From positions 49,601,607 to 49,665,606 of the forward strand of contig JACMZG010001911.1 of the NCBI GenBank assembly GCA_018340805.1: a DNA stretch of 64,000 nt. Direction: 5' to 3'. Source of the stretch: Microvelia longipes. Its lineage: Eukaryota > Arthropoda > Insecta > Hemiptera > Veliidae. The position numbers were made by a program, and so were the translations under genes. The notes below the pieces were generated by a model. It searched no databases, was not told where the DNA came from, and was given only the letters and a program-made list of their open reading frames with translations. This document shows positions 1 through 64,000 of this stretch, in pieces. Within the stretch, counting starts at the first letter, position 1; every line of letters starts with the position of its first letter.

Positions 1-689
1 ATTTCCATCAAATTCTCTACTTAAAAAATTTCAAATACTTTAATGTTCCCTCTTGTTAATCATAAGTTGAATCTTACATTTTTAATCGTTTTCTTAACTT
101 TTTTAGCTTACATCGCTTAAGATTTTATTGCATCTCTTTTTTAATTATTATAGCCTGTATCAAAAATTTATTTTAAGCTGTTATTAACGTATGTTATTCT
201 AAAAAATCTAAGATTGTTTTATTTTGTACGCTTAGAAATATAATGTTACCATTAGTTAAAAGCAACGTATCACCAACAATTTCATTAAATTTATCCTTTG
301 GCGTTTAAATACTTTTGCCTACCATCCTTGGTTTTCGTGTGGTAGATTAAAATATTTATTATCTAGTGTTAATATTTACATTAACCGAGTGCAAAGTGAT
401 AAGAATCAATGTGTTATAAAATTATTTTTTCAGTCATTAAATTAATTACAATAGTTGTTTGAAGCTATACCGATGTGGCATAAAAATTTAATGTTCTAAC
501 CAAGATCTTACTTTGAGATTTAAAACTGGATTTTTATTTTACAACCCTAGATAATTTTTCAGTAGCAATTCTAGCAATTTACTATGTTAGATTATAAAAA
601 TTCTTTAGATGAGTTAAGAACTGAACAATTTTATTAGATGAGAAAAATATAAATATGTTTACGCTACTTTAATAGCCCAAGAGGCAGAC
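1..689. other. AT-rich non-coding DNA
   Basis: No open frame, repeat family or hairpin of note is seen. Confidence 0.5.
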
Positions 690-1045
690 CTTAAAAAACT
701 TGACTCATTTTTTATTGAAAATGTACTTTAAATGCAGAAGAAAAAAAATGTGCCTATCCAAAGTTGAGCCCTTCATATGATTGCGCACGCCCAAAATTTT
801 AGAAAATCGCACAAATTTTAGGTTTCTTAAAATAAGTGGATCCCTGTTAGTCGCGAGTAAAACTCGAAAAGGTTTTTTTTTTAAAAATAATACAATTATA
901 ATACAATTTAATTCCAATAATTAAGTTTTTACTTACTAAAATTGGATAACCTTTCCTAATGTTATGGCATTTACAAAATGACTTCAAATATTCACAAAAC
1001 GTGGACATTTTTAAAAAAAGAAATTCGCTTTGCTAACACGACAAA
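690..1045. repeat. Diverged half copy of the 5211-5896 palindromic element
   Basis: Shares the order GACTCATTTT, GCCTATCCA, TATGATTGCGCA, AAAATCGC and AAGTGG with the left arm at 5240-5400, then a GTTATGGC block near 961 matching one at 5503. The right half is missing or too diverged. Small open frames here are not genes. Confidence 0.65.
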
Positions 1046-1149
1046 GAGGGAATCATTAACCTCAAATATCTTAAAAATTCTGCGATTTTTAAAATTGTTA
1101 AAAATCATACAATGGGCTTTATACTTTGGACAGGCAGACGATGTATTTA

Positions 1150-1845
1150 CTTTTCCTCATTTATACTGTCGGTATGTAGGAAAAGTATTGTGCTTAAAAC
1201 GGAATTATGCGTTTCATGCGTTTTTAAGGCCTCCTGAGTGGTTTTCGCAAAGTTGTCTGTTTGTATGTGTGTCTCTTATCATAGCGCCCAGTTTATTTGT
1301 GCTAGATAAAAAATCAGTCTACCGCTGTAGTTGTGCTATTCGGAAAATAATTTTTATGACGTCATTAACCCGCAATAATGACTCAGCAAAAATTTAGAAA
1401 AATCATAAAACGCGAAAAACTGATGGGAAAAAAACGGATTGAAATTTGGCATGCATGTAGCCATATATCAAACTAACTGTGCCTTGTTTTATCTAATTAT
1501 CAGCATTAGTTCAATTTTTATCGAGTGATTTGTATACGTTTTTTAAAAAATTGAAAAAAATCGGAAAATATTCCAACAAAGATGATATTTAGTACAAGTG
1601 TACCTCTTGACGTAATAAATAAGTGTACTAAGTTTTACAAATCTATCTTTAATTTTTGGTGGATCATAAAAGTTAAGCAGTATCGAGCGAGTTCAGTGCC
1701 TGGATAAATGACCACTGGGAATGAAACAAATGTATTCACTATCTAAGGGCGAGCGAAGCGAGTCCGAAGACGTTTTGCAGTATTAATTTAACAGCTTGTA
1801 CTTCTGAGGACAAGCGAAGCGAGTCCGAAGTTTTACAAGCCCGAC
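1150..1845 (+). repeat. Family A dispersed element, copy 1
   Basis: Starts with CTTTTCCTCATTTATAC and TAGGAAAAGTATTGTG, then TGGTTTTCGCAAAGTTGTCTG, TTATGACGTCATTAACC, a TATCAGCATTAGTTCAATTT block and GGATCATAAAAGTTAAGCAG. The 3' part repeats AGCGAAGCGAGTCCGAAG twice (about 1753 and 1814). The same order recurs at 3426, 21470 and 56035. An open frame at 978-1397 overlaps this unit and is not conserved as protein. The class is unclear and no transposase is visible. Confidence 0.7.
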
Positions 1846-2248
1846 TTCTCCAGCTTAAATTATTGATATAATAAGTTTACATTAAGATTCTTACGTATAT
1901 AATACTATTACTTTTCCTACTTCTCCAGCTTTAATTATTGATATAATAAGTTTACATTAAGATTCTTACGTATATAATACTATTACTTTTCCTACTTCTC
2001 CAGCTTTAATTATTGATATAATAAGTTTACATTAAGATTCTTACGTATATAATACTATTACTTTCCTACTTCTCCAGCTTTAATTATTGATATAATAAGT
2101 TTACATTAAGATTCTTACGTATATAATACTATTACTTTTCCACTTCTACAGCTTTAATTATTGATATAATAAGTTTACATTAAGATTCTTACGTATATAA
2201 TACTATTACTTTTCCTACTTCTCCAGCTTTAATTATTGATATAATATG
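1845..2248 (+). repeat. 75-bp tandem repeat, about 5.4 copies
   Basis: Units begin CTTCTCCAGC at 1845, 1920, 1995 and 2069, with a variant start at 2143, and again at 2218. Periods are 75, 75, 74, 74 and 75. Copies are nearly identical, which suggests recent amplification. The array abuts the 3' end of family A copy 1. Confidence 0.93.
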
Positions 2249-3425
2249 TTAATCGAGTATCGAGTTGCTTGTGCAACTTTTTAAATCATTGTTTAGCAAA
2301 AAATGAATGTATAAAACAAATAAAGAAACATCAAAATTGCTCATTTAAATTTCCTGAGAACATATAAAATTGGATATGTTTGTCCATCCTGTTGTAAAAT
2401 GTTTTTCTGCAACTTTTAATTGCATTGATTGCATTTTTCTGATTAATATGGTATAGGATAATATGGCGCCGGTTTAAACAAAATAAATATTGTATACTTT
2501 TGCCAATAAAGAACTGGTTTGAAAAAAATATGGTATAGGAAATATAAAATGGAAATAAAATAAATTATTATATTAAAATATAACCATTTTAATTTTGTTT
2601 TAATGTGTGTGTCTTATACCTAAAACAAGACCTACCATGGCTGTGATGTCGTTTTGGTTATGCTAGAAGTTTATTTAATTTAAAAATTAATTTAAACTTA
2701 ACAAATGAAAGGTTTGATAAAATAATTATTAATAGGATCAGAATAAACATTAATTACATTTTAAAAGGTCAAGTCAGCAATCTTAGACAAAAGCAAGTAC
2801 CTCATAAAATAAAATAAAAACGATTAAAATTCATAGTGCACGTAGATCAAGTTCTGCTTCATGACAATAGAGTCATGCTTTCATTTTAAAACATTGTAGA
2901 TAAATAACTAATATTATTTATTTGAAACTTTAGATTTAAAGTAATTTAGTTATTATGCAAGTTATAGCTTTGTATAATATAAGGTTAGTAGATACTAGTT
3001 TACCTGGCAGCAAGTAGGTGTTGAATTACTCAGGTTGTCGTGAAAGCATGGTAATCACGTTTTAAATTACTCCACGACTTTCATCTTTATAATCCCTTAT
3101 AAAGACTTCTAGTAATATTCGTTGTTATTTTTAACAGTTACTTTAGGTTGCTTTGATTTAGTATAAAATTGGTGATTACCCTGGATTTTTATGGTATCTA
3201 AATTATAACTAAAGAATTAGTTTTGCTACATTATTCCTGTTGTTCAAATTTACATCTATCTATTAGCATAGAATTTGTTTTATATATGACTGATTCTACT
3301 TTAAACCTTTGATTTCCTTTCTCGAGACGTCGTGGTAATTATACTTCTATTTATAATACATTTTATTTTTGAGCTAATTTAGAGATTCGATTTGTTAAAA
3401 ACGAAGCTTAAAATGTTTACTTTTT
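2249..3425. other. AT-rich non-coding DNA with one short dispersed repeat
   Basis: 2467-2513 matches 43980-44030 (CGGTTT, ACAAAATAAATATTGT and ACTTTTGCCAATA blocks). The rest shows no recognisable feature. Confidence 0.45.
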
Positions 3426-4078
3426 ACTTTTCCTCATTTATACCTTAGGTATATAGGAAAAGTATTGTGTTTACATAAAAATTCCGAAACCGGAATGATC
3501 CGTTTCAGGCGTTTTTATGACGTCATTAACTCGCATTAATTATACTCAGTGAAAATTTCGACAAACCATAAAACGTGGAAAAATGATGCCATCGGATTGA
3601 CATTTGGCGGATTGACATGTGACTATATATAAGACTAACATATGTGCTAAGTTTCATCTTATTATCAGCATTAATTCAATTTTCATTGAATGACTTGTGT
3701 ATGTTTTTTAAAACATTGTAACAAATTGGAAAATGGTCCAATTGAGTTGAAATTTAGTATAATTTAGTAGGCAAGTGTATACCATTGCCTATTTAATAAT
3801 TACACAAAGTTTCGATTCAATACGACAAGTATATTTATGATTTTTGTTGGATCATAAAAATTGAGCACGGTCAGTGCTGTATGGGTGATCGCTGAGAATG
3901 ATACGAATGCATTTACTATCTGAAGACAAGCGAAGCGAGTATGAAGGCCTGTTGCAGTATAAATTTGGCGAACTGTATTTCTGAGGACGAGCGAAGCGAG
4001 TCCGAAGCAGGGAGGATGAGCTTAGCTAATCCGATGTTATGAGGAAATGTTCCGAGGTACCCTGTACCCGATTTTTTG
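3426..4078 (+). repeat. Family A dispersed element, copy 2
   Basis: Runs from ACTTTTCCTCATTTATACC to the end signature GTTCCGAGGTACCCTG and ACCCGATTTTTTG. Two AGCGAAGCGAG motifs lie near 3927 and 3988. It carries the family's TTTATGACGTCATTAAC block. Confidence 0.72.
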
Positions 4079-4194
4079 ATATTATCATTATTACATCATT
4101 TATATCTAGAAAACTTACAAGTATGTGTTTTAGAATAAGCATTAATGGTGTCCATTGTAATAAAACGAAAGAATAAAAAGTCTCTCGCTTATAA

Positions 4195-4275
4195 ATAATA
4201 TTTATAAGCGAAGGTGGTCAGGTTACTTTTTCGATGTTTTAAAATTTAACCTGTAGGGCCGCTCTAGTAATAATA
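4195..4275 (+). repeat. Short dispersed repeat, copy 1 (copy 2 at 8423-8500)
   Basis: AAGCGAAGGTGGTCAGG, TTACTTTTTCGATG and AAATTTAACCT are shared with 8423-8500, followed in both by a TAGTAATAATA block. Nothing coding. Confidence 0.6.
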
Positions 4276-5210
4276 TATCTATACCTATGCCGTCATACAT
4301 TTTCTAAAAACAATTGGATTCTTAACCTCTATAACAGTCATGAGTATGTCTAGTTTCAATTTTATTAAAAGAGCGTTTGAACGAGCCAATAAAAAGCGTC
4401 TATACATGCATGCAAAAATTAAAGAATAATCGCTTAAAGTGATCCCTTATAAAAGATCTTCAACCAAGTTTTAACTGAATCATTGGTTTTAAGTTTTTGA
4501 CTTAACAACTATTTTACATTTTAAATTTAACCAAAACATAAAAGATTTCATTTTAAGAGGCTTAATAATGATTTTTATGCTTTGACAATACTTTTATTGA
4601 TTTCCGAACAAACGGGAATTGTAGCGTGAGAAATACCCGTTTCACAAATTTAAAAATACCAAATAAGTATACACAAATTTAACCTGTTTATTTCATTACA
4701 AATAAGTATGTTTAATGCAAAATACAAATTTCACAATTCTCCTTTCTTGAGTGTTTATATTTGTAAAGTCATTCTGAAGAAAAATTATAATTTCAAATTT
4801 ATAAATAAATATAAATTCACATTAAAACAAGGATTTTAATAAGACAAAAAATCTAATATGATCATAAAATTTAAACATTTCGAGAAAGCTGAAATCATTT
4901 GTATTGGATGTATATAGAAGCTTATTATATGGGAAATAAAATCTTTAGTAAGCCTAAAAATTATAATAAAATAAGTAAACTAGGAAATATTTTATGCAAT
5001 TATATATTTTATGATTAAATCTTTCTTTGGTTTGAATATGAAATTTTGAAGATATAAAGATAATTTTATTCGGAATTACCGTTTTAAAAATATTCCTTAA
5101 TACGAGGTAATCCTAGAAATTGAAATTTTATTTTGATTCCTGACCTTATATAAATACTTTATTGTAGCTCTGGACGTCACAGAAATACTGTATTTTCCAT
5201 GTTTCCCAAT

Positions 5211-5896
5211 AGTCCAAGATCCGTGCCTGAAAATTTAGACTCATTTTGTACTACTTTAAACCAAATTTTTCTAAAAAATACCTTAAATTATGAAGGAAAA
5301 GCATAGTCTGCCTATCCAGAGTGGAGCCCTTTATATGATTGCGCATGTTCAAAATTTTATAAAATCGCTCAAATTTCAGTTTTCTGGAAATAAGTGGTTC
5401 CCTGTAGGTTATGTGCAAAACATAAAAAGATCATTTTTAAAACTGATAAAATTTTCTAAAAAATTAGTGTTTAATTATTAAAATCGGATGACTATAATCA
5501 AGTTATGGCTCTTTCAAAAACACAAAAAATTGTTAATTTATGCAAAGTCAGCGAATTTCTTTGAAAAAATATTGACTTTTTGTGCATTTTTTGGCCATCT
5601 AATAAATGCCATAACTTTAGTTGTAGTTATCCGATTTTGATAACTAAACACTCGTTTTATAGGGAATTTTATTAGCTTTAAAAAATTGTCTCTTCTTGTT
5701 TTGTACACAACCTACAGAGAACTTATTCCAAGAATTTGTGCGATTTTATAAAATTTTGAGCATGCGCAATCATATGAAAGAATCCACTCTGGATAAGCAG
5801 ACTATGCTGTTCCTTCATAATTCAAGGTATATTTTCAGAAAAATTTGGTTTTGAAGTAGTACAAAATGAGTCATTTTTAGGCCTGGCTCTTGGACT
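5211..5896. mobile_element. Palindromic MITE-like foldback element (~690 bp)
   Basis: The ends AGTCCAAGAT and CTCTTGGACT are near-complementary. Inside, both arms carry a GACTCATTTTGTACTAC block, a TCCAGAGTGGA-type block and CATATGATTGCGCATG-type sequence in opposite orientation. The centre near 5550-5570 has TTTTTGTGCATTTTTTGGCC. No clear target duplication and no transposase are seen. An open frame at 5290-5481 is part of the arm. Confidence 0.75.
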
Positions 5897-6545
5897 GCTA
5901 GTATTACTACAATACACAATGCGTATAAACTTGTTATGCTATAAGTTAAAATATATAAGTTATACATCAATTCAAGAAATATACTCTTGCAAAAATGCTA
6001 AATTGTTATTTTCTGCTTACTTTGGCAAAACTAGGCAGAACTGTTTTTAAGCTATAAAATGTTATTCGTGATTTAAATTCCGTAGCAGCGCCACTGTCGC
6101 TGATAAGAAATTGATAAAGAAAGTGTGATCAGTGTGAAAGTTTTTATGGGGTTTCTTGGTTTTTTTTTTCTTATTTGTTAGGATTATTTCTTTAAATTTT
6201 TTCTCAAAGTGCTTTGATTCAATTAATTTTAGGGAGTATGGGCATAGTTGTAAAGTACTCTAATGAGTATAGGCATTATGTAAAGGCAAGGACGTAAAAA
6301 GATTGTGCATTTTAATCAATTTTTATTAATTATTCTTAACAATGGGGTTGAAGTTTAGGAAAAAGGAGTTAAAAGAAAAAGGTAGTTCGTAATTAAAAGG
6401 AAAGTTACTAAAAGAAAAAGAAACAATAAGAAATATAAGTATCAAATAAAGCAAAAAAATTGCTTAAAACACATGTTGTCTCTTTAAAAAAAACACGTAA
6501 TAAAAAAAACCAGGTTAAAATAATTTGTTTTAATGAATTCTTCAT

Positions 6546-6905
6546 GTGATGCGGGTTAGTATGGCGACACTAGCGGATTCTTACGGTGTGCCCCATGAAA
6601 CCCATAGCTCTATACACTTAGATACGAGTGCCACCCTCTGTTTATAAGTTGATGTATTTCGATGTAAACAAACCAATCGCATTCGGAGGTTACAACCTGA
6701 CTTTCTTTTTGAATGACATGCGAGCATGATGAACGTCATTGTAGGCATCGGTATTCTATCATCTTGATCGGTACGGTATAGAAAGAAGGGTTAATGTCTT
6801 TAAATATTAGTTTGACGTTAAGATGTCTACGGGTTATTCCTAAATGAAGGTTTAATACATCCTTATCTTCTGATTCCTTTTAGAAACTTTCTGTCAGATG
6901 GAGGG
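6546..6905. other. Unclassified island of higher GC content
   Basis: Less AT-rich than its surroundings, with ATGGCGACACTAGCGG near 6560 and GAGTGCCACCCTCTG near 6630. These look like imperfect inverse matches, as in a degraded repeat. No open frame longer than a few dozen codons was noted. Confidence 0.3.
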
Positions 6906-7465
6906 TACCTATATAAGAATAACATTAAAATATAATTTCACCGTAAATCTAGGTTTAGAACAACCAATATCATATTCTTTTTTCAAAATTTAAATTTCTT
7001 TTCAACAATAAACTAATTTAAATAAAATCGTGAAGTAAAAAAAATGACCTGAACTGATTTTATTTAAAGATCTTATAAATTGGCAAATCTTTGTTTAGAA
7101 AACATGAAGAGTCCGATCCATGAGGGACAACAATGGCTTTGTTTTGTAATATTAACTATAATGAGATGGTTGGTTAATCGTCATTTATATTCAATGAACT
7201 TATGTATTATTTTATATATTATTTATTGTGTATTTTATTATTAAAAGACAAACGTACCGACTATAAGTTATTTATTGAATAGATCATAATATATTTTACT
7301 TTATTAACTTTTTATCGGAGTTACAAAAGGGTTATTATTATAGCTTTATTAACCTCGGATTATTGTTTTATGCGAATAGAAATTAGATTAAAATAATGTG
7401 AGAAAAAACTTATACCAACATATTCTTAAGCTTATTATTATTATATTATACATCAAAGACGGATA

Positions 7466-7466
<1 letters not shown>

Positions 7467-7517
<51 letters not shown>
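7467..7517. repeat. (TA)n microsatellite
   Basis: About 25 uninterrupted TA units. Confidence 0.97.
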
Positions 7518-7520
<3 letters not shown>

Positions 7521-7795
7521 TGTTCACTGATTACAGCTACTTAAAAACACAGATTACTATAGAGGCATACCGATGTAAAAACACATACTTTCACATTAAT
7601 AGATCAGTTTCTAGTGTTCTAGAATACCAACATGTTTTCTATGTTAATTCTCTTATTTAATTCATTATATTTTAAAGCAAAATTAGTTTACAGTTTTATT
7701 TATTATTTAAACAAAATAAATCAACAAAATAACTGACGTAACAAACGATAAAAATCTAACGATTTATAACAGCTGTTGATAAATTAAAATAATTC

Positions 7796-7975
7796 TGCTG
7801 CGAAGGTCCGCATACCGGGTGAATTTTCTTTGGAATGTATTTTTCGGTACTTAATAATCCATTTCTTCCTTAAGGTTCTGGTTTATGCTTTGAAACTTGA
7901 GCAGTTACTTAATTATCAAGCACCAGTCGGAACTTTTTTTTTGTATTTTTCAAAGTAAATGCGTTAAAACCGTTT
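7796..7975 (+). repeat. SINE-like repeat fragment, family of the 37929-38930 palindrome
   Basis: Shares AAGGTCCGCAT, a GGTGAATTTTCTTTGGA block, GTTCTGGTTTATGCTTT, CAGTTACTTAATTATCAAGC and AAATGCGTTAAAACC with the units at 38160-38370. It is clearly older than those copies. Confidence 0.65.
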
Positions 7976-8050
7976 GGCGGCCATTATTTGATCAAGAAAC
8001 CTCTAATTGATATCTTGAAATTCATTTACTGAGGTAATTTTACGTTGATG

Positions 8051-8152
<102 letters not shown>

Positions 8153-8194
8153 CATAATGTATCATAAAAATTTATTGAAAGCAAAGAAATATAT

Positions 8195-8300
8195 ACTAGA
8201 GCGGGCGTAGCCTATCTCAATACATTGAGAGGCCTGAAACATTTTTTTTGGGCTCTCAGAGGCTCTGTGTAACCCCATTCAAACTTCCTTCAAAAGCAAA
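8195..8300 (+). repeat. Dispersed repeat, copy 1 (inverted copy at 26990-27085)
   Basis: ACTAGAGCGGGCGTAGCCTA, GAGGCCTGAAACAT and GGGCTCTCAGAGGCTCTGTG match the reverse complement of 26990-27085. The function is unknown. Confidence 0.65.
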
Positions 8301-8422
8301 TTAGGGTTTTAATAAATCAATTAATTTTAGCTGCCCGCGCATTGTTTGTGTTTTGATCTATATTTTTAACGTTCTACTATATAAGTTAATGTGATTTTGT
8401 ATTGATTATTTGATTTTATTTC

Positions 8423-8505
8423 TAAGCGAAGGTGCGGTCAGGTTACTTTTTCGATGCTTCAAAATTTAACCTATTATTATTGTTAGGGCTAGTAATAATA
8501 GGCTA
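8423..8505 (+). repeat. Short dispersed repeat, copy 2 (copy 1 at 4195-4275)
   Basis: Contains TAAGCGAAGGTGCGGTCAGG and TTACTTTTTCGATGCTTC, matching 4195-4275 with one short insertion, then CTAGTAATAATAGG. Confidence 0.6.
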
Positions 8506-9038
8506 TAGGTTCTATAGGCTCTATTAATAATATGTCTATGATTGAAACAACTTAAATTAAGTATATTTCACATATAACGCATAATAGTGTTTTGTAATTC
8601 CTTGAATTTTTTACTTCATATACGTTTCTTGTACTTTTTACTTTTTTAAAAAAAAAATCAAATACAAAAATAAATACATCATAAATCTGTATGTATTTAT
8701 TTTATTATTTTTTATATATTAAAAGGTTAAATGGTTTAAAATTTATTTATATTACAAAATTATACTATGTTTTCTATTATTTTTTTTAATAAAAACATTA
8801 AAAAATGAACTACTTTTTAAATATGCTTAAAAAAACTTGATTATGAAAGGTGTAGCAAGAAGAATGTAAAGTAAACTTTGAACCAGTTCATGTTCGTTGG
8901 ACTGAAACGACCAAACTTAGTAGGTGTTTTTAATTAACATATTTTTTATCTAATACAATTTAATGTACGTATTTCATAACTATTAAAATGTTAAAGGTGT
9001 GATATAAAATGTAATTAAAAATAAGAGGCTTTCCCCTT

Positions 9039-9074
9039 AAGTGACCCATGGCCGCTTGGCCTCATGGGTCACTT
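9039..9074. other. GC-rich 12-bp perfect hairpin
   Basis: AAGTGACCCATG pairs perfectly with CATGGGTCACTT around a 12-base loop that itself contains GCC and GGC. It stands in very AT-rich DNA. It could be an RNA or DNA hairpin, or the end of a lost mobile element. Confidence 0.7.
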
Positions 9075-9095
9075 TGCGGCCCGGTTCCTCCTTTT

Positions 9096-9110
9096 GGCCG
9101 CCTTGCGGCC
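9096..9110. other. GC-rich 6-bp hairpin next to the 9039-9074 hairpin
   Basis: GGCCGC pairs with GCGGCC around CTT. The short interval between the two hairpins also holds GCGGCCCGG, so several alternative pairings are possible. Confidence 0.6.
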
Positions 9111-9208
9111 TCATATTATTTCCCTATATCGGTTTTTCGTAGTGCTAGATTAAATAAGTGGCATGCTGCCACGATATAGATGAACTTTCAAAAAAATTGA
9201 TTTGTTTT

Positions 9209-9255
9209 CAATATTAACAACACCATCTTTGTCTTAGTTGGTGTTGTTAATATTG
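9209..9255. other. Perfect 17-bp inverted repeat with 13-base loop
   Basis: CAATATTAACAACACCA at 9209-9225 is perfectly complementary to TGGTGTTGTTAATATTG at 9239-9255. A transcript would form a precursor-like stem. There is no other evidence of a small RNA gene. Confidence 0.7.
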
Positions 9256-9833
9256 TAGATCATTCTACGGCGCTCACTGAAGTTATGATTTGTTTTCATT
9301 ATGTTATATATGTCAATTAATAAAATCAGATCTATATCTGATAATACATTTTAAGCTTCGTACAAAAGGTTACCATAATTAGTTATACACGTGTATAATT
9401 TAGCTATAATAAACACGTTATAATTTAGCTTAATCAGACAACATTTTAGAGTTTTGGGATTTTTTTTGCTGAGTCATTATTAGGAGTTAATGACGTCACT
9501 CATATTATATAACCTATATGGTATATGACTGTTAAAGTGTTTATAGAACATCCTATCTCAATATTTGACACATTTTTCTATTCTTAGTTAAGGTTAATGT
9601 TAATCATATATTATCATATATAAATTTAGTTCTTGTACAACATTCAAACCGTATCCTGTTCTTATTTTAATCTTAATAAGGACATTTATGAGGTCAAGTT
9701 TTGTACCAAGTTTCACTTCTTTCCAATAAAGCGTTCATAAGTTCTTGTCCATATAAACGTCTAGGAACAATCTCGTATGTGAACTCACACACGTATAAAC
9801 ACACACGACTGTGATATACAATATCATATACAA

Positions 9834-10187
9834 ACATATATGACTACAGTCATACGATTTGTCTGGTGTGAGTTGAAGTATTTATATAATATATATATAT
9901 ATTAATATTATATATATTATATTATATATTAATATATATATAAATTATATATTATATATATATATATAATTATACTCTATGTATAAATTATATATACATT
10001 TTATATATATATACTATCTATTATGATATATTATTATAATATAAATAATAATAAAATTAAAAAATAAATATATATATATATATATAATATATATATATTA
10101 TATATATATTATATATATATATTTATATATACTTCAACTACACCAGACAAACTCGTATGACTGTAGTCATATATGTCAAAATTAAAA
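9834..10187. repeat. Inverted repeat with AT-only core
   Basis: CATATATGACTACAGTCATA with TTGTCTGGTGTGAGTTGAAG on the left matches the complement on the right (about 10125-10187). Between them is about 230 bp of almost pure A and T. A further TACAGTCATGCGAG copy lies at 10198-10240. It is probably a foldback element invaded by TA expansion. Confidence 0.65.
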
Positions 10188-10371
10188 ACATTGCATACTA
10201 CAGTCATGCGAGTTAGTTTGGTGTGAGTTAAAGTATTTATTTTATGGCGAGGGCCGATTATACCAGTTTTTGTCATCGAAGATTTCTATCTAAAGCGTAG
10301 AACGTCTATTGTATATTGTAAGATCAGGTAGATATCGGTATTAGTTCTTGCCCTGTCCTCATGATTGCTTA

Positions 10372-10440
10372 GTTGGGTAGAGCGCGTCCGCGTTAAGGAT
10401 TGGCTTCCATCCTGGGTTCGTATCCTAGTTCGATGCTTGT
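10372..10440 (+). repeat. tRNA-like sequence, probably SINE-derived or a tRNA pseudogene
   Basis: GCTTAGTTGGGTAGAGCG resembles an A box and D arm, and GGGTTCGTATCC resembles a B box and T arm, about 45 bases apart. I cannot pair the acceptor ends, so a functional tRNA is not claimed. Confidence 0.5.
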
Positions 10441-11177
10441 TTTTAATTAAGTTGCAATAAGCTTTTAAAAAAAAGCAAAAAATTTGCTAAAAAATAGATG
10501 TTTGTAGCTATAATTTTAAGAATCTAATAAAGATTACTTTAAATATCAAATGACACCTGATGTTAACATCTACTTCGCTTTTTTAATTTTTTTAAATTTA
10601 AATTTCTTTTTTATTTATTTTAATTTATTTTTTCTCTTTATCCTATTATTTTTATTAATATAGAGGTCATGATGAAAAGATATAAAAGGTTTATTTCTGA
10701 TTAAGTTATTACGTATTTGATAGACTGAGACGTTCTTAAAAAGAGATGTTCAAAATTCCATTTTTTAAACCTTAAAGCTCTGGAGGTCTGTCAGTCAAAA
10801 TAAAGATGAGATTTTTCAAAATATGAAATTATATAATGTAAGTTATTTTAATTTTATAAATTGAAATGTTTTTGTTAATGTTGGGTGTGAGATGTTCATG
10901 TGGATTATATTGAAAATATATTGTTTCTGCAATAAGTTTCTATTGTTTTGTGTTAAATAAGGTAGTATTATTTATTTTTTTCAAATATATACAAGAATAC
11001 AATTCATTGGACAAGCTATTGTAGTTATTTCTATAAATTCGTACGTGAGGTGGGCGAATTTTCTTTGCAATACTTGCTTTCTCGATAAACAATCCAGGGC
11101 TTGCTTATGTTTCTAGTTTATCCCTTTTTCGAAAGAAATTCGCGTATGCTATGTGCATGTCACTGGTTAGACAAAAC

Positions 11178-11262
11178 AGTTCCATGATGTAGCAAAGTAT
11201 TTTGCTTGTTACATTTCCTAGGTGTCTCTCGCGCAATTTATATTGTGTCATCGTCAAACATC
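11178..11262 (+). repeat. Fragment of the hammerhead-bearing repeat (opposite strand to the array)
   Basis: Contains AACAGTTCCAT, TTTGCTTGTTACATTTCC and AGGTGTCTCTCG, then a TATATTGTGTCA end. This is the 3' part of the ribozyme-sense monomer. No ribozyme core is present. It lies about 100 bp from the tandem array in inverted orientation. Confidence 0.7.
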
Positions 11263-11533
11263 GACTCTGCGCAGCACTTTCATATAAAGCTCAGTTCATG
11301 CTAATTTTAAAATGATTTAGGGCATTTCCTTTGAAAATCAGGGAAAAGACAAATAATGCTATTGTATCATTTGATACTACCGTGTTTTGCAAAAACATGA
11401 ATAGTTGCACAATTGTAATGGTGCGAGAGACACCTAGAAATGAACGAGCAAAAAAAGCTAATGCCATTGGGAACTCCAAATCAAATCGACATTCATCATC
11501 TTTGATGGCTCGACATAATGTCATTGGTCCCCA

Positions 11534-11572
11534 CTCTGTTCGTTACGTCTAACTCATCAGGGCGCCGACGAG
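11534..11572 (-). ncRNA. Degenerate hammerhead ribozyme (tandem monomer 1)
   Basis: CTGATGA, the GTTA/TAAC stem II and GGCGCC are intact on the minus strand. GAAA has lost one A, and the upstream stem III strand has lost a base next to the GTC. Both are single-base deletions, so they may be real decay or assembly indels. As written, it would not be expected to cleave. Confidence 0.6.
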
Positions 11573-11843
11573 CCTGAACTCACGCTGACTTCAATTAATT
11601 CACGGAGAGTAATGTGAAATATTTACCCAGAGGCGAGCGTACTCTCGTACCGCCATTATGCATGGCAAGCCAAAACATATGTCATTGATACTACCTGTTT
11701 TGCAAAACATGTATAAGTTACACAGTATAATTGTGCGAGAGACACTGGGAAATGTAACAACAAAAGCAAAATTGAGAACATATGGGAACTCAAATCAATC
11801 GACATTCATCATCATTGATGGCTTGACATAATGTCATGTCCCA

Positions 11844-11884
11844 CTCTGTTTCGTTACGTCTAACTCATCAGGGCGCCGACAGAG
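11844..11884 (-). ncRNA. Hammerhead ribozyme, intact core (tandem monomer 2)
   Basis: Read on the minus strand, the order is stem III strand CTCTG (its last G opens the GTC triplet), cleavage after GTC, the palindrome GGCGCC as stem I, the CTGATGA box, a stem II hairpin of GTTA and TAAC around a GACG loop, the GAAA box, then CAGAG closing stem III. All invariant core positions of the hammerhead family are present and both stems pair fully. Predicted cleavage is between 11878 and 11877. Both ends lie in stem III, so this is a type III topology. Stem I is too short to fold as a normal hairpin, so activity may need two molecules. Confidence 0.88.
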
Positions 11885-12154
11885 CTGAACTCACTCTGAC
11901 TTCAATAATTTTCGCGAGAATGTAATGTAAAGTAATTTATCAGAGAGAGCGTCCTCTCTTACCGCATGATGCATGCAAGCAAAACATATAATCATTTTGA
12001 TACTTACCATGTTTGCAAAAACATGTTATAGTTGACACAGTATAATTGTGCGAGAGACACCTAGAAAATGAAACAAGCAAAAAGCAATGCTACATCTGCC
12101 GGAACTCAAATCAACAATCATCATCATTGATGGTCGACATTAATTTCATGTCCA

Positions 12155-12196
12155 CCCTGTTTCGTTACGTCTGAACTCATCAGGGCGCCGACAGAG
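12155..12196 (-). ncRNA. Hammerhead ribozyme, near-intact with an extra base in stem II (tandem monomer 3)
   Basis: On the minus strand CTCTG, GTC, GGCGCC, CTGATGA and GAAA are all kept. Stem II has an inserted C (GTTCA instead of GTTA), which can bulge out. Stem III ends in CAGGG, so one pair is a G-U wobble. Predicted cleavage is between 12190 and 12189, which is 312 bp from the site in monomer 2. Confidence 0.72.
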
Positions 12197-12204
12197 TTTA
12201 TTCG

Positions 12205-12347
12205 TTCAGGTCAGGCTCAGAGTGGAATGACAATATGTCGAGCCATGCAATTTGATTGACGAATGTCTCGAATGAGGAACAGTTCCAGATATAGCATTGC
12301 TTTTGTTTTACATTTCCTAGGTGTCTCTCGCACAATTATTCACCTGA
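12205..12347 (+). repeat. Plus-oriented ribozyme-repeat monomer fragment with the hammerhead deleted
   Basis: The sequence runs from a TTCAGG block and CAGGCTC directly into AGAGTGG and then the usual CGAGCCAT, AACAGTTCC and AGGTGTCTCTCG blocks. The ribozyme core that should lie between CTC and AGAG (junction near 12218/12219) is absent. It sits head-to-head with monomer 3 of the array. Confidence 0.65.
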
Positions 12348-12497
12348 AAACAGATATCTATAGAGAGAACTTGGATTTCGGAAGTCTAGTGTGCAAACAA
12401 GTTATGTTTTATTTACCTCCGATGTATTAAGTAGGAAAATCAAAACGTTCTATTTTCGTAATACATTCTAAATGTAAATGTTTAAATATGGTTACCA

Positions 12498-12845
12498 ATT
12501 TAAAGTCTAGTTATTCTAGGAATGTTTAAGCCTGTCAAGCTCTAGAACTACGCGCCGCTCTGTACGGCGGTCCATTATCGTAAAACTAAACACTGCATAC
12601 AGACAGACACTGTTTTGAAACTACTTATGAAATATTTAAAAACACGCTGAAACGGATAGATTAATAAAATAAAGAAAACGGATTTTATGAGATTAATTAA
12701 TCTCTTTAGAATCTTAACTTTAAATTTTTAAAGTTCGAGTTAGTTTCTAGGAATGCTTAAGGCATGTTTAAGCCTCATAGAAACTACGTGCCGCTCTATA
12801 TATACGGCGGCCGTTATCTTAAACTTGAAACCTTGCTTACCCACT
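12498..12845 (+). repeat. Two diverged direct copies of a ~110-bp repeat
   Basis: TTAAAGTCTAGTTATTCTAGG with GCGCCGCTCTGTACGGCGG at 12498-12605 recurs as TTAAAGTTCGAGTTAG with GTGCCGCTCT and TACGGCGGCC at 12729-12840. Each copy contains a GCCG and CGGC hairpin. The spacing is about 230 bp. Confidence 0.6.
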
Positions 12846-14320
12846 ATTTAACAATATAGTTGCTCTTCTCACTCGAATGACTTAGTAAGAACACTTTATA
12901 AATTTATTACATTATTATATTATTATATAATAATATTATTACATTAGAAATTTTAATTGTTTTTTGGGTTTTTTTTTTAAAAACAAAAAATTAAAAAATT
13001 ATGTGCGTATGTGCATTTTTTTTTAAAAAGCTTATCAGTTGGTCGTATTTTAAAGTATCGATTCCCTTACCAAATTTCCGTTCCTATTAATCCGTTTGAG
13101 CTCATTCTAATTCCGTTACCTGTCAAACAATCAGAAGAGAAAGACACCATACAAATTAAAATTTTACAGGGCGATATATAAGATTGACTGGCTTTTTGTT
13201 ACCAACTATACAATCATTAGTTCTTAGATCAGAAACGAAATCCTAGTTTCGATAACCTAGTTGCCAATTTTGTGGGGTTTATATTCACATTTTCTTATAC
13301 TTTATGGTATTGAAGTAAATTATAATTAAAAACAAGAGGCCGCAGCTGCCGCGCTAATTGCTTTGAAACCATTAGTAGAAAAAGCTACATTTCCAATTTG
13401 GCTTCGGTTTTAATTAATTTCGTCACTATAATATCCGATACTGTTTATCTTATAATTAATTCACGTGGATAAAAAAATGTGTACAGTGAAAAATCTTCGA
13501 TATTCTTAATTTTATTATTTAATCATTTAATATCTATAAATTTCTTCCACTGACATGTATATAGGAAAAAGTTTTCGTTGGCATTCAAATCCAAGATGTT
13601 AGATTTCACCTTAATTATCTGTTTTTAGGTGTTTTGACTTAAGAGTGATTTGTCTAGTTTTATCCATACGCTAGTAACTTTATCATCATAGGCGTATAAG
13701 CTAGAAAGTTTAAAGCTTGCTACGAAAACCAAAACACCTTTATGTCCGGTGTGCTGTCCAGAAAAAAAAATATGATTCAATATACCTTTTTTAATAACAG
13801 GAACAAATCTCAAGATTTAAAACTCAATTACATCGTAGAAAAATGTAGGCTAATTGAAAAGCATTCGTGTAACTTTTAAGTGAGGTAAATACACATTCTA
13901 AGATTTTAACAGCATTAGTTTAATTTCATTGAATGCCCTACTACTAAATAATACGATATATATTATTTTTACGTACGTATAATTAGTAATACATCGATAA
14001 TACATAATTACATTCGAATAATACATAAAGGATACGATAATACGTAATGAGAAAAAATTGTGTAGGAGCAATAGGAAAACATTGTCGCAAACAGAAAATT
14101 CAGTAGATCTAAGACACTAGATATAGCTAAGCCAACAGAACAGATTTAGTTAAAAGCATTTTGCGATTAACTAAAATATTTTAGTTTAAGGAGTTTGTTG
14201 ATCAGCTAAAGTTTTCAGTTTAAGTACTTTCAGTGAGTCAAATAACATTTTTGGACATAGCTAAAAGGATCAAGTTACTTTAACTAACATTGTTAAGGTT
14301 GTTAGTACGAAGGAACTAAC

Positions 14321-15263
14321 NNNNNNNNNNNNNNNNNNNNNNNNNNNNNNNNNNNNNNNNNNNNNNNNNNNNNNNNNNNNNNNNNNNNNNNNNNNNNNNN
14401 NNNNNNNNNNNNNNNNNNNNNNNNNNNNNNNNNNNNNNNNNNNNNNNNNNNNNNNNNNNNNNNNNNNNNNNNNNNNNNNNNNNNNNNNNNNNNNNNNNNN
14501 NNNNNNNNNNNNNNNNNNNNNNNNNNNNNNNNNNNNNNNNNNNNNNNNNNNNNNNNNNNNNNNNNNNNNNNNNNNNNNNNNNNNNNNNNNNNNNNNNNNN
14601 NNNNNNNNNNNNNNNNNNNNNNNNNNNNNNNNNNNNNNNNNNNNNNNNNNNNNNNNNNNNNNNNNNNNNNNNNNNNNNNNNNNNNNNNNNNNNNNNNNNN
14701 NNNNNNNNNNNNNNNNNNNNNNNNNNNNNNNNNNNNNNNNNNNNNNNNNNNNNNNNNNNNNNNNNNNNNNNNNNNNNNNNNNNNNNNNNNNNNNNNNNNN
14801 NNNNNNNNNNNNNNNNNNNNNNNNNNNNNNNNNNNNNNNNNNNNNNNNNNNNNNNNNNNNNNNNNNNNNNNNNNNNNNNNNNNNNNNNNNNNNNNNNNNN
14901 NNNNNNNNNNNNNNNNNNNNNNNNNNNNNNNNNNNNNNNNNNNNNNNNNNNNNNNNNNNNNNNNNNNNNNNNNNNNNNNNNNNNNNNNNNNNNNNNNNNN
15001 NNNNNNNNNNNNNNNNNNNNNNNNNNNNNNNNNNNNNNNNNNNNNNNNNNNNNNNNNNNNNNNNNNNNNNNNNNNNNNNNNNNNNNNNNNNNNNNNNNNN
15101 NNNNNNNNNNNNNNNNNNNNNNNNNNNNNNNNNNNNNNNNNNNNNNNNNNNNNNNNNNNNNNNNNNNNNNNNNNNNNNNNNNNNNNNNNNNNNNNNNNNN
15201 NNNNNNNNNNNNNNNNNNNNNNNNNNNNNNNNNNNNNNNNNNNNNNNNNNNNNNNNNNNNNNN
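14321..15263. other. Assembly gap (943 Ns)
   Basis: The run of N is unbroken and its true length is unknown. An open frame reported across it is an artefact of the gap. Confidence 1.
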
Positions 15264-15471
15264 TGTGGAACTTGTATGAAGGCACTGTACAGTCTGACTG
15301 TTGCCCGACTGAATATTTCGTTAAGACACGTATAGCTATGTCTATTTTAGTTTGTTATATCTCTCTTTATAACGGAAAAGTTATAAGAAAAACCGTCTTA
15401 GATTTTCTTAGATCTTGTTCTGAACAGAAGGCATATTATACTAGTAGAATGAGCGTGAATGGAGTCCATCA

Positions 15472-15739
15472 TAAGTAATAAAAGAAAAGAAGTCTCTCCA
15501 CAAAACAAAACTTTATTGGCAAAGCGCTTTTAACCTAACTAGAGGCCATCATCAGTGCAAAACCGTTGAGATGTTAAAGAAGTAGAGAAGTGAGTCTATG
15601 TTTTCTTACTAGGTATTAGAGTCAGACTAATACTAATTTAACATCTCAACGGTTTTGCACTGATGATGACCTCTAGTTAGGTTGAAGCGCTTTGCCAATA
15701 AAGTTTGTTTGGTGGAGACTTCTTTTCTTTTATTACTTA
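15472..15739. repeat. Foldback element with TTTGCCAATAAAG arms, copy 1
   Basis: Left arm 15472-15579 and right arm 15637-15739 are complementary: TTTAACATCTCAACGG, GCACTGATGATG, TTAGGTTGAA, GCGCTTTGCCAATAAAG, and GGAGACTTCTTTTCTTTTAT in order on the right. The 57-base loop has ATGTTTTCTTACTAGG. The loop is in the opposite orientation in the copy at 59770-59990, so inversion has occurred between copies. Confidence 0.78.
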
Positions 15740-16284
15740 GAAGACATATTGTACAGAGTGTGTAGTGTGTAGTCATTGTATTGTGTAAAGTACAAAATAC
15801 ACTTATTTTTAGAGGGTATATAATGTTAAATTTATTGACTAGTAATGAAGCATAGTCAAGTAGCACGTGTGATGAAAAGTTTTTTTAAAGTACATTTATT
15901 CCTTTGAAAGAGAAAAGTGTGTCCTATAATTGGAGTTAGAGCCCTCGATCTTATAGGAGGGGATATTTTTCATTTTGTTTTGGGTGCATTAATCTCTAAA
16001 TTTATAGGGCTGGCACATCAATTTATTAACACTTTACTGTGAAGTACATGACCAAACAACCCTAAACTTTATGAGGTAGACACGACCATAAAATTGTTTA
16101 TTGGCTCAAAATTTGCTTCAGGACAAAAGGAGTTTTTGAAAGCAATAAAAAAATAAAATACAACAAGGCGTATGAAAATGAGAATATAAAAATAGTGAAA
16201 TGTCAACATTGAAAATTTTTTGTGTAATTATTCCCTCGGAATAAGAAACCCCTTAGGTTTTAATTCGAAGTTAATTGTCATGTT

Positions 16285-16420
16285 GTTGTTTAACTCCCGA
16301 GGCTAAGCTGAGGGAGTAAACACATGAATACCTCAGCTTCGCCTTGAGAATTAAATTGCTCTGGTTCCCTCTGCTTTTGCCTTAGGAACCAACTAACTGC
16401 TCAGGGGAATAGTAGCTTCT
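16285..16420. repeat. Dispersed repeat shared with 59640-59780
   Basis: AACTCCCGAGGCTAAGCTGA, ACCTCAGCTTCGCC and TTGCCTTAGGAACCAAC correspond to blocks TTGGTTCCTTGGGCAAATGC and AACTCCCGAGACGAATCTGA near 59645 and 59755. The order suggests a partial inversion. Confidence 0.45.
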
Positions 16421-17339
16421 TTACTACCTTGGTGTCTAAATAACTATTTCGATGTAATAACGGTATTTTTTTATTCGGTTTACATTCCTCGTATTAGGGT
16501 TAATTATTAATTCAAATTCAAATTCGTATTAGAAATTAAACCCCAATTTTTATAATTATTAAAATTTGACTGGAACACTTTTAATGGTTATGTTAAATTC
16601 CCCACGAATAGTGACTTAGTAACGTCAATAATATTCTTTTTATCATAATCTTTGCTCATGTATAATAACTTCCTTAATAACGAAACAGCTTTAATTTTAG
16701 ATATATTTAAACCGTCACTAACAGGTTTACCAATATTACTCACAAAAATAATCATTTCCAGTTAAATTGAAACAATACTAGAAGGATTTAAATACCAGTC
16801 CATTTTGTGTACGGTTAGAGGAGGTTAGTCATAAGTTGAGCAATCACCCGGTGTATTGCTAACCTACTATCTTGAAAAATATTACTAATTTTTGTTGTAA
16901 ATCTTAAATATATTAATGAATTATTAACAATGTAAATTACTATATTTTAGATATTACGCAGTTTTACTTAATTTATGACTATTTAAGTTTTACTTTTTTA
17001 TTTACTATTTTTAATTTATTATGAATTAATTTATTGCTAATATTGTAATAAATTAAGTTTAATTTTTTTAATATAAATTAAAATATAATGAACACTTTCT
17101 AGTCATGACATTAAAGTAAATAACATTTTTTAAGAGATAGAATGTTAAAAAAACAGGTTAGAATTAGTAGTTAATTTAAACAGAAATTCGTAAATTAAGA
17201 TTAAAAATAGAAAAGTATGTTTAATACTTATGTATGTGAAGGTTACCAATTAATTATTTTAGACCTTTGGTTCAAATCTGTTGTACTTGTATGCATCAGG
17301 TTAGTACTCTAGAGTCTAGAGCCTCATATCATCAGTATT

Positions 17340-17865
17340 TATTGACGTAATCAATACAGGGATTCCACCAGTAATTAAAGTGGGGACATGAGATGTTAGA
17401 CTATAGCCAGAGGCAGTTAATCTTTAATTAACCTCTGACTACAGTCTAAGTTTATGGTTTAAGATGATTCATGATGTTTGATAAACATATTTAATATAAA
17501 GATCATGTAAGTTAAATTTATTTTAGTCTGTTTTTTGTTATTTTCTCCTCTTTTTTCTAAAATTAAAATCTAATTCGGCACCCTTGAGATCAGCTGCACA
17601 ATGAAGCGAGAAAAGAAAAGTAATTGAAACGGAATAAACTATAATTAACTTACATGATCGATATATTAAACATTAATATGATTATCAAACATCTAAACTA
17701 ATCTTAAACCCTAAGGGTTTAAGACCCTAGTTATTAGTCTACTACTGTACTACTAGTTATTAGACCCTAGTTAGAGGTTAGCTGATTAACTGACTCCTGC
17801 TATAGTCAAACATCCCTTGTTCTTATTCTAATTAGTTGTGAGATCCCTGTATTGATCAATATTGT
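17340..17865. repeat. Diverged inverted repeat with ~165-205 bp arms
   Basis: Left arm 17340-17505 has AATCAATACAGGGATTCC, GACTATAGCCAGAGG and GTTTGATAAACATATTTAAT. The right arm 17650-17865 has complements of each in reverse order, including GATCCCTGTATTGATC. Identity is moderate. The loop includes TAAACCCTAAGGGTTTA, a local palindrome. Confidence 0.6.
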
Positions 17866-18284
17866 CCATCAATATTGATCATCTTTTTAGATAACATCTA
17901 TAACATTATACGCTGATGCTATTGGTACAAAGGTTGCTAACAGAGTTGGACCGATGGTCCAAAATAATTAATTGTTCACTGTACACTAAATTCAGAGAAT
18001 TGAGCATTACTTTTTGGAATCAAATCTTTATTGGTTTCAAAATCGTTAAGCTTAAACATTAGTTTACCTTAAGGTGTGACAAAGTAATTGAGTTCTCTTT
18101 TTTCGGGTTAGATTATCTATAAAAAAATGTGCTTATTCTATTGTAGTGGACTTCATAAAAGCAGAAATGTATATCTAACTGTTCTTAGAGTCAAGTATAA
18201 ATAAAAAATTAAAAAAAAATAAAGTATAGAATTCCCTGTTGCATATTGGGAGATATCAAAATTGGTTCCACGACGTGGCCTTCT

Positions 18285-18761
18285 CAAGGATCTTGAATAA
18301 AGGAGATAACGCATTTCTGACCCATGGAAGTTGTATGAGATGGAGAAATAGGAGCAAACTTACCTTCCCCTTAGTTATAATGATAGAAAGGCGCCAAAAC
18401 ACAGGTTATGTAGCAAGGTTGTTGAGTTTTCTTCTCAACTTTTTTCTGTGCTTCTCGTGATTGTTACATTTTCTGTGCTTGTTAAGTCATTCGTGCTTAT
18501 TTATTTGGACATATTTTGCCACTTTAGTGTGTGATAATTTAAGCGTGTTTTGTTATAACCTTCTTAAACAATAAAGAATGGGAAACCATTAAGAGGTAAG
18601 TTTGCCTCTAAAATTTAAGTCCTGCGCTGTTGTAAGAATTGTAAGCATGCGCAGTTATTACCAAACATGTGTAGTTGGTTTTTGACGTGTGTTTCGTAAT
18701 TAGTCACTTTTTTGTGTGGCAAATCGACTTAGTGCGTCATTCCCTTTATTCAAGATCCTTG
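18285..18761. mobile_element. Non-autonomous hAT-type MITE, copy 1
   Basis: Terminal inverted repeats begin CAAGGATCTTGAATAAAGG and end with the complement. Flanking 8-bp direct repeats are GGCCTTCT and GGCCTCCT, one mismatch apart. An 8-bp duplication with CAAGG ends fits hAT transposons. The interior has no transposase and includes GGTAAGTTTGCCTCT-type sequence shared with copy 2 at 29698-30207. Open frames across it are incidental. Confidence 0.85.
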
Positions 18762-19359
18762 GGCCTCCTGAATTGAACTCTATCACAGAAACTTAATGTC
18801 ACAGAATACTAATTATGACTTAACTAATGTCACAGAAACTTTTTCTGGTAAGTGTTTTCACAAAGAGCAACTTTTGTTCGGTATAACGTCTTGGTAGAAC
18901 TGGAAACAAGCTATACATAAAACACTACTAATCGTTTGTGATTATTAAATTGACGAGCGTGTCCAAGAAATATTACAATTTTAACTTAAGTTCTAACATT
19001 ATGGTTAGAACTTATCTTTAGTATATTATATACTATAGATAATTAGTATTAACTTTTGATTGGAAATTAGTCTTTTTATGCAGTTCTAACTCTAATAAAC
19101 GATCTATTTAAGTTCCAAGCAGATACAGTATCTCTTCTGAGGGATTTAATGAAGAGGATGAAGTAAGCTAAGGGGAAACTACAGCTTGCATATTACTTAC
19201 TTACTAAACTGGTATCACGCTCTGTAATCGAAGCTTTGTCGCGTTTGCTTTCGTCTTTCTTGTTTCTCTATCAAACAAACTGTTTATCAATCCCTCCTAA
19301 ATAATTATATCTAAATACTTTATCTCTTTATCTAAGTCTGGGCCCAGAGTCTAGATCTA

Positions 19360-19475
19360 TGGTCTGGATCTACCCATCGGTCAGGGACCTTCTGGTTCTT
19401 CCTACTTAACTTTTTTTACAATCTCGCCTTCCCTTCTCATTACATGGTCATACCAACAAAGTCTTCCAGTCTTAA
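19360..19475 (-). pseudogene. Decayed non-LTR retrotransposon tail, RTE-like reverse transcriptase C-terminus
   Basis: Read on the minus strand from 19475 the translation gives WYDHVMRREGEIVKKVK, then after a frameshift GRTRRSLTDG. This resembles the conserved end of RTE-type LINE proteins (WxGHVMRR followed by GRPxxRWxD). Stops and a frameshift show it is dead. No other part of the element was recognised. Confidence 0.6.
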
Positions 19476-20506
19476 TTTAATTAAAACTGCACAAATTATA
19501 TACAACATACATGTAATTTGTATATTTCATTATGTATTCAAAAATCATAACTACTTTATCCCAACCAATATCGTAAAATTTTACGTCAACCACTAAACTT
19601 AATGAGTATTTTAATATTTTATTTAATTATGTTTTACTATTGAGAACCTTATTAATAAATTAATGTTAAAATTGTTAAAAGCTCTTAAAGTAATAATACT
19701 TCAGTACAAATACCTATTAGTTAATATTTATATTTTTACTAAACAAATACAAAAAACACCGTAGAGAGATTTTAAAGGATTTAAACATTTAACTACTATC
19801 ATAAAACATGATCAGTAATTAGCTGTATAGTAAGAACTTGGTGCTTTAAATTATGTTTATGTATTTTAAACCGTTAAATCTATAAATAAATAAAAACTAA
19901 TAAATATAAGTTCTTTGAGGTTAGGCAACTATTAGCAAGTCATTTATAGTGCAATAGAAAAGAAGACACTATACCTATATTTTCTTTGCTATAAAATAAA
20001 TAGTGTTAAATGTCATAGGTCTTGATGATTGGGGTTGGAGTCGAGGATAGACCCCATCTGCACTGCAACTGGAAGTCTATTTGTACAATAGACTTCCGGA
20101 CTTTTGGTTTGATTACGTTACTATTTTATTTAGCATTGGATCCTTGTTGCGATTAAGTTTTCTTTAAGTCTTAAGCTCTTTTCTCTAGGGAAGAAAGAAA
20201 AAGCAGATTTTTTCCCTAATTCTAATAATTTTTCAAATATATCCCCAATATACCCTATCAATTTTGGCTCCCTCGGCTAAGTTAATTTTTTAAGTCTTAA
20301 AATTGCACGCCCCTAATATTTTGTCACTATATATGCTCTGTATCATTTGATAGTACCGAGTTTTGCAAAACATGAATAGTCGACGCAATATAATTGTGTG
20401 AGAAACACCTAGGAATGTAACAAGAAAAATGCAATGCTACATCTGGGAACTGTTCCATCATTCGACATTCGTCATCATTAATGGCTCGACATAATGTCAT
20501 ATCCCA

Positions 20507-20547
20507 CTCTGTTTCATTACGTCTAACTCATCAGGGCGCCGACAGAG
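20507..20547 (-). ncRNA. Hammerhead ribozyme, near-intact (left arm of inverted pair)
   Basis: On the minus strand the motif keeps CTCTG, GTC, GGCGCC, CTGATGA, GAAA and CAGAG. One change turns TAAC into TAAT, so the stem II pair next to the core becomes G-U instead of G-C. Reduced activity is possible. Predicted cleavage is between 20541 and 20540. It faces the intact plus-strand copy at 20768-20808. Confidence 0.78.
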
Positions 20548-20767
20548 CCTGAGCTCACTCTGACATTAAAATTAAAATTCCAAGGAATATAATGTGAAGT
20601 ACTTACCAGAGACGAGCGGTGCTCTCTTACTGTCATCATCGGTAATATCAAATGATATATGTTTTGCTTGCCATGCATGACGGCGGTAAGAGAGCACCGC
20701 TCGTCTCTAGTAAATACTTCACATTATATTCTTCGGAGTTTTAATTAAAGGTCAGAGTGAGTTCAGG

Positions 20768-20808
20768 CTCTGTCGGCGCCCTGATGAGTTAGACGTAACG
20801 AAACAGAG
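20768..20808 (+). ncRNA. Hammerhead ribozyme, intact core (right arm of inverted pair)
   Basis: Plus-strand order: CTCT then GTC (20772-20774), GGCGCC, CTGATGA (20781-20787), GTTA, loop GACG, TAAC, GAAA (20800-20803), CAGAG (20804-20808). Stem II is 4 bp and stem III is 5 bp, all Watson-Crick. Predicted cleavage is after 20774. The 41-base motif matches the 11844-11884 copy on the other strand exactly. Confidence 0.9.
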
Positions 20809-21469
20809 TGGGACATGACATTATGTCGACCCATCAATGATGACGAATGTCGAATGATTGAACAGTTCCCAGATGTAGCATTGCATTTTCTAAGTCTCTC
20901 TCGCACAATGCTATTGATCATGATAACTTTTGATTACTCTTTTACCAGCTGCTTTAAAAATTAATATCATTGACTTACTTAGTCAATGATATTGACTTAT
21001 TATCGTTTGTCAACCTACACTATATGCATACTCTGAGTTACTCTCTATACTAAGTTTAATGCATAGTTTTGCGTTGATATTGTCTTTAACGTGATACTAC
21101 CAGTAGTTCAATAACTTGTTAATGTTACATTGAACTATACAATAGATGAAGTTTAAATCTAGAAGACTTTAGTTAAGTTACCTAGTTCTTTTGTATTTAG
21201 GTTTGGTATAGTGTTGCAATGTTTTAGAAATAATACTCTACTTCTACATTACATGTATTTAAAGCTTGTAACGTAGCTGTGTAATGTATAGGGTGATATT
21301 ATATAAATAAGAATAACTGTATTTACCACTGTCCCGTTGTCTTTTCACAATGTATAAACAAGTAATATAATCAACCTATCGATCAGATATGCATTCATTT
21401 TGATTTAATTTATAATATTAAGTATACTTTTTCGTTTTTATCACATTGTTTTCTTTATTTTTATAGTTT

Positions 21470-22264
21470 TACTTTTCCTCCTTTATACCGTAGGTATAAA
21501 GGAGTAATGAGTAAAAAAGAAAATGAGTGGGTATAAGAAAAGTATTGAGTTTGTCAAAAATCCAAGACCAGAATTTCCGACCTGGTCCGAAACCTTAATC
21601 CAGACCTGATAACAAAATCCAATACCTGAATCATTCATGTCAGGTGTTTTAAGATCTCCTAAACAGTTTTCACAAAGTTGTCTGTCTGTATGAGTTTGTG
21701 TGGGTTATCATCGTTGCTCCCAGCGTATTCATGCTAAAGAGTTAAAACTTAAACAAAAATCAATCTTTAGTTCTATAGTTCTACTATCTGGAAAATAATA
21801 TCTTTATGACGTCATAAACCTGAAATAATGACCCAGCAAAAACTTCGACAATCATAAAAAGTAGAAAAATGATTCGATCGATATGAGATTTCACACGCAT
21901 GTAGACACTTATATGACAGAAATATGTGCAATGTTTTATCTCATTATAAGCATTAGTTCAATTTTTTTCAAATGACGTCTACTTTTTAAAAAATTGTATA
22001 CAAATCCAATTGTGCTGAATTCACATAATTAATAAGTATACAAAGTGTCGTATCAATACTTCAAATATATCTATGGCTTTTGTTTAAACATAAATGGTAA
22101 GCAGTTCGAGCGAGGTCAGTGCCTGGAAAGGTGACTGCTGGAAATAAAACGAATATAATTGCTGTCTGTGGACCAGCGAAGTGAGTCCGGAATAGGGAGA
22201 ATAAGGGTAGCGAGTCCGATGTGATGAGGAAAGTTCCGAGGTACCCCGTATCCGATTTTTTTTT
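21470..22264 (+). repeat. Family A dispersed element, copy 3
   Basis: Starts with TTACTTTTCCTCCTTTATACC, includes CACAAAGTTGTCTGTCTG and TTATGACGTCATAAACC, and ends GTTCCGAGGTACCCCGTA then TCCGATTTTTTT. The start is longer and rearranged compared with copy 2. An open frame at 22084-22359 on the other strand spans its end and is not accepted. Confidence 0.72.
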
Positions 22265-24249
22265 AAATCGAACAATAAGATTAAACTTGACCTCTTGTTG
22301 ATCAAATACATGACTACATGCGTGCCAAATTCCAATGTGATCCTAATATTTTTCCGCATAAGTTTTCCAACTTTTTGCTGAGTCCTTTATTAACTACGGC
22401 AAAAAAAGTTTTTATAAACAGGCATCTGTCTAAGAAATCAAACGTTACGTACTGCTAAGGTACATTATGTAATGTACATAATGAGGCTGTGTCTTTATTA
22501 TAATTATATTTGGTTTTTATTATGACAACATTACTTAGTAGTTGAATTATAAAGTCCAATTATATTTATAATACTTAAATTTTAACTAACTTACTTTTTA
22601 CAGTTTTAATGCATAATGTGGATTTGAATTAAATGAAGATTACGGACAGTTTTGTCAGAATGTTGATGCAAAAAGTAAAACGTTTCTTATTTTCACGGCT
22701 CTTGCGGGTATAAATTAATTTATGAATCAGTCTGGGTCTTTCCTCTTAGAATAGTTTATAAAAATATTCCTTACAAAGCTAATGCATTTAAAAATACATT
22801 TTTAACTCTGTACTGACGAATTAAATATTTTATGATTTTTATAAATTTGCGGCTTAACCAATTTAAGCACGAGTAAACTGGGAAAGAAATGTTTAATTGC
22901 AGTAATTATTCCTATTAGCAAGGATTGTGTATACTTGTATAGTTTACTCCTTGCTATTAGTATATTAGCATTTGTACTTTGCTTTTCTGTCTCCTAATTT
23001 TGGGGAAGATGTGATAGCAAAAAATATAATACCAACTTTCTTCATCGGACATCGTCAAACGTGTCAGTATCTACACATCCGAATAATCAAAATCAGTTAT
23101 AATTAACTTTTAATTATTTTATTTATAAAAATCATAACAATATAAAATGTCTTGTGTTAACAAAGTAAACCATTATACTGCTGTTAATTATTAATATTCC
23201 AGTATATTTATATTATTTTTAACTTCTTGTTATTTTTTAATTTAATTTTATGTTTTTTTAATAACTCCATTATAATTATATTATTTTGGGTCATTACATC
23301 TTAAATAATTCCTTAAAACCAGTAAATATTGAAATTTTCGTAAAAAAATAAGTGCCTAGTAATTAGTCTTGTTAGTAAATGTCCTTGGCGTAATTACTGT
23401 CATTTACAAGTAAATAAGGCGGTTTGTAGTTCTTGTCATTTTATTCATTTTGGTCCAGCAAACAAATAATGAGTCCCAATTATTTGTTATTTTATGTTTT
23501 TGGATTTCATTTTGGTAATGTTAACTGAAAGACCTTAAAAACCCAATCTGAATTATATTATTCTTATTCATCGAAATAAGGCTATTTTGATGAACTAAGA
23601 AACGAGCTGTCCGGTTTTTGAATTGAGCTTTATTACTTAATATTTCTATTTTGAAGTTCTATCAACGCGCTGGTCATTTAAAGCTTTTGGAACCACTGAT
23701 TTAAACCGGTTAAATATACTCGGTGTAAAATTATTGTAAAGACCTCTGGACAGCTAATAGTTTTTATAGTTATTTTGCTGTTTTAAATTTAAATATTTAA
23801 CATGCAAACTGATTGCATTTTTATTGCTGAAAGCTGCCAAGTAAATTTAAATATAAATAACTGGAGCCAGACAACTATGTGAGTTTGCTGTATGAACACA
23901 ATGCATTACATCCAATTTACTTACATATGCGTTTACTTTTGATTCTATAATCACCTATATCTTTACTTTGGTATTGTAGAGGTTTGTCTTTACTTCAAAT
24001 CCCCGAATAATATTTCATCATTAAATCTTAGAGAATTTTATTAGGGAAATTTTATTAAAACACGCTCCATGGCCACAACGATGGGAACGGCTTCATGGCC
24101 ACATGGTTGTTTTTCATGGTACTAGTTTGCCACGACATAAGCGAATTTCCAAATATATTGGTGAAAACGTGATTTGTTTACTTATTGTATGTATGTGTTA
24201 TGTGTAGTAATTTTTGAAGTTTGAGATTAATCAAACATCTTTTTGAGGT
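22265..24249. other. AT-rich non-coding DNA
   Basis: Nothing recognised except a small inverted CATGGCCAC pair near 24068-24105. Confidence 0.45.
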
Positions 24250-24299
24250 AGTATTTTGATACTACCGAGTTTTGCAAAACATAAATAGTTGATGTCTAG
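24250..24299 (-). repeat. End fragment of the hammerhead-bearing repeat
   Basis: Matches the outer block only: TTGATACTACCGAG, TTTTGCAAAACATAAATAGT. The ribozyme is not included. It is followed by unrelated CA-rich DNA. Confidence 0.6.
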
Positions 24300-24312
24300 A
24301 AACAAAATCTCG

Positions 24313-24368
24313 AACATACACGCATACCAGGCACACACACACACACTCACATACATACATATATATAT
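24313..24368. repeat. Short CA and TA microsatellite
   Basis: Interrupted ACACACAC, then ATATATAT. Confidence 0.7.
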
Positions 24369-26124
24369 TTTTTTTATTTAATTATTATTTATTTATTCTT
24401 AATCAGGGAGCCTCTCTCTTTTAAAAAATGACACCTCCCCTCTCCATGACTCTCTCTCTCTCTCTTATTCAATCTCTATTGTACAGACTTCATAAGCTCA
24501 TTTTTTGAGAATTTACTGAAATAACGTTTAATTTACTTAGATATTAGTTGTATAGGTGAGTGAAAAATTCGTGAACAGAAGATAGAATTCGAAAAATATC
24601 TCTAATTTTTTTTGTAGTCAAATAAAATCCCTTTATCGATTATTTGTATAGTTCTTTGTGAGCACCCTCGCTTGAAAATTGCGTATACATTTTAAATTTA
24701 TTTAGTTATACGCTATATTAACCTTTTTATGGCTTAAGTCGCTAAGATCTTAGGCATTAAACAATTAAGTTCAGTTTTTTATAGAAACAAAATAACTCTC
24801 TTTTTTTGTGGCATTGGTCTACTAGGACCATACAGCCATGGAATACTTATTTTATACTTTTATGACTTGAATAAGTAATAAAAATGTTGATAGAAAATAT
24901 TAAAAATAAAAATAAAATAATTTATTGATTAAAAGAACTTTTAATATTATGGATTAGTTATTATTAATATAGTTTAATACTCTCATTTTTAAACTATTTA
25001 ATAAACTAAGCCAAAGTTGTTGCATTTTCTATATGATTTATTTTTAAAGTCTCTTAAAAAATGTTAACAAACTTTTAAAAATACACAGTTATAAAATTGC
25101 TATAAAACTACTCATTAATAGTTTATAACTCTAATAACACCATCAATAATCTTTAAGCGTTCAAATTTATTGCTAATAAACATTAAACTGAAAAAAAAAT
25201 TTACGCCATTTGTTTTATAGATGAGTTTATAAATCGTTTTGAATTATGCGTGTAATTTACCGCTTACAATATTCAAGTGAATAAACCTTAGTAGAAAAAC
25301 TGGTTCACAACGCGTGCGGTTGGTTTGGATCTCAATTTTATTTTATTACATAATTTAATAAAAAAAATAAATATATGGTTTCCATACGTGTAGGTGTTCT
25401 AGTTGTCGCAATCGATTGGGCTTTAATAATATGTATTGAAAATGTTTTTCTACTTTTTTCCCCTCCATGAATTTATGCGAGTATTACAAATTATAGGCCT
25501 GTAGGCAATAATCAGGCTACTCCTGTAATTCCATATAACATATTTTATAAACTATAATTTAACTGTTTTAACGGCATTTTTCAGCTATTAACCTCATAGG
25601 TGGAATATTAACCACATTTTGTGTTAAAATCTTATGTGTGAGGAATGAAATAAAATCAGATTTATATATCATAGTGCAAAATCCATTTTGCTCTGTAATA
25701 ATAAATAAATAAATAAATAACCTTTAATAAAATCACAATAAATAATATCATCTTTATAATCATGCAAATTTTTAATATTACATACAAACTTTATAATGAT
25801 TTATATCGGCTAATGCCGAGGTATCCCGCTAGGGTTGAGTTACTAATGCTAATGTAATAAATAAATTAATAAATTAGTCGATAAGTATATTTAATACCTT
25901 CATATTTAATATAATTGATAAAATAAAAAATATATAAATATTGAGTTATAAATTGGTAAATCATAAATGCTCTGTAATATTAATAAATGCATTTTGCACA
26001 AAGTGTTTGTAATTATATTACACCGAGATTGGGTATATATCTAAGAACAAATCTAGTATTCAATAAAAGTTAAATCTATTTCATTTAGTACTCTCAATAA
26101 GTTTTTACTCCATCAAAAAAGGGC
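24369..26124. other. AT-rich non-coding DNA
   Basis: A (CT)n run lies near 24450, and AATAAATAAATA occurs near 25704. No gene or named element was recognised. Confidence 0.45.
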
Positions 26125-26172
<48 letters not shown>

Positions 26173-26203
26173 TATATATATAATATAAGTGTGTGTGTGT
26201 ATA
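26125..26203. repeat. (TA)n then (GT)n microsatellite
   Basis: TA run with short AAT breaks, then a brief GTGTGTGTGT. Confidence 0.9.
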
Positions 26204-26246
26204 GATAGTATAATCATAATATGATTACAACATCAGATATTGTAGG

Positions 26247-26350
26247 CTATATTATTTGATACTTCCGAGTTTTGCAAAAGATGAATTGTAAACACAATAG
26301 GAATTGTGCGAGAGACACCTAGGAAATATAACAAGCAAAATGCAATGCTA
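26247..26350 (-). repeat. Fragment of the hammerhead-bearing repeat
   Basis: Contains TTTGATACTTCCGAG, a TTTTGCAAAAGATGAAT variant, GTGCGAGAGACACCTAGG and AACAAGCAAAATGCAATGC. It stops before the ribozyme. ATATTA flanks both sides, but this is too short and AT-rich to count as a target duplication. Confidence 0.65.
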
Positions 26351-26989
26351 ATATTACTTTAAATTTATGAAAATGTTCAAATATAATACATGGTAATATA
26401 TTCTATATTTATATACCTATATACATAGAGATATATTACTGGATGCCCTATTGGTTGAATTTTGAAACATCAAAACAGTAACCGGAACACCTTCGATTAT
26501 TATTATAATTAAATTAATAGAGAGAATGAGAGAAACACTTGATTTTAAAAATTTAAATTATAAAGGAGCTGTCCTTCTTAAAGGATTGCTAAAACACAAA
26601 GCATACTTAATCTATCTTATTGTCTCTAAAGACAATTTTATCAAATTATTAATTTATACATAATTATATTAAATAATTACATTAAAGTTTTAAAATTTTA
26701 CATATATACATCTAAATAAAACTACAATCATTAGTAAATATAGTTATTTATAATACCTAGTGGGTCTAAAATTATATTTTCACCTAGGGGTCTAAGAAAA
26801 TTTTGATCTATGCCGATCTTGTCAAAAAATAATTTAGTTTTTAGTATAATGGTTCCTCTAGAACCAAACCAAAGTCCGTAAATACAGTAAAATACAGTAA
26901 CCTATATAATAGAACGTATATATTACGAAACAAAGTGTGGAAAACAGACGAAAAGTTATTTATTATAGCCTAAACTCACTATTAGAGGA

Positions 26990-27085
26990 GGTTTTAATGA
27001 GATTGCACACAGCCCTTGAGAGCCCCAAAATGATGTTTCAGGACTCTTAATACATTAAGATAGGCTATGCCCCCTCTAGTATATA
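26990..27085 (-). repeat. Dispersed repeat, copy 2 (inverted relative to 8195-8300)
   Basis: On the minus strand it carries TACTAGAGGGGGCATAGCC, AGTCCTGAAACATC and GGGGCTCTCAAGGGCTGTG. The two copies are about 80 percent alike by eye. Confidence 0.65.
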
Positions 27086-27386
27086 TCTCTGTGTATATTT
27101 TATTTCTAAATTTTTTTATAACCTTTCAGGAAGGTTAAAATCGTATTTTATTGTGAACTTGGCCTGAGTCTCAGTCAAAACTGACATTTTACAGAACAAT
27201 GCATACAAAGAACTACATTCAGAAAAGAACTCTTAGACTTTGTAGAAAGTATAAAATGTGTAAAAAGTATCTCCTCTGGAATATTTATCTTTATTAACAA
27301 ATAAATGAAGTATTAGCATTAATGAACGTAAAGGTCACCGTCAGAGCATAACAATCAAATAAATATAACATATAAAGAAAACATTG

Positions 27387-27720
27387 TCTGCCTCCGTTGC
27401 TGTGAACGTATATGCTCTTGGTTTCGGTTCCGGAAATCCGGGGTTCGCAGCTCGGGCTATGCTCTAAATTTTTATGAATAGTAAAAATAAATAAAAATAA
27501 AATGCCCGTTTAGAGTATCATCATCAGGGTATTTACCCTGCGGGAACAATCTTAGGTGGTAGTATCCACTAATCTCCAAGTATTAATTAGAGTTGGCGAA
27601 ATCGTTTTAATACAAATACTATTAATATAATCTTAGAGCATAGCCAGGGCTTCGAACCTCGGATCTCCGCGGTCGAAATCGAGTGATTATACGATCACGG
27701 CCACGATGGCAGACTTATAT
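27387..27720. repeat. Inverted pair of tRNA-Ser-like SINE sequences
   Basis: On the plus strand 27387-27470 has GCTCTTGGTTTCGG, AAATCCGGGGTTCGCAGCTC and GGGCTATGCTCTAA. On the minus strand 27640-27716 has GCCATCGTGGCCGTGATCG, CACTCGATTTCGACCGCGG and GAGGTTCGAAGCCC then TGGCTATGCTCT. The minus copy has D-arm, anticodon-arm and T-arm blocks resembling tRNA-Ser. Neither is a complete tRNA. Confidence 0.6.
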
Positions 27721-28660
27721 GAATAGTATTTTTATTAAAAACAATTTTACCAACTTTGATTAATACTTAAAGTTTTGTGAATTCAACCCTCCTCAGATGG
27801 TTCCCGGAGGGTGAATACCCTGAGTTGGATGACCCTTCAACAAGATTTTTATTTTTAATATGAAATTAACTGGATATGTAATAATAATGCTACTAGACAA
27901 ACAAAAAGTAAAATAATAAATGATATTCTTCTATTCGTTTTTGAATTTTCGCACGAACAGAAAAGAATCCTTTGTTTTGAATTTTCGTTTTCATTTGTCA
28001 TAACCCTTAGACTGGAATTCAATATAGGTCAGTTTTTCATTTTTCTATTTTTATAACTGAAAACTATTTCATAACGAGTTATTTTCCATTATGGATTGGG
28101 TTTCTCGAGAAACTCATTAAGTCACTTATAATCTGAATTTAATTAGTTTTAAATATTGGCTACTAGTATTAGTAAATATTTATAAAATGTTTAATGAACT
28201 ACGTATGCTTCCGCGGTTGCAGTAATCAAACAAATTGACGTTGTAATGTTACACTAAAACATTATTTTGTGTTTTTATCCGTGATTTCATGCATCCCTGA
28301 AGATGGATCCCACAGTTTACGCGACACGTTAAATTTATCCTCTACATTGACGCGGTCAATACGAAGAAGCCTGAACCTTTAAATTTGGATTTTTCTTTTA
28401 AATTATAGTTGTATATTTATTTCTCATGTTATAACTTAAAGTAAGCATACTTTAGCGTAGGGTACACTTTCAAGTATATTAAAACCGTCAGGTCTTAAAA
28501 TTAAAAAGTTTAGATAATTAACATCATTGTCATTGTTGTTGTTGTTAACTTCCGCTGTATAAATAAATAAAGGTTTAATTAAAAAAAAAGTTTAACACAA
28601 TATACCAAATATATTTATTGTAAAATGATAAGTAACTACGATTTGATATAAAGTTACTCT

Positions 28661-28712
28661 TATTTGAATATGCAAGGTTTATAATATAATATGCATACAT
28701 ATATACATCCAA

Positions 28713-28759
<47 letters not shown>

Positions 28760-28815
28760 TTGGATGTATATATGTATGCATATTATATATATAAACTTGC
28801 ATATTCAAGTAATGT
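28661..28815. repeat. Palindrome with TA-repeat centre
   Basis: GAATATGCAAGGTTTATAA, ATGCATACATATATACATCC on the left mirror the right arm at about 28760-28812. An (AT)n run fills the centre. An open frame across it codes for low-complexity Tyr and Ile only. Confidence 0.7.
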
Positions 28816-29697
28816 GTATATATATATATATATACAAAATGTAGCATATTAATACATTTTTTATTATATAAAGTATAAAATTAATATATTTTTATATATT
28901 ATTCTGCCGTTTATGTATTTGAAAATGAATAATGCGCTTAACATTTCAAAAAAATATCTAAGTTGTACAGTACAGTTACATTTTACATTGACCCATTAAA
29001 TATTTATTTATAACAAACGCAAAAAATACATTTCTAAAAATAATCATTCTTTACAGGTGGTATTTATACTTTGTATTTCAACAACTCATAAATCCCAACT
29101 ACATATTTTGTTGCTCATTAATTGCACATTCATTTCACATGTCTATGTTATTTTCAAAGCTTAAAAAAACAAATAAAATGTTTAACATCCCATTATGTTT
29201 TGAATGGGGTACTTAAACCGACGTCTTTAATACTTATACGTGCTTTGGGCTTTAAAAAGTTTTTTTTCAAATAAAAAACAAAAGCGCCAAACATCTGTCC
29301 TAACAATGGACTCTTTTTGATCAAGATTACTCTTCGTGTTCATTGTTTTTATGACTTGTTATTGTTTGTCGTGTAAGAAGCATTTTATTACTAATTATCT
29401 TTTATAATAAGAATTAGCAAGTTGTTATAAAAATGTTAATTAATTCGAAGACACCTACACTTATTGTTTATATATTATGTGTAAATTATAACCAAATATT
29501 TCTTAAGTTTAGACAGTCATATTTTAACTTTACAGATTTTACAATATATTTCTTTAATTGAAAATATATAAAAATTATATAAGAACAAAATATGTATAAA
29601 TTTATGTTTATAGTTATAATTGTGGATCTTTAATAATACGGATAGAGCCTATTGTACCTTTCCCATTTAAAAAAAATCGCTTGTCATCAAGGATCTT

Positions 29698-30207
29698 GAA
29701 TAAAGGGGGATGACACATTAAGGATTTTTTCTGACCCCATGGAAGTTGTATGAGATAGAGAAATAAGAGCACACTTACCTTCCCATTGTTATAATGAAAA
29801 AAGGCGCCAAACGCAGGTTATGTAACAAGGTTGTCGAGTTTGCTTCTCAACTTCCTTCTGTGCTTCTCGCGATAGTTACATTTGTAGTGCTTGTTAAGTC
29901 ATTTGTGCTTATTTAATTTTATATTTTGGACATACTTTGCCACTTTAGTGAGTGATAATTTAAGCGTTTTTATAACCTTCTCAAGCAATAAACAATGGGA
30001 AACCATTGAGAGGTAAGTTTGCTTCTACAATTTAAGTCCTGCGCTGTTGTAAAAATTGTAAGCATGCGTAGTTATTACCATGCATGTGCAGTTGGTTTTC
30101 GATACGTGTTTCGTGTTGAATTCTCTCTATTTTTTGGTTTTCGATGGGGTTACTTTTTTGTATGGCAAATCGACTTAGTGCGTCATCCCCTTTATTCAAG
30201 ATCCTTG
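29698..30207. mobile_element. Non-autonomous hAT-type MITE, copy 2
   Basis: Same terminal inverted repeats as 18285-18761 and collinear across about 480-510 bp. The 8-bp flanks are CTTGTCAT and CTTGCCAT, one mismatch apart. The interior carries small indels relative to copy 1, so the copies are not very recent. Two overlapping open frames here are not supported as genes. Confidence 0.87.
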
Positions 30208-30821
30208 CTTGCCATCAACCTTATACTTGCATAACTAGCAACCCCTCTGTACCCTCTTTACCGTCAGGTAATAAACAACTATTTTCTATTTTGCTGAATT
30301 TATTTAATTATTTGCTTTTTGTAGTATCATGGACATTTAACCCCAAGGTACTTAATTAATGAATAGAAGCACTTAAATACGGAGCATAGAAAGCAATTTA
30401 ATTCGGCATAAAAAGAATATGAACACATACAATTTTTTGAAATTAATAACGAAAATACAAACTTTATGAGATTTCATTTTTTTTAACATTATTGTTGTCT
30501 GAGTCTCTCTACTTTATTGAAAATCGGTTTAGCATTTACGATTGGTATTTAGGTTGGCTGCCTTTAATAGGTTTTAACGCTTCTTTACAAAACCTTTATC
30601 AATTTAGTGGCAGCGTAAAGTAAATTTGTTTTTTAAGTTATAGAATACGGATATTAGTATTTTGGTGCGGTTTCTATCTAGAATCCTAATTTAACTTATT
30701 TTTACTATTTCAATTACCAAGATCAGTCCGTGCAAAAATATTAACTTATTGGTAGACACATATTCAATATAAGCATTGCTAACCCAACAATTGCGTGTTT
30801 TACCGTTCGACTAAATAATTA

Positions 30822-30852
30822 ATTTTAGATTGTATTATAGACAATCTAAAAT
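30822..30852. other. Perfect 12-bp hairpin
   Basis: ATTTTAGATTGT and ACAATCTAAAAT pair around a 7-base loop. It is AT-rich, so it may be a chance event. Confidence 0.5.
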
Positions 30853-31151
30853 CATTGTAAACTCTGACTTTATTGTAAAACTATCAGTTCAGAGTAGCTA
30901 AATTTGTATTAGTTAGTTAAAGAGAGTTATTGTCAAGAATCTTCTTCTAAGGTGAAAACAGAGGAATAAGTGTTTTAACTCCATCCAATGTCAATCATTG
31001 CTCACAAATTCACTGAAGTATAATAATAATAATAACATACTGAAGTAATGTTAATATTATTTATCACAATATTAAGAAATTAATATTATCATATATAAGT
31101 CATTTTATTTTTTTTAAAATTACTTAGTATTGCTTAATGTCATCTGACTTA

Positions 31152-31611
31152 ACACAATATAATTGTGCTAGTGACACCTAGGAAATGTAACAAGCAAAAT
31201 GCAATGCTACATCTGGGAACTGTTCCATCATTCCACATTCGTCATCATTCATAGCTCGACATAATGTCATGTCACATTATATAAAAACAAATGATACATG
31301 TTTTGCTTGCCATGCATGATGGTGGTAAGAGAGCACCGCTTGTCTATGATAAATACTTCACATTATATTCTTCGGAATTAATTGAAGGTCAGAGGGGGTT
31401 CAGGCTCTGTCGGCGCCCTGATGAGTTAGACGTAACGAAACAGAATGGGACATGACATTATGTCGAGCCATCGATGATGACGAATGTCGAATGATGGAAC
31501 AGTTCCCAGATGTAGCATTGCATTTTGCTTGTTACATTTCCTAGGTGCTCTCGCACAATTATATTGTGTCAACTATTCATGTTTTGCAAAACTCGGTAGT
31601 ATCAAATGATA
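31152..31611. mobile_element. Inserted hammerhead-bearing element with 12-bp target-site duplication
   Basis: The element begins inside the family's outer block (ACACAATATAATTG), runs as a short minus-oriented arm to about 31280, then as a plus-oriented arm with a ribozyme at 31405-31445. It ends in GGTAGTATCAAATGATA. TCATCTGACTTA occurs immediately on both sides (31140-31151 and 31612-31623) without mismatch. Variable, ~12-bp duplications fit target-primed insertion by a LINE or Penelope-like enzyme better than a cut-and-paste transposase. No protein is encoded. Confidence 0.75.
31405..31445 (+). ncRNA. Hammerhead ribozyme, core intact with one outer stem III mismatch
   Basis: Same layout as the other copies: GTC at 31409-31411, GGCGCC, CTGATGA at 31418-31424, GTTA/TAAC stem II, GAAA at 31437-31440, then CAGAA. 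The outermost stem III pair is lost (C opposite A), which leaves four pairs next to the core. Predicted cleavage is after 31411. It sits in an insertion flanked by a 12-bp direct repeat. Confidence 0.85.
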
Positions 31612-32948
31612 TCATCTGACTTACATATAATGCTTATTTTGTGTAATCATATTTGGTTGTATGGAATATTCATCTTTTCCTTTTTTAATAATTTATTTAA
31701 ATACTTTACTATGATATAAACGAAGGGGGAGCACTCAAAGTCGGTCCCATTATTATACAATCGAATTATAATATCTGACCCATATTTATACTGATCTGCT
31801 CATGGCCATTTTTTCTCCAAATTTCGAAGGCTTTTTAACCCACATTGTTTTCCAAATTTAAATATGGGTGTAGACGTAATAAGTAGCGTAAAGGTAAATA
31901 AAACAAAAAGAATTTCTCAGACCAATCAAACAAATTATCGTGAAATTTGTTTTCACGATTTCTTTGAACAAAGGAGTCAAAGATCACAAAATAAAACTTC
32001 ATAATTTACTTATCATATTATCTTTTAATTTCTTTATAATAAATTGTTTCTTACTAACCGCTGGCATTATATACCTATTTTACTAGGTTTAAAGTGTTTA
32101 AAAATACATTGTTATAAACTAATAAGTATATATTTTATGAACGGTTCTAATAAATATTGTTTTATTATTATTAAATATTGACCTTTATGTACTTTAAAAT
32201 GTCAAGGTACGCTTTTCAGCGCCATGTCAAAAAAGAACTATTTATTAGATGTTTTATTACGAAAAATCTTTAATTTCCTTAAAAATCATCGTAACAGTAT
32301 GCTTTGCACTAAATAAAATAAAATAGTAAAAAAAATTTTTTGGGGTAATTTACAGAAAATTGCATGACTCATGATGATATAAATGGCGCGACCTTATGAC
32401 TGATGACTTTTTTGCCTATAAATATACCGTTATAAAGATATTTTTGTGAATCTTTATTTATGGCCGAGGATAAAAGACGGCGCCAATTTTTTTTAAATGT
32501 CAATGTTGTAAAAAGGTTTTTATTTAAAGAATTTTTATTATCTATTATAAAAAATTTAAATATTATAATTTTTTGCAAGATATTATCAAAAAGATTAAAT
32601 GTTACTAATAGCTATTCATTTATAAAATTGAAGCACGACAAGAGTTTTGGACATTTAGCATGTTTTTCAGCAAGACCCCCTAATAATATGTTTAAATGTG
32701 ACAAATTATTTTTGATTATCATCATTTCTTTGATTTAGGAACATAATAGAGGAGTCACGATTTTAAAGTTTTAGTAATTTTTGAGACCATGCTAAATAAA
32801 GATGTAACCTTTTTGTGACTTGCTGAAATATTTTGGGAAATTTTTTTCATAATACACATAGATGCTCACAATAAATTATCAACATAAACAGTTTTAGTAC
32901 AAGTATTTTAACAAAATTTTTTTTTATTTGAAAAATTTTTTTAAACAA

Positions 32949-33178
32949 AAAATCGGGTACGGGGTACCTCGGAACTTTTTCTCGTAATATCGGATTAGCT
33001 ACGCTCATCCTCTCTACTTGGGACTCGCTTCCCTCGTCCCCTTAATATACGATTCGCCAAATTTATACTGCAACACATTGCGGACTCGCTTCACTTATCC
33101 TCAGATAGTAAATACATCCGTTTCATTCTTAGCGGTCACCAATACAGCACTGACCTCGCTCAATGCTGATTAACTTTT
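32949..33178 (-). repeat. Family A dispersed element, 3' end only
   Basis: On the minus strand it carries the GCGAAGCGAG-type motifs and the terminal GTTCCGAGGTACCCCGTA and CCCGATTTTT signature. The 5' half is absent. A 50-bp minisatellite begins at its other boundary. Confidence 0.7.
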
Positions 33179-33184
33179 ATGATC

Positions 33185-33975
33185 CAGTCTTTAGACTGCA
33201 TCTGCTGCAGATCTGCAGTATTTTTTTTAGTATCAGTTCTTTAGACTACATCTGCTGTAGATTTGCAGTATTTCTTCTAGTATCAGTTCTTTAGACTACA
33301 TCTGCTGCAGATATGCAGGATTTCTTTTCGTATCAGTTCTTCAGACTACATCTGCTGTAGATTTGCAGTATTTTTTTAGTATCAGTTCCTTAGACTACAT
33401 CTGCTGTAGATTTGCAGTATTTCTTTTAGTATCAGTTCTTCAGACTACATCTGATGTAGATTTGCAGTATTTCTTTTAGTAAAAGTCTTTAGACTACATC
33501 TGATGCAGATTTGCAGTATTTCTTTTAGTATCAGTTCTTTAGACTACATCTGCTGCAGATATGCAGTATTTCTTTTAGTATCAGTTCTTCAGACTACATC
33601 TGCTGTAGATTTGCAGTATTTCTTTTAGTATCAGTTCTTCAGACTACATCTGCTGTAGATTTGCAGTATTTCTTTTAGTATCAGTCTTTAGACTACATCT
33701 GATGTAGATTTGCAGTATTTCTTTTAGTAAAAGTCTTTAGACTACATCTGATGCAGATTTGCAGTATTTATTTTAGTATCAGTTTTTAGACTGCATCTGC
33801 TGCAAATTTGCAGTATTTCTTTTAGTATCAGTTCTTTAGACTACATCTGCTGTAGATTTGCAGTATTTATTTTAGTATCAGTTCTTCAGACTACATCTGC
33901 TGTAGATTTGCAGTATTTATTTTAGTATCAGTTTTTAGACTGCATCTGCTGCAAATTTGCAGTATTTCTTTTCAA
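33185..33975 (+). repeat. 50-bp minisatellite, about 16 copies
   Basis: The unit contains AGTATCAGTTCTTTAGACTA, CATCTGCTGTAGAT and TTGCAGTATTTCTTTT. Units differ by a few substitutions, mainly ctgcag versus ctgtag, and by deletions (AAAAGTCTTTAG variants). Each holds an imperfect ATCTGC and GCAGAT hairpin. Variant order suggests amplification in blocks. Confidence 0.92.
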
Positions 33976-34764
33976 AGCTCCTTTTCTTCAGATGTGTTTT
34001 TCAAATCTCTATAGGGCGTCCATAGGTGGTCTTGTTGTAATATATTTGTCCTTTCCTATATTCAGTTCTTCTGTATTTAGTTCTTTCCAATTAAATTGTT
34101 TATTTATTAGGTTAAATAATTAATATTCAAGTTAAAGTTAACTTGAACTTAAATAGAAGTCTAATAGAGACTTGGCCTGTAAAGAAGAGGTTTAAGTCTC
34201 ATAAATCAAAGTATCTAGACCTTTAGAATTAAAATAGTTTTAATTTATAACTTTTTAAAAACGCTTTTTACCATGATTTAAATTGTGAATTTTCATAATA
34301 AAAGTTGCAGTGTCATTTACTTAGAAAATTGTGAATGTATAACATTAGCAATGACTTTTCAGTTGACTGTTGTGACCTACCTCATGGTAATTCGCTTGTT
34401 TAAAATCCGGAACTGTCTTCATTAAGGCCATTACATTTGTCTCTTAAATACTACTTACTATTACGTACTTGACTGTTATTAAATTGTAATACCTTAAGTC
34501 GCTTGAGTCCTTTAAGTACATTAGTCATATTCATATTTGTTTCTCTTTTATTTTAAATTTGTTTCCATTATATTTATTCATTTTATTATTATACCTTTAT
34601 ATCATAAGTAAATTAATTTAATAATAATAAAATACGTTAATATATAGAATACAAAATAACATGCATATAAATAATTTTCATTTATTATTTTCAGATTATA
34701 TCTGATTTTTACTTCTGAATACTACTATATGTTTTCAAAATTGGTTCTTTGTTCTGGATAATTA

Positions 34765-37928
<3,164 letters not shown>

Positions 37929-38930
37929 ATTCTGGCGCGGTGATCCGCATGTGGGGCGAATTTCCTTTGGATGCGAGCACTCAAACCCAGAGTACCTGGG
38001 TTCAAATCCTAGTAGGGACAATAATTTTTTATCGTTTTTTTACCTAATATAAGTTTACAACTAGAAAATAATTCTGGCGCGGTGGTCCGCATGTCGGGCG
38101 AATTTCCTTTGGATGCGTGTTTCCGTGCTTTTTACATTATATAAGTTTACAACTACTAAATAAATTATTCCGCCGCGGTGGTCCGCTGTCGGGCGAATTT
38201 CATGTAGAATGCGTGTTTCCGTGCTAAACAATCCATTTTTGCTTATGCAAGAACCATATCTATAGCGTGGTCCCGGTTCATGCTTTAGAACCTAAGCAGT
38301 TACTCAATTGTCAAGCACTGCTCGTAACTCATTTTGTCTGTATTTTCCAAAGGAAATGCGCTAAAACCTTTAAAGATAACTGACTAAGCTTAAAGATAAG
38401 TAACCAAGCTTTAAACTAATGCAAATAATAGTGCGTACTTCTTATTTTAGAAGTACAACGTGAAGTAATCACGCAGTTGCTGAACAACTGCGCATTTCCT
38501 TTGGAAAATACAGACAAAATGAGTTACGAGCAGTGCTTGACAATTGAGTAACTGCTTAGGTTCTAAAGCATGAACCGGGACCACACTATAGATATGGTTC
38601 TTGCATAAGCAAAAATGGATTGTTTAGCACGGAAACACGCATTCTACATGAAATTCGCCCGACAGCGGACCACCGCGGCGGAATAATTTATTTAGTAGTT
38701 GTAAACTTATATAATGTAAAAAGCACGGAAACACGCATCCAAAGGAAATTCGCCTGACATGCGGACCACCGCGCCAGAATTATTTTCTAGATGTAAACTT
38801 ATATTAGGTAAAAAAACGATACAAAATTATTGTCCCTACTAGGATTTGAACCCAGGTACTCTGGGTTTGAGTGCTCGCATCCAAAGGAAATTCGCCCCAC
38901 ATGCGGATCACCGCGCCAGAATTATTTTCT
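37929..38930. repeat. Near-perfect large palindrome of tRNA-like SINE units (arms ~440 bp, spacer ~116 bp)
   Basis: Left arm 37929-38367 and right arm 38484-38927 are reverse complements with only a few mismatches. Each arm has three GGCGCGGTGGTCCGCATG-type units, and the outermost holds CTGGGTTCAAATCC, a B-box-like T arm. The spacer contains AAGTACAACG and an AACTGCGC block. A related unit continues at 38930-39010. The high arm identity implies recent origin, gene conversion or an assembly fold. Confidence 0.88.
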
Positions 38931-39013
38931 AGTTGTAAACTTATATTAAGTAAAAAAAAACGATAAAAATTTTTCGACCCTTCCAGGATGTGAACCCAGG
39001 TACCCTGAGTTTG

Positions 39014-39400
39014 AGTGGTCGTATTGACTCCGGACCACTGGCATTCAACTCAGAGGCCCGAAAAACATTGAAAACGACACCCTACTCGAAATTTAATTTT
39101 CAACGACCGTAATTTTGGTTTTCTATAATTTTTGTGGTTTTTTCGACTTTTTGGTAACTTTAAGTGGTCGTATCGACTTCGGACCGGTTTCATTCGACTC
39201 AGCGCCCCAAATTACATAGAAAACGACACCCTACTCAAAATTTATTTTTTATTGACCAAAATTTTGGTTTTTGGTAATTTACAATAGTTTTTTGGACTTT
39301 TTGGTCACTTAGAGTGGTCGTATCGACTTCGGACCGGTTTCATTCGATTCAGCGTCTCAAAAAACATAAATATTGACCTTTTTGCGGCAAAAAATATTAA
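39014..39400 (+). repeat. 150-bp tandem repeat, about 2.5 copies
   Basis: AGTGGTCGTAT starts at 39014, 39163 and 39313 (periods 149 and 150). Each unit continues GACTTCGGACCGG-type sequence, TTCATTCGACTCAGCG and AAAACGACACCCTACTC. An open frame at 39305-39514 on the other strand covers the last unit and is not accepted. Confidence 0.85.
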
Positions 39401-39579
39401 CCCTGAATTTTGCCGATTTTTTGAAAAATTCGCTGACTCAGCAAACCGGGTTAATGACGTCACAAAAACCTGGTTTTCAATAGGGTTCGTGTCCTCCCCA
39501 AGGTTTTGTACCAAGTTTGGTTAAAAAATATTAATCCGTTCGAAAGATAAAGTGTTTACAAGAAAGTGTCTAGAAATAC

Positions 39580-39709
<130 letters not shown>

Positions 39710-39744
39710 GCGAAACGTATTTTTTCGTCATTAGGGACCTCTGA

Positions 39745-39835
39745 AACGGATTTGTGTCGTGGTCCGAGGTTCGAATTCCGCCATGACGCCTATCCCATTA
39801 GCCGAAATTCCAAAGGAAATTCGCTAAAAACTAAC
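39745..39835 (+). repeat. SINE-like fragment with B-box-like sequence
   Basis: GTGTCGTGGTCCGAGGTTCG, AATTCCGCCATGACG and CCAAAGGAAATTCGC resemble the family at 37929-38930. A weaker relative is at 59205-59250. Confidence 0.5.
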
Positions 39836-39949
39836 ATCGAGTGAAGCCAGCCCGTACATCTGCAATAATAGCGTACACACTTAACAATATTCAGACGAGC
39901 AATATTTTCGATTTTTTTAAGTTTTCGTTTTAATACGGTAACGGTATAT

Positions 39950-40192
39950 ACATATTCCTGTTTTGTTGGATCATAAAACTTAAGCAGTATCGACCGAAGT
40001 TAATTTCTGGATGGGTTTGACTGCTGGGAATAAAACGAATGTATTTACTACATTATTATTGTCGAGCGAAGCGAATTTGAAGACGTGATGCAGTATAAAT
40101 TTGATTTTTATATTCTGAAGACAAGCAAAGCAAGTCCGAAGTAGTGCGACTAGGATAAGTAATGTGAGGATATCGGAATACGATTTTTTAAT
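39950..40192 (+). repeat. Family A dispersed element, 3' end, diverged
   Basis: Contains GGATCATAAAACTTAAGCAG, GAGCGAAGCGAA and CAAGCAAAGCAAGTCCGAAG, then GTGAGGATATCGGAATACG near the end. Only the 3' part of the family is present. Confidence 0.6.
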
Positions 40193-40699
40193 TTTTCATT
40201 TATAAACCAAAACATTCTTAATTTTTATAAATTTATATCGTTCAAAAATACAAATAAAACTAAAAGTAATAAATTCATATATTTTACTACTCTAAAACTT
40301 GTTCCGGATTAAGAACCTGTTACAAAATGTTGGGCTGTGGGCGTACTAAGTACCGAGTCCTAATGTGTTCCCACATCTTTTTTACTTGTTTTGCCAATTA
40401 TTTCTAATTGTCAGTTGTCATACAAGTCTTATAATTTTACTTTTATTCTCTTTAAATATTTATTTACTGTCTTTATTATTATTTATCCTCTGAATTATTT
40501 AATATTTAATGGTAGTTAAGAAAGAGATAGTCTTCGACTCTGTTAGTTCTGGTTTGACACAAAAAATATGTATAAATATATGTAGCTTACACTTTCTAAC
40601 GTTTTATAGGAAAAGTGAATTTCATACTTATTTATGTACTTCTTTTCTTTTATTTTAGTGATGAGGTTTTAAACTAAAATAACTTGAATTTATCCTGTG

Positions 40700-41345
40700 A
40701 AATTGAATTCTTAATTGTTCAAAATCTCCTTTAAACCCTAATTGTTTGTTTAAACGTTGAACTTCTTTTTGTTTGCGACACTTTAAAGCCCTATATAATT
40801 GTTTACGTCGCCTTGGAGCCTTTTTATAATTGTTTGTGTCACCTTCAGCACCTGCCATCTTAAACCCTGATTGTTCTTGTCATCCTGAAACCCTACTTGT
40901 TTGTGTCTTTTTAAACCTTTATTGTTTGTTTCAACCTTGAACTTCTTATTGTTTGCGACACTTTAAAGCCCTATTTAATTGTTTACGTCGCCTTAAAGCC
41001 TTTTTATAATTGTTTGTGTCACCTTGAAACCTTAATTTTTTGTGTCACCTTCAACACATGCCATCTTAAACCCTGATTGTTCTTGTCGTCTTGAAACCCT
41101 ACTTGTTTGTGTCTTTTTTAAACCTTTATTGTTTGTTTAACCTTGAACTCCTTATCTTTTTTGCCACTTTGAACCTCAGATTGTTCTTGTCCTCTCCCCA
41201 ATTGTTTATGTCTATTTTAAACCTTAAGTTCGTTTAACTTTGAACCTCTTATCTTTTATGTAACCTTGAACCTCTGATTATTCTTGTCACCTTGAAAACC
41301 TAATTTTTTGTGCAACCTTGAACCCCTATTTCTCAATTTTACAGC
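40700..41345. repeat. Higher-order tandem repeat (subunit ~25-30 bp, period ~180-206 bp)
   Basis: Subunits combine an AAACCCT or AAACCTT block with TTGTTTGTGTC or TTGTTTACGTC and a CACCTTGAA block. GTTTGCGACACTTTAAAGCC recurs at 40771 and 40951 (period 180), and GCCATCTTAAACCCTGATTG recurs about 206 bp apart. The last part decays to shorter units. An open frame at 40655-40858 on the minus strand is repeat-encoded. Confidence 0.8.
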
Positions 41346-42594
41346 AGGTATATCTTCTTGTACTTAACAATACGGTTTATTACATTATGACACTAGTTTC
41401 CTCTTTGTCTTTCAACCCTGAAATATCTTTCTTACATTTATACTCTGTGTATATTCAATAATTAATCTTTTATAAATGAAGGAAAACTCGTTCAAGTTAT
41501 GATTGTTGTTTCAAATAATGATGCCACAAAAGAAAATGTTTATTTCTCTATAAAGATAAATCTAATTCATGGACTTTTTACAAAGCTCAATCAGCGTACT
41601 TATATCTAATATACATAATAATTAAAATTCTTTATAGAATTTAGTCTTGAATAATTTAAAAATGTTTTCAAATTTTAAATAGCAGTTGTGCCAACTAAAT
41701 TTCTCTTTTTTAATTATTTTTCTTTAAATATTACATGATTAATACTGAAACCATAAACATATTGTACTGTAATAGTTTGATAGATTTTTTATAATCTAAG
41801 TCCTGTTGCTATAAATTATGATTTATGACATCAATTAAATCAAGAAAAACGTTGAAGAATTTTTATTATCATTTTAATCTAACAGAGACATAAAAAATAA
41901 GATTGGAAAAGATAAAAATGCATTCTTGATCTCTAAAAGCTTGTCCTTATTAAAAAAAACTAGCCTGGAAGGAAAGAGTTTACGCAATAAGCCGGTTAGT
42001 TGAAAAAAACGCTAAAGAACTTAATATTGGCATAGAACCTGCTGTAGCTGCTGTAGTGTTTGGTCGCCACCTTGACTCCGCTATCTGGAGCAGTAGGGAT
42101 ATTTCTTGTTACTCCAGTTTTTTTTTACTATAATGATTGTTTTTATACAAAAACAATCCTGTTTATTTCCTAATTGTTAATTGATTTATAATTTGGAACA
42201 AATATATGTTACAAATAAAAAACAAAAATCGAGTAAAATAAATATTGATTTTTTATACATTTTTTTGTATGAATTAAATAAATTTTATTTGTAAAAAATA
42301 GTATTTCATAATAATTTATAAATAGTGTAGGTGTTTGTTTTTTTTATGGTTGAGTGGTTGACCGATTTTTTTTTAAATTGAATGTTAAAAAAATTATTTG
42401 TAGTGAAAGTTATAAACGCAGTTTATTTTATTTTTTTGCATACATCAAATACTTATTCAATATGGCAGTTATTACATCGTTGAAAACATAAAATCGATAT
42501 AGTGCGGTATGCTCTTACAAAATCGTTTTAATTTTTGTAATTAATACTATGATTTGACCATATTTATTTCCTGATAAGGTTAATAGGAAACAAA
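41346..42594. other. AT-rich DNA with a small less AT-rich patch at 42035-42115
   Basis: The patch holds GCTGTAGTGTTTGGTCGCC and TTGACTCCGCTATCTGGAGC. It could be a repeat remnant or a non-coding exon of the downstream gene. I have no further support. Confidence 0.3.
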
Positions 42595-42782
<188 letters not shown>

Positions 42783-43010
42783 TACATGAATATACGGGTA
42801 TTATGTTTTTTGATAATTTAGTATTTGCATCAGGCCCGTATGTAACCAAAATTTGTTGGGAGGAGAACTTAACCAGTTCCAGAGGGGGGAATGTTTCACA
42901 CACCTTTAAGGGACTTCCGCTGATAACTACTTCATCAGAGCGGGTACATTTTTTCGAGGGGGACTTTCCTGGCCTTTCTCTGGTTACGGGCCTAATTTGT
43001 ATAATATGAC
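42783..43010 (+). other. Unclassified less AT-rich sequence after the TG repeat
   Basis: An 82-codon frame is open on the plus strand, but no domain is recognised. GGACTTCCGCTGATAACTAC and TTCATCAGAGCGGG suggest a repeat with internal inverted sequence. Confidence 0.3.
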
Positions 43011-45922
43011 CTGTATTTTTGTCTGTATAATATTCTATATATCTGAAAGATACATTTAATACAGTCTATATTTCTAAGGTCTTCATAATATGGCCTATAT
43101 CTTTTAAGTCTTTGACCTTAGCACTTAAATCAATTTATTGTGGTTTTTATATCTAAAATCTGCCTAATGTGCCGTATATCCTTTCTGAGGTTTAAATGTT
43201 ATATATTGTTGTTAAAAAAATCAGATCTCAATATAAGAAGTATGTAAGTTATTGCATAAATTGGAAGAATAGTTTTTTAATCACATATCTACATTTTTTT
43301 AAAATATTTATAATGGATTCCAAAAATTTATAAAAACATGGTTTTTACTTATGTGTGGTTGCGTGCATCAATAATCACTTAAACTAATTTAGTTGAACCC
43401 ATAGGTAAACAATATATATTGATAGTTGCCTCCCTAGTGTTTTAGTAACACTTATAATCGGCAAGTTTGTGTTATTTATGTTTTTAGTATTGGGCTTAAG
43501 AAATCTGTTGGAGGAATCCTAAAATGAGAACAATTATAGTTAGTTTCACTTATTGAGTTCTTCCACCAAGTTATTTATGTATAAAAAGTTACTAGTAAAC
43601 TATTTTAGAACAATTAGCGTGAGATAACACTCTATTGCAGATAACTTACGCAGAATTATTTATTATCTGTTCTGCTAACAAAATGCTGATCTGGCGGACT
43701 ATAAACCCTTTTTAAGGATCTAATATTGAAACATTAAAAACTGTACAATATAAACCAATTCAAGACATCACTAACAATATCTTTTGACAATATTAAAAAA
43801 AATAATAATATAAAAAATAAAATACCCAAACCAAAAAAGATAAAATTATCCTTAATCCAAACAAACCCCCTCACACCCCATAAAAATATCAAAATTCATA
43901 ACACAAAAATAACAAATAAATAAATAAAATAAAAGTAAAGAGGCACAAATTACCCTAAATCAATAAATAAATTATGGCTACGGTTTACACAAAATAAATA
44001 TTGTGTACTTTTGCCAATATAAGACCTTAGAAAAAAAACTTGAAACTAATTTTTAACTTACAATTTAGTTCTTTTAAATAGAAATGATGCCAAATAACTT
44101 AAACATCAATGGCACATTAATTATATCCTAAATAAGGAAACAATGTCTAATTGTAACAAAATAACAAAGAGATATCATGAGATGAGAAGTAACACGATAG
44201 TAATTTACAGAAATACACATATCACTTACAACCCAAAAAATACTGCAATTGTAATGTCCATTAAATTTCTTTTGATGGAGTTTAAATTACTGTGACCTTT
44301 TATAGCCATAAGGAAACTGGTCTGAAGAACCGTTCTTTCTGGTCTAGACTACATTTGTCCAAAACTTCAAGAGATGAAGAAAGCTTACAAATTATAAGCA
44401 TTTTATGATGCTATATGCCGCTAGTTTTGAGAGCTTTTAGATTTACAATCGAAGCATCAACAGGTGTTAATAAAGATAACTTTTATCGAACGAAACTTGA
44501 CTTACAACATCGTTAAAAATACAGATATTACTTTAATGGCTAACGGGATGAAATCGTGATAGTATAAATCGATTATTTAGTATCGTCAAGCAACAAGTTT
44601 ATCGATTCAGCTATCGAAAACCTCTCTTGAAAGATCGATTTTGTGACGCTTGTACAATAATACCTACAATTAAACTGTCATCAATGAATTTGTATAATAT
44701 ACAACAACAATAACGTTTTGTCGATGTAGCTTTGAAATCGTGTCTTCAATTGATCTGTAATGGATGATTTTGTATTATTTATACTACAGATTCATTTTAA
44801 TTGCTTGACTTCGTTAGATATCTTTCTTTCTTTCTTAAAATTGACTCATTCCCTCTAAATTTATTTAACGTTGATAAGTTTCAGCTAATGGGTTGTAATT
44901 CCATAAGTATCCTACACTTAATTTTACCGTTTGAAGTATAGTTCGGTCTTTGATAAATTATTATGAGTAACGGATTAATAATACGTTTTGCCGTTTTAGT
45001 TTTTGAAAAATCGTTTTAAAATAGTATAATAGCTTTTTAAAATTAGTAAAAGTGTGTCGTTTTTAAGCATGAGTGTGAAACCCAATAATGGTTATTTTTT
45101 AAGCTGGGGTAATAAATAAAATTTAGCTTTTGTGCGGTTTAGTATTAATTTTGTTTATTAATTAACTAAAGAAAATTATCTAATAATAAACCACAGATAT
45201 AATTTATGTTTTTATGATAAATCGTAAACTTTCGTGTTTCAAAAAGGATATCATACAACCGTGAAACATAAATTTTAAAATGCATCTAACATCCTATTTT
45301 TTTCAATTTTATAATTTTCATGGTCTTGTCTGAAGATAGGAATACAAATAACTCTCGAATATAAGTTAGAAAATTATGAATCCAACTAGCTAAAAGCGGA
45401 TACAGATAATGCTAAGCATAATTTTTCAAATTTAATATACCAAGTGCATTTTAAGGTTAGACGTAGCAGGAAAAAGTTCTTTCAGTATTTTGTCTCGCAT
45501 GCTTACTCTTAAATTATTGGTTTATTAAATATTCTGAAGATGATTTTATAAAATGTTTAAATTTCTTATAAATGATTTGAAAGTTGAATCTTCTTATGAT
45601 TTAAGTTCTCAAGAAATTTCAAGTAAATCCTAAGTCTAATAAGATGGTCGCAATAACTTTGGTGAGTTAACTTGGTCGAACAAAGTTTCGAGGTATCTAG
45701 TTATGGTAGTATCATTCTTTAACTTGTTAAAAGAGAAAAAGCAGTCATCTATATCCCCTTACCGTTATATCTATTACTTTCAGGCCACTACTGACCTTAG
45801 CATATCATTGTATCCTCGAAACCAATCTTTACATCTATTTGAATCAGTCTAAGAATTTTTTAACCGTTTTACTGCCTTGTTAACATTTAAAGTATTTTAT
45901 AGTTGTATCCTACTGATGGGTA
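43011..45922. other. AT-rich region upstream of the zinc-finger exon, probably intron or 5' flank
   Basis: No coding signal is seen. 43980-44030 is a short dispersed repeat also present at 2467-2513; both copies contain a block reading TTTGCCAATA. The region just before 45923 should be intron if the predicted acceptor is used. Confidence 0.35.
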
Positions 45923-45940
45923 TGTCTGTTTTTTTTTCAG
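45923..45940 (+). other. Predicted 3' splice site upstream of the zinc-finger exon
   Basis: A long pyrimidine tract ends in TTTCAG at 45940, just before the less AT-rich sequence that leads into the coding exon. The 5' UTR therefore probably starts in an upstream exon that I cannot locate. The exon from 45941 would carry 65 bases of 5' UTR before the start codon. No transcript evidence is available. Confidence 0.65.
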
Positions 45941-45965
45941 TTTTCGTTTGGAGGAACTAACGTAG

Positions 45966-46019
45966 ATGGATTTTATATCGAAAGCGAGAATGCATCAAAA
46001 CCAACATGGAAGCCACTGA
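45966..46019 (+). promoter_or_regulatory. Short upstream ORF overlapping the zinc-finger start codon
   Basis: An ATG at 45966 opens a 17-codon frame that ends at a TGA at 46017-46019, 14 bases past the main start at 46006 and in a different frame. A second ATG in that frame lies at 45990. If the exon is transcribed from 45941 or upstream, ribosomes initiating here would miss the main start. This arrangement could damp translation of the regulator. It is an inference from sequence only. Confidence 0.4.
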
Positions 46020-47244
46020 CCCTCAGCAGAGACAGCCCTTGCCCAAAGCGGAATCTCTCTTCGAGTTCGTGAACGCAAGTAAGAATAATAATAATAATCT
46101 TAACAACAACGACAGAAAGGTTAAAGACATCGCCACTATCTTCGTGAATCAGGAAACAGTCGTCGAGGACAATAGAGAGGCAAACAACAACCACCTGACG
46201 ATGAACAGTGTGGACATCATAAACTACGGAGACAGTTCGTTCTGGTGTACGGACGGCAGTGTGATGCTGGAAGATCTGAATAACTGGACCGACAGTCCGA
46301 TGGTGAAAGGAGGGGATAACACGGACGGGACCATCTACACTCTAACGGTACTAGACGGGGGCGGAGGAGAGCAAGCACCGTACTTCAAACAGGAAGATAA
46401 GGAAGAGGGGATAGCGGCTCAGTCGACCTTCGATATAGACGCCATACTAGGATCCCTGTCTCCTGCACACGTACCATCTTACGGAGACGAGTCGGAGCCT
46501 CTTGAAGTGCACAGGGTCAAGGAAGAATTTGTCTCGGTGCCGCTCCACCAGCAAGTGCTCACTAACCCAGACTGGGAAGAGAACAACAACGAGGTTGAAT
46601 CCTTGCTGAGGAACGCGCTTCAAGGCAAAGTCGTCAACAGGCCTCACACCACTAACACCTTGGTCAAGAAAGAAGAAGACAAACTGATCGTACTGGACGG
46701 CATGTACGACGCACCTAGTCTCCAGGACTCTGACAACCCTAGTTCCGCTCAGAGTATAGATGACATTTTTCTTTCTCAATTAGACGTCACTTATCCTGCC
46801 GATTACGAAAGATTAAGAAAAATAGAGACCGAAGTAGAACAGTACTGTGGTTATTTACCTACCAATTCTTTAGATCCTCTCTTAGTACAACCTAATACTA
46901 ATAACAATAGTAATATTAATAGTAATAAAAACAATAAAAAATATTCTAAAAGAAACAAACCTAGCTCCTCGGGTGTTGTGAGGAAAGAGCGCTCTTTGCA
47001 CTACTGCACGGTTTGTAACAAAGGGTTTAAAGACAAATATAGTGTGAATGTCCACATTAGAACTCATACAGGAGAGAAACCGTTCACATGCTCTTTATGT
47101 GGTAAGAGGTTTAGACAGAAAGCTCATCTAGCCAAACACTACCAGACACATTTAGCCGCAAATAATAAGACTTCTTCGTCTAATTCTAAATCGTCTTCTT
47201 CCTCCTCATCGTCTTCATCGTCGGCCATATTACCGACCACGTGA
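46006..47244 (+). CDS. C2H2 zinc-finger transcription factor, two C-terminal fingers (412 aa, apparently complete in one exon)
   Basis: Predicted nuclear DNA-binding regulator. Two tandem C2H2 fingers are visible: C334, C337, H350, H354, then a TGEKPF linker, then C362, C365, H378, H382, both with C-X2-C-X12-H-X3-H spacing. The rest is low-complexity and acidic: an Asn-rich stretch near residues 27-35, an Asn/Lys-rich basic run near 297-318 just before the fingers, and a serine tract at about 389-406. FDIDAILGSL (142-151) and IDDIFLSQL (251-259) look like short acidic-hydrophobic activation motifs. FKQE (127), VKEE (171) and VKKE (220) match the SUMOylation consensus. The start at 46006 has A at -3 and G at +4, and an in-frame stop lies at 45958. 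Base composition is far less AT-rich than the flanks, which supports real coding. I recognise the C2H2 superfamily but not the orthologue. A paralogue of any insect two-finger factor is possible. Confidence 0.93.
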   Translation: MEATDPQQRQPLPKAESLFEFVNASKNNNNNLNNNDRKVKDIATIFVNQETVVEDNREANNNHLTMNSVDIINYGDSSFWCTDGSVMLEDLNNWTDSPMVKGGDNTDGTIYTLTVLDGGGGEQAPYFKQEDKEEGIAAQSTFDIDAILGSLSPAHVPSYGDESEPLEVHRVKEEFVSVPLHQQVLTNPDWEENNNEVESLLRNALQGKVVNRPHTTNTLVKKEEDKLIVLDGMYDAPSLQDSDNPSSAQSIDDIFLSQLDVTYPADYERLRKIETEVEQYCGYLPTNSLDPLLVQPNTNNNSNINSNKNNKKYSKRNKPSSSGVVRKERSLHYCTVCNKGFKDKYSVNVHIRTHTGEKPFTCSLCGKRFRQKAHLAKHYQTHLAANNKTSSSNSKSSSSSSSSSSSAILPTT

Positions 47245-48376
47245 CCAGGCTAGCCCTCCCTTCTCACTGTTACCAATCCTTCTTCCACTTTAATTTAGTT
47301 CCTCCAAAAATGTAAACAATCATATTACTTTACCTCTTATTGTTTCAATGACAAATTTGAGAATCCCCTCAAGTGTGTTGTTCACTTGGGCCAAAATATG
47401 TGATTGAGCCTACCTGTGATAAAAACAATATTTTTTTAAAAATCGTTTTAGATTTTTTTTACTTAAAACGATATTATTGCCATTAGGACCATTAGATTTA
47501 AAATTTTTTAAAAGTATTAAATTATTTAATTTATATTTTTTTATACTTTAATTATAAATTGTGTATAGTATATTATTTTAACATTCCTTAGTTATAAGTC
47601 TGAATTATTATAGGACTTGGACGTTATTTTTATTAGAAAATCAAATTTCACTGCCAATATATATATGAATATCAATTATCTATTAATTCATTGAAAATTC
47701 CCTAAAAAATGTATTTAATCTATTTTAGACTGATAATTTGATCTATGTTCTCATTTAATTCAACAAAAATCAAACGTATAATAATTACTCATTAATAAAT
47801 TGAAGCTACTTACCAAACTTTTGTGTAAATAATATTTTTATTGTGTTTGTATTTCGAAATTTGAGAACCAAATCTTCTTCTCTTTGTATAAATTTTTAAA
47901 TTCTATAACAAGTTTTGTAAAATATTTTTTAATTTAATTTTTACCAAGTTTATTTTTTTATTTAGAATACAATTAATTACTTTCATAGAAACCGCAATCA
48001 TTACAAATCTGTTCACTCTAAGAACTAATTATGCAATATAATGTGTGCCCTGAGTTTTATTGTGTACCCATAATATAATAATTTTTATGCAATTTTTCTA
48101 AATTTATATGTCTCTAATAAGGGTATATTCTTGCTTTACTTTTGTCTTTATTTAATAGCTTAATGCCTATTTTTTTATGATTCAACCAAATTTGTATTTT
48201 TTACCTATAAAAAATATTTATGAGTTCCCATTTTAATTTTTATGAGCCTTAGTGTTGTAAGCTGATTTGACACAAATTGTATTGTAGTATACTAGTTCAA
48301 TCTGGCTGCCAATGAAATATCATAAATGGACAATACAATAGAATTATGGCAATAAACAAATTATGTAACAAATAAA
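47245..48376 (+). other. Probable 3' UTR of the zinc-finger gene with polyadenylation signals
   Basis: Composition drops sharply to AT-rich after the stop codon and no repeat family is recognised. AATAAA hexamers occur at 48351-48356 and 48371-48376, with a further AATAAAT near 47793. The distal pair would give a UTR of about 1.1 kb. The true cleavage site is not determined. Confidence 0.45.
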
Positions 48377-48805
48377 TATAGCTCGTGCTTTTTTTTTAAA
48401 AAAAAGTACTGGCTTATAATATCTGTCACTTAGCAAAATTAAAAAAAAAATAATGGATAAAAACAATATATATACGTAAACTGTATTTCTAGATTCATAT
48501 ATATGTTTTAATATCATTATTACATAGACTTTATGTATTAATATATTTAATATCTGGTAATATCGTATAATAATAGTCTAATTATACCACATAATGTATT
48601 ACATTCTTTAAGGTCAAAAATAGATTTAAAAAATGTAATGTTCTTGTAATAGTATAATTTTGCAAACAAAGAATAAAAACTAGTTATACATACTTATAGA
48701 ATTGGCAAAGTACATTAAAAAATCCACTATTTCAAAAGTGCATGAACCATTTATATCTTTTTTACAATTTTTATTACAGTATGTTATTAATTATATGTAT
48801 ACTTA

Positions 48806-48819
48806 TATGTATATATATA

Positions 48820-48890
<71 letters not shown>
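48806..48890. repeat. (TA)n microsatellite downstream of the zinc-finger gene
   Basis: TA run with two short TATTATA-type breaks. Confidence 0.95.
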
Positions 48891-48894
<4 letters not shown>

Positions 48895-49659
48895 AAATAT
48901 AGAAATAAGAAAAGAATAACACTTGCATGCAGGGGCTAGTTGTTACCTTTATAAATCTAGGAACAATAAAAAAATTAAAATTGGACTTTTTTTATTTTCT
49001 ACGGACTGAGTTCTATTTTTATGGTTGTTACTGTGATAATTCATCGCATGCCAATTAAATGTTTTGTATTACGATAAAATCAAAAAACTTCTATGACTGC
49101 CATAAGTTCGATTTTATATTTTTTATCAAAACCATTGCTCTCTAGAAATTTTTTCAGCTGTCTTTAATTGCTTATTTTATTATCTAAAGGGTATACCTAG
49201 CTATAATATGATTAAAAGCAAGTAAAATTTTGGTTCACAAAATTGTATAAATATTATAATATAGAAGTTGCGATCCTTATGTATCAATGTGGGGATGAAT
49301 GACACAAAATTCAAAAACTTCTCAATCAAGATTGTTATGAATCAATTTTGATCTGAAATAAATAAAACATTAGCTTAAATTTGGTTATTTCACTTTTAAA
49401 ATGTCCAACTTATGTATTACTTTCTTCCTAGATAGGAAAGAATGTGTATGTTCAAAAATCTTCATTGTAAAACTATAATCTACCCCTATTTCATTAAACA
49501 GTGGCGTTTATGTTCCTTCATTATATAAGTTTATGATAATAAACTTATATAAATTGATATTTATTGTAAACTTGTATTAATTTATATTAAAAAAATATGA
49601 AATACTTATTTAGCAAAATAGATTTTATTTTTAAAATAAAATGTATTTGTAATTTTTCT

Positions 49660-49890
49660 TCAATGATTTAACCAGGTTTATTTTCCATGTTAAAAGCTCA
49701 TTTAACCTGTTTTTCTCAATTAAAGCATACCGATTAAACCTGGCTTATTTCCCATGATAAAAGCTTACTGATTTAACCTGTTTTTTTTTTCACGTTTAAA
49801 GCTTACTGATTTAACCTGGTTTATTTTCCATATTAAAAGCTTACTGATTTAACCTGGTTTATTTTTCACTTTTAAAGCTTACTGATAAAA
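49660..49890 (+). repeat. Minisatellite of ~39-bp units, about six copies
   Basis: Units read GATTTAACCTGGTTTATTTT, then a CCATATTAAAAGCTTACT-type block. Copies vary in the middle (CACTTTTAAAG, CACGTTTAAAG). It is flanked by plain AT-rich DNA. Confidence 0.85.
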
Positions 49891-51051
49891 TTAAATAACC
49901 TTACTTTGACAATTTAAACGTTTTAAGATAATAAACATTTTATTATTTGTAATGATTATAAATATAATGGAAATATAATGAATGAATTCATCTACTGATT
50001 ATACTACATACGTTTTACTTGCTTTTCCAGAAATCACATAAAAGTATTAAGTAAAGGAACTATTATATAGTATGAATAAATTAACATGTATAAATTAAAT
50101 AATTATTAAGGTTGTAAATATCAAATATATTTAATAAATTAAATACAATGTATTTTGTATTTAAATCAGACTGTTTTTTGTTATGCATTGTTTTTGTAAA
50201 ATAATTATTTCGTTTTAGTTATTTATTTTTAATTTAAATGTATTTTTATGTTTTAAATGTTATGAAATCAAAATTATTATTTTTATTAAGTTATTGCTTT
50301 TTTATTTTTAAAATTATTTTACTTTCTACATGATTAGTTTACTAAAATTTATTATTTATATTTCAAAGGATTAGTTTTTTTTTACTCCACACTAAACAAA
50401 TTTAATTCTATTTATTGCTTGTTAATTTTAAAGTGTTAGTTAACTTTAAAATTTTTACTAAAAGAATACAAATAGATAAAAGAGTTTTTTTGTTAAAAAC
50501 TTGACAACTTTATGCGACATAAGAACTCTGCTACATTGTTTCACTTCTTGACCTACCTCTAGAAAAGAATTTAATATAATAATTAATTAGAAAGTACTCC
50601 ACAGCTTTCTTTAATCTTTTACTAGAACTATTACTAAAAGTATAAAAAATAAATTAATAAAAAGGAAATAATGATAAAAGTAAAAAAATGTTAGCAGCAT
50701 ATGGAAAATAAGATTTTTTTTCTTTCAATAAATAACGCAATATTAGACAAGTTAGGTCGCCTAATTAAAAAGGAGGAGTTATAAATATATATTTTCATCT
50801 TGATTAATTTCTAGTTCTGAACTAAATGCGTAGGAATTTTTATTATATCAACTCTGGTTTTACTGCATCTTTTTATAACAAACGATCGTTATGAAATATT
50901 GTAAACTCTTTAAAGAAATTTAAAGGCTAAAGGAACGGAAAATAAAACAGTTTCTCCACGTTTTTTATCTATAACATTGCTATATGTTATAGCAACTATA
51001 ACATAAATAGTTGACTCAAAAATTTATACTAAAGTAGCAAAGTCTTTTCTA
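49891..51051. other. AT-rich non-coding DNA
   Basis: No feature recognised. Confidence 0.45.
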
Positions 51052-51180
51052 CATAAAATGAGGCCATCATCAGTGCTTTCTTTACTAATTAAAATAAAAA
51101 TAAGAACTAATCTTATTGTGACAAGTTGTGTTCTTATTTGTTAACCAGCCTCTGATGATGACTTCTTGTTATGCTTTACG
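51052..51180. repeat. Short diverged foldback related to the TTTGCCAATAAAG family
   Basis: GAGGCCATCATCAGTGC on the left and GCCTCTGATGATGACTTCT on the right face each other around AT-rich DNA. Only the ends of the arms are recognisable. Confidence 0.45.
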
Positions 51181-52952
51181 TATTTTGTATATAAAAAATT
51201 ATCTGATGAGGTAATGTTTAATTTTTTGTTCCTTTTTAGAGGACTCCCTTTATACTCATCCTACGACATAATGGAATATAATTAATCCCGGATTAATAGT
51301 ATGTTTGATTCTAATTTGTAGGGCAAGGTTGTGATGAGAATATAAAACAAAGTTTTTATAAAAAAAAACGTTTAGTTTATTATCATTATTTTATTGTTTT
51401 TTTCCTTAATTTTTTTTTAATCGATTAATTTACATTTACCTTTGTCATCTGCAAATTACAATTGCTTAAATTAATAAAATAATAAATATTTGTAAACTAA
51501 TCATTTCAGAGGCTGTTAAAAATACTCTGTATAATAAGAATGTATTTAAGCAAAAATCTACGGGCTTTTCGTTACCATCGAATTGTTTTCCTACAAATGT
51601 ATTAAATTATTGGAAAATTATAAATTTAATAAATATATTTTTTCTTGCCATTTTTAAGATATTTATTTTAGTTGTTTTGTTATTGTATTATTAAGTTTTG
51701 TAAATGATTTAAAAAAGTTATTTCTTTATAATGATGTAATTAGACAACCTAAGTTTTATTTGAAATATTTTAGAAGTTAATAAAGTGTATCGTTTGTAAT
51801 TAAATTTGCGTTTTTATTGTTTGACAAGAAAAGCTAATTGCATTTAACAGATAGTAGCAATTTTGAATAGAGAACGCAAATTTGCTCATAGATTTTCTTA
51901 TTCGTTTTCGCAGTTAGTTTGAACGCTCTTAATTAAACGGCAGGCGTTATGTGCAATATATTTGAGACTGATTTTTTGTAATCTTTTTATTTTTTGGAAT
52001 TTATAATGAATTTAAACAAAATCGAAATTAAAAATTAAATATACATGTATTATATTATAAGGTTGTCGAATTAAGACTTGATTCCCAAATTATTTGAACA
52101 CTTTATAAATAATAATTATTAATGACCAATAATATTATTTTTTTAATTATTTGTCACACCTTATTAGTTGTATATTTGTGTAAATTGTTTAATTCTATCT
52201 CTGAAATCATTCCACCTTTCTCAAATAGAAAATCAAAAAAAGCAATGACGATTAAAGCTATGCTATTTTTCTTCCTTTTAAAAAGGAATAGTGATTAAAA
52301 ATAAACCCATAAAATAATTAAATAATGGAATATAAGATTTATTTAGTATAGAATCTTTCTTACCTTAAAATTATGTTTTTGCTGCAATTTAAAGTCTTAT
52401 TTGATTTTCTATTTATTTTTTAATAAAAAGCGGAAAGATTCGAAATTTAACGAGGTTGTATTATATTTTTGTTTGTTTATACAATGTATTTAATTAATTT
52501 AGGTAAGTAAATTAAATAAAAAACTTTAAAGGTTAAATTTATTGAAAATTTAATCTTTTAAGGGAAACTAATAAGAATTACTCATTGATATTACTTAAAT
52601 TATGAAGAAACCATGTAAATAGTGATTTTTTTTTTTAAAATTTGTTTTTTAGTAATAAATTTTTATACTTGAATCTCTTTATATGAAAAGTGATATGGTG
52701 TTTTGGCCTTTTTTATAACCTTTGTTTTGGATTTTTACGAATAAGTTCGTAAGAAGCCACCTCATAGAGGAGGCGTCTTAATCATTTTTGTCTCAAAATG
52801 TATTTGGTGCAGTATACTTGTAGCCGCGCTATTCTTCAAACCATCCATTATTGTATAATAATAAAGAATTAATGAAACAAATATTTTGTTATTTTTAATA
52901 TCGCATTACCAAAGGAAAAATAAGCTTATCAGATTGGGCTATGCAGGTACAT
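51181..52952. other. AT-rich non-coding DNA
   Basis: No feature recognised. A weak GCCACCTC and GAGGCG pairing is seen near 52757. Confidence 0.45.
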
Positions 52953-53085
<133 letters not shown>

Positions 53086-53293
53086 ATTTATATTAAGCTA
53101 TCCCTTTCACCCAGAGGCTGTAGGTCTTTGTTCAGCAGGAGGCACACCAATAAAATGTGTCTCATGTTTTACTGTTTCAAATACAATTATAGGGAATTTT
53201 CAAAAAAAAATGAGCTAATAAGGTTGAAGTCATGGAGGGGGGTTGGGTAAGGGATGGATTTTTCCTCAGTATATATTGAGGTTTAAATATATA

Positions 53294-53317
53294 GGTGTGT
53301 GTGTGTGTGTGTGTGTA
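53294..53317. repeat. (GT)12 microsatellite
   Basis: Uninterrupted GT run. Confidence 0.95.
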
Positions 53318-53741
53318 TACAAGACTTAGTTTTCAAAAGGTATACATTCACTGGATAAATCTTTATGTTTCATCAAACTGTTTTACCAGGGTTAAACATT
53401 AAAAAATTATCATAAACAACAAAAAAATAATTGTTAATAAAAATATGATGAAGAATAAATTAAACAATTCCGTAAAAAAATTAAAATTCAATTTCAATTT
53501 CTATTTTTTTTAAACAATGTCATTTTGATTCTTTTCTTCACAAAAAATATGAAGAATAATCAAATAAACATTCCTATATACAAAAAAATTTACTTCATGA
53601 TTTTAGAAACATAAAAAAAATATTGTAATAAAAAAAACTCTTTTTAAATGGATTCATTGCTAAATTCTACTTTAAAAGAGTAAAAAGTTTAAATACCTGA
53701 TAGGTGTTTATGTTTTTTCCTTAATTAGTATGTAATTTATT

Positions 53742-53764
53742 ACGCCAATCTTAATGATTGGCGT
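53742..53764. other. Perfect 9-bp hairpin with TTAAT loop
   Basis: ACGCCAATC and GATTGGCGT pair fully around TTAAT. Confidence 0.8.
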
Positions 53765-53769
53765 TATGA

Positions 53770-53790
53770 GGTGGGGCTTAATGCCCCACC
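53770..53790. other. Perfect 8-bp GC-rich hairpin with the same TTAAT loop
   Basis: GGTGGGGC and GCCCCACC pair fully around TTAAT, five bases after the previous hairpin. Confidence 0.8.
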
Positions 53791-53834
53791 CCTGAGTCGA
53801 ATAATCTATGTCGTAGTATTATTATTGTGTTTTC

Positions 53835-53990
53835 AATTTTCCTCATTTATACCTTAGGTATATAGGAAAAATATTGTGTTTGCAAAGAAAACCTGAAACC
53901 GAGATGTCACCGGAATTACCCGTTTCAGATTCTTTTAAGACCTCCTAATTTTTTAATCGAATAAATTGTATACTTTTCGGGAAATAATTG
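53835..53990 (+). repeat. Family A dispersed element, 5' fragment
   Basis: Has TTCCTCATTTATACCTTAGG, TATAGGAAAAATATTGTG, and ACCCGTTTCAGATTCTTTTA. It stops near 53990. Paired hairpins at 53742-53790 lie just before it. Confidence 0.6.
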
Positions 53991-54186
53991 TATTATATTG
54001 TATAAATGCCACAAAAAATTACAATAGAATTCTATAATTTAATTTAAATGACTGATTTAAAATCAGTGAACATTTTAGCGAACTTTTATCTTGAAAATGT
54101 CGCTTTTTCCTGATGATATTTATTTTTATGATTTTTCTAAATAATTAGACATTTGAAATATAGTTTAAAGCTAAGTTTGCCTGCTT

Positions 54187-54229
54187 AAGAATTAGGAGTT
54201 GACATAGAGGTTATCAACTCCTAATTCTT
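54187..54229. other. Perfect 16-bp hairpin
   Basis: AAGAATTAGGAGTTGA at 54187-54202 is complementary to TCAACTCCTAATTCTT at 54214-54229, with an 11-base loop. Confidence 0.75.
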
Positions 54230-56034
54230 GGTAAGTCCTAAGAATTGAATTCAATTTTATACTTGATAAAAATATCTGTGTTTTTTCCATACTAATCTTA
54301 AAATAAATTAAGTAAAATTAATTTTATTTAAATAAATAAAAAAAAAAAAATCTTGTTTTTCATTAAAAATTAAAAAAATTAAAAAACACATAAACGTAGT
54401 TAAATAGTAAAATCAGCATTGCTGTTTCCGGCTTTATGATTTGAAATATGACTTTATTTAAACAAATCTCACTTTTCAACCAATACACTCAGAAAGTCGC
54501 AAATATTGTCATAGTATGCCACTTGCAAAATTACTAATACGACTAACTGCCTCAGGACAACCATATGACCCTTAGCCCCGACGTCTAAGAGAGGCTTAGA
54601 GACTAAAAGCATCTTGTTTATACGTCGCAGGAACAGTGGCATTTACCTGTTCAAAGTTTGTTAATATCCATAAAATATATTATTCTTATTCATTTTGCTT
54701 TAAATTTCATGTATTAAGTAATAAGTTTGTAATACAAAGTTGGAGCTGGAATAATTTCATGATTACATCTTCTTAAGTCTTTAAAAAATAATTATAACTC
54801 ATAAAATAACTAGAATATGGAATCTGTACATTTTTTAGCAAATGTTTTAAGAAAAATTTTTAACATTACTATAGAGTATTGTGTTTGCGAAAAAACCCTA
54901 AATTTGTCAAAATTATAAAATTATTATACTTATTTATTATGATATTCAATTATTATTATTCAAATGCCTGGAAATAGAAGGATATACTGGATTACTAATT
55001 ATTTGATTTAGAACATTGAAGTGTGTTTTTGTTTATTAATATTATAATTCAAGAGTGTTTTTAAAATATTATATAGGTTAAAATATTCCTAGTAAAATAT
55101 TATGTTTCATGAGTAGACGAAATTCTTTCAAAAACATTATTATAGTAAAACGGAACCATATAAGAGCAAATAAAATTATATATTCGTCCTCCTAAATCAT
55201 CTTTTAAAGAAAAATAAAGACCTCCTTGAATTACAAATCAAAATGTATGCCAAAAGAGTTTATAAAGTCTTGAGAACCCATAGGGTACCGAAAATACAGT
55301 TCCCAGGACTAGATTAATTTTGTGAATAGAAACTTTTTGAAAAAAGGATAAGGTTGGGAGCGATGCGAGGGTACTGATCGTGCTGGCCCCGTTTCATAAC
55401 GGTACGGCCACCACAAATTCGTTTCTCTACATCTCCTTCGGGTTTTTTGATTTTTTATTCTTCTATTATACTTTGAATCAACCTTCAGGGTAAATATAAA
55501 GACTTCCTCTTGAATTTTTAGCTCGCATTGAATATTTTAAAAAATGCCATATTCAAAAAAAGAAATCCATATACATAACAATGCCTTCATAATTCATTCA
55601 CTTCAATTTCTATATCAACTTTTTTTCCAAACGAATTCACAAAATCTAATCATCTTTAAAAATATACGAAAATATATAATATTGATGCTAATTTTATACT
55701 ATTTCTTTTAAACAAAGTTTTTCTTTTTAAAATAATTTTATTTCCTTGCCGGAGAAAGTTATAATTTATTGAATTTATTGATTTATTTTATTAAACATGA
55801 TATTGGATCTATAATAGTTTTCTGTGTATTGCATTAGAGTTTGCATATTGATTCTTCAACCTGCTATTCAATATTTTTCTAATATTTATTGGCGATTTGT
55901 TATCTCGTTATAATGGATTTTATTCGTTTATTGTTTAAATGTAGATTTGATAATGAAATAAATAAAAGAAAATTATGCTAAATATTACTGTGTAGCTATA
56001 AATAAAACTAAGAATCTATGTAGTCTCACCAATT
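54230..56034. other. AT-rich non-coding DNA
   Basis: Two less AT-rich patches, near 54545-54650 and 55365-55445, could not be assigned. Confidence 0.4.
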
Positions 56035-56530
56035 TTTTTCATTTATATACTTCTCTTAGGTATGTAAGAGAAGTATTGTGTTTGCGAAAAAATTCGACAC
56101 TAGAATTTCACCTGAATTATCCGTTTCAGGTGTTTTCAAGTCAACCTGAGTGGTTTTCACAAAGTTGTCTATCTTTATGTTAGTATGTAAATGTGTGTGT
56201 GTCTGTTATCTTCATATAGGTCCCATCAGTATTTATGCTAGAAAGTTAAACTTTAGAACAAAAATTAAATGCTGTCATTAACTCCCAATAATGACTCGAG
56301 AAAATATTTGAAAATTCATAAAAAGTAGAAGTTTCATCATATTATCAGCATTAGTATTATTCATATCGAATAAATTGTATACGTTTTCCACACCCCCCCC
56401 CCGTTTTGTATCCTTTTACTTAACAAATAAGTTAACTAAGTTTCATGCCAGCACAACAAATATATCTACGGTTTCATAAATGTCGGACAGATACGGATAT
56501 GGTATCAAAGTAAGTATTTAAATAAAAGTG
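56035..56530 (+). repeat. Family A dispersed element, 5' and middle part
   Basis: Has TAGGTATGTAAGAGAAGTATTG, written here as TAGGTATG and AGAAGTATTGTG, then TTATCCGTTTCAGGTG, TGGTTTTCACAAAGTTGTC and a TATCAGCATTAGT block. The 3' motif-rich part is replaced by a local duplication. Confidence 0.62.
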
Positions 56531-56880
56531 TAAAAATATAATTTACCATGTTATTGCATGATAGTAAAAATATGATATGACAAAAAATGAACTGTATGTA
56601 AAAATGACTCGGTAAAATATGAAAATTCATAAAAAGTAGAAGTTTCATCATATTATCAGCATTAGTTATTCATATCGAATGAATTGTATACGTTTTCCAC
56701 ACCCCCCCTTTTGTATCCTTTTACTTAACAAGTAAGTTAACTAAGTTTCATGCCAGCACAACAAGTATATCTACGGTTTCATAAATGTCGGACAGATACG
56801 GATATGGTATCAAAGTAATATTTAAATAAAAGTGTAAAAATATATTACCATGTTATTGCATGATAGTAAAAATATGATAG
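56291..56880 (+). repeat. Tandem duplication, two units of about 300 bp (period ~313)
   Basis: The order ATGACTCG, AAAATTCATAAAAAGTAGAA, ACGTTTTCCACACCCCCC, ATGCCAGCACAACAA, GGACAGATACGGATATGG and CATGTTATTGCATGATAG occurs twice, starting at 56291 and 56604. Differences are small: a shorter C run and a few indels in the second unit. Confidence 0.88.
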
Positions 56881-56927
56881 TATGGTTATTAAATTGTAAA
56901 TTATTTTACCTTAATGTTAAATTATGA

Positions 56928-56955
56928 ATAATATATATAATATATATATATATAA

Positions 56956-56986
<31 letters not shown>

Positions 56987-56988
56987 CG
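56928..56988. repeat. (TA)n microsatellite
   Basis: TA run with AAT breaks after the 313-bp duplication. Confidence 0.92.
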
Positions 56989-57801
56989 TGTGTACGAGTT
57001 TCTAGTCATCTATTATGTAGTATTTATATAGTAGTATATTAAAATTTAATGTGATTAGAATCTTATACACACACACATCACAGACTAATATAAATATTTT
57101 GGAAATTCACTAATACTGTGGCAGTTATGCAACTTACGAAGACTTGCCATACGGCAAATTAATACAGTACCTATCCAATAAACAACAAAATAACACTAAC
57201 AAACAAAGGTGTTCAGGTTTATTTATGATTTTTTTTAAATTCAACCGATATGCCCTCTCCTCATATCTCACAGTCCATATTTCGTAATAAAAAATAATAA
57301 TAATAATTTATTTAAAAATAATTCACAGAGTAATACACAATACAATCATACAAAAAGGCTCTAAAAGTCTTATTACATCTATTCATAATGTTATTTGTTA
57401 TAAATAAGATTACTAGCCACATAAGCTTAAGGCTTGTGCGTGGCTAGCTTTTCGTTGACATTTTTATTCTTATGCTACTTCTTGATAGTACTTTATAATA
57501 AAATTAAGTATAAGAGAAAATGAGTTTATAAATCGTTTCTTTTTTAGTTCATATGAAATATTCTAAAAGAAGCTAAATTTCTAATACATATACAGACACA
57601 TAATAATAATATGTAATCTAAATATGTATGCATGTACAATGTACACATTCATTCATACACATACATGTCCATATACACATGCATACACATATCCACACAT
57701 ACATACATAAAAATTTAAATATTAAGAAAAGAATATTTAAAAAAAAATAAAATAAAATAAATAATAAATAATAATAAATAAATACAAAATAAAAAAAAAA
57801 T

Positions 57802-57803
<2 letters not shown>

Positions 57804-57850
<47 letters not shown>
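57804..57850. repeat. (TA)n microsatellite
   Basis: Preceded by an A-rich AATAAATAAT stretch. Confidence 0.93.
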
Positions 57851-57853
<3 letters not shown>

Positions 57854-59554
57854 AAAAAATAGAGTAAACTGAATAAAATGTAAAGTTAATAAATAAGATG
57901 GAAATATATAATTATTTTTTAAGAAGTTTGTCTAGTGGTGGAGGGTAAATCCATTCTATTATTCCTTTTTTGTAATCTTTATAGTATAATAAAGATTACA
58001 AATGCAAAGCTTTTGTCTTGGATTACTAATGCAAAACATCACATGTTACCATAAAAAATTCTCTATTTCCTAATTTTCCCTGAAGAACCAAGTTGATATT
58101 GATATTTTTAAAACTGCGAAAGTTTTAAATTGGCTGCCCTAAATATTATTATCCTGGTTGTTTCTCTTGAATTCCTTTGATATCGGAATGGAATCTTTTG
58201 TTTTTCTTCAGGAACATAAACTAATGTTACTCGACTTCACGGTTCAATGGTTCTCGACCTGCTCTAATCTAACTCTCACAGCTAAGTCTCATTTTATTAG
58301 TCGGTTTCTTAAACAATATTGGTTCATAAAGAGTTCGTAAAGAAGTTTAAAAAGCTAAAAGAGTTTACGTTATTAAGTTATTAAATTTTATCAAATCTGA
58401 AATTAAGATTTAACAAACAATTTGCTGTACCCTGTTTTGCTCCAATAGTTTTACTAAATTTTCAAACGAGCCAATCAGTGTGGTCGTGATGAACTTTCAG
58501 AAAGGATGTATTTTTGGCTGATAACTGATTAAACCTAAAAAGTAAAATTTTCTTTTGTAAATCCCCCCTAAAGAATCACAAGAAGTGCTAGTGGAGTGAT
58601 TGAATAAAAAAAATAAACAAGTCTCTTTACGCTAATAATACGATATTTATAATAATACGATAATAATATTATTTATAAGTATATATATTTTCTTAATAAA
58701 AGCTCCTGCATGTCTTCTAACTAAGATTTATCATATTTTTTTTTTAAATTAGACACAAAAACGTTTAAGCAAATTTTTGAAAAATGAACGCAGAATAAAG
58801 TAGGCTTAATTTTGAAAAAAGTAATCTTCATAAAATTCTTTAATTGTCCCCCTGAGACCCAATTTTTTGTCCATTTCCCAATTTGAATATTTTAGTGGTT
58901 GTTTAATCTGGATAAATGATATATCGCTTTAAAGGTCTTGACTCGTGGAACAAAAATAGTAGTGTTGTGTAAACTTTAATTTAAGTAACACTAACTGAGA
59001 TATTTTCAATATTTAACATTTTTCAAACATTGCAGTTTTTGAGTCTACCATTAATAATAAAAATATGATAAATCTTTGTTTAAAGACATGCAAGAGCTAT
59101 TATCTAGAATGAATTTTTACTAAATAATTCATTACTGAAATTTTTTGTATTTTACACGTAAAGTCAAGTCCATTCGGGGACACCCTGTTTAGCTTTTTAA
59201 AGTTATACTCCGAAGTTCGACTTCCGCCATAAGGCTTATCTCATACGCGAATTTTATCATATTTTTTCAAATTTGCTAAAAGAATGTTTGTAAATCTCTT
59301 ACAGGAGGAATAACTTCTCCCTCTTAAGATTTGTTTAGATAAACCTTTTTCTTAAATTGCTTTGTGAAATCAATGTGATCAAAGAAGTAAAACCTCAACT
59401 CCTATGTAGGTTTTAGTGGAACGTAAATAAATTTTAGGGAAATACTTATTTTTGCCCCAAGGGAGTTAATAATGTTATAATAAAAAAGTGAGTCTATCTT
59501 TGATTTCTGATCTATAAGACTCATCTATCAACCTCTTCTTTATTCAACAAAAAG
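57851..59554. other. AT-rich non-coding DNA
   Basis: A 60-codon frame at 58158 has no recognisable domain. 59205-59250 is a weak SINE-like fragment. Confidence 0.4.
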
Positions 59555-59640
59555 CACTGATGATGACCTCTTGTTAGGTTGAAAGGCTTTGCTATAATTA
59601 TTTTTGTGGAGAGACTTATTTCTCTTTTATTATTGTTATA
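59555..59640 (+). repeat. Single arm of the TTTGCCAATAAAG foldback family
   Basis: GCACTGATGATGACCTCTTG, TTAGGTTGAAAGGCTTTGC and GTGGAGAGACTTATTTCTC match the right arm of 59770-60033. The partner arm is not seen. It lies about 130 bp upstream of that element. Confidence 0.65.
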
Positions 59641-59769
59641 ATATGTTGGTTCCTTGGGCAAATGCCGAGGAAACCAATGCACTTAACTTTTGAGGCGATG
59701 CCAAGTAAATTATGTTCTTAACCCCGAAGCAAAGCCGTGGATGTTATGAAAATCAACTCCCGAGACGAA

Positions 59770-60033
59770 TCTGAGGTAAATAATAAAAGAAAGGAAGTCT
59801 CTCCACAAAACAAAACTTTATTGGCAAAGCGCTTTCAACCTGACTCTAATACCTAGTAAGAAAACATAGACTCACTTCTCTACTTCTTTAACATCTCAAC
59901 GGATTTGCACTGATGATGGCCTCTTGTTAGGTTGAAAGCGCTTTGCCAATAAAGTTTTGTTTTGTGGAGAGACTTCCTTTCTTTTATTATTTATGATGGA
60001 CTCCATTCACGCTCATTCTACTAGTATAGAATC
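59770..60033. repeat. Foldback element with TTTGCCAATAAAG arms, copy 2
   Basis: Arms near 59776-59845 and 59908-59985 match copy 1 at 15472-15739, and the flank ATGGACTCCATTCACGCTC at about 59994 matches the inverted flank at 15450-15470. This means the element extends beyond the arms in both copies. Confidence 0.75.
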
Positions 60034-61650
60034 TTGAGGTAGGTAATTATTGCTTGGGAAAATTAGCTTTTTACTCCCAATGTGGATACAAGATTTCACG
60101 TAATTTTATTATTGTTTTATTCTTTTTTTTTTAAGTTTTGATGTATTTTGTTTTTAATCTTTTTGCGGGTAGGCCAAATAGTCGAAACATTTTAAATTTT
60201 GATATAGGCTCTTCCAACAAAATATATAATGCAAAACAAATTTACTCTTAGTGTCGAATTATTTTCCTCTTAGTGGCAGTTTACCCTTAAGCTAGTTTTC
60301 TATAATGAAATTTCTCACTAACAAATGAGTATGAGTAATTATTCACTTTGGTGCTCCCTTTTAACACCTGGCTATATCTTCATTATTAAAACAAATTTAA
60401 TTAATACTGAAAGTAAAAACTAATTATTCTTAGAGTTTTACTCACAGTCCAGAAGATAATTATCGTAACTTCAAATGCGATAAAATACAGAATCCTTTTC
60501 AAAATTAATTAAAGTATAACCAACTGTTTTTTAATCAAAAAACTTTTAAATAAAAAATAAAACTAACACGTTTAACTGATCCTTCCCTTAAAACTATAAA
60601 ATTTAATAGGGGCCCACATTTTTAACTTTTGCTTATATCGCCCACGACATAATTACATATTAGCAAATCCCATCTGTCTATAGAAGCTAAATTCTATTTA
60701 ATATCCAGTAATTTTTCCATCAATAAATTAATAATAACATCTGAAAATTAATAAAATACCAAATAAGTCTTAAAATTATGAATTATTTATCGAATCGTAC
60801 ATTCCATATTTATTTTATTTAAAATTAATTTTAATTGGTAATTAAATTATCAAACTATTTTTTTAAAAAAATCTAATTATTTTTATAGTTACTGCCCACG
60901 TAGAGTGGTAAATAAAAGATTCAAATTTTAGAAAGTGACTTGATGACCAGTGAAATAAAGTTAAAGATTTCGGGTTAAGAATGAGATTTAAGATTTTTAG
61001 TTAAAGATTTCCTTTCGTTTGCATCAACTCATCTTTTAACACCTTCAACCTCGAATGTTTTTAAAATATCTGTATCAATGATAAACGTCCTTTTGAACTG
61101 TTTTTACTTTCTATTTTGTTATTGTTATTGCATTTAAAACAGCACGTGATCGTAAAATTTAAATGTTAAGAGTAATTGCTCTCTCTCATATATAAAATTT
61201 ATTACCGTTTAGAATAAAGTCATGACATACACAAAATCATACTAATATATAAAATATTATATATTTTATTCAATATTATTTGAACTACGAAAATTTATGT
61301 TAATTATGTCTCTTGTCTCTTTGGTTTTTTAAATATAGTTTTTTCATTATAATTAAAAAAAAAAAAAAAAAAAAAATAGTTAAAGTACGAGTACACGACA
61401 GTTCCATTTTCCTCCACAAACTCGTAAGCAAACCTTTCATTGCGCCAACTTAATTCGCTGATATCAGTATGGATATAGCTTTATAGCAGTTCTTTATTTC
61501 TCCCAAACTGTAAGCTAATCCTTTATTGCCTTAGTTTGATTCGTTGATTAGATAGATTTATACTTATATTTACCAGATTTATTGTATATAGATAAGTAAC
61601 TGTATAAATATTTGTATTCTCAACACAAGACATAAACTCGTACGACAATC

Positions 61651-61653
<3 letters not shown>
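60034..61653. other. AT-rich non-coding DNA
   Basis: A run of about 22 A lies at 61355-61376. Whether it is the tail of a retroposed copy is unclear. Confidence 0.4.
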
Positions 61654-61718
<65 letters not shown>

Positions 61719-61720
61719 TA
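61654..61720. repeat. (TA)n microsatellite
   Basis: About 30 TA units with one AATATA break. Confidence 0.95.
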
Positions 61721-63205
61721 TGACAAAAGTCCCCCACCTCTTTAAAATATCGAACTAAACATCAATTGATAAAACTTAGAGTACTTTTTTGTGTAGCTTG
61801 AACTTCTTCCAAATTACGGGAAAAAAGTAAAATGAAAGGTATACTTTTATTGGGTTCTAAGGATTAAATAAAATAAGGAGATAAAGAAATTTATCTCCTT
61901 AATGTTTTTGTCCAAGACCGCTATTGTGGCGGGAATAAGTGAGTAAAGTGAACAAATTAGGCAGTATAACTCAAAATTGAAGCTTGAGCATCGAAATTAG
62001 AAAGAATTTGCCAATAAAATAGACAATTGCCTTTTGACAATTTCTTTTGCGACCAAGGTAATTTGTTGAACTCTTGGGAAAAGAAAATATTAACATAAAA
62101 TCATTCGATATCAAAATACTAATAGCAATAGTAGGTGTCGTATAATCTATTGCAATTAATTCAATGTCGAAATATAATATAGAAACTATACCTAGTTATA
62201 TAAAGTTATATCAAGGATTAGCCTTCGTACAAAGAGTAGATTTGTTGATAAAGGCTTATGATTATACTTCGATCATTAAAGGCTATAAAATACGTCATTA
62301 TACATTTGTTTAGTAAATTGCATGGCTTGTTGGATTTGTATGAATAGATTTTGTTGATTTTTGTGAATTTTCAATAGAAAATGTTAATAAATTGAAGGTT
62401 TGTTTCTACCAGCATATTATTATAATGGTTGAGTATATGGTTGCGTTGTACCCAATTGAAAATTATTGTATATTCAAAGGGTAGTTACTTAATAAGAATA
62501 ATTATGAATATTACTTTTAAAGATTTTACAAAATACTTCATTAAACGAAAAGATAAAATGTTAAAGTAAATGAGAAATTTTTTTGAAAAAGCCTAGCGAG
62601 GGCTAGTTTGAGTGAAAAGAGAAAAGAGAATTATCAGACTGACTAAGGGGATTCCTCGGTCATTAAGGGTTCTTATTTAGAGACTACGAGACATACAAGG
62701 TAGAGCCTTAATCCTTAAACAACTTATGACTTAAACCGCACGACAAAACTAACTAGAAAACCCCCTCAGGGTTAATGCTATTGCTCATATCCAACGAATT
62801 TCTTCTTACGATACTAATGCAGACTGTCCTCATTAAACAATCTTTCTTAGTTACGCAATTCTTTGGAGCTGGGAGTGGAAATTAAGTTGACTTTAGTGTC
62901 ATTATCTAAATATAATTATTACAAGATGCTGGAAAATGTTTAAACTTTAACACCTGAGTCAACAGGGTTACCTGTTGATGATTTTTCTTCACGGTTCTTT
63001 TTATATTCTTTCTCGACATTAATTTAGTTTCTAGGGCTGTTAACTACAAAAAGTTTGTTGAAAACAAACTTCCACCTCTTATGGGTCAAACCCAAGATTG
63101 CATATTTATGAATAAAAAGTTTTAGCGAATTATCATAATGAAAATGACGCTTATGAGGTTGTTTGGATGGGAGTTGAGGGAGCGATCAATATAATATGTT
63201 AGAAA
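61721..63205. other. AT-rich non-coding DNA
   Basis: 62590-62900 is less AT-rich but has no long open frame and no recognised repeat. Confidence 0.4.
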
Positions 63206-63223
63206 ACACACATACACACACGT

Positions 63224-63280
<57 letters not shown>
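63206..63280. repeat. (CA)n then (TA)n microsatellite
   Basis: Short ACACACA then a TA run. Confidence 0.93.
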
Positions 63281-63282
<2 letters not shown>

Positions 63283-63476
63283 TTCTAGGTCAATGAACAC
63301 TACAACATATGTTGGGTTTAGTAGTGCTAGAGGATGGGGAAGTAGTATAGAAGAGGGGTTCCTACCTCTTGTTTACCCTGGTGAGCTTACTGTCTTATAA
63401 AGACAGGAAAAAATGGTCCCACGTACCCACGTCGAGCTAAACAGACTCGCAAAGCGAAAGGACCTCCTTATAACCC

Positions 63477-63498
63477 TTTTTAACCCGCGGGTTAAAAA
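63477..63498. other. Perfect 22-bp palindrome
   Basis: TTTTTAACCCG is followed directly by CGGGTTAAAAA. It lies in a locally less AT-rich stretch (63290-63560) of unknown nature. Confidence 0.7.
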
Positions 63499-64000
63499 CG
63501 CCTTAAGGTTGTTACGTTTTAACTTAACAGGCTTAAAAGGTTATATATGTGTAATAAATTGCATGGTAAAACTAAATAAATAAAACATAAAAGCTACCTA
63601 TATTTATAATTTTTTCATCGACGAATTTCTATAAAGCACTCGGTAGAAATTCGCTAAAATCGTACTGACTCATTTGAAAAAACGATTTTCCAAACCACAA
63701 TCTACTCAAGCAGTTCAAATTCCTCGCTACAAAGCGATCATAAAAACTTTCTTGTGCGGTTACATACTAACTGACCCATTGTTTTAGACATCGTTAGAAC
63801 TAATATTTCAAAAGGCATCTGACTCCTCCCACTTCAAACCTATAAATAGTCATTGAAAATATTTTACTTCTTTTCATTAATTAAGTTTCCTTAAGTTCAT
63901 TTTTATGTCTAATTGACTTTGACTAATAACTTAATAATATACTCTAGTTTTACATGCTGTTGCTTCTTAGCATTTGATGGTAAAAAAGAGGAATAAATAA

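Follow-up and report, generated by a model that had tools for sequence, protein, structure and literature searches.

Six sites in the genome of a heteropteran bug, Microvelia longipes (Hemiptera, Veliidae), look like hammerhead ribozymes, and the question is what kind of ribozyme they could be and what carries them. The window analysed here comprises 64,000 nt (GCA_018340805.1, JACMZG010001911.1:49,601,607-49,665,606, forward strand). The initial annotation had listed six sites on both strands with a common hammerhead layout, two of them perfect, three with one or two tolerated changes and one broken. All six are present as described, and the sequence of each site agrees with this grading (Table 1). 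The layout consists of CTCTG ending in GTC, GGCGCC, CTGATGA, a GTTA/TAAC hairpin with a GACG loop, GAAA and CAGAG. The invariant core (C3UGANGA, GAAA, A15.1-U16.1 and the NUH cleavage triplet) is complete in five of the six copies, while GGCGCC and CTGATGA are identical in all of them. Along the strand the order is stem III, cleavage site, stem I, core, stem II and again stem III, i.e. that of type III. Stem II has 3-4 bp and stem III 5-7 bp; stem I is just GGCGCC, enough for 2 bp when paired in cis or 6 bp when paired in trans. A type I reading was ruled out, as only 6 nt lead from GTC to CTGATGA and stem I therefore cannot be the open stem. By inspection, the remaining four of the ten GGCGCC sites in the window carry no hammerhead.

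Regarding chance, which had been called very unlikely, the judgement stands, except that the six sites are copies of one repeat and not independent. A type III descriptor (stem III of at least 4 bp, stem II of at least 3 bp, stem I of at least 2 bp) finds five sites in the window, and at least one site in 3 of 200 and in 24 of 1500 dinucleotide shuffles. With stem III raised to at least 5 bp the window again has five sites, as compared to 9 of 1500 shuffles. The resulting chance figure of about 0.006-0.016 counts one origin of the motif, because the sites are copies of each other. Divergence from the consensus is 11/247 (4.5%) in the motif and 241/1528 (15.8%) in the flanks, with the related copies treated as independent, and it is lower in the motif in every one of the six copies. 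Among 219 non-overlapping windows of that width none matches this conservation, and no other stretch of the repeat unit is conserved so well. Shuffle counts and conservation together rule out a chance match.

A search with Rfam covariance models had been proposed as a check in the initial annotation. At the gathering threshold none of 4227 families matched. Below it, RF00008 (Hammerhead_3) matches five of the six sites at 30.4-37.0 bits, all under the cut-off of 48.5 bits (E 0.00024-0.018 over 64 kb), and gives no match at the sixth. Further sub-cut-off matches (microRNA families on simple repeats or hairpins, and single snoRNA, leader, thermometer and CRISPR-repeat families) were disregarded as irrelevant. 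Standard pairs fill 94.9% of the 78 pair cells as compared to 33-58% for slid structures, a comparison that favours our structure since it was read from these same sequences. There are no compensatory changes in the 13 pairs, and pairing is no higher than in column shuffles. Of the three stem substitutions, those in u3 and u4 retain a wobble pair (U-G or G-U), and that in u6 costs just the outermost of six pairs. The core, stems II and III, the type III order, the RF00008 matches and the conservation make a hammerhead family the best reading of the sites. The hammerhead motif in this repeat is real, and it departs from known hammerheads in stem I.

The sites are not dispersed stand-alone ribozymes. 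Each occupies positions 111-151 of a repeat unit that is about 318 bp long and contains no gene (GC 41.5%, window GC 28.6%), and forms one internal module of a tandem and inverted, retroelement-like repeat. The repeat occurs as a tandem array of 2.7 copies (11365-12196, period 312 by TRF), as a head-to-head pair and as a singleton with a 12-bp target-site duplication (TSD). Copies in the array are about 14% off the consensus and therefore not recent. The initial annotation mentioned neither the membership in the ~318-bp repeat nor the reduction of stem I to GGCGCC.

Table 1. Hammerhead cores, repeat units and associated features in the window (identities are to the unit consensus; cleavage positions are predicted)
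Feature	Position	Strand	Details
Hammerhead core u1	11534..11572	-	broken: GAA for GAAA (one base lost), stem III 5' strand one base short
Hammerhead core u2	11844..11884	-	perfect; cleavage 3' of C at 11878; RF00008 37.0 bits
Hammerhead core u3	12155..12196	-	two tolerated changes: extra C inserted in stem II, stem III with A-to-G that leaves a U-G pair; cleavage 3' of C at 12190; RF00008 30.4 bits
Hammerhead core u4	20507..20547	-	one change, C11.1 to T (G-U pair); cleavage 3' of C at 20541; RF00008 31.6 bits
Hammerhead core u5	20768..20808	+	perfect; cleavage 3' of C at 20774; RF00008 37.0 bits
Hammerhead core u6	31405..31445	+	one change, which removes the outermost C-G pair in stem III; cleavage 3' of C at 31411; RF00008 35.3 bits
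Solo inverted-arm fragment	11175..11250	+	unit 204-278; 90.8% identity
Repeat unit u1, 3' end of tandem array	11365..11680	-	unit 2-318; 86.4% identity
Repeat unit u2	11685..11990	-	unit 1-312; 86.2% identity
Repeat unit u3	11991..12196	-	starts at hammerhead 5' edge (unit 111); 85.5% identity
Inverted 5' arm of array	12218..12339	+	unit 147-269, opposite strand; 86.8% identity; hammerhead interior skipped at inner end
Repeat unit u4	20341..20639	-	unit 22-318, 3' end at 20341; 92.7% identity
Repeat unit u5, head-to-head with u4	20656..20916	+	unit 1-273; 90.5% identity
Short fragment	24255..24292	-	unit 276-313; 97.4% identity over 38 nt
5'-truncated copy	26250..26350	-	unit 219-318; 91.1% identity; 3' end position as in the three main loci
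Left target-site duplication TCATCTGACTTA	31140..31151	.	12 bp
Inverted 5' arm of singleton	31152..31278	-	unit ~152-279; BLAST match proper 31149-31276; 94.5% identity
Repeat unit u6 (singleton)	31295..31611	+	unit 1-318; 96.9% identity
Right target-site duplication TCATCTGACTTA	31612..31623	.	12 bp

One 3' end position, with the recurrent sequence TATCAAATGATA, is common to four loci, namely the array, the head-to-head pair, the singleton and the 5'-truncated copy. The TSD is present at one of the three main loci; it was not found at the array or the head-to-head pair, and the truncated copy has only a weak candidate. Inverted arms are 92% complementary at the head-to-head locus (20426-20584/20731-20889) and 95% at the singleton (31175-31278/31444-31547). 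When the head-to-head locus is read on the - strand, u5 is its inverted 5' arm. The end sequences of the repeat are palindromic. Such ends and long inverted arms at two loci could belong to a foldback or MITE-type DNA element, moved by a transposase and having its hammerhead-like stretch conserved for another reason. We regard this as highly improbable: the inner extent of the arms varies among loci, yet the 3' end is shared, tandem units and a 5'-truncated copy are present, and the complete hammerhead core would have to be a coincidence of the kind seen in 24 of 1500 shuffles. With its tandem copies, 5' truncation, common 3' end and TSD, the repeat resembles animal retrozymes and Penelope-type retroelements.

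The junction from unit to unit is read through in the array units and in u5 (unit 300-318 at 20639-20657, then unit 1), and over 9 nt only in u6 (CAAATGATA at 31288-31296). The predicted cleavage site is spanned uncut in every unit. Both features would be expected if the template was circular or multimeric. The inner breakpoints of two inverted arms (unit 147 and 152) and the start of u3 lie at the edges of the hammerhead, as if a polymerase had halted at a folded hairpin.

How such a motif could cleave depends on stem I. GGCGCC is a perfect palindrome, invariant in all six copies. Standing alone between the cleavage site and the core, it cannot accommodate a capped stem whose loop makes the usual contacts, and by inspection stem I has no loop of usable size for a tertiary contact between loops I and II. 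Predicted folding of the isolated 43-mer prefers an alternative hairpin, -11.2 as compared to -7.0 kcal/mol for the hammerhead fold, which retains most of stem III but pairs the core CUGA with UUAG. The consensus unit folded as a circle gives the same hairpin, and the pair probability of stem III in folded units is 0.00-0.04 (n=4: u2, u4, u5, u6). The canonical monomeric fold is doubtful, because a normal loop has no space and another fold is predicted to be more stable.

Hairpin loops of 2 nt are strained, and the energy model forbids them. This weighs on the alternative of a monomeric type III hammerhead that cuts in cis without loop-loop contacts, its stem I being extremely short (either two G-C pairs closed by a CG loop of 2 nt or a single pair capped by the tetraloop GCGC). 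The cis fold of the 43-mer is predicted at -4.8 kcal/mol with one stem I pair, the above -7.0 kcal/mol holding for none, and the perfect palindrome is left unexplained. Most type III hammerheads are described with a 6-bp helix I and a loop of 6-8 nt contacting loop II (PMC7936874). We consider cleavage by such a monomer unlikely, even though five sites satisfy the descriptor in cis with a 2-bp stem I and align to RF00008 in cis. Elsewhere in the fold a stem may be very short, as natural hammerheads with a stem II of 2 bp, and once of 1 bp, are reported (PMC3088659).

It could also be that the motif is a relic, i.e. that the ancestral element had a functional hammerhead, that the version with the shrunken stem I is inactive and that the family spreads without cleavage. 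A Penelope element is reported to insert in vitro without need for hammerhead cleavage (PMC11167929), and the sub-threshold Rfam scores, the unfavourable predicted fold, the broken copy and the absent covariation would all fit. Nevertheless, a relic would hardly be the most conserved stretch of its unit, keep the core bases in five of six copies and take substitutions that leave wobble pairs or cost only an outermost pair; we find this explanation rather improbable.

Reduction of stem I to a six-letter palindrome suggests instead that two copies must pair before either cuts. The double-hammerhead fold is predicted to lie at most 2.5 kcal/mol from the best dimer fold for the 43-mer and 3.8 kcal/mol for a two-unit RNA. 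On balance, we lean towards reading the sites as the ribozyme module within a small retroelement, non-autonomous and retrozyme-like, in which a type III-order, dimer-dependent hammerhead processes multimeric transcripts. A stricter form, in which the hammerhead is obligately double, the palindrome is one helix common to two ribozymes, only multimers are cut and the circular monomer is protected, is put forward more tentatively, with confidence falling short of even.

From this anatomy we infer a cycle of transcription, dimerisation, cleavage, circles and a helper enzyme. Tandem copies or circular templates would yield multimeric transcripts. Two motifs, in one transcript or in two RNAs, would pair GGCGCC with GGCGCC into a joint 6-bp stem I, with the stems III formed in cis or in trans. 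Each paired motif would then cut 3' of GTC and release unit-length RNA. A single unit, once ligated into a circle, would resist self-cleavage because it has no partner motif, and could serve as template for a Penelope- or non-LTR-type reverse transcriptase acting in trans. Tandem units would arise when the enzyme reads around the circle, and inverted 5' arms when it switches template or primer. It is important to note what counts against this explanation: the sub-cut-off Rfam scores, the rival predicted hairpin, the missing compensatory changes and the TSD at a single locus. No helper reverse transcriptase was seen among the 4 of 26 window ORFs of at least 80 aa that were put to Pfam, where one C2H2 zinc-finger gene was recognised. 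Moreover, the head-to-head locus would yield double-stranded RNA masking both motifs.

Hammerheads known so far to favour dimers, those of newt and Penelope elements, do so through a weak stem III. If our reading is true, dimerisation through stem I is a second route by which cleavage can be tied to tandem copies, as a retroelement borne by circular RNA requires. It would also place a type III-order hammerhead in an animal tandem retroelement, where the reviews consulted describe mostly type I. Since the Rfam models miss the motif at their cut-off, related families in insect genomes may be undercounted. In viral and prokaryotic collections, which say little about insects, the family-specific pattern matched no viral contig. 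The pattern with GGCGCC as stem I matched no viral contig and six bacterial ones, none with a stem II above 1 bp. A looser pattern with any 6-nt stem I has at least 122 instances in at least 120 viral contigs; among the matches listed, five have a stem II of at least 3 bp and a stem III of at least 4 bp, and three of these are one repeated sequence. The family is not described in the top-ranked titles and abstract openings of the open-licence literature on insect, Heteroptera, satellite and Penelope-like or non-autonomous hammerheads or on short or palindromic stem I.

Among insects, a comparison is offered by the pDo500 satellite of Dolichopoda, about 500 bp long. It is likewise repetitive insect DNA with hammerheads discussed in single and double forms, a likeness at the level of description; in the double form two sequences pair their stems I and II with each other while stem III forms inside a single sequence, and stem I varies with some compensatory changes, whereas that of the bug is invariant (PMC2837043). 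Plant LTR retrozymes, subviral circular RNAs, termite and toad HDV-like RNAs and dipterans have type III hammerheads whose strand order, with stem III open, is that of the bug motif, and the typical plant ones share its 4-bp stem II with a 4-nt loop. In contrast, in the known examples described helix I reaches at least 5-6 bp and makes loop or pseudoknot contacts, and plant retrozymes have LTRs and about 700 bp between ribozymes (PMC7936874).

Closer in anatomy are the metazoan non-LTR retrozymes of corals, mussels and axolotl, described as gene-free tandem repeats of 150-450 bp with GC below 50%, one hammerhead per unit and TSDs, when present, of more than 4 bp (PMC7229834). The bug repeat falls within this description, with ~318 bp, 41.5% GC, 2.7 tandem copies at one locus and a 12-bp TSD at one of three main loci. 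Their hammerheads, however, are described as canonical type I with loop-loop contacts (PMC7229834), in contrast to the type III order and palindromic 6-nt stem I found here, and unlike them the bug repeat carries inverted arms at its 5' ends. Small hammerheads of Penelope-like elements (PLE) and Terminons are minimal type I, and dimeric cleavage has been ascribed to them (Lunse et al. 2017; Cervera & de la Pena 2014, via PMC7761336). They too have one stem nearly absent, a proposed dependence on dimers and tandem or partial-tandem repeats. PLE carry an ORF for reverse transcriptase and GIY-YIG between pLTRs, and the bug unit is too small to hold that ORF. Where PLE and Terminon hammerheads lack helix III, the bug motif is the mirror case, with a helix III of 5-7 bp and a reduced helix I. 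If the bug motif does dimerise through stem I, it would mirror, within an animal retrozyme of type III order, the ribozymes of newt and Penelope elements that form dimers through stem III.

All six hammerhead-like sites reported in the initial annotation are present in the window with the layout described there, namely CTCTGT (stem III), the cleavage-site C (C17), GGCGCC, CTGATGA, GTTA-GACG-TAAC (stem II), GAAA and CAGAG (stem III). This strand order is that of a type III hammerhead. The grading of the copies holds as well: two are perfect, the fold is mostly kept in three that have one or two changes, and one (u1) is broken, having lost one base of GAAA and one base of stem III. In the Rfam search proposed as a check, the type III model RF00008 matches five of the six sites, but all matches (37.0, 37.0, 35.3, 31.6 and 30.4 bits; E 0.00024 to 0.018, computed over the whole window) stay under the cut-off of 48.5 bits, and no Rfam family reaches its cut-off in the window. 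We hold with high confidence that the motif is of hammerhead ancestry.

A type III descriptor finds five sites in the window. At least one such site occurred in 3 of 200 dinucleotide shuffles and in 24 of 1500 shuffles of a second set, or in 9 of 1500 when stem III had to reach 5 bp. Since the six sites are copies, this test covers one origin only (about 0.006-0.016). Conservation relative to the rest of the repeat is stronger evidence. Mismatches to the majority consensus are found at 11 of 247 positions within the motif and at 241 of 1528 elsewhere in the repeat, and among 219 non-overlapping windows of motif width not one is as conserved. The mismatch rate is lower inside the motif in each of the six copies, only slightly so in the broken one (7/41 inside versus 59/289 outside, the inside count being inflated by shifted alignment). 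The Fisher p of 2e-7 overstates the evidence because the copies are related. Standard pairs fill 94.9% of the 78 cells in the six copies, as compared to 33-58% in slid structures, a comparison that favours a structure read from the same sequences. Four further standard pair types occur, including G-U at C11.1 (u4) and U-G in stem III (u3). No pair in the six copies has changed on both sides, and 500 of 500 column shuffles reach the observed value for each measure; what we see is thus conservation without covariation.

Only six bases, GGCGCC, connect the cleavage site to the core. In cis they can close a two-base loop with two G-C pairs, or a tetraloop with one pair. The hexamer is a perfect palindrome, invariant in all six copies, and therefore two motifs can share a 6-bp stem I. 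In an energy model that contains no tertiary energy, the double hammerhead of the dimerized 43-mer (the isolated motif RNA) lies 2.5 kcal/mol above the best fold (-29.5 versus -32.0), and that of a two-unit RNA 3.8 above (-191.7 versus -195.5). The isolated motif folded in cis without stem I (-7.0) is 4.2 above its best alternative (-11.2), a hairpin in which most of stem III survives and the core is buried; stem III pair probability is 0.00-0.04 in four folded units. These predicted folds do not by themselves favour the hammerhead. We give dimer-dependent cleavage, in the form of an obligate dimer through stem I, somewhat less than an even chance. Another repeat with two copies (18390 and 29803) has GGCGCC and flanks in common, without a hammerhead core. 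One sequence common to the viral contigs L022, L034 and L085 also has the hammerhead core order, with a 10-pair stem III (wobbles counted), a 3-pair stem II and a 6-nt stem I (GTCTCCGTGCTGATGA); it is possibly coding sequence or another short-stem-I motif.

The motif occupies positions 111-151 of each repeat unit. The unit is written as 318 bp (TRF period 312), and the ends of its typed consensus overlap by 2 nt.

Repeat copies, motif cores (u1-u6, one per unit) and tandem arrays in the window
Feature	Position	Strand	Remarks
Locus 1	11365-12339	-	tandem array, 2.7 units (TRF), inverted fragment at 5' end
Locus 2	20341-20916		pair of head-to-head units
Locus 3	31152-31611	+	one unit, inverted 5' arm
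12-bp duplication	31140-31151 and 31612-31623		TCATCTGACTTA, perfect, flanks locus 3
Truncated copy	26250-26350		5'-truncated
Arm fragment	11175-11250		
38-nt piece	24255-24292		
u1 core	11534-11572	-	broken copy
u2 core	11844-11884	-	
u3 core	12155-12196	-	
u4 core	20507-20547	-	
u5 core	20768-20808	+	
u6 core	31405-31445	+	
Tandem array	33188-33972		50-bp unit, 15.8 copies
Tandem array	1844-2250		75 bp
Tandem array	39010-39368		149 bp

Loci 1, 2 and 3 and the truncated copy have a common 3' end at unit position 318; other ends lie at unit 313 (38-nt piece) and 273 (u5). Target-site duplications were looked for at loci 1 and 2 and none was found, and the truncated copy has a weak candidate at best. 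The shared 3' end combined with differing 5' ends, the tandem arrangement, the duplication around locus 3 and the inverted 5' arms argue for reverse transcription and not for a transposase. It is likely that the repeat is a retroelement type, probably formed by target-primed reverse transcription, for which the template would have been circular or multimeric RNA. Array units run across the unit-to-unit junction. So does u5, where unit 1 follows unit 300-318 (20639-20657), and so does u6, for just 9 nt. The units also cross the cleavage site uncut, and a ligated circle or an uncut multimer would be expected to give this pattern. Two inverted arms end inward at unit 147 and 152 and u3 begins at unit 111, points that all coincide with hammerhead edges; the locus 1 arm omits the hammerhead interior. 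These breakpoints, from just two loci and with imprecise BLAST ends, hint at a polymerase halting at the folded hairpin. At the head-to-head junction of u4 and u5 there is a hairpin (20605-20711), through which a locus 2 transcript would be long double-stranded RNA.

Elsewhere, a long near-perfect hairpin (15533-15682; arms 36-37 nt, loop about 70 nt) has a sub-threshold Rfam microRNA-family score on both strands and looks like a small foldback element. An assembly gap lies at about 14320-15280, and 943 N were counted in the window. When four ORFs were put to Pfam, only the open two-finger C2H2 zinc-finger ORF at 45961-47244 (427 aa) was recognised. It has relatives in several Heteroptera; among the best 120 of 713 matches, the best named ones are from Rhynocoris (46% identity), Rhodnius (42%), Lygus (44%) and Cimex (44%), and another relative is at 81%. 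On these relatives the host is most probably a heteropteran.

PMC7229834 describes animal retrozymes as tandem repeats of 150-450 bp with GC below 50%, type I hammerheads and, where present, target-site duplications above 4 bp. The element in this window seems to operate in the manner of these retrozymes, but its hammerhead is not type I. Minimal type I hammerheads without helix III, said to cleave as dimers, are described for Penelope-like elements in PMC7761336. The reviews consulted place type III mostly in plants, and one of them lists insects among the organisms whose elements carry type III hammerheads. According to PMC7936874, helix I of a type III hammerhead usually has about six pairs, with a loop that contacts loop II; the paper also reports dipteran hammerheads of this type whose helices are long, and a negative search of hemipterans for that long-helix architecture. 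Among the open-licence papers listed in literature searches we found no counterpart in print of a GGCGCC stem I. Compared with RF00008 hammerheads, the present motif agrees in core and order but lies below the Rfam cut-off and lacks the loop contact. Given this mixed fit to retrozymes and hammerheads we regard the element as a new variant and file it in neither family.
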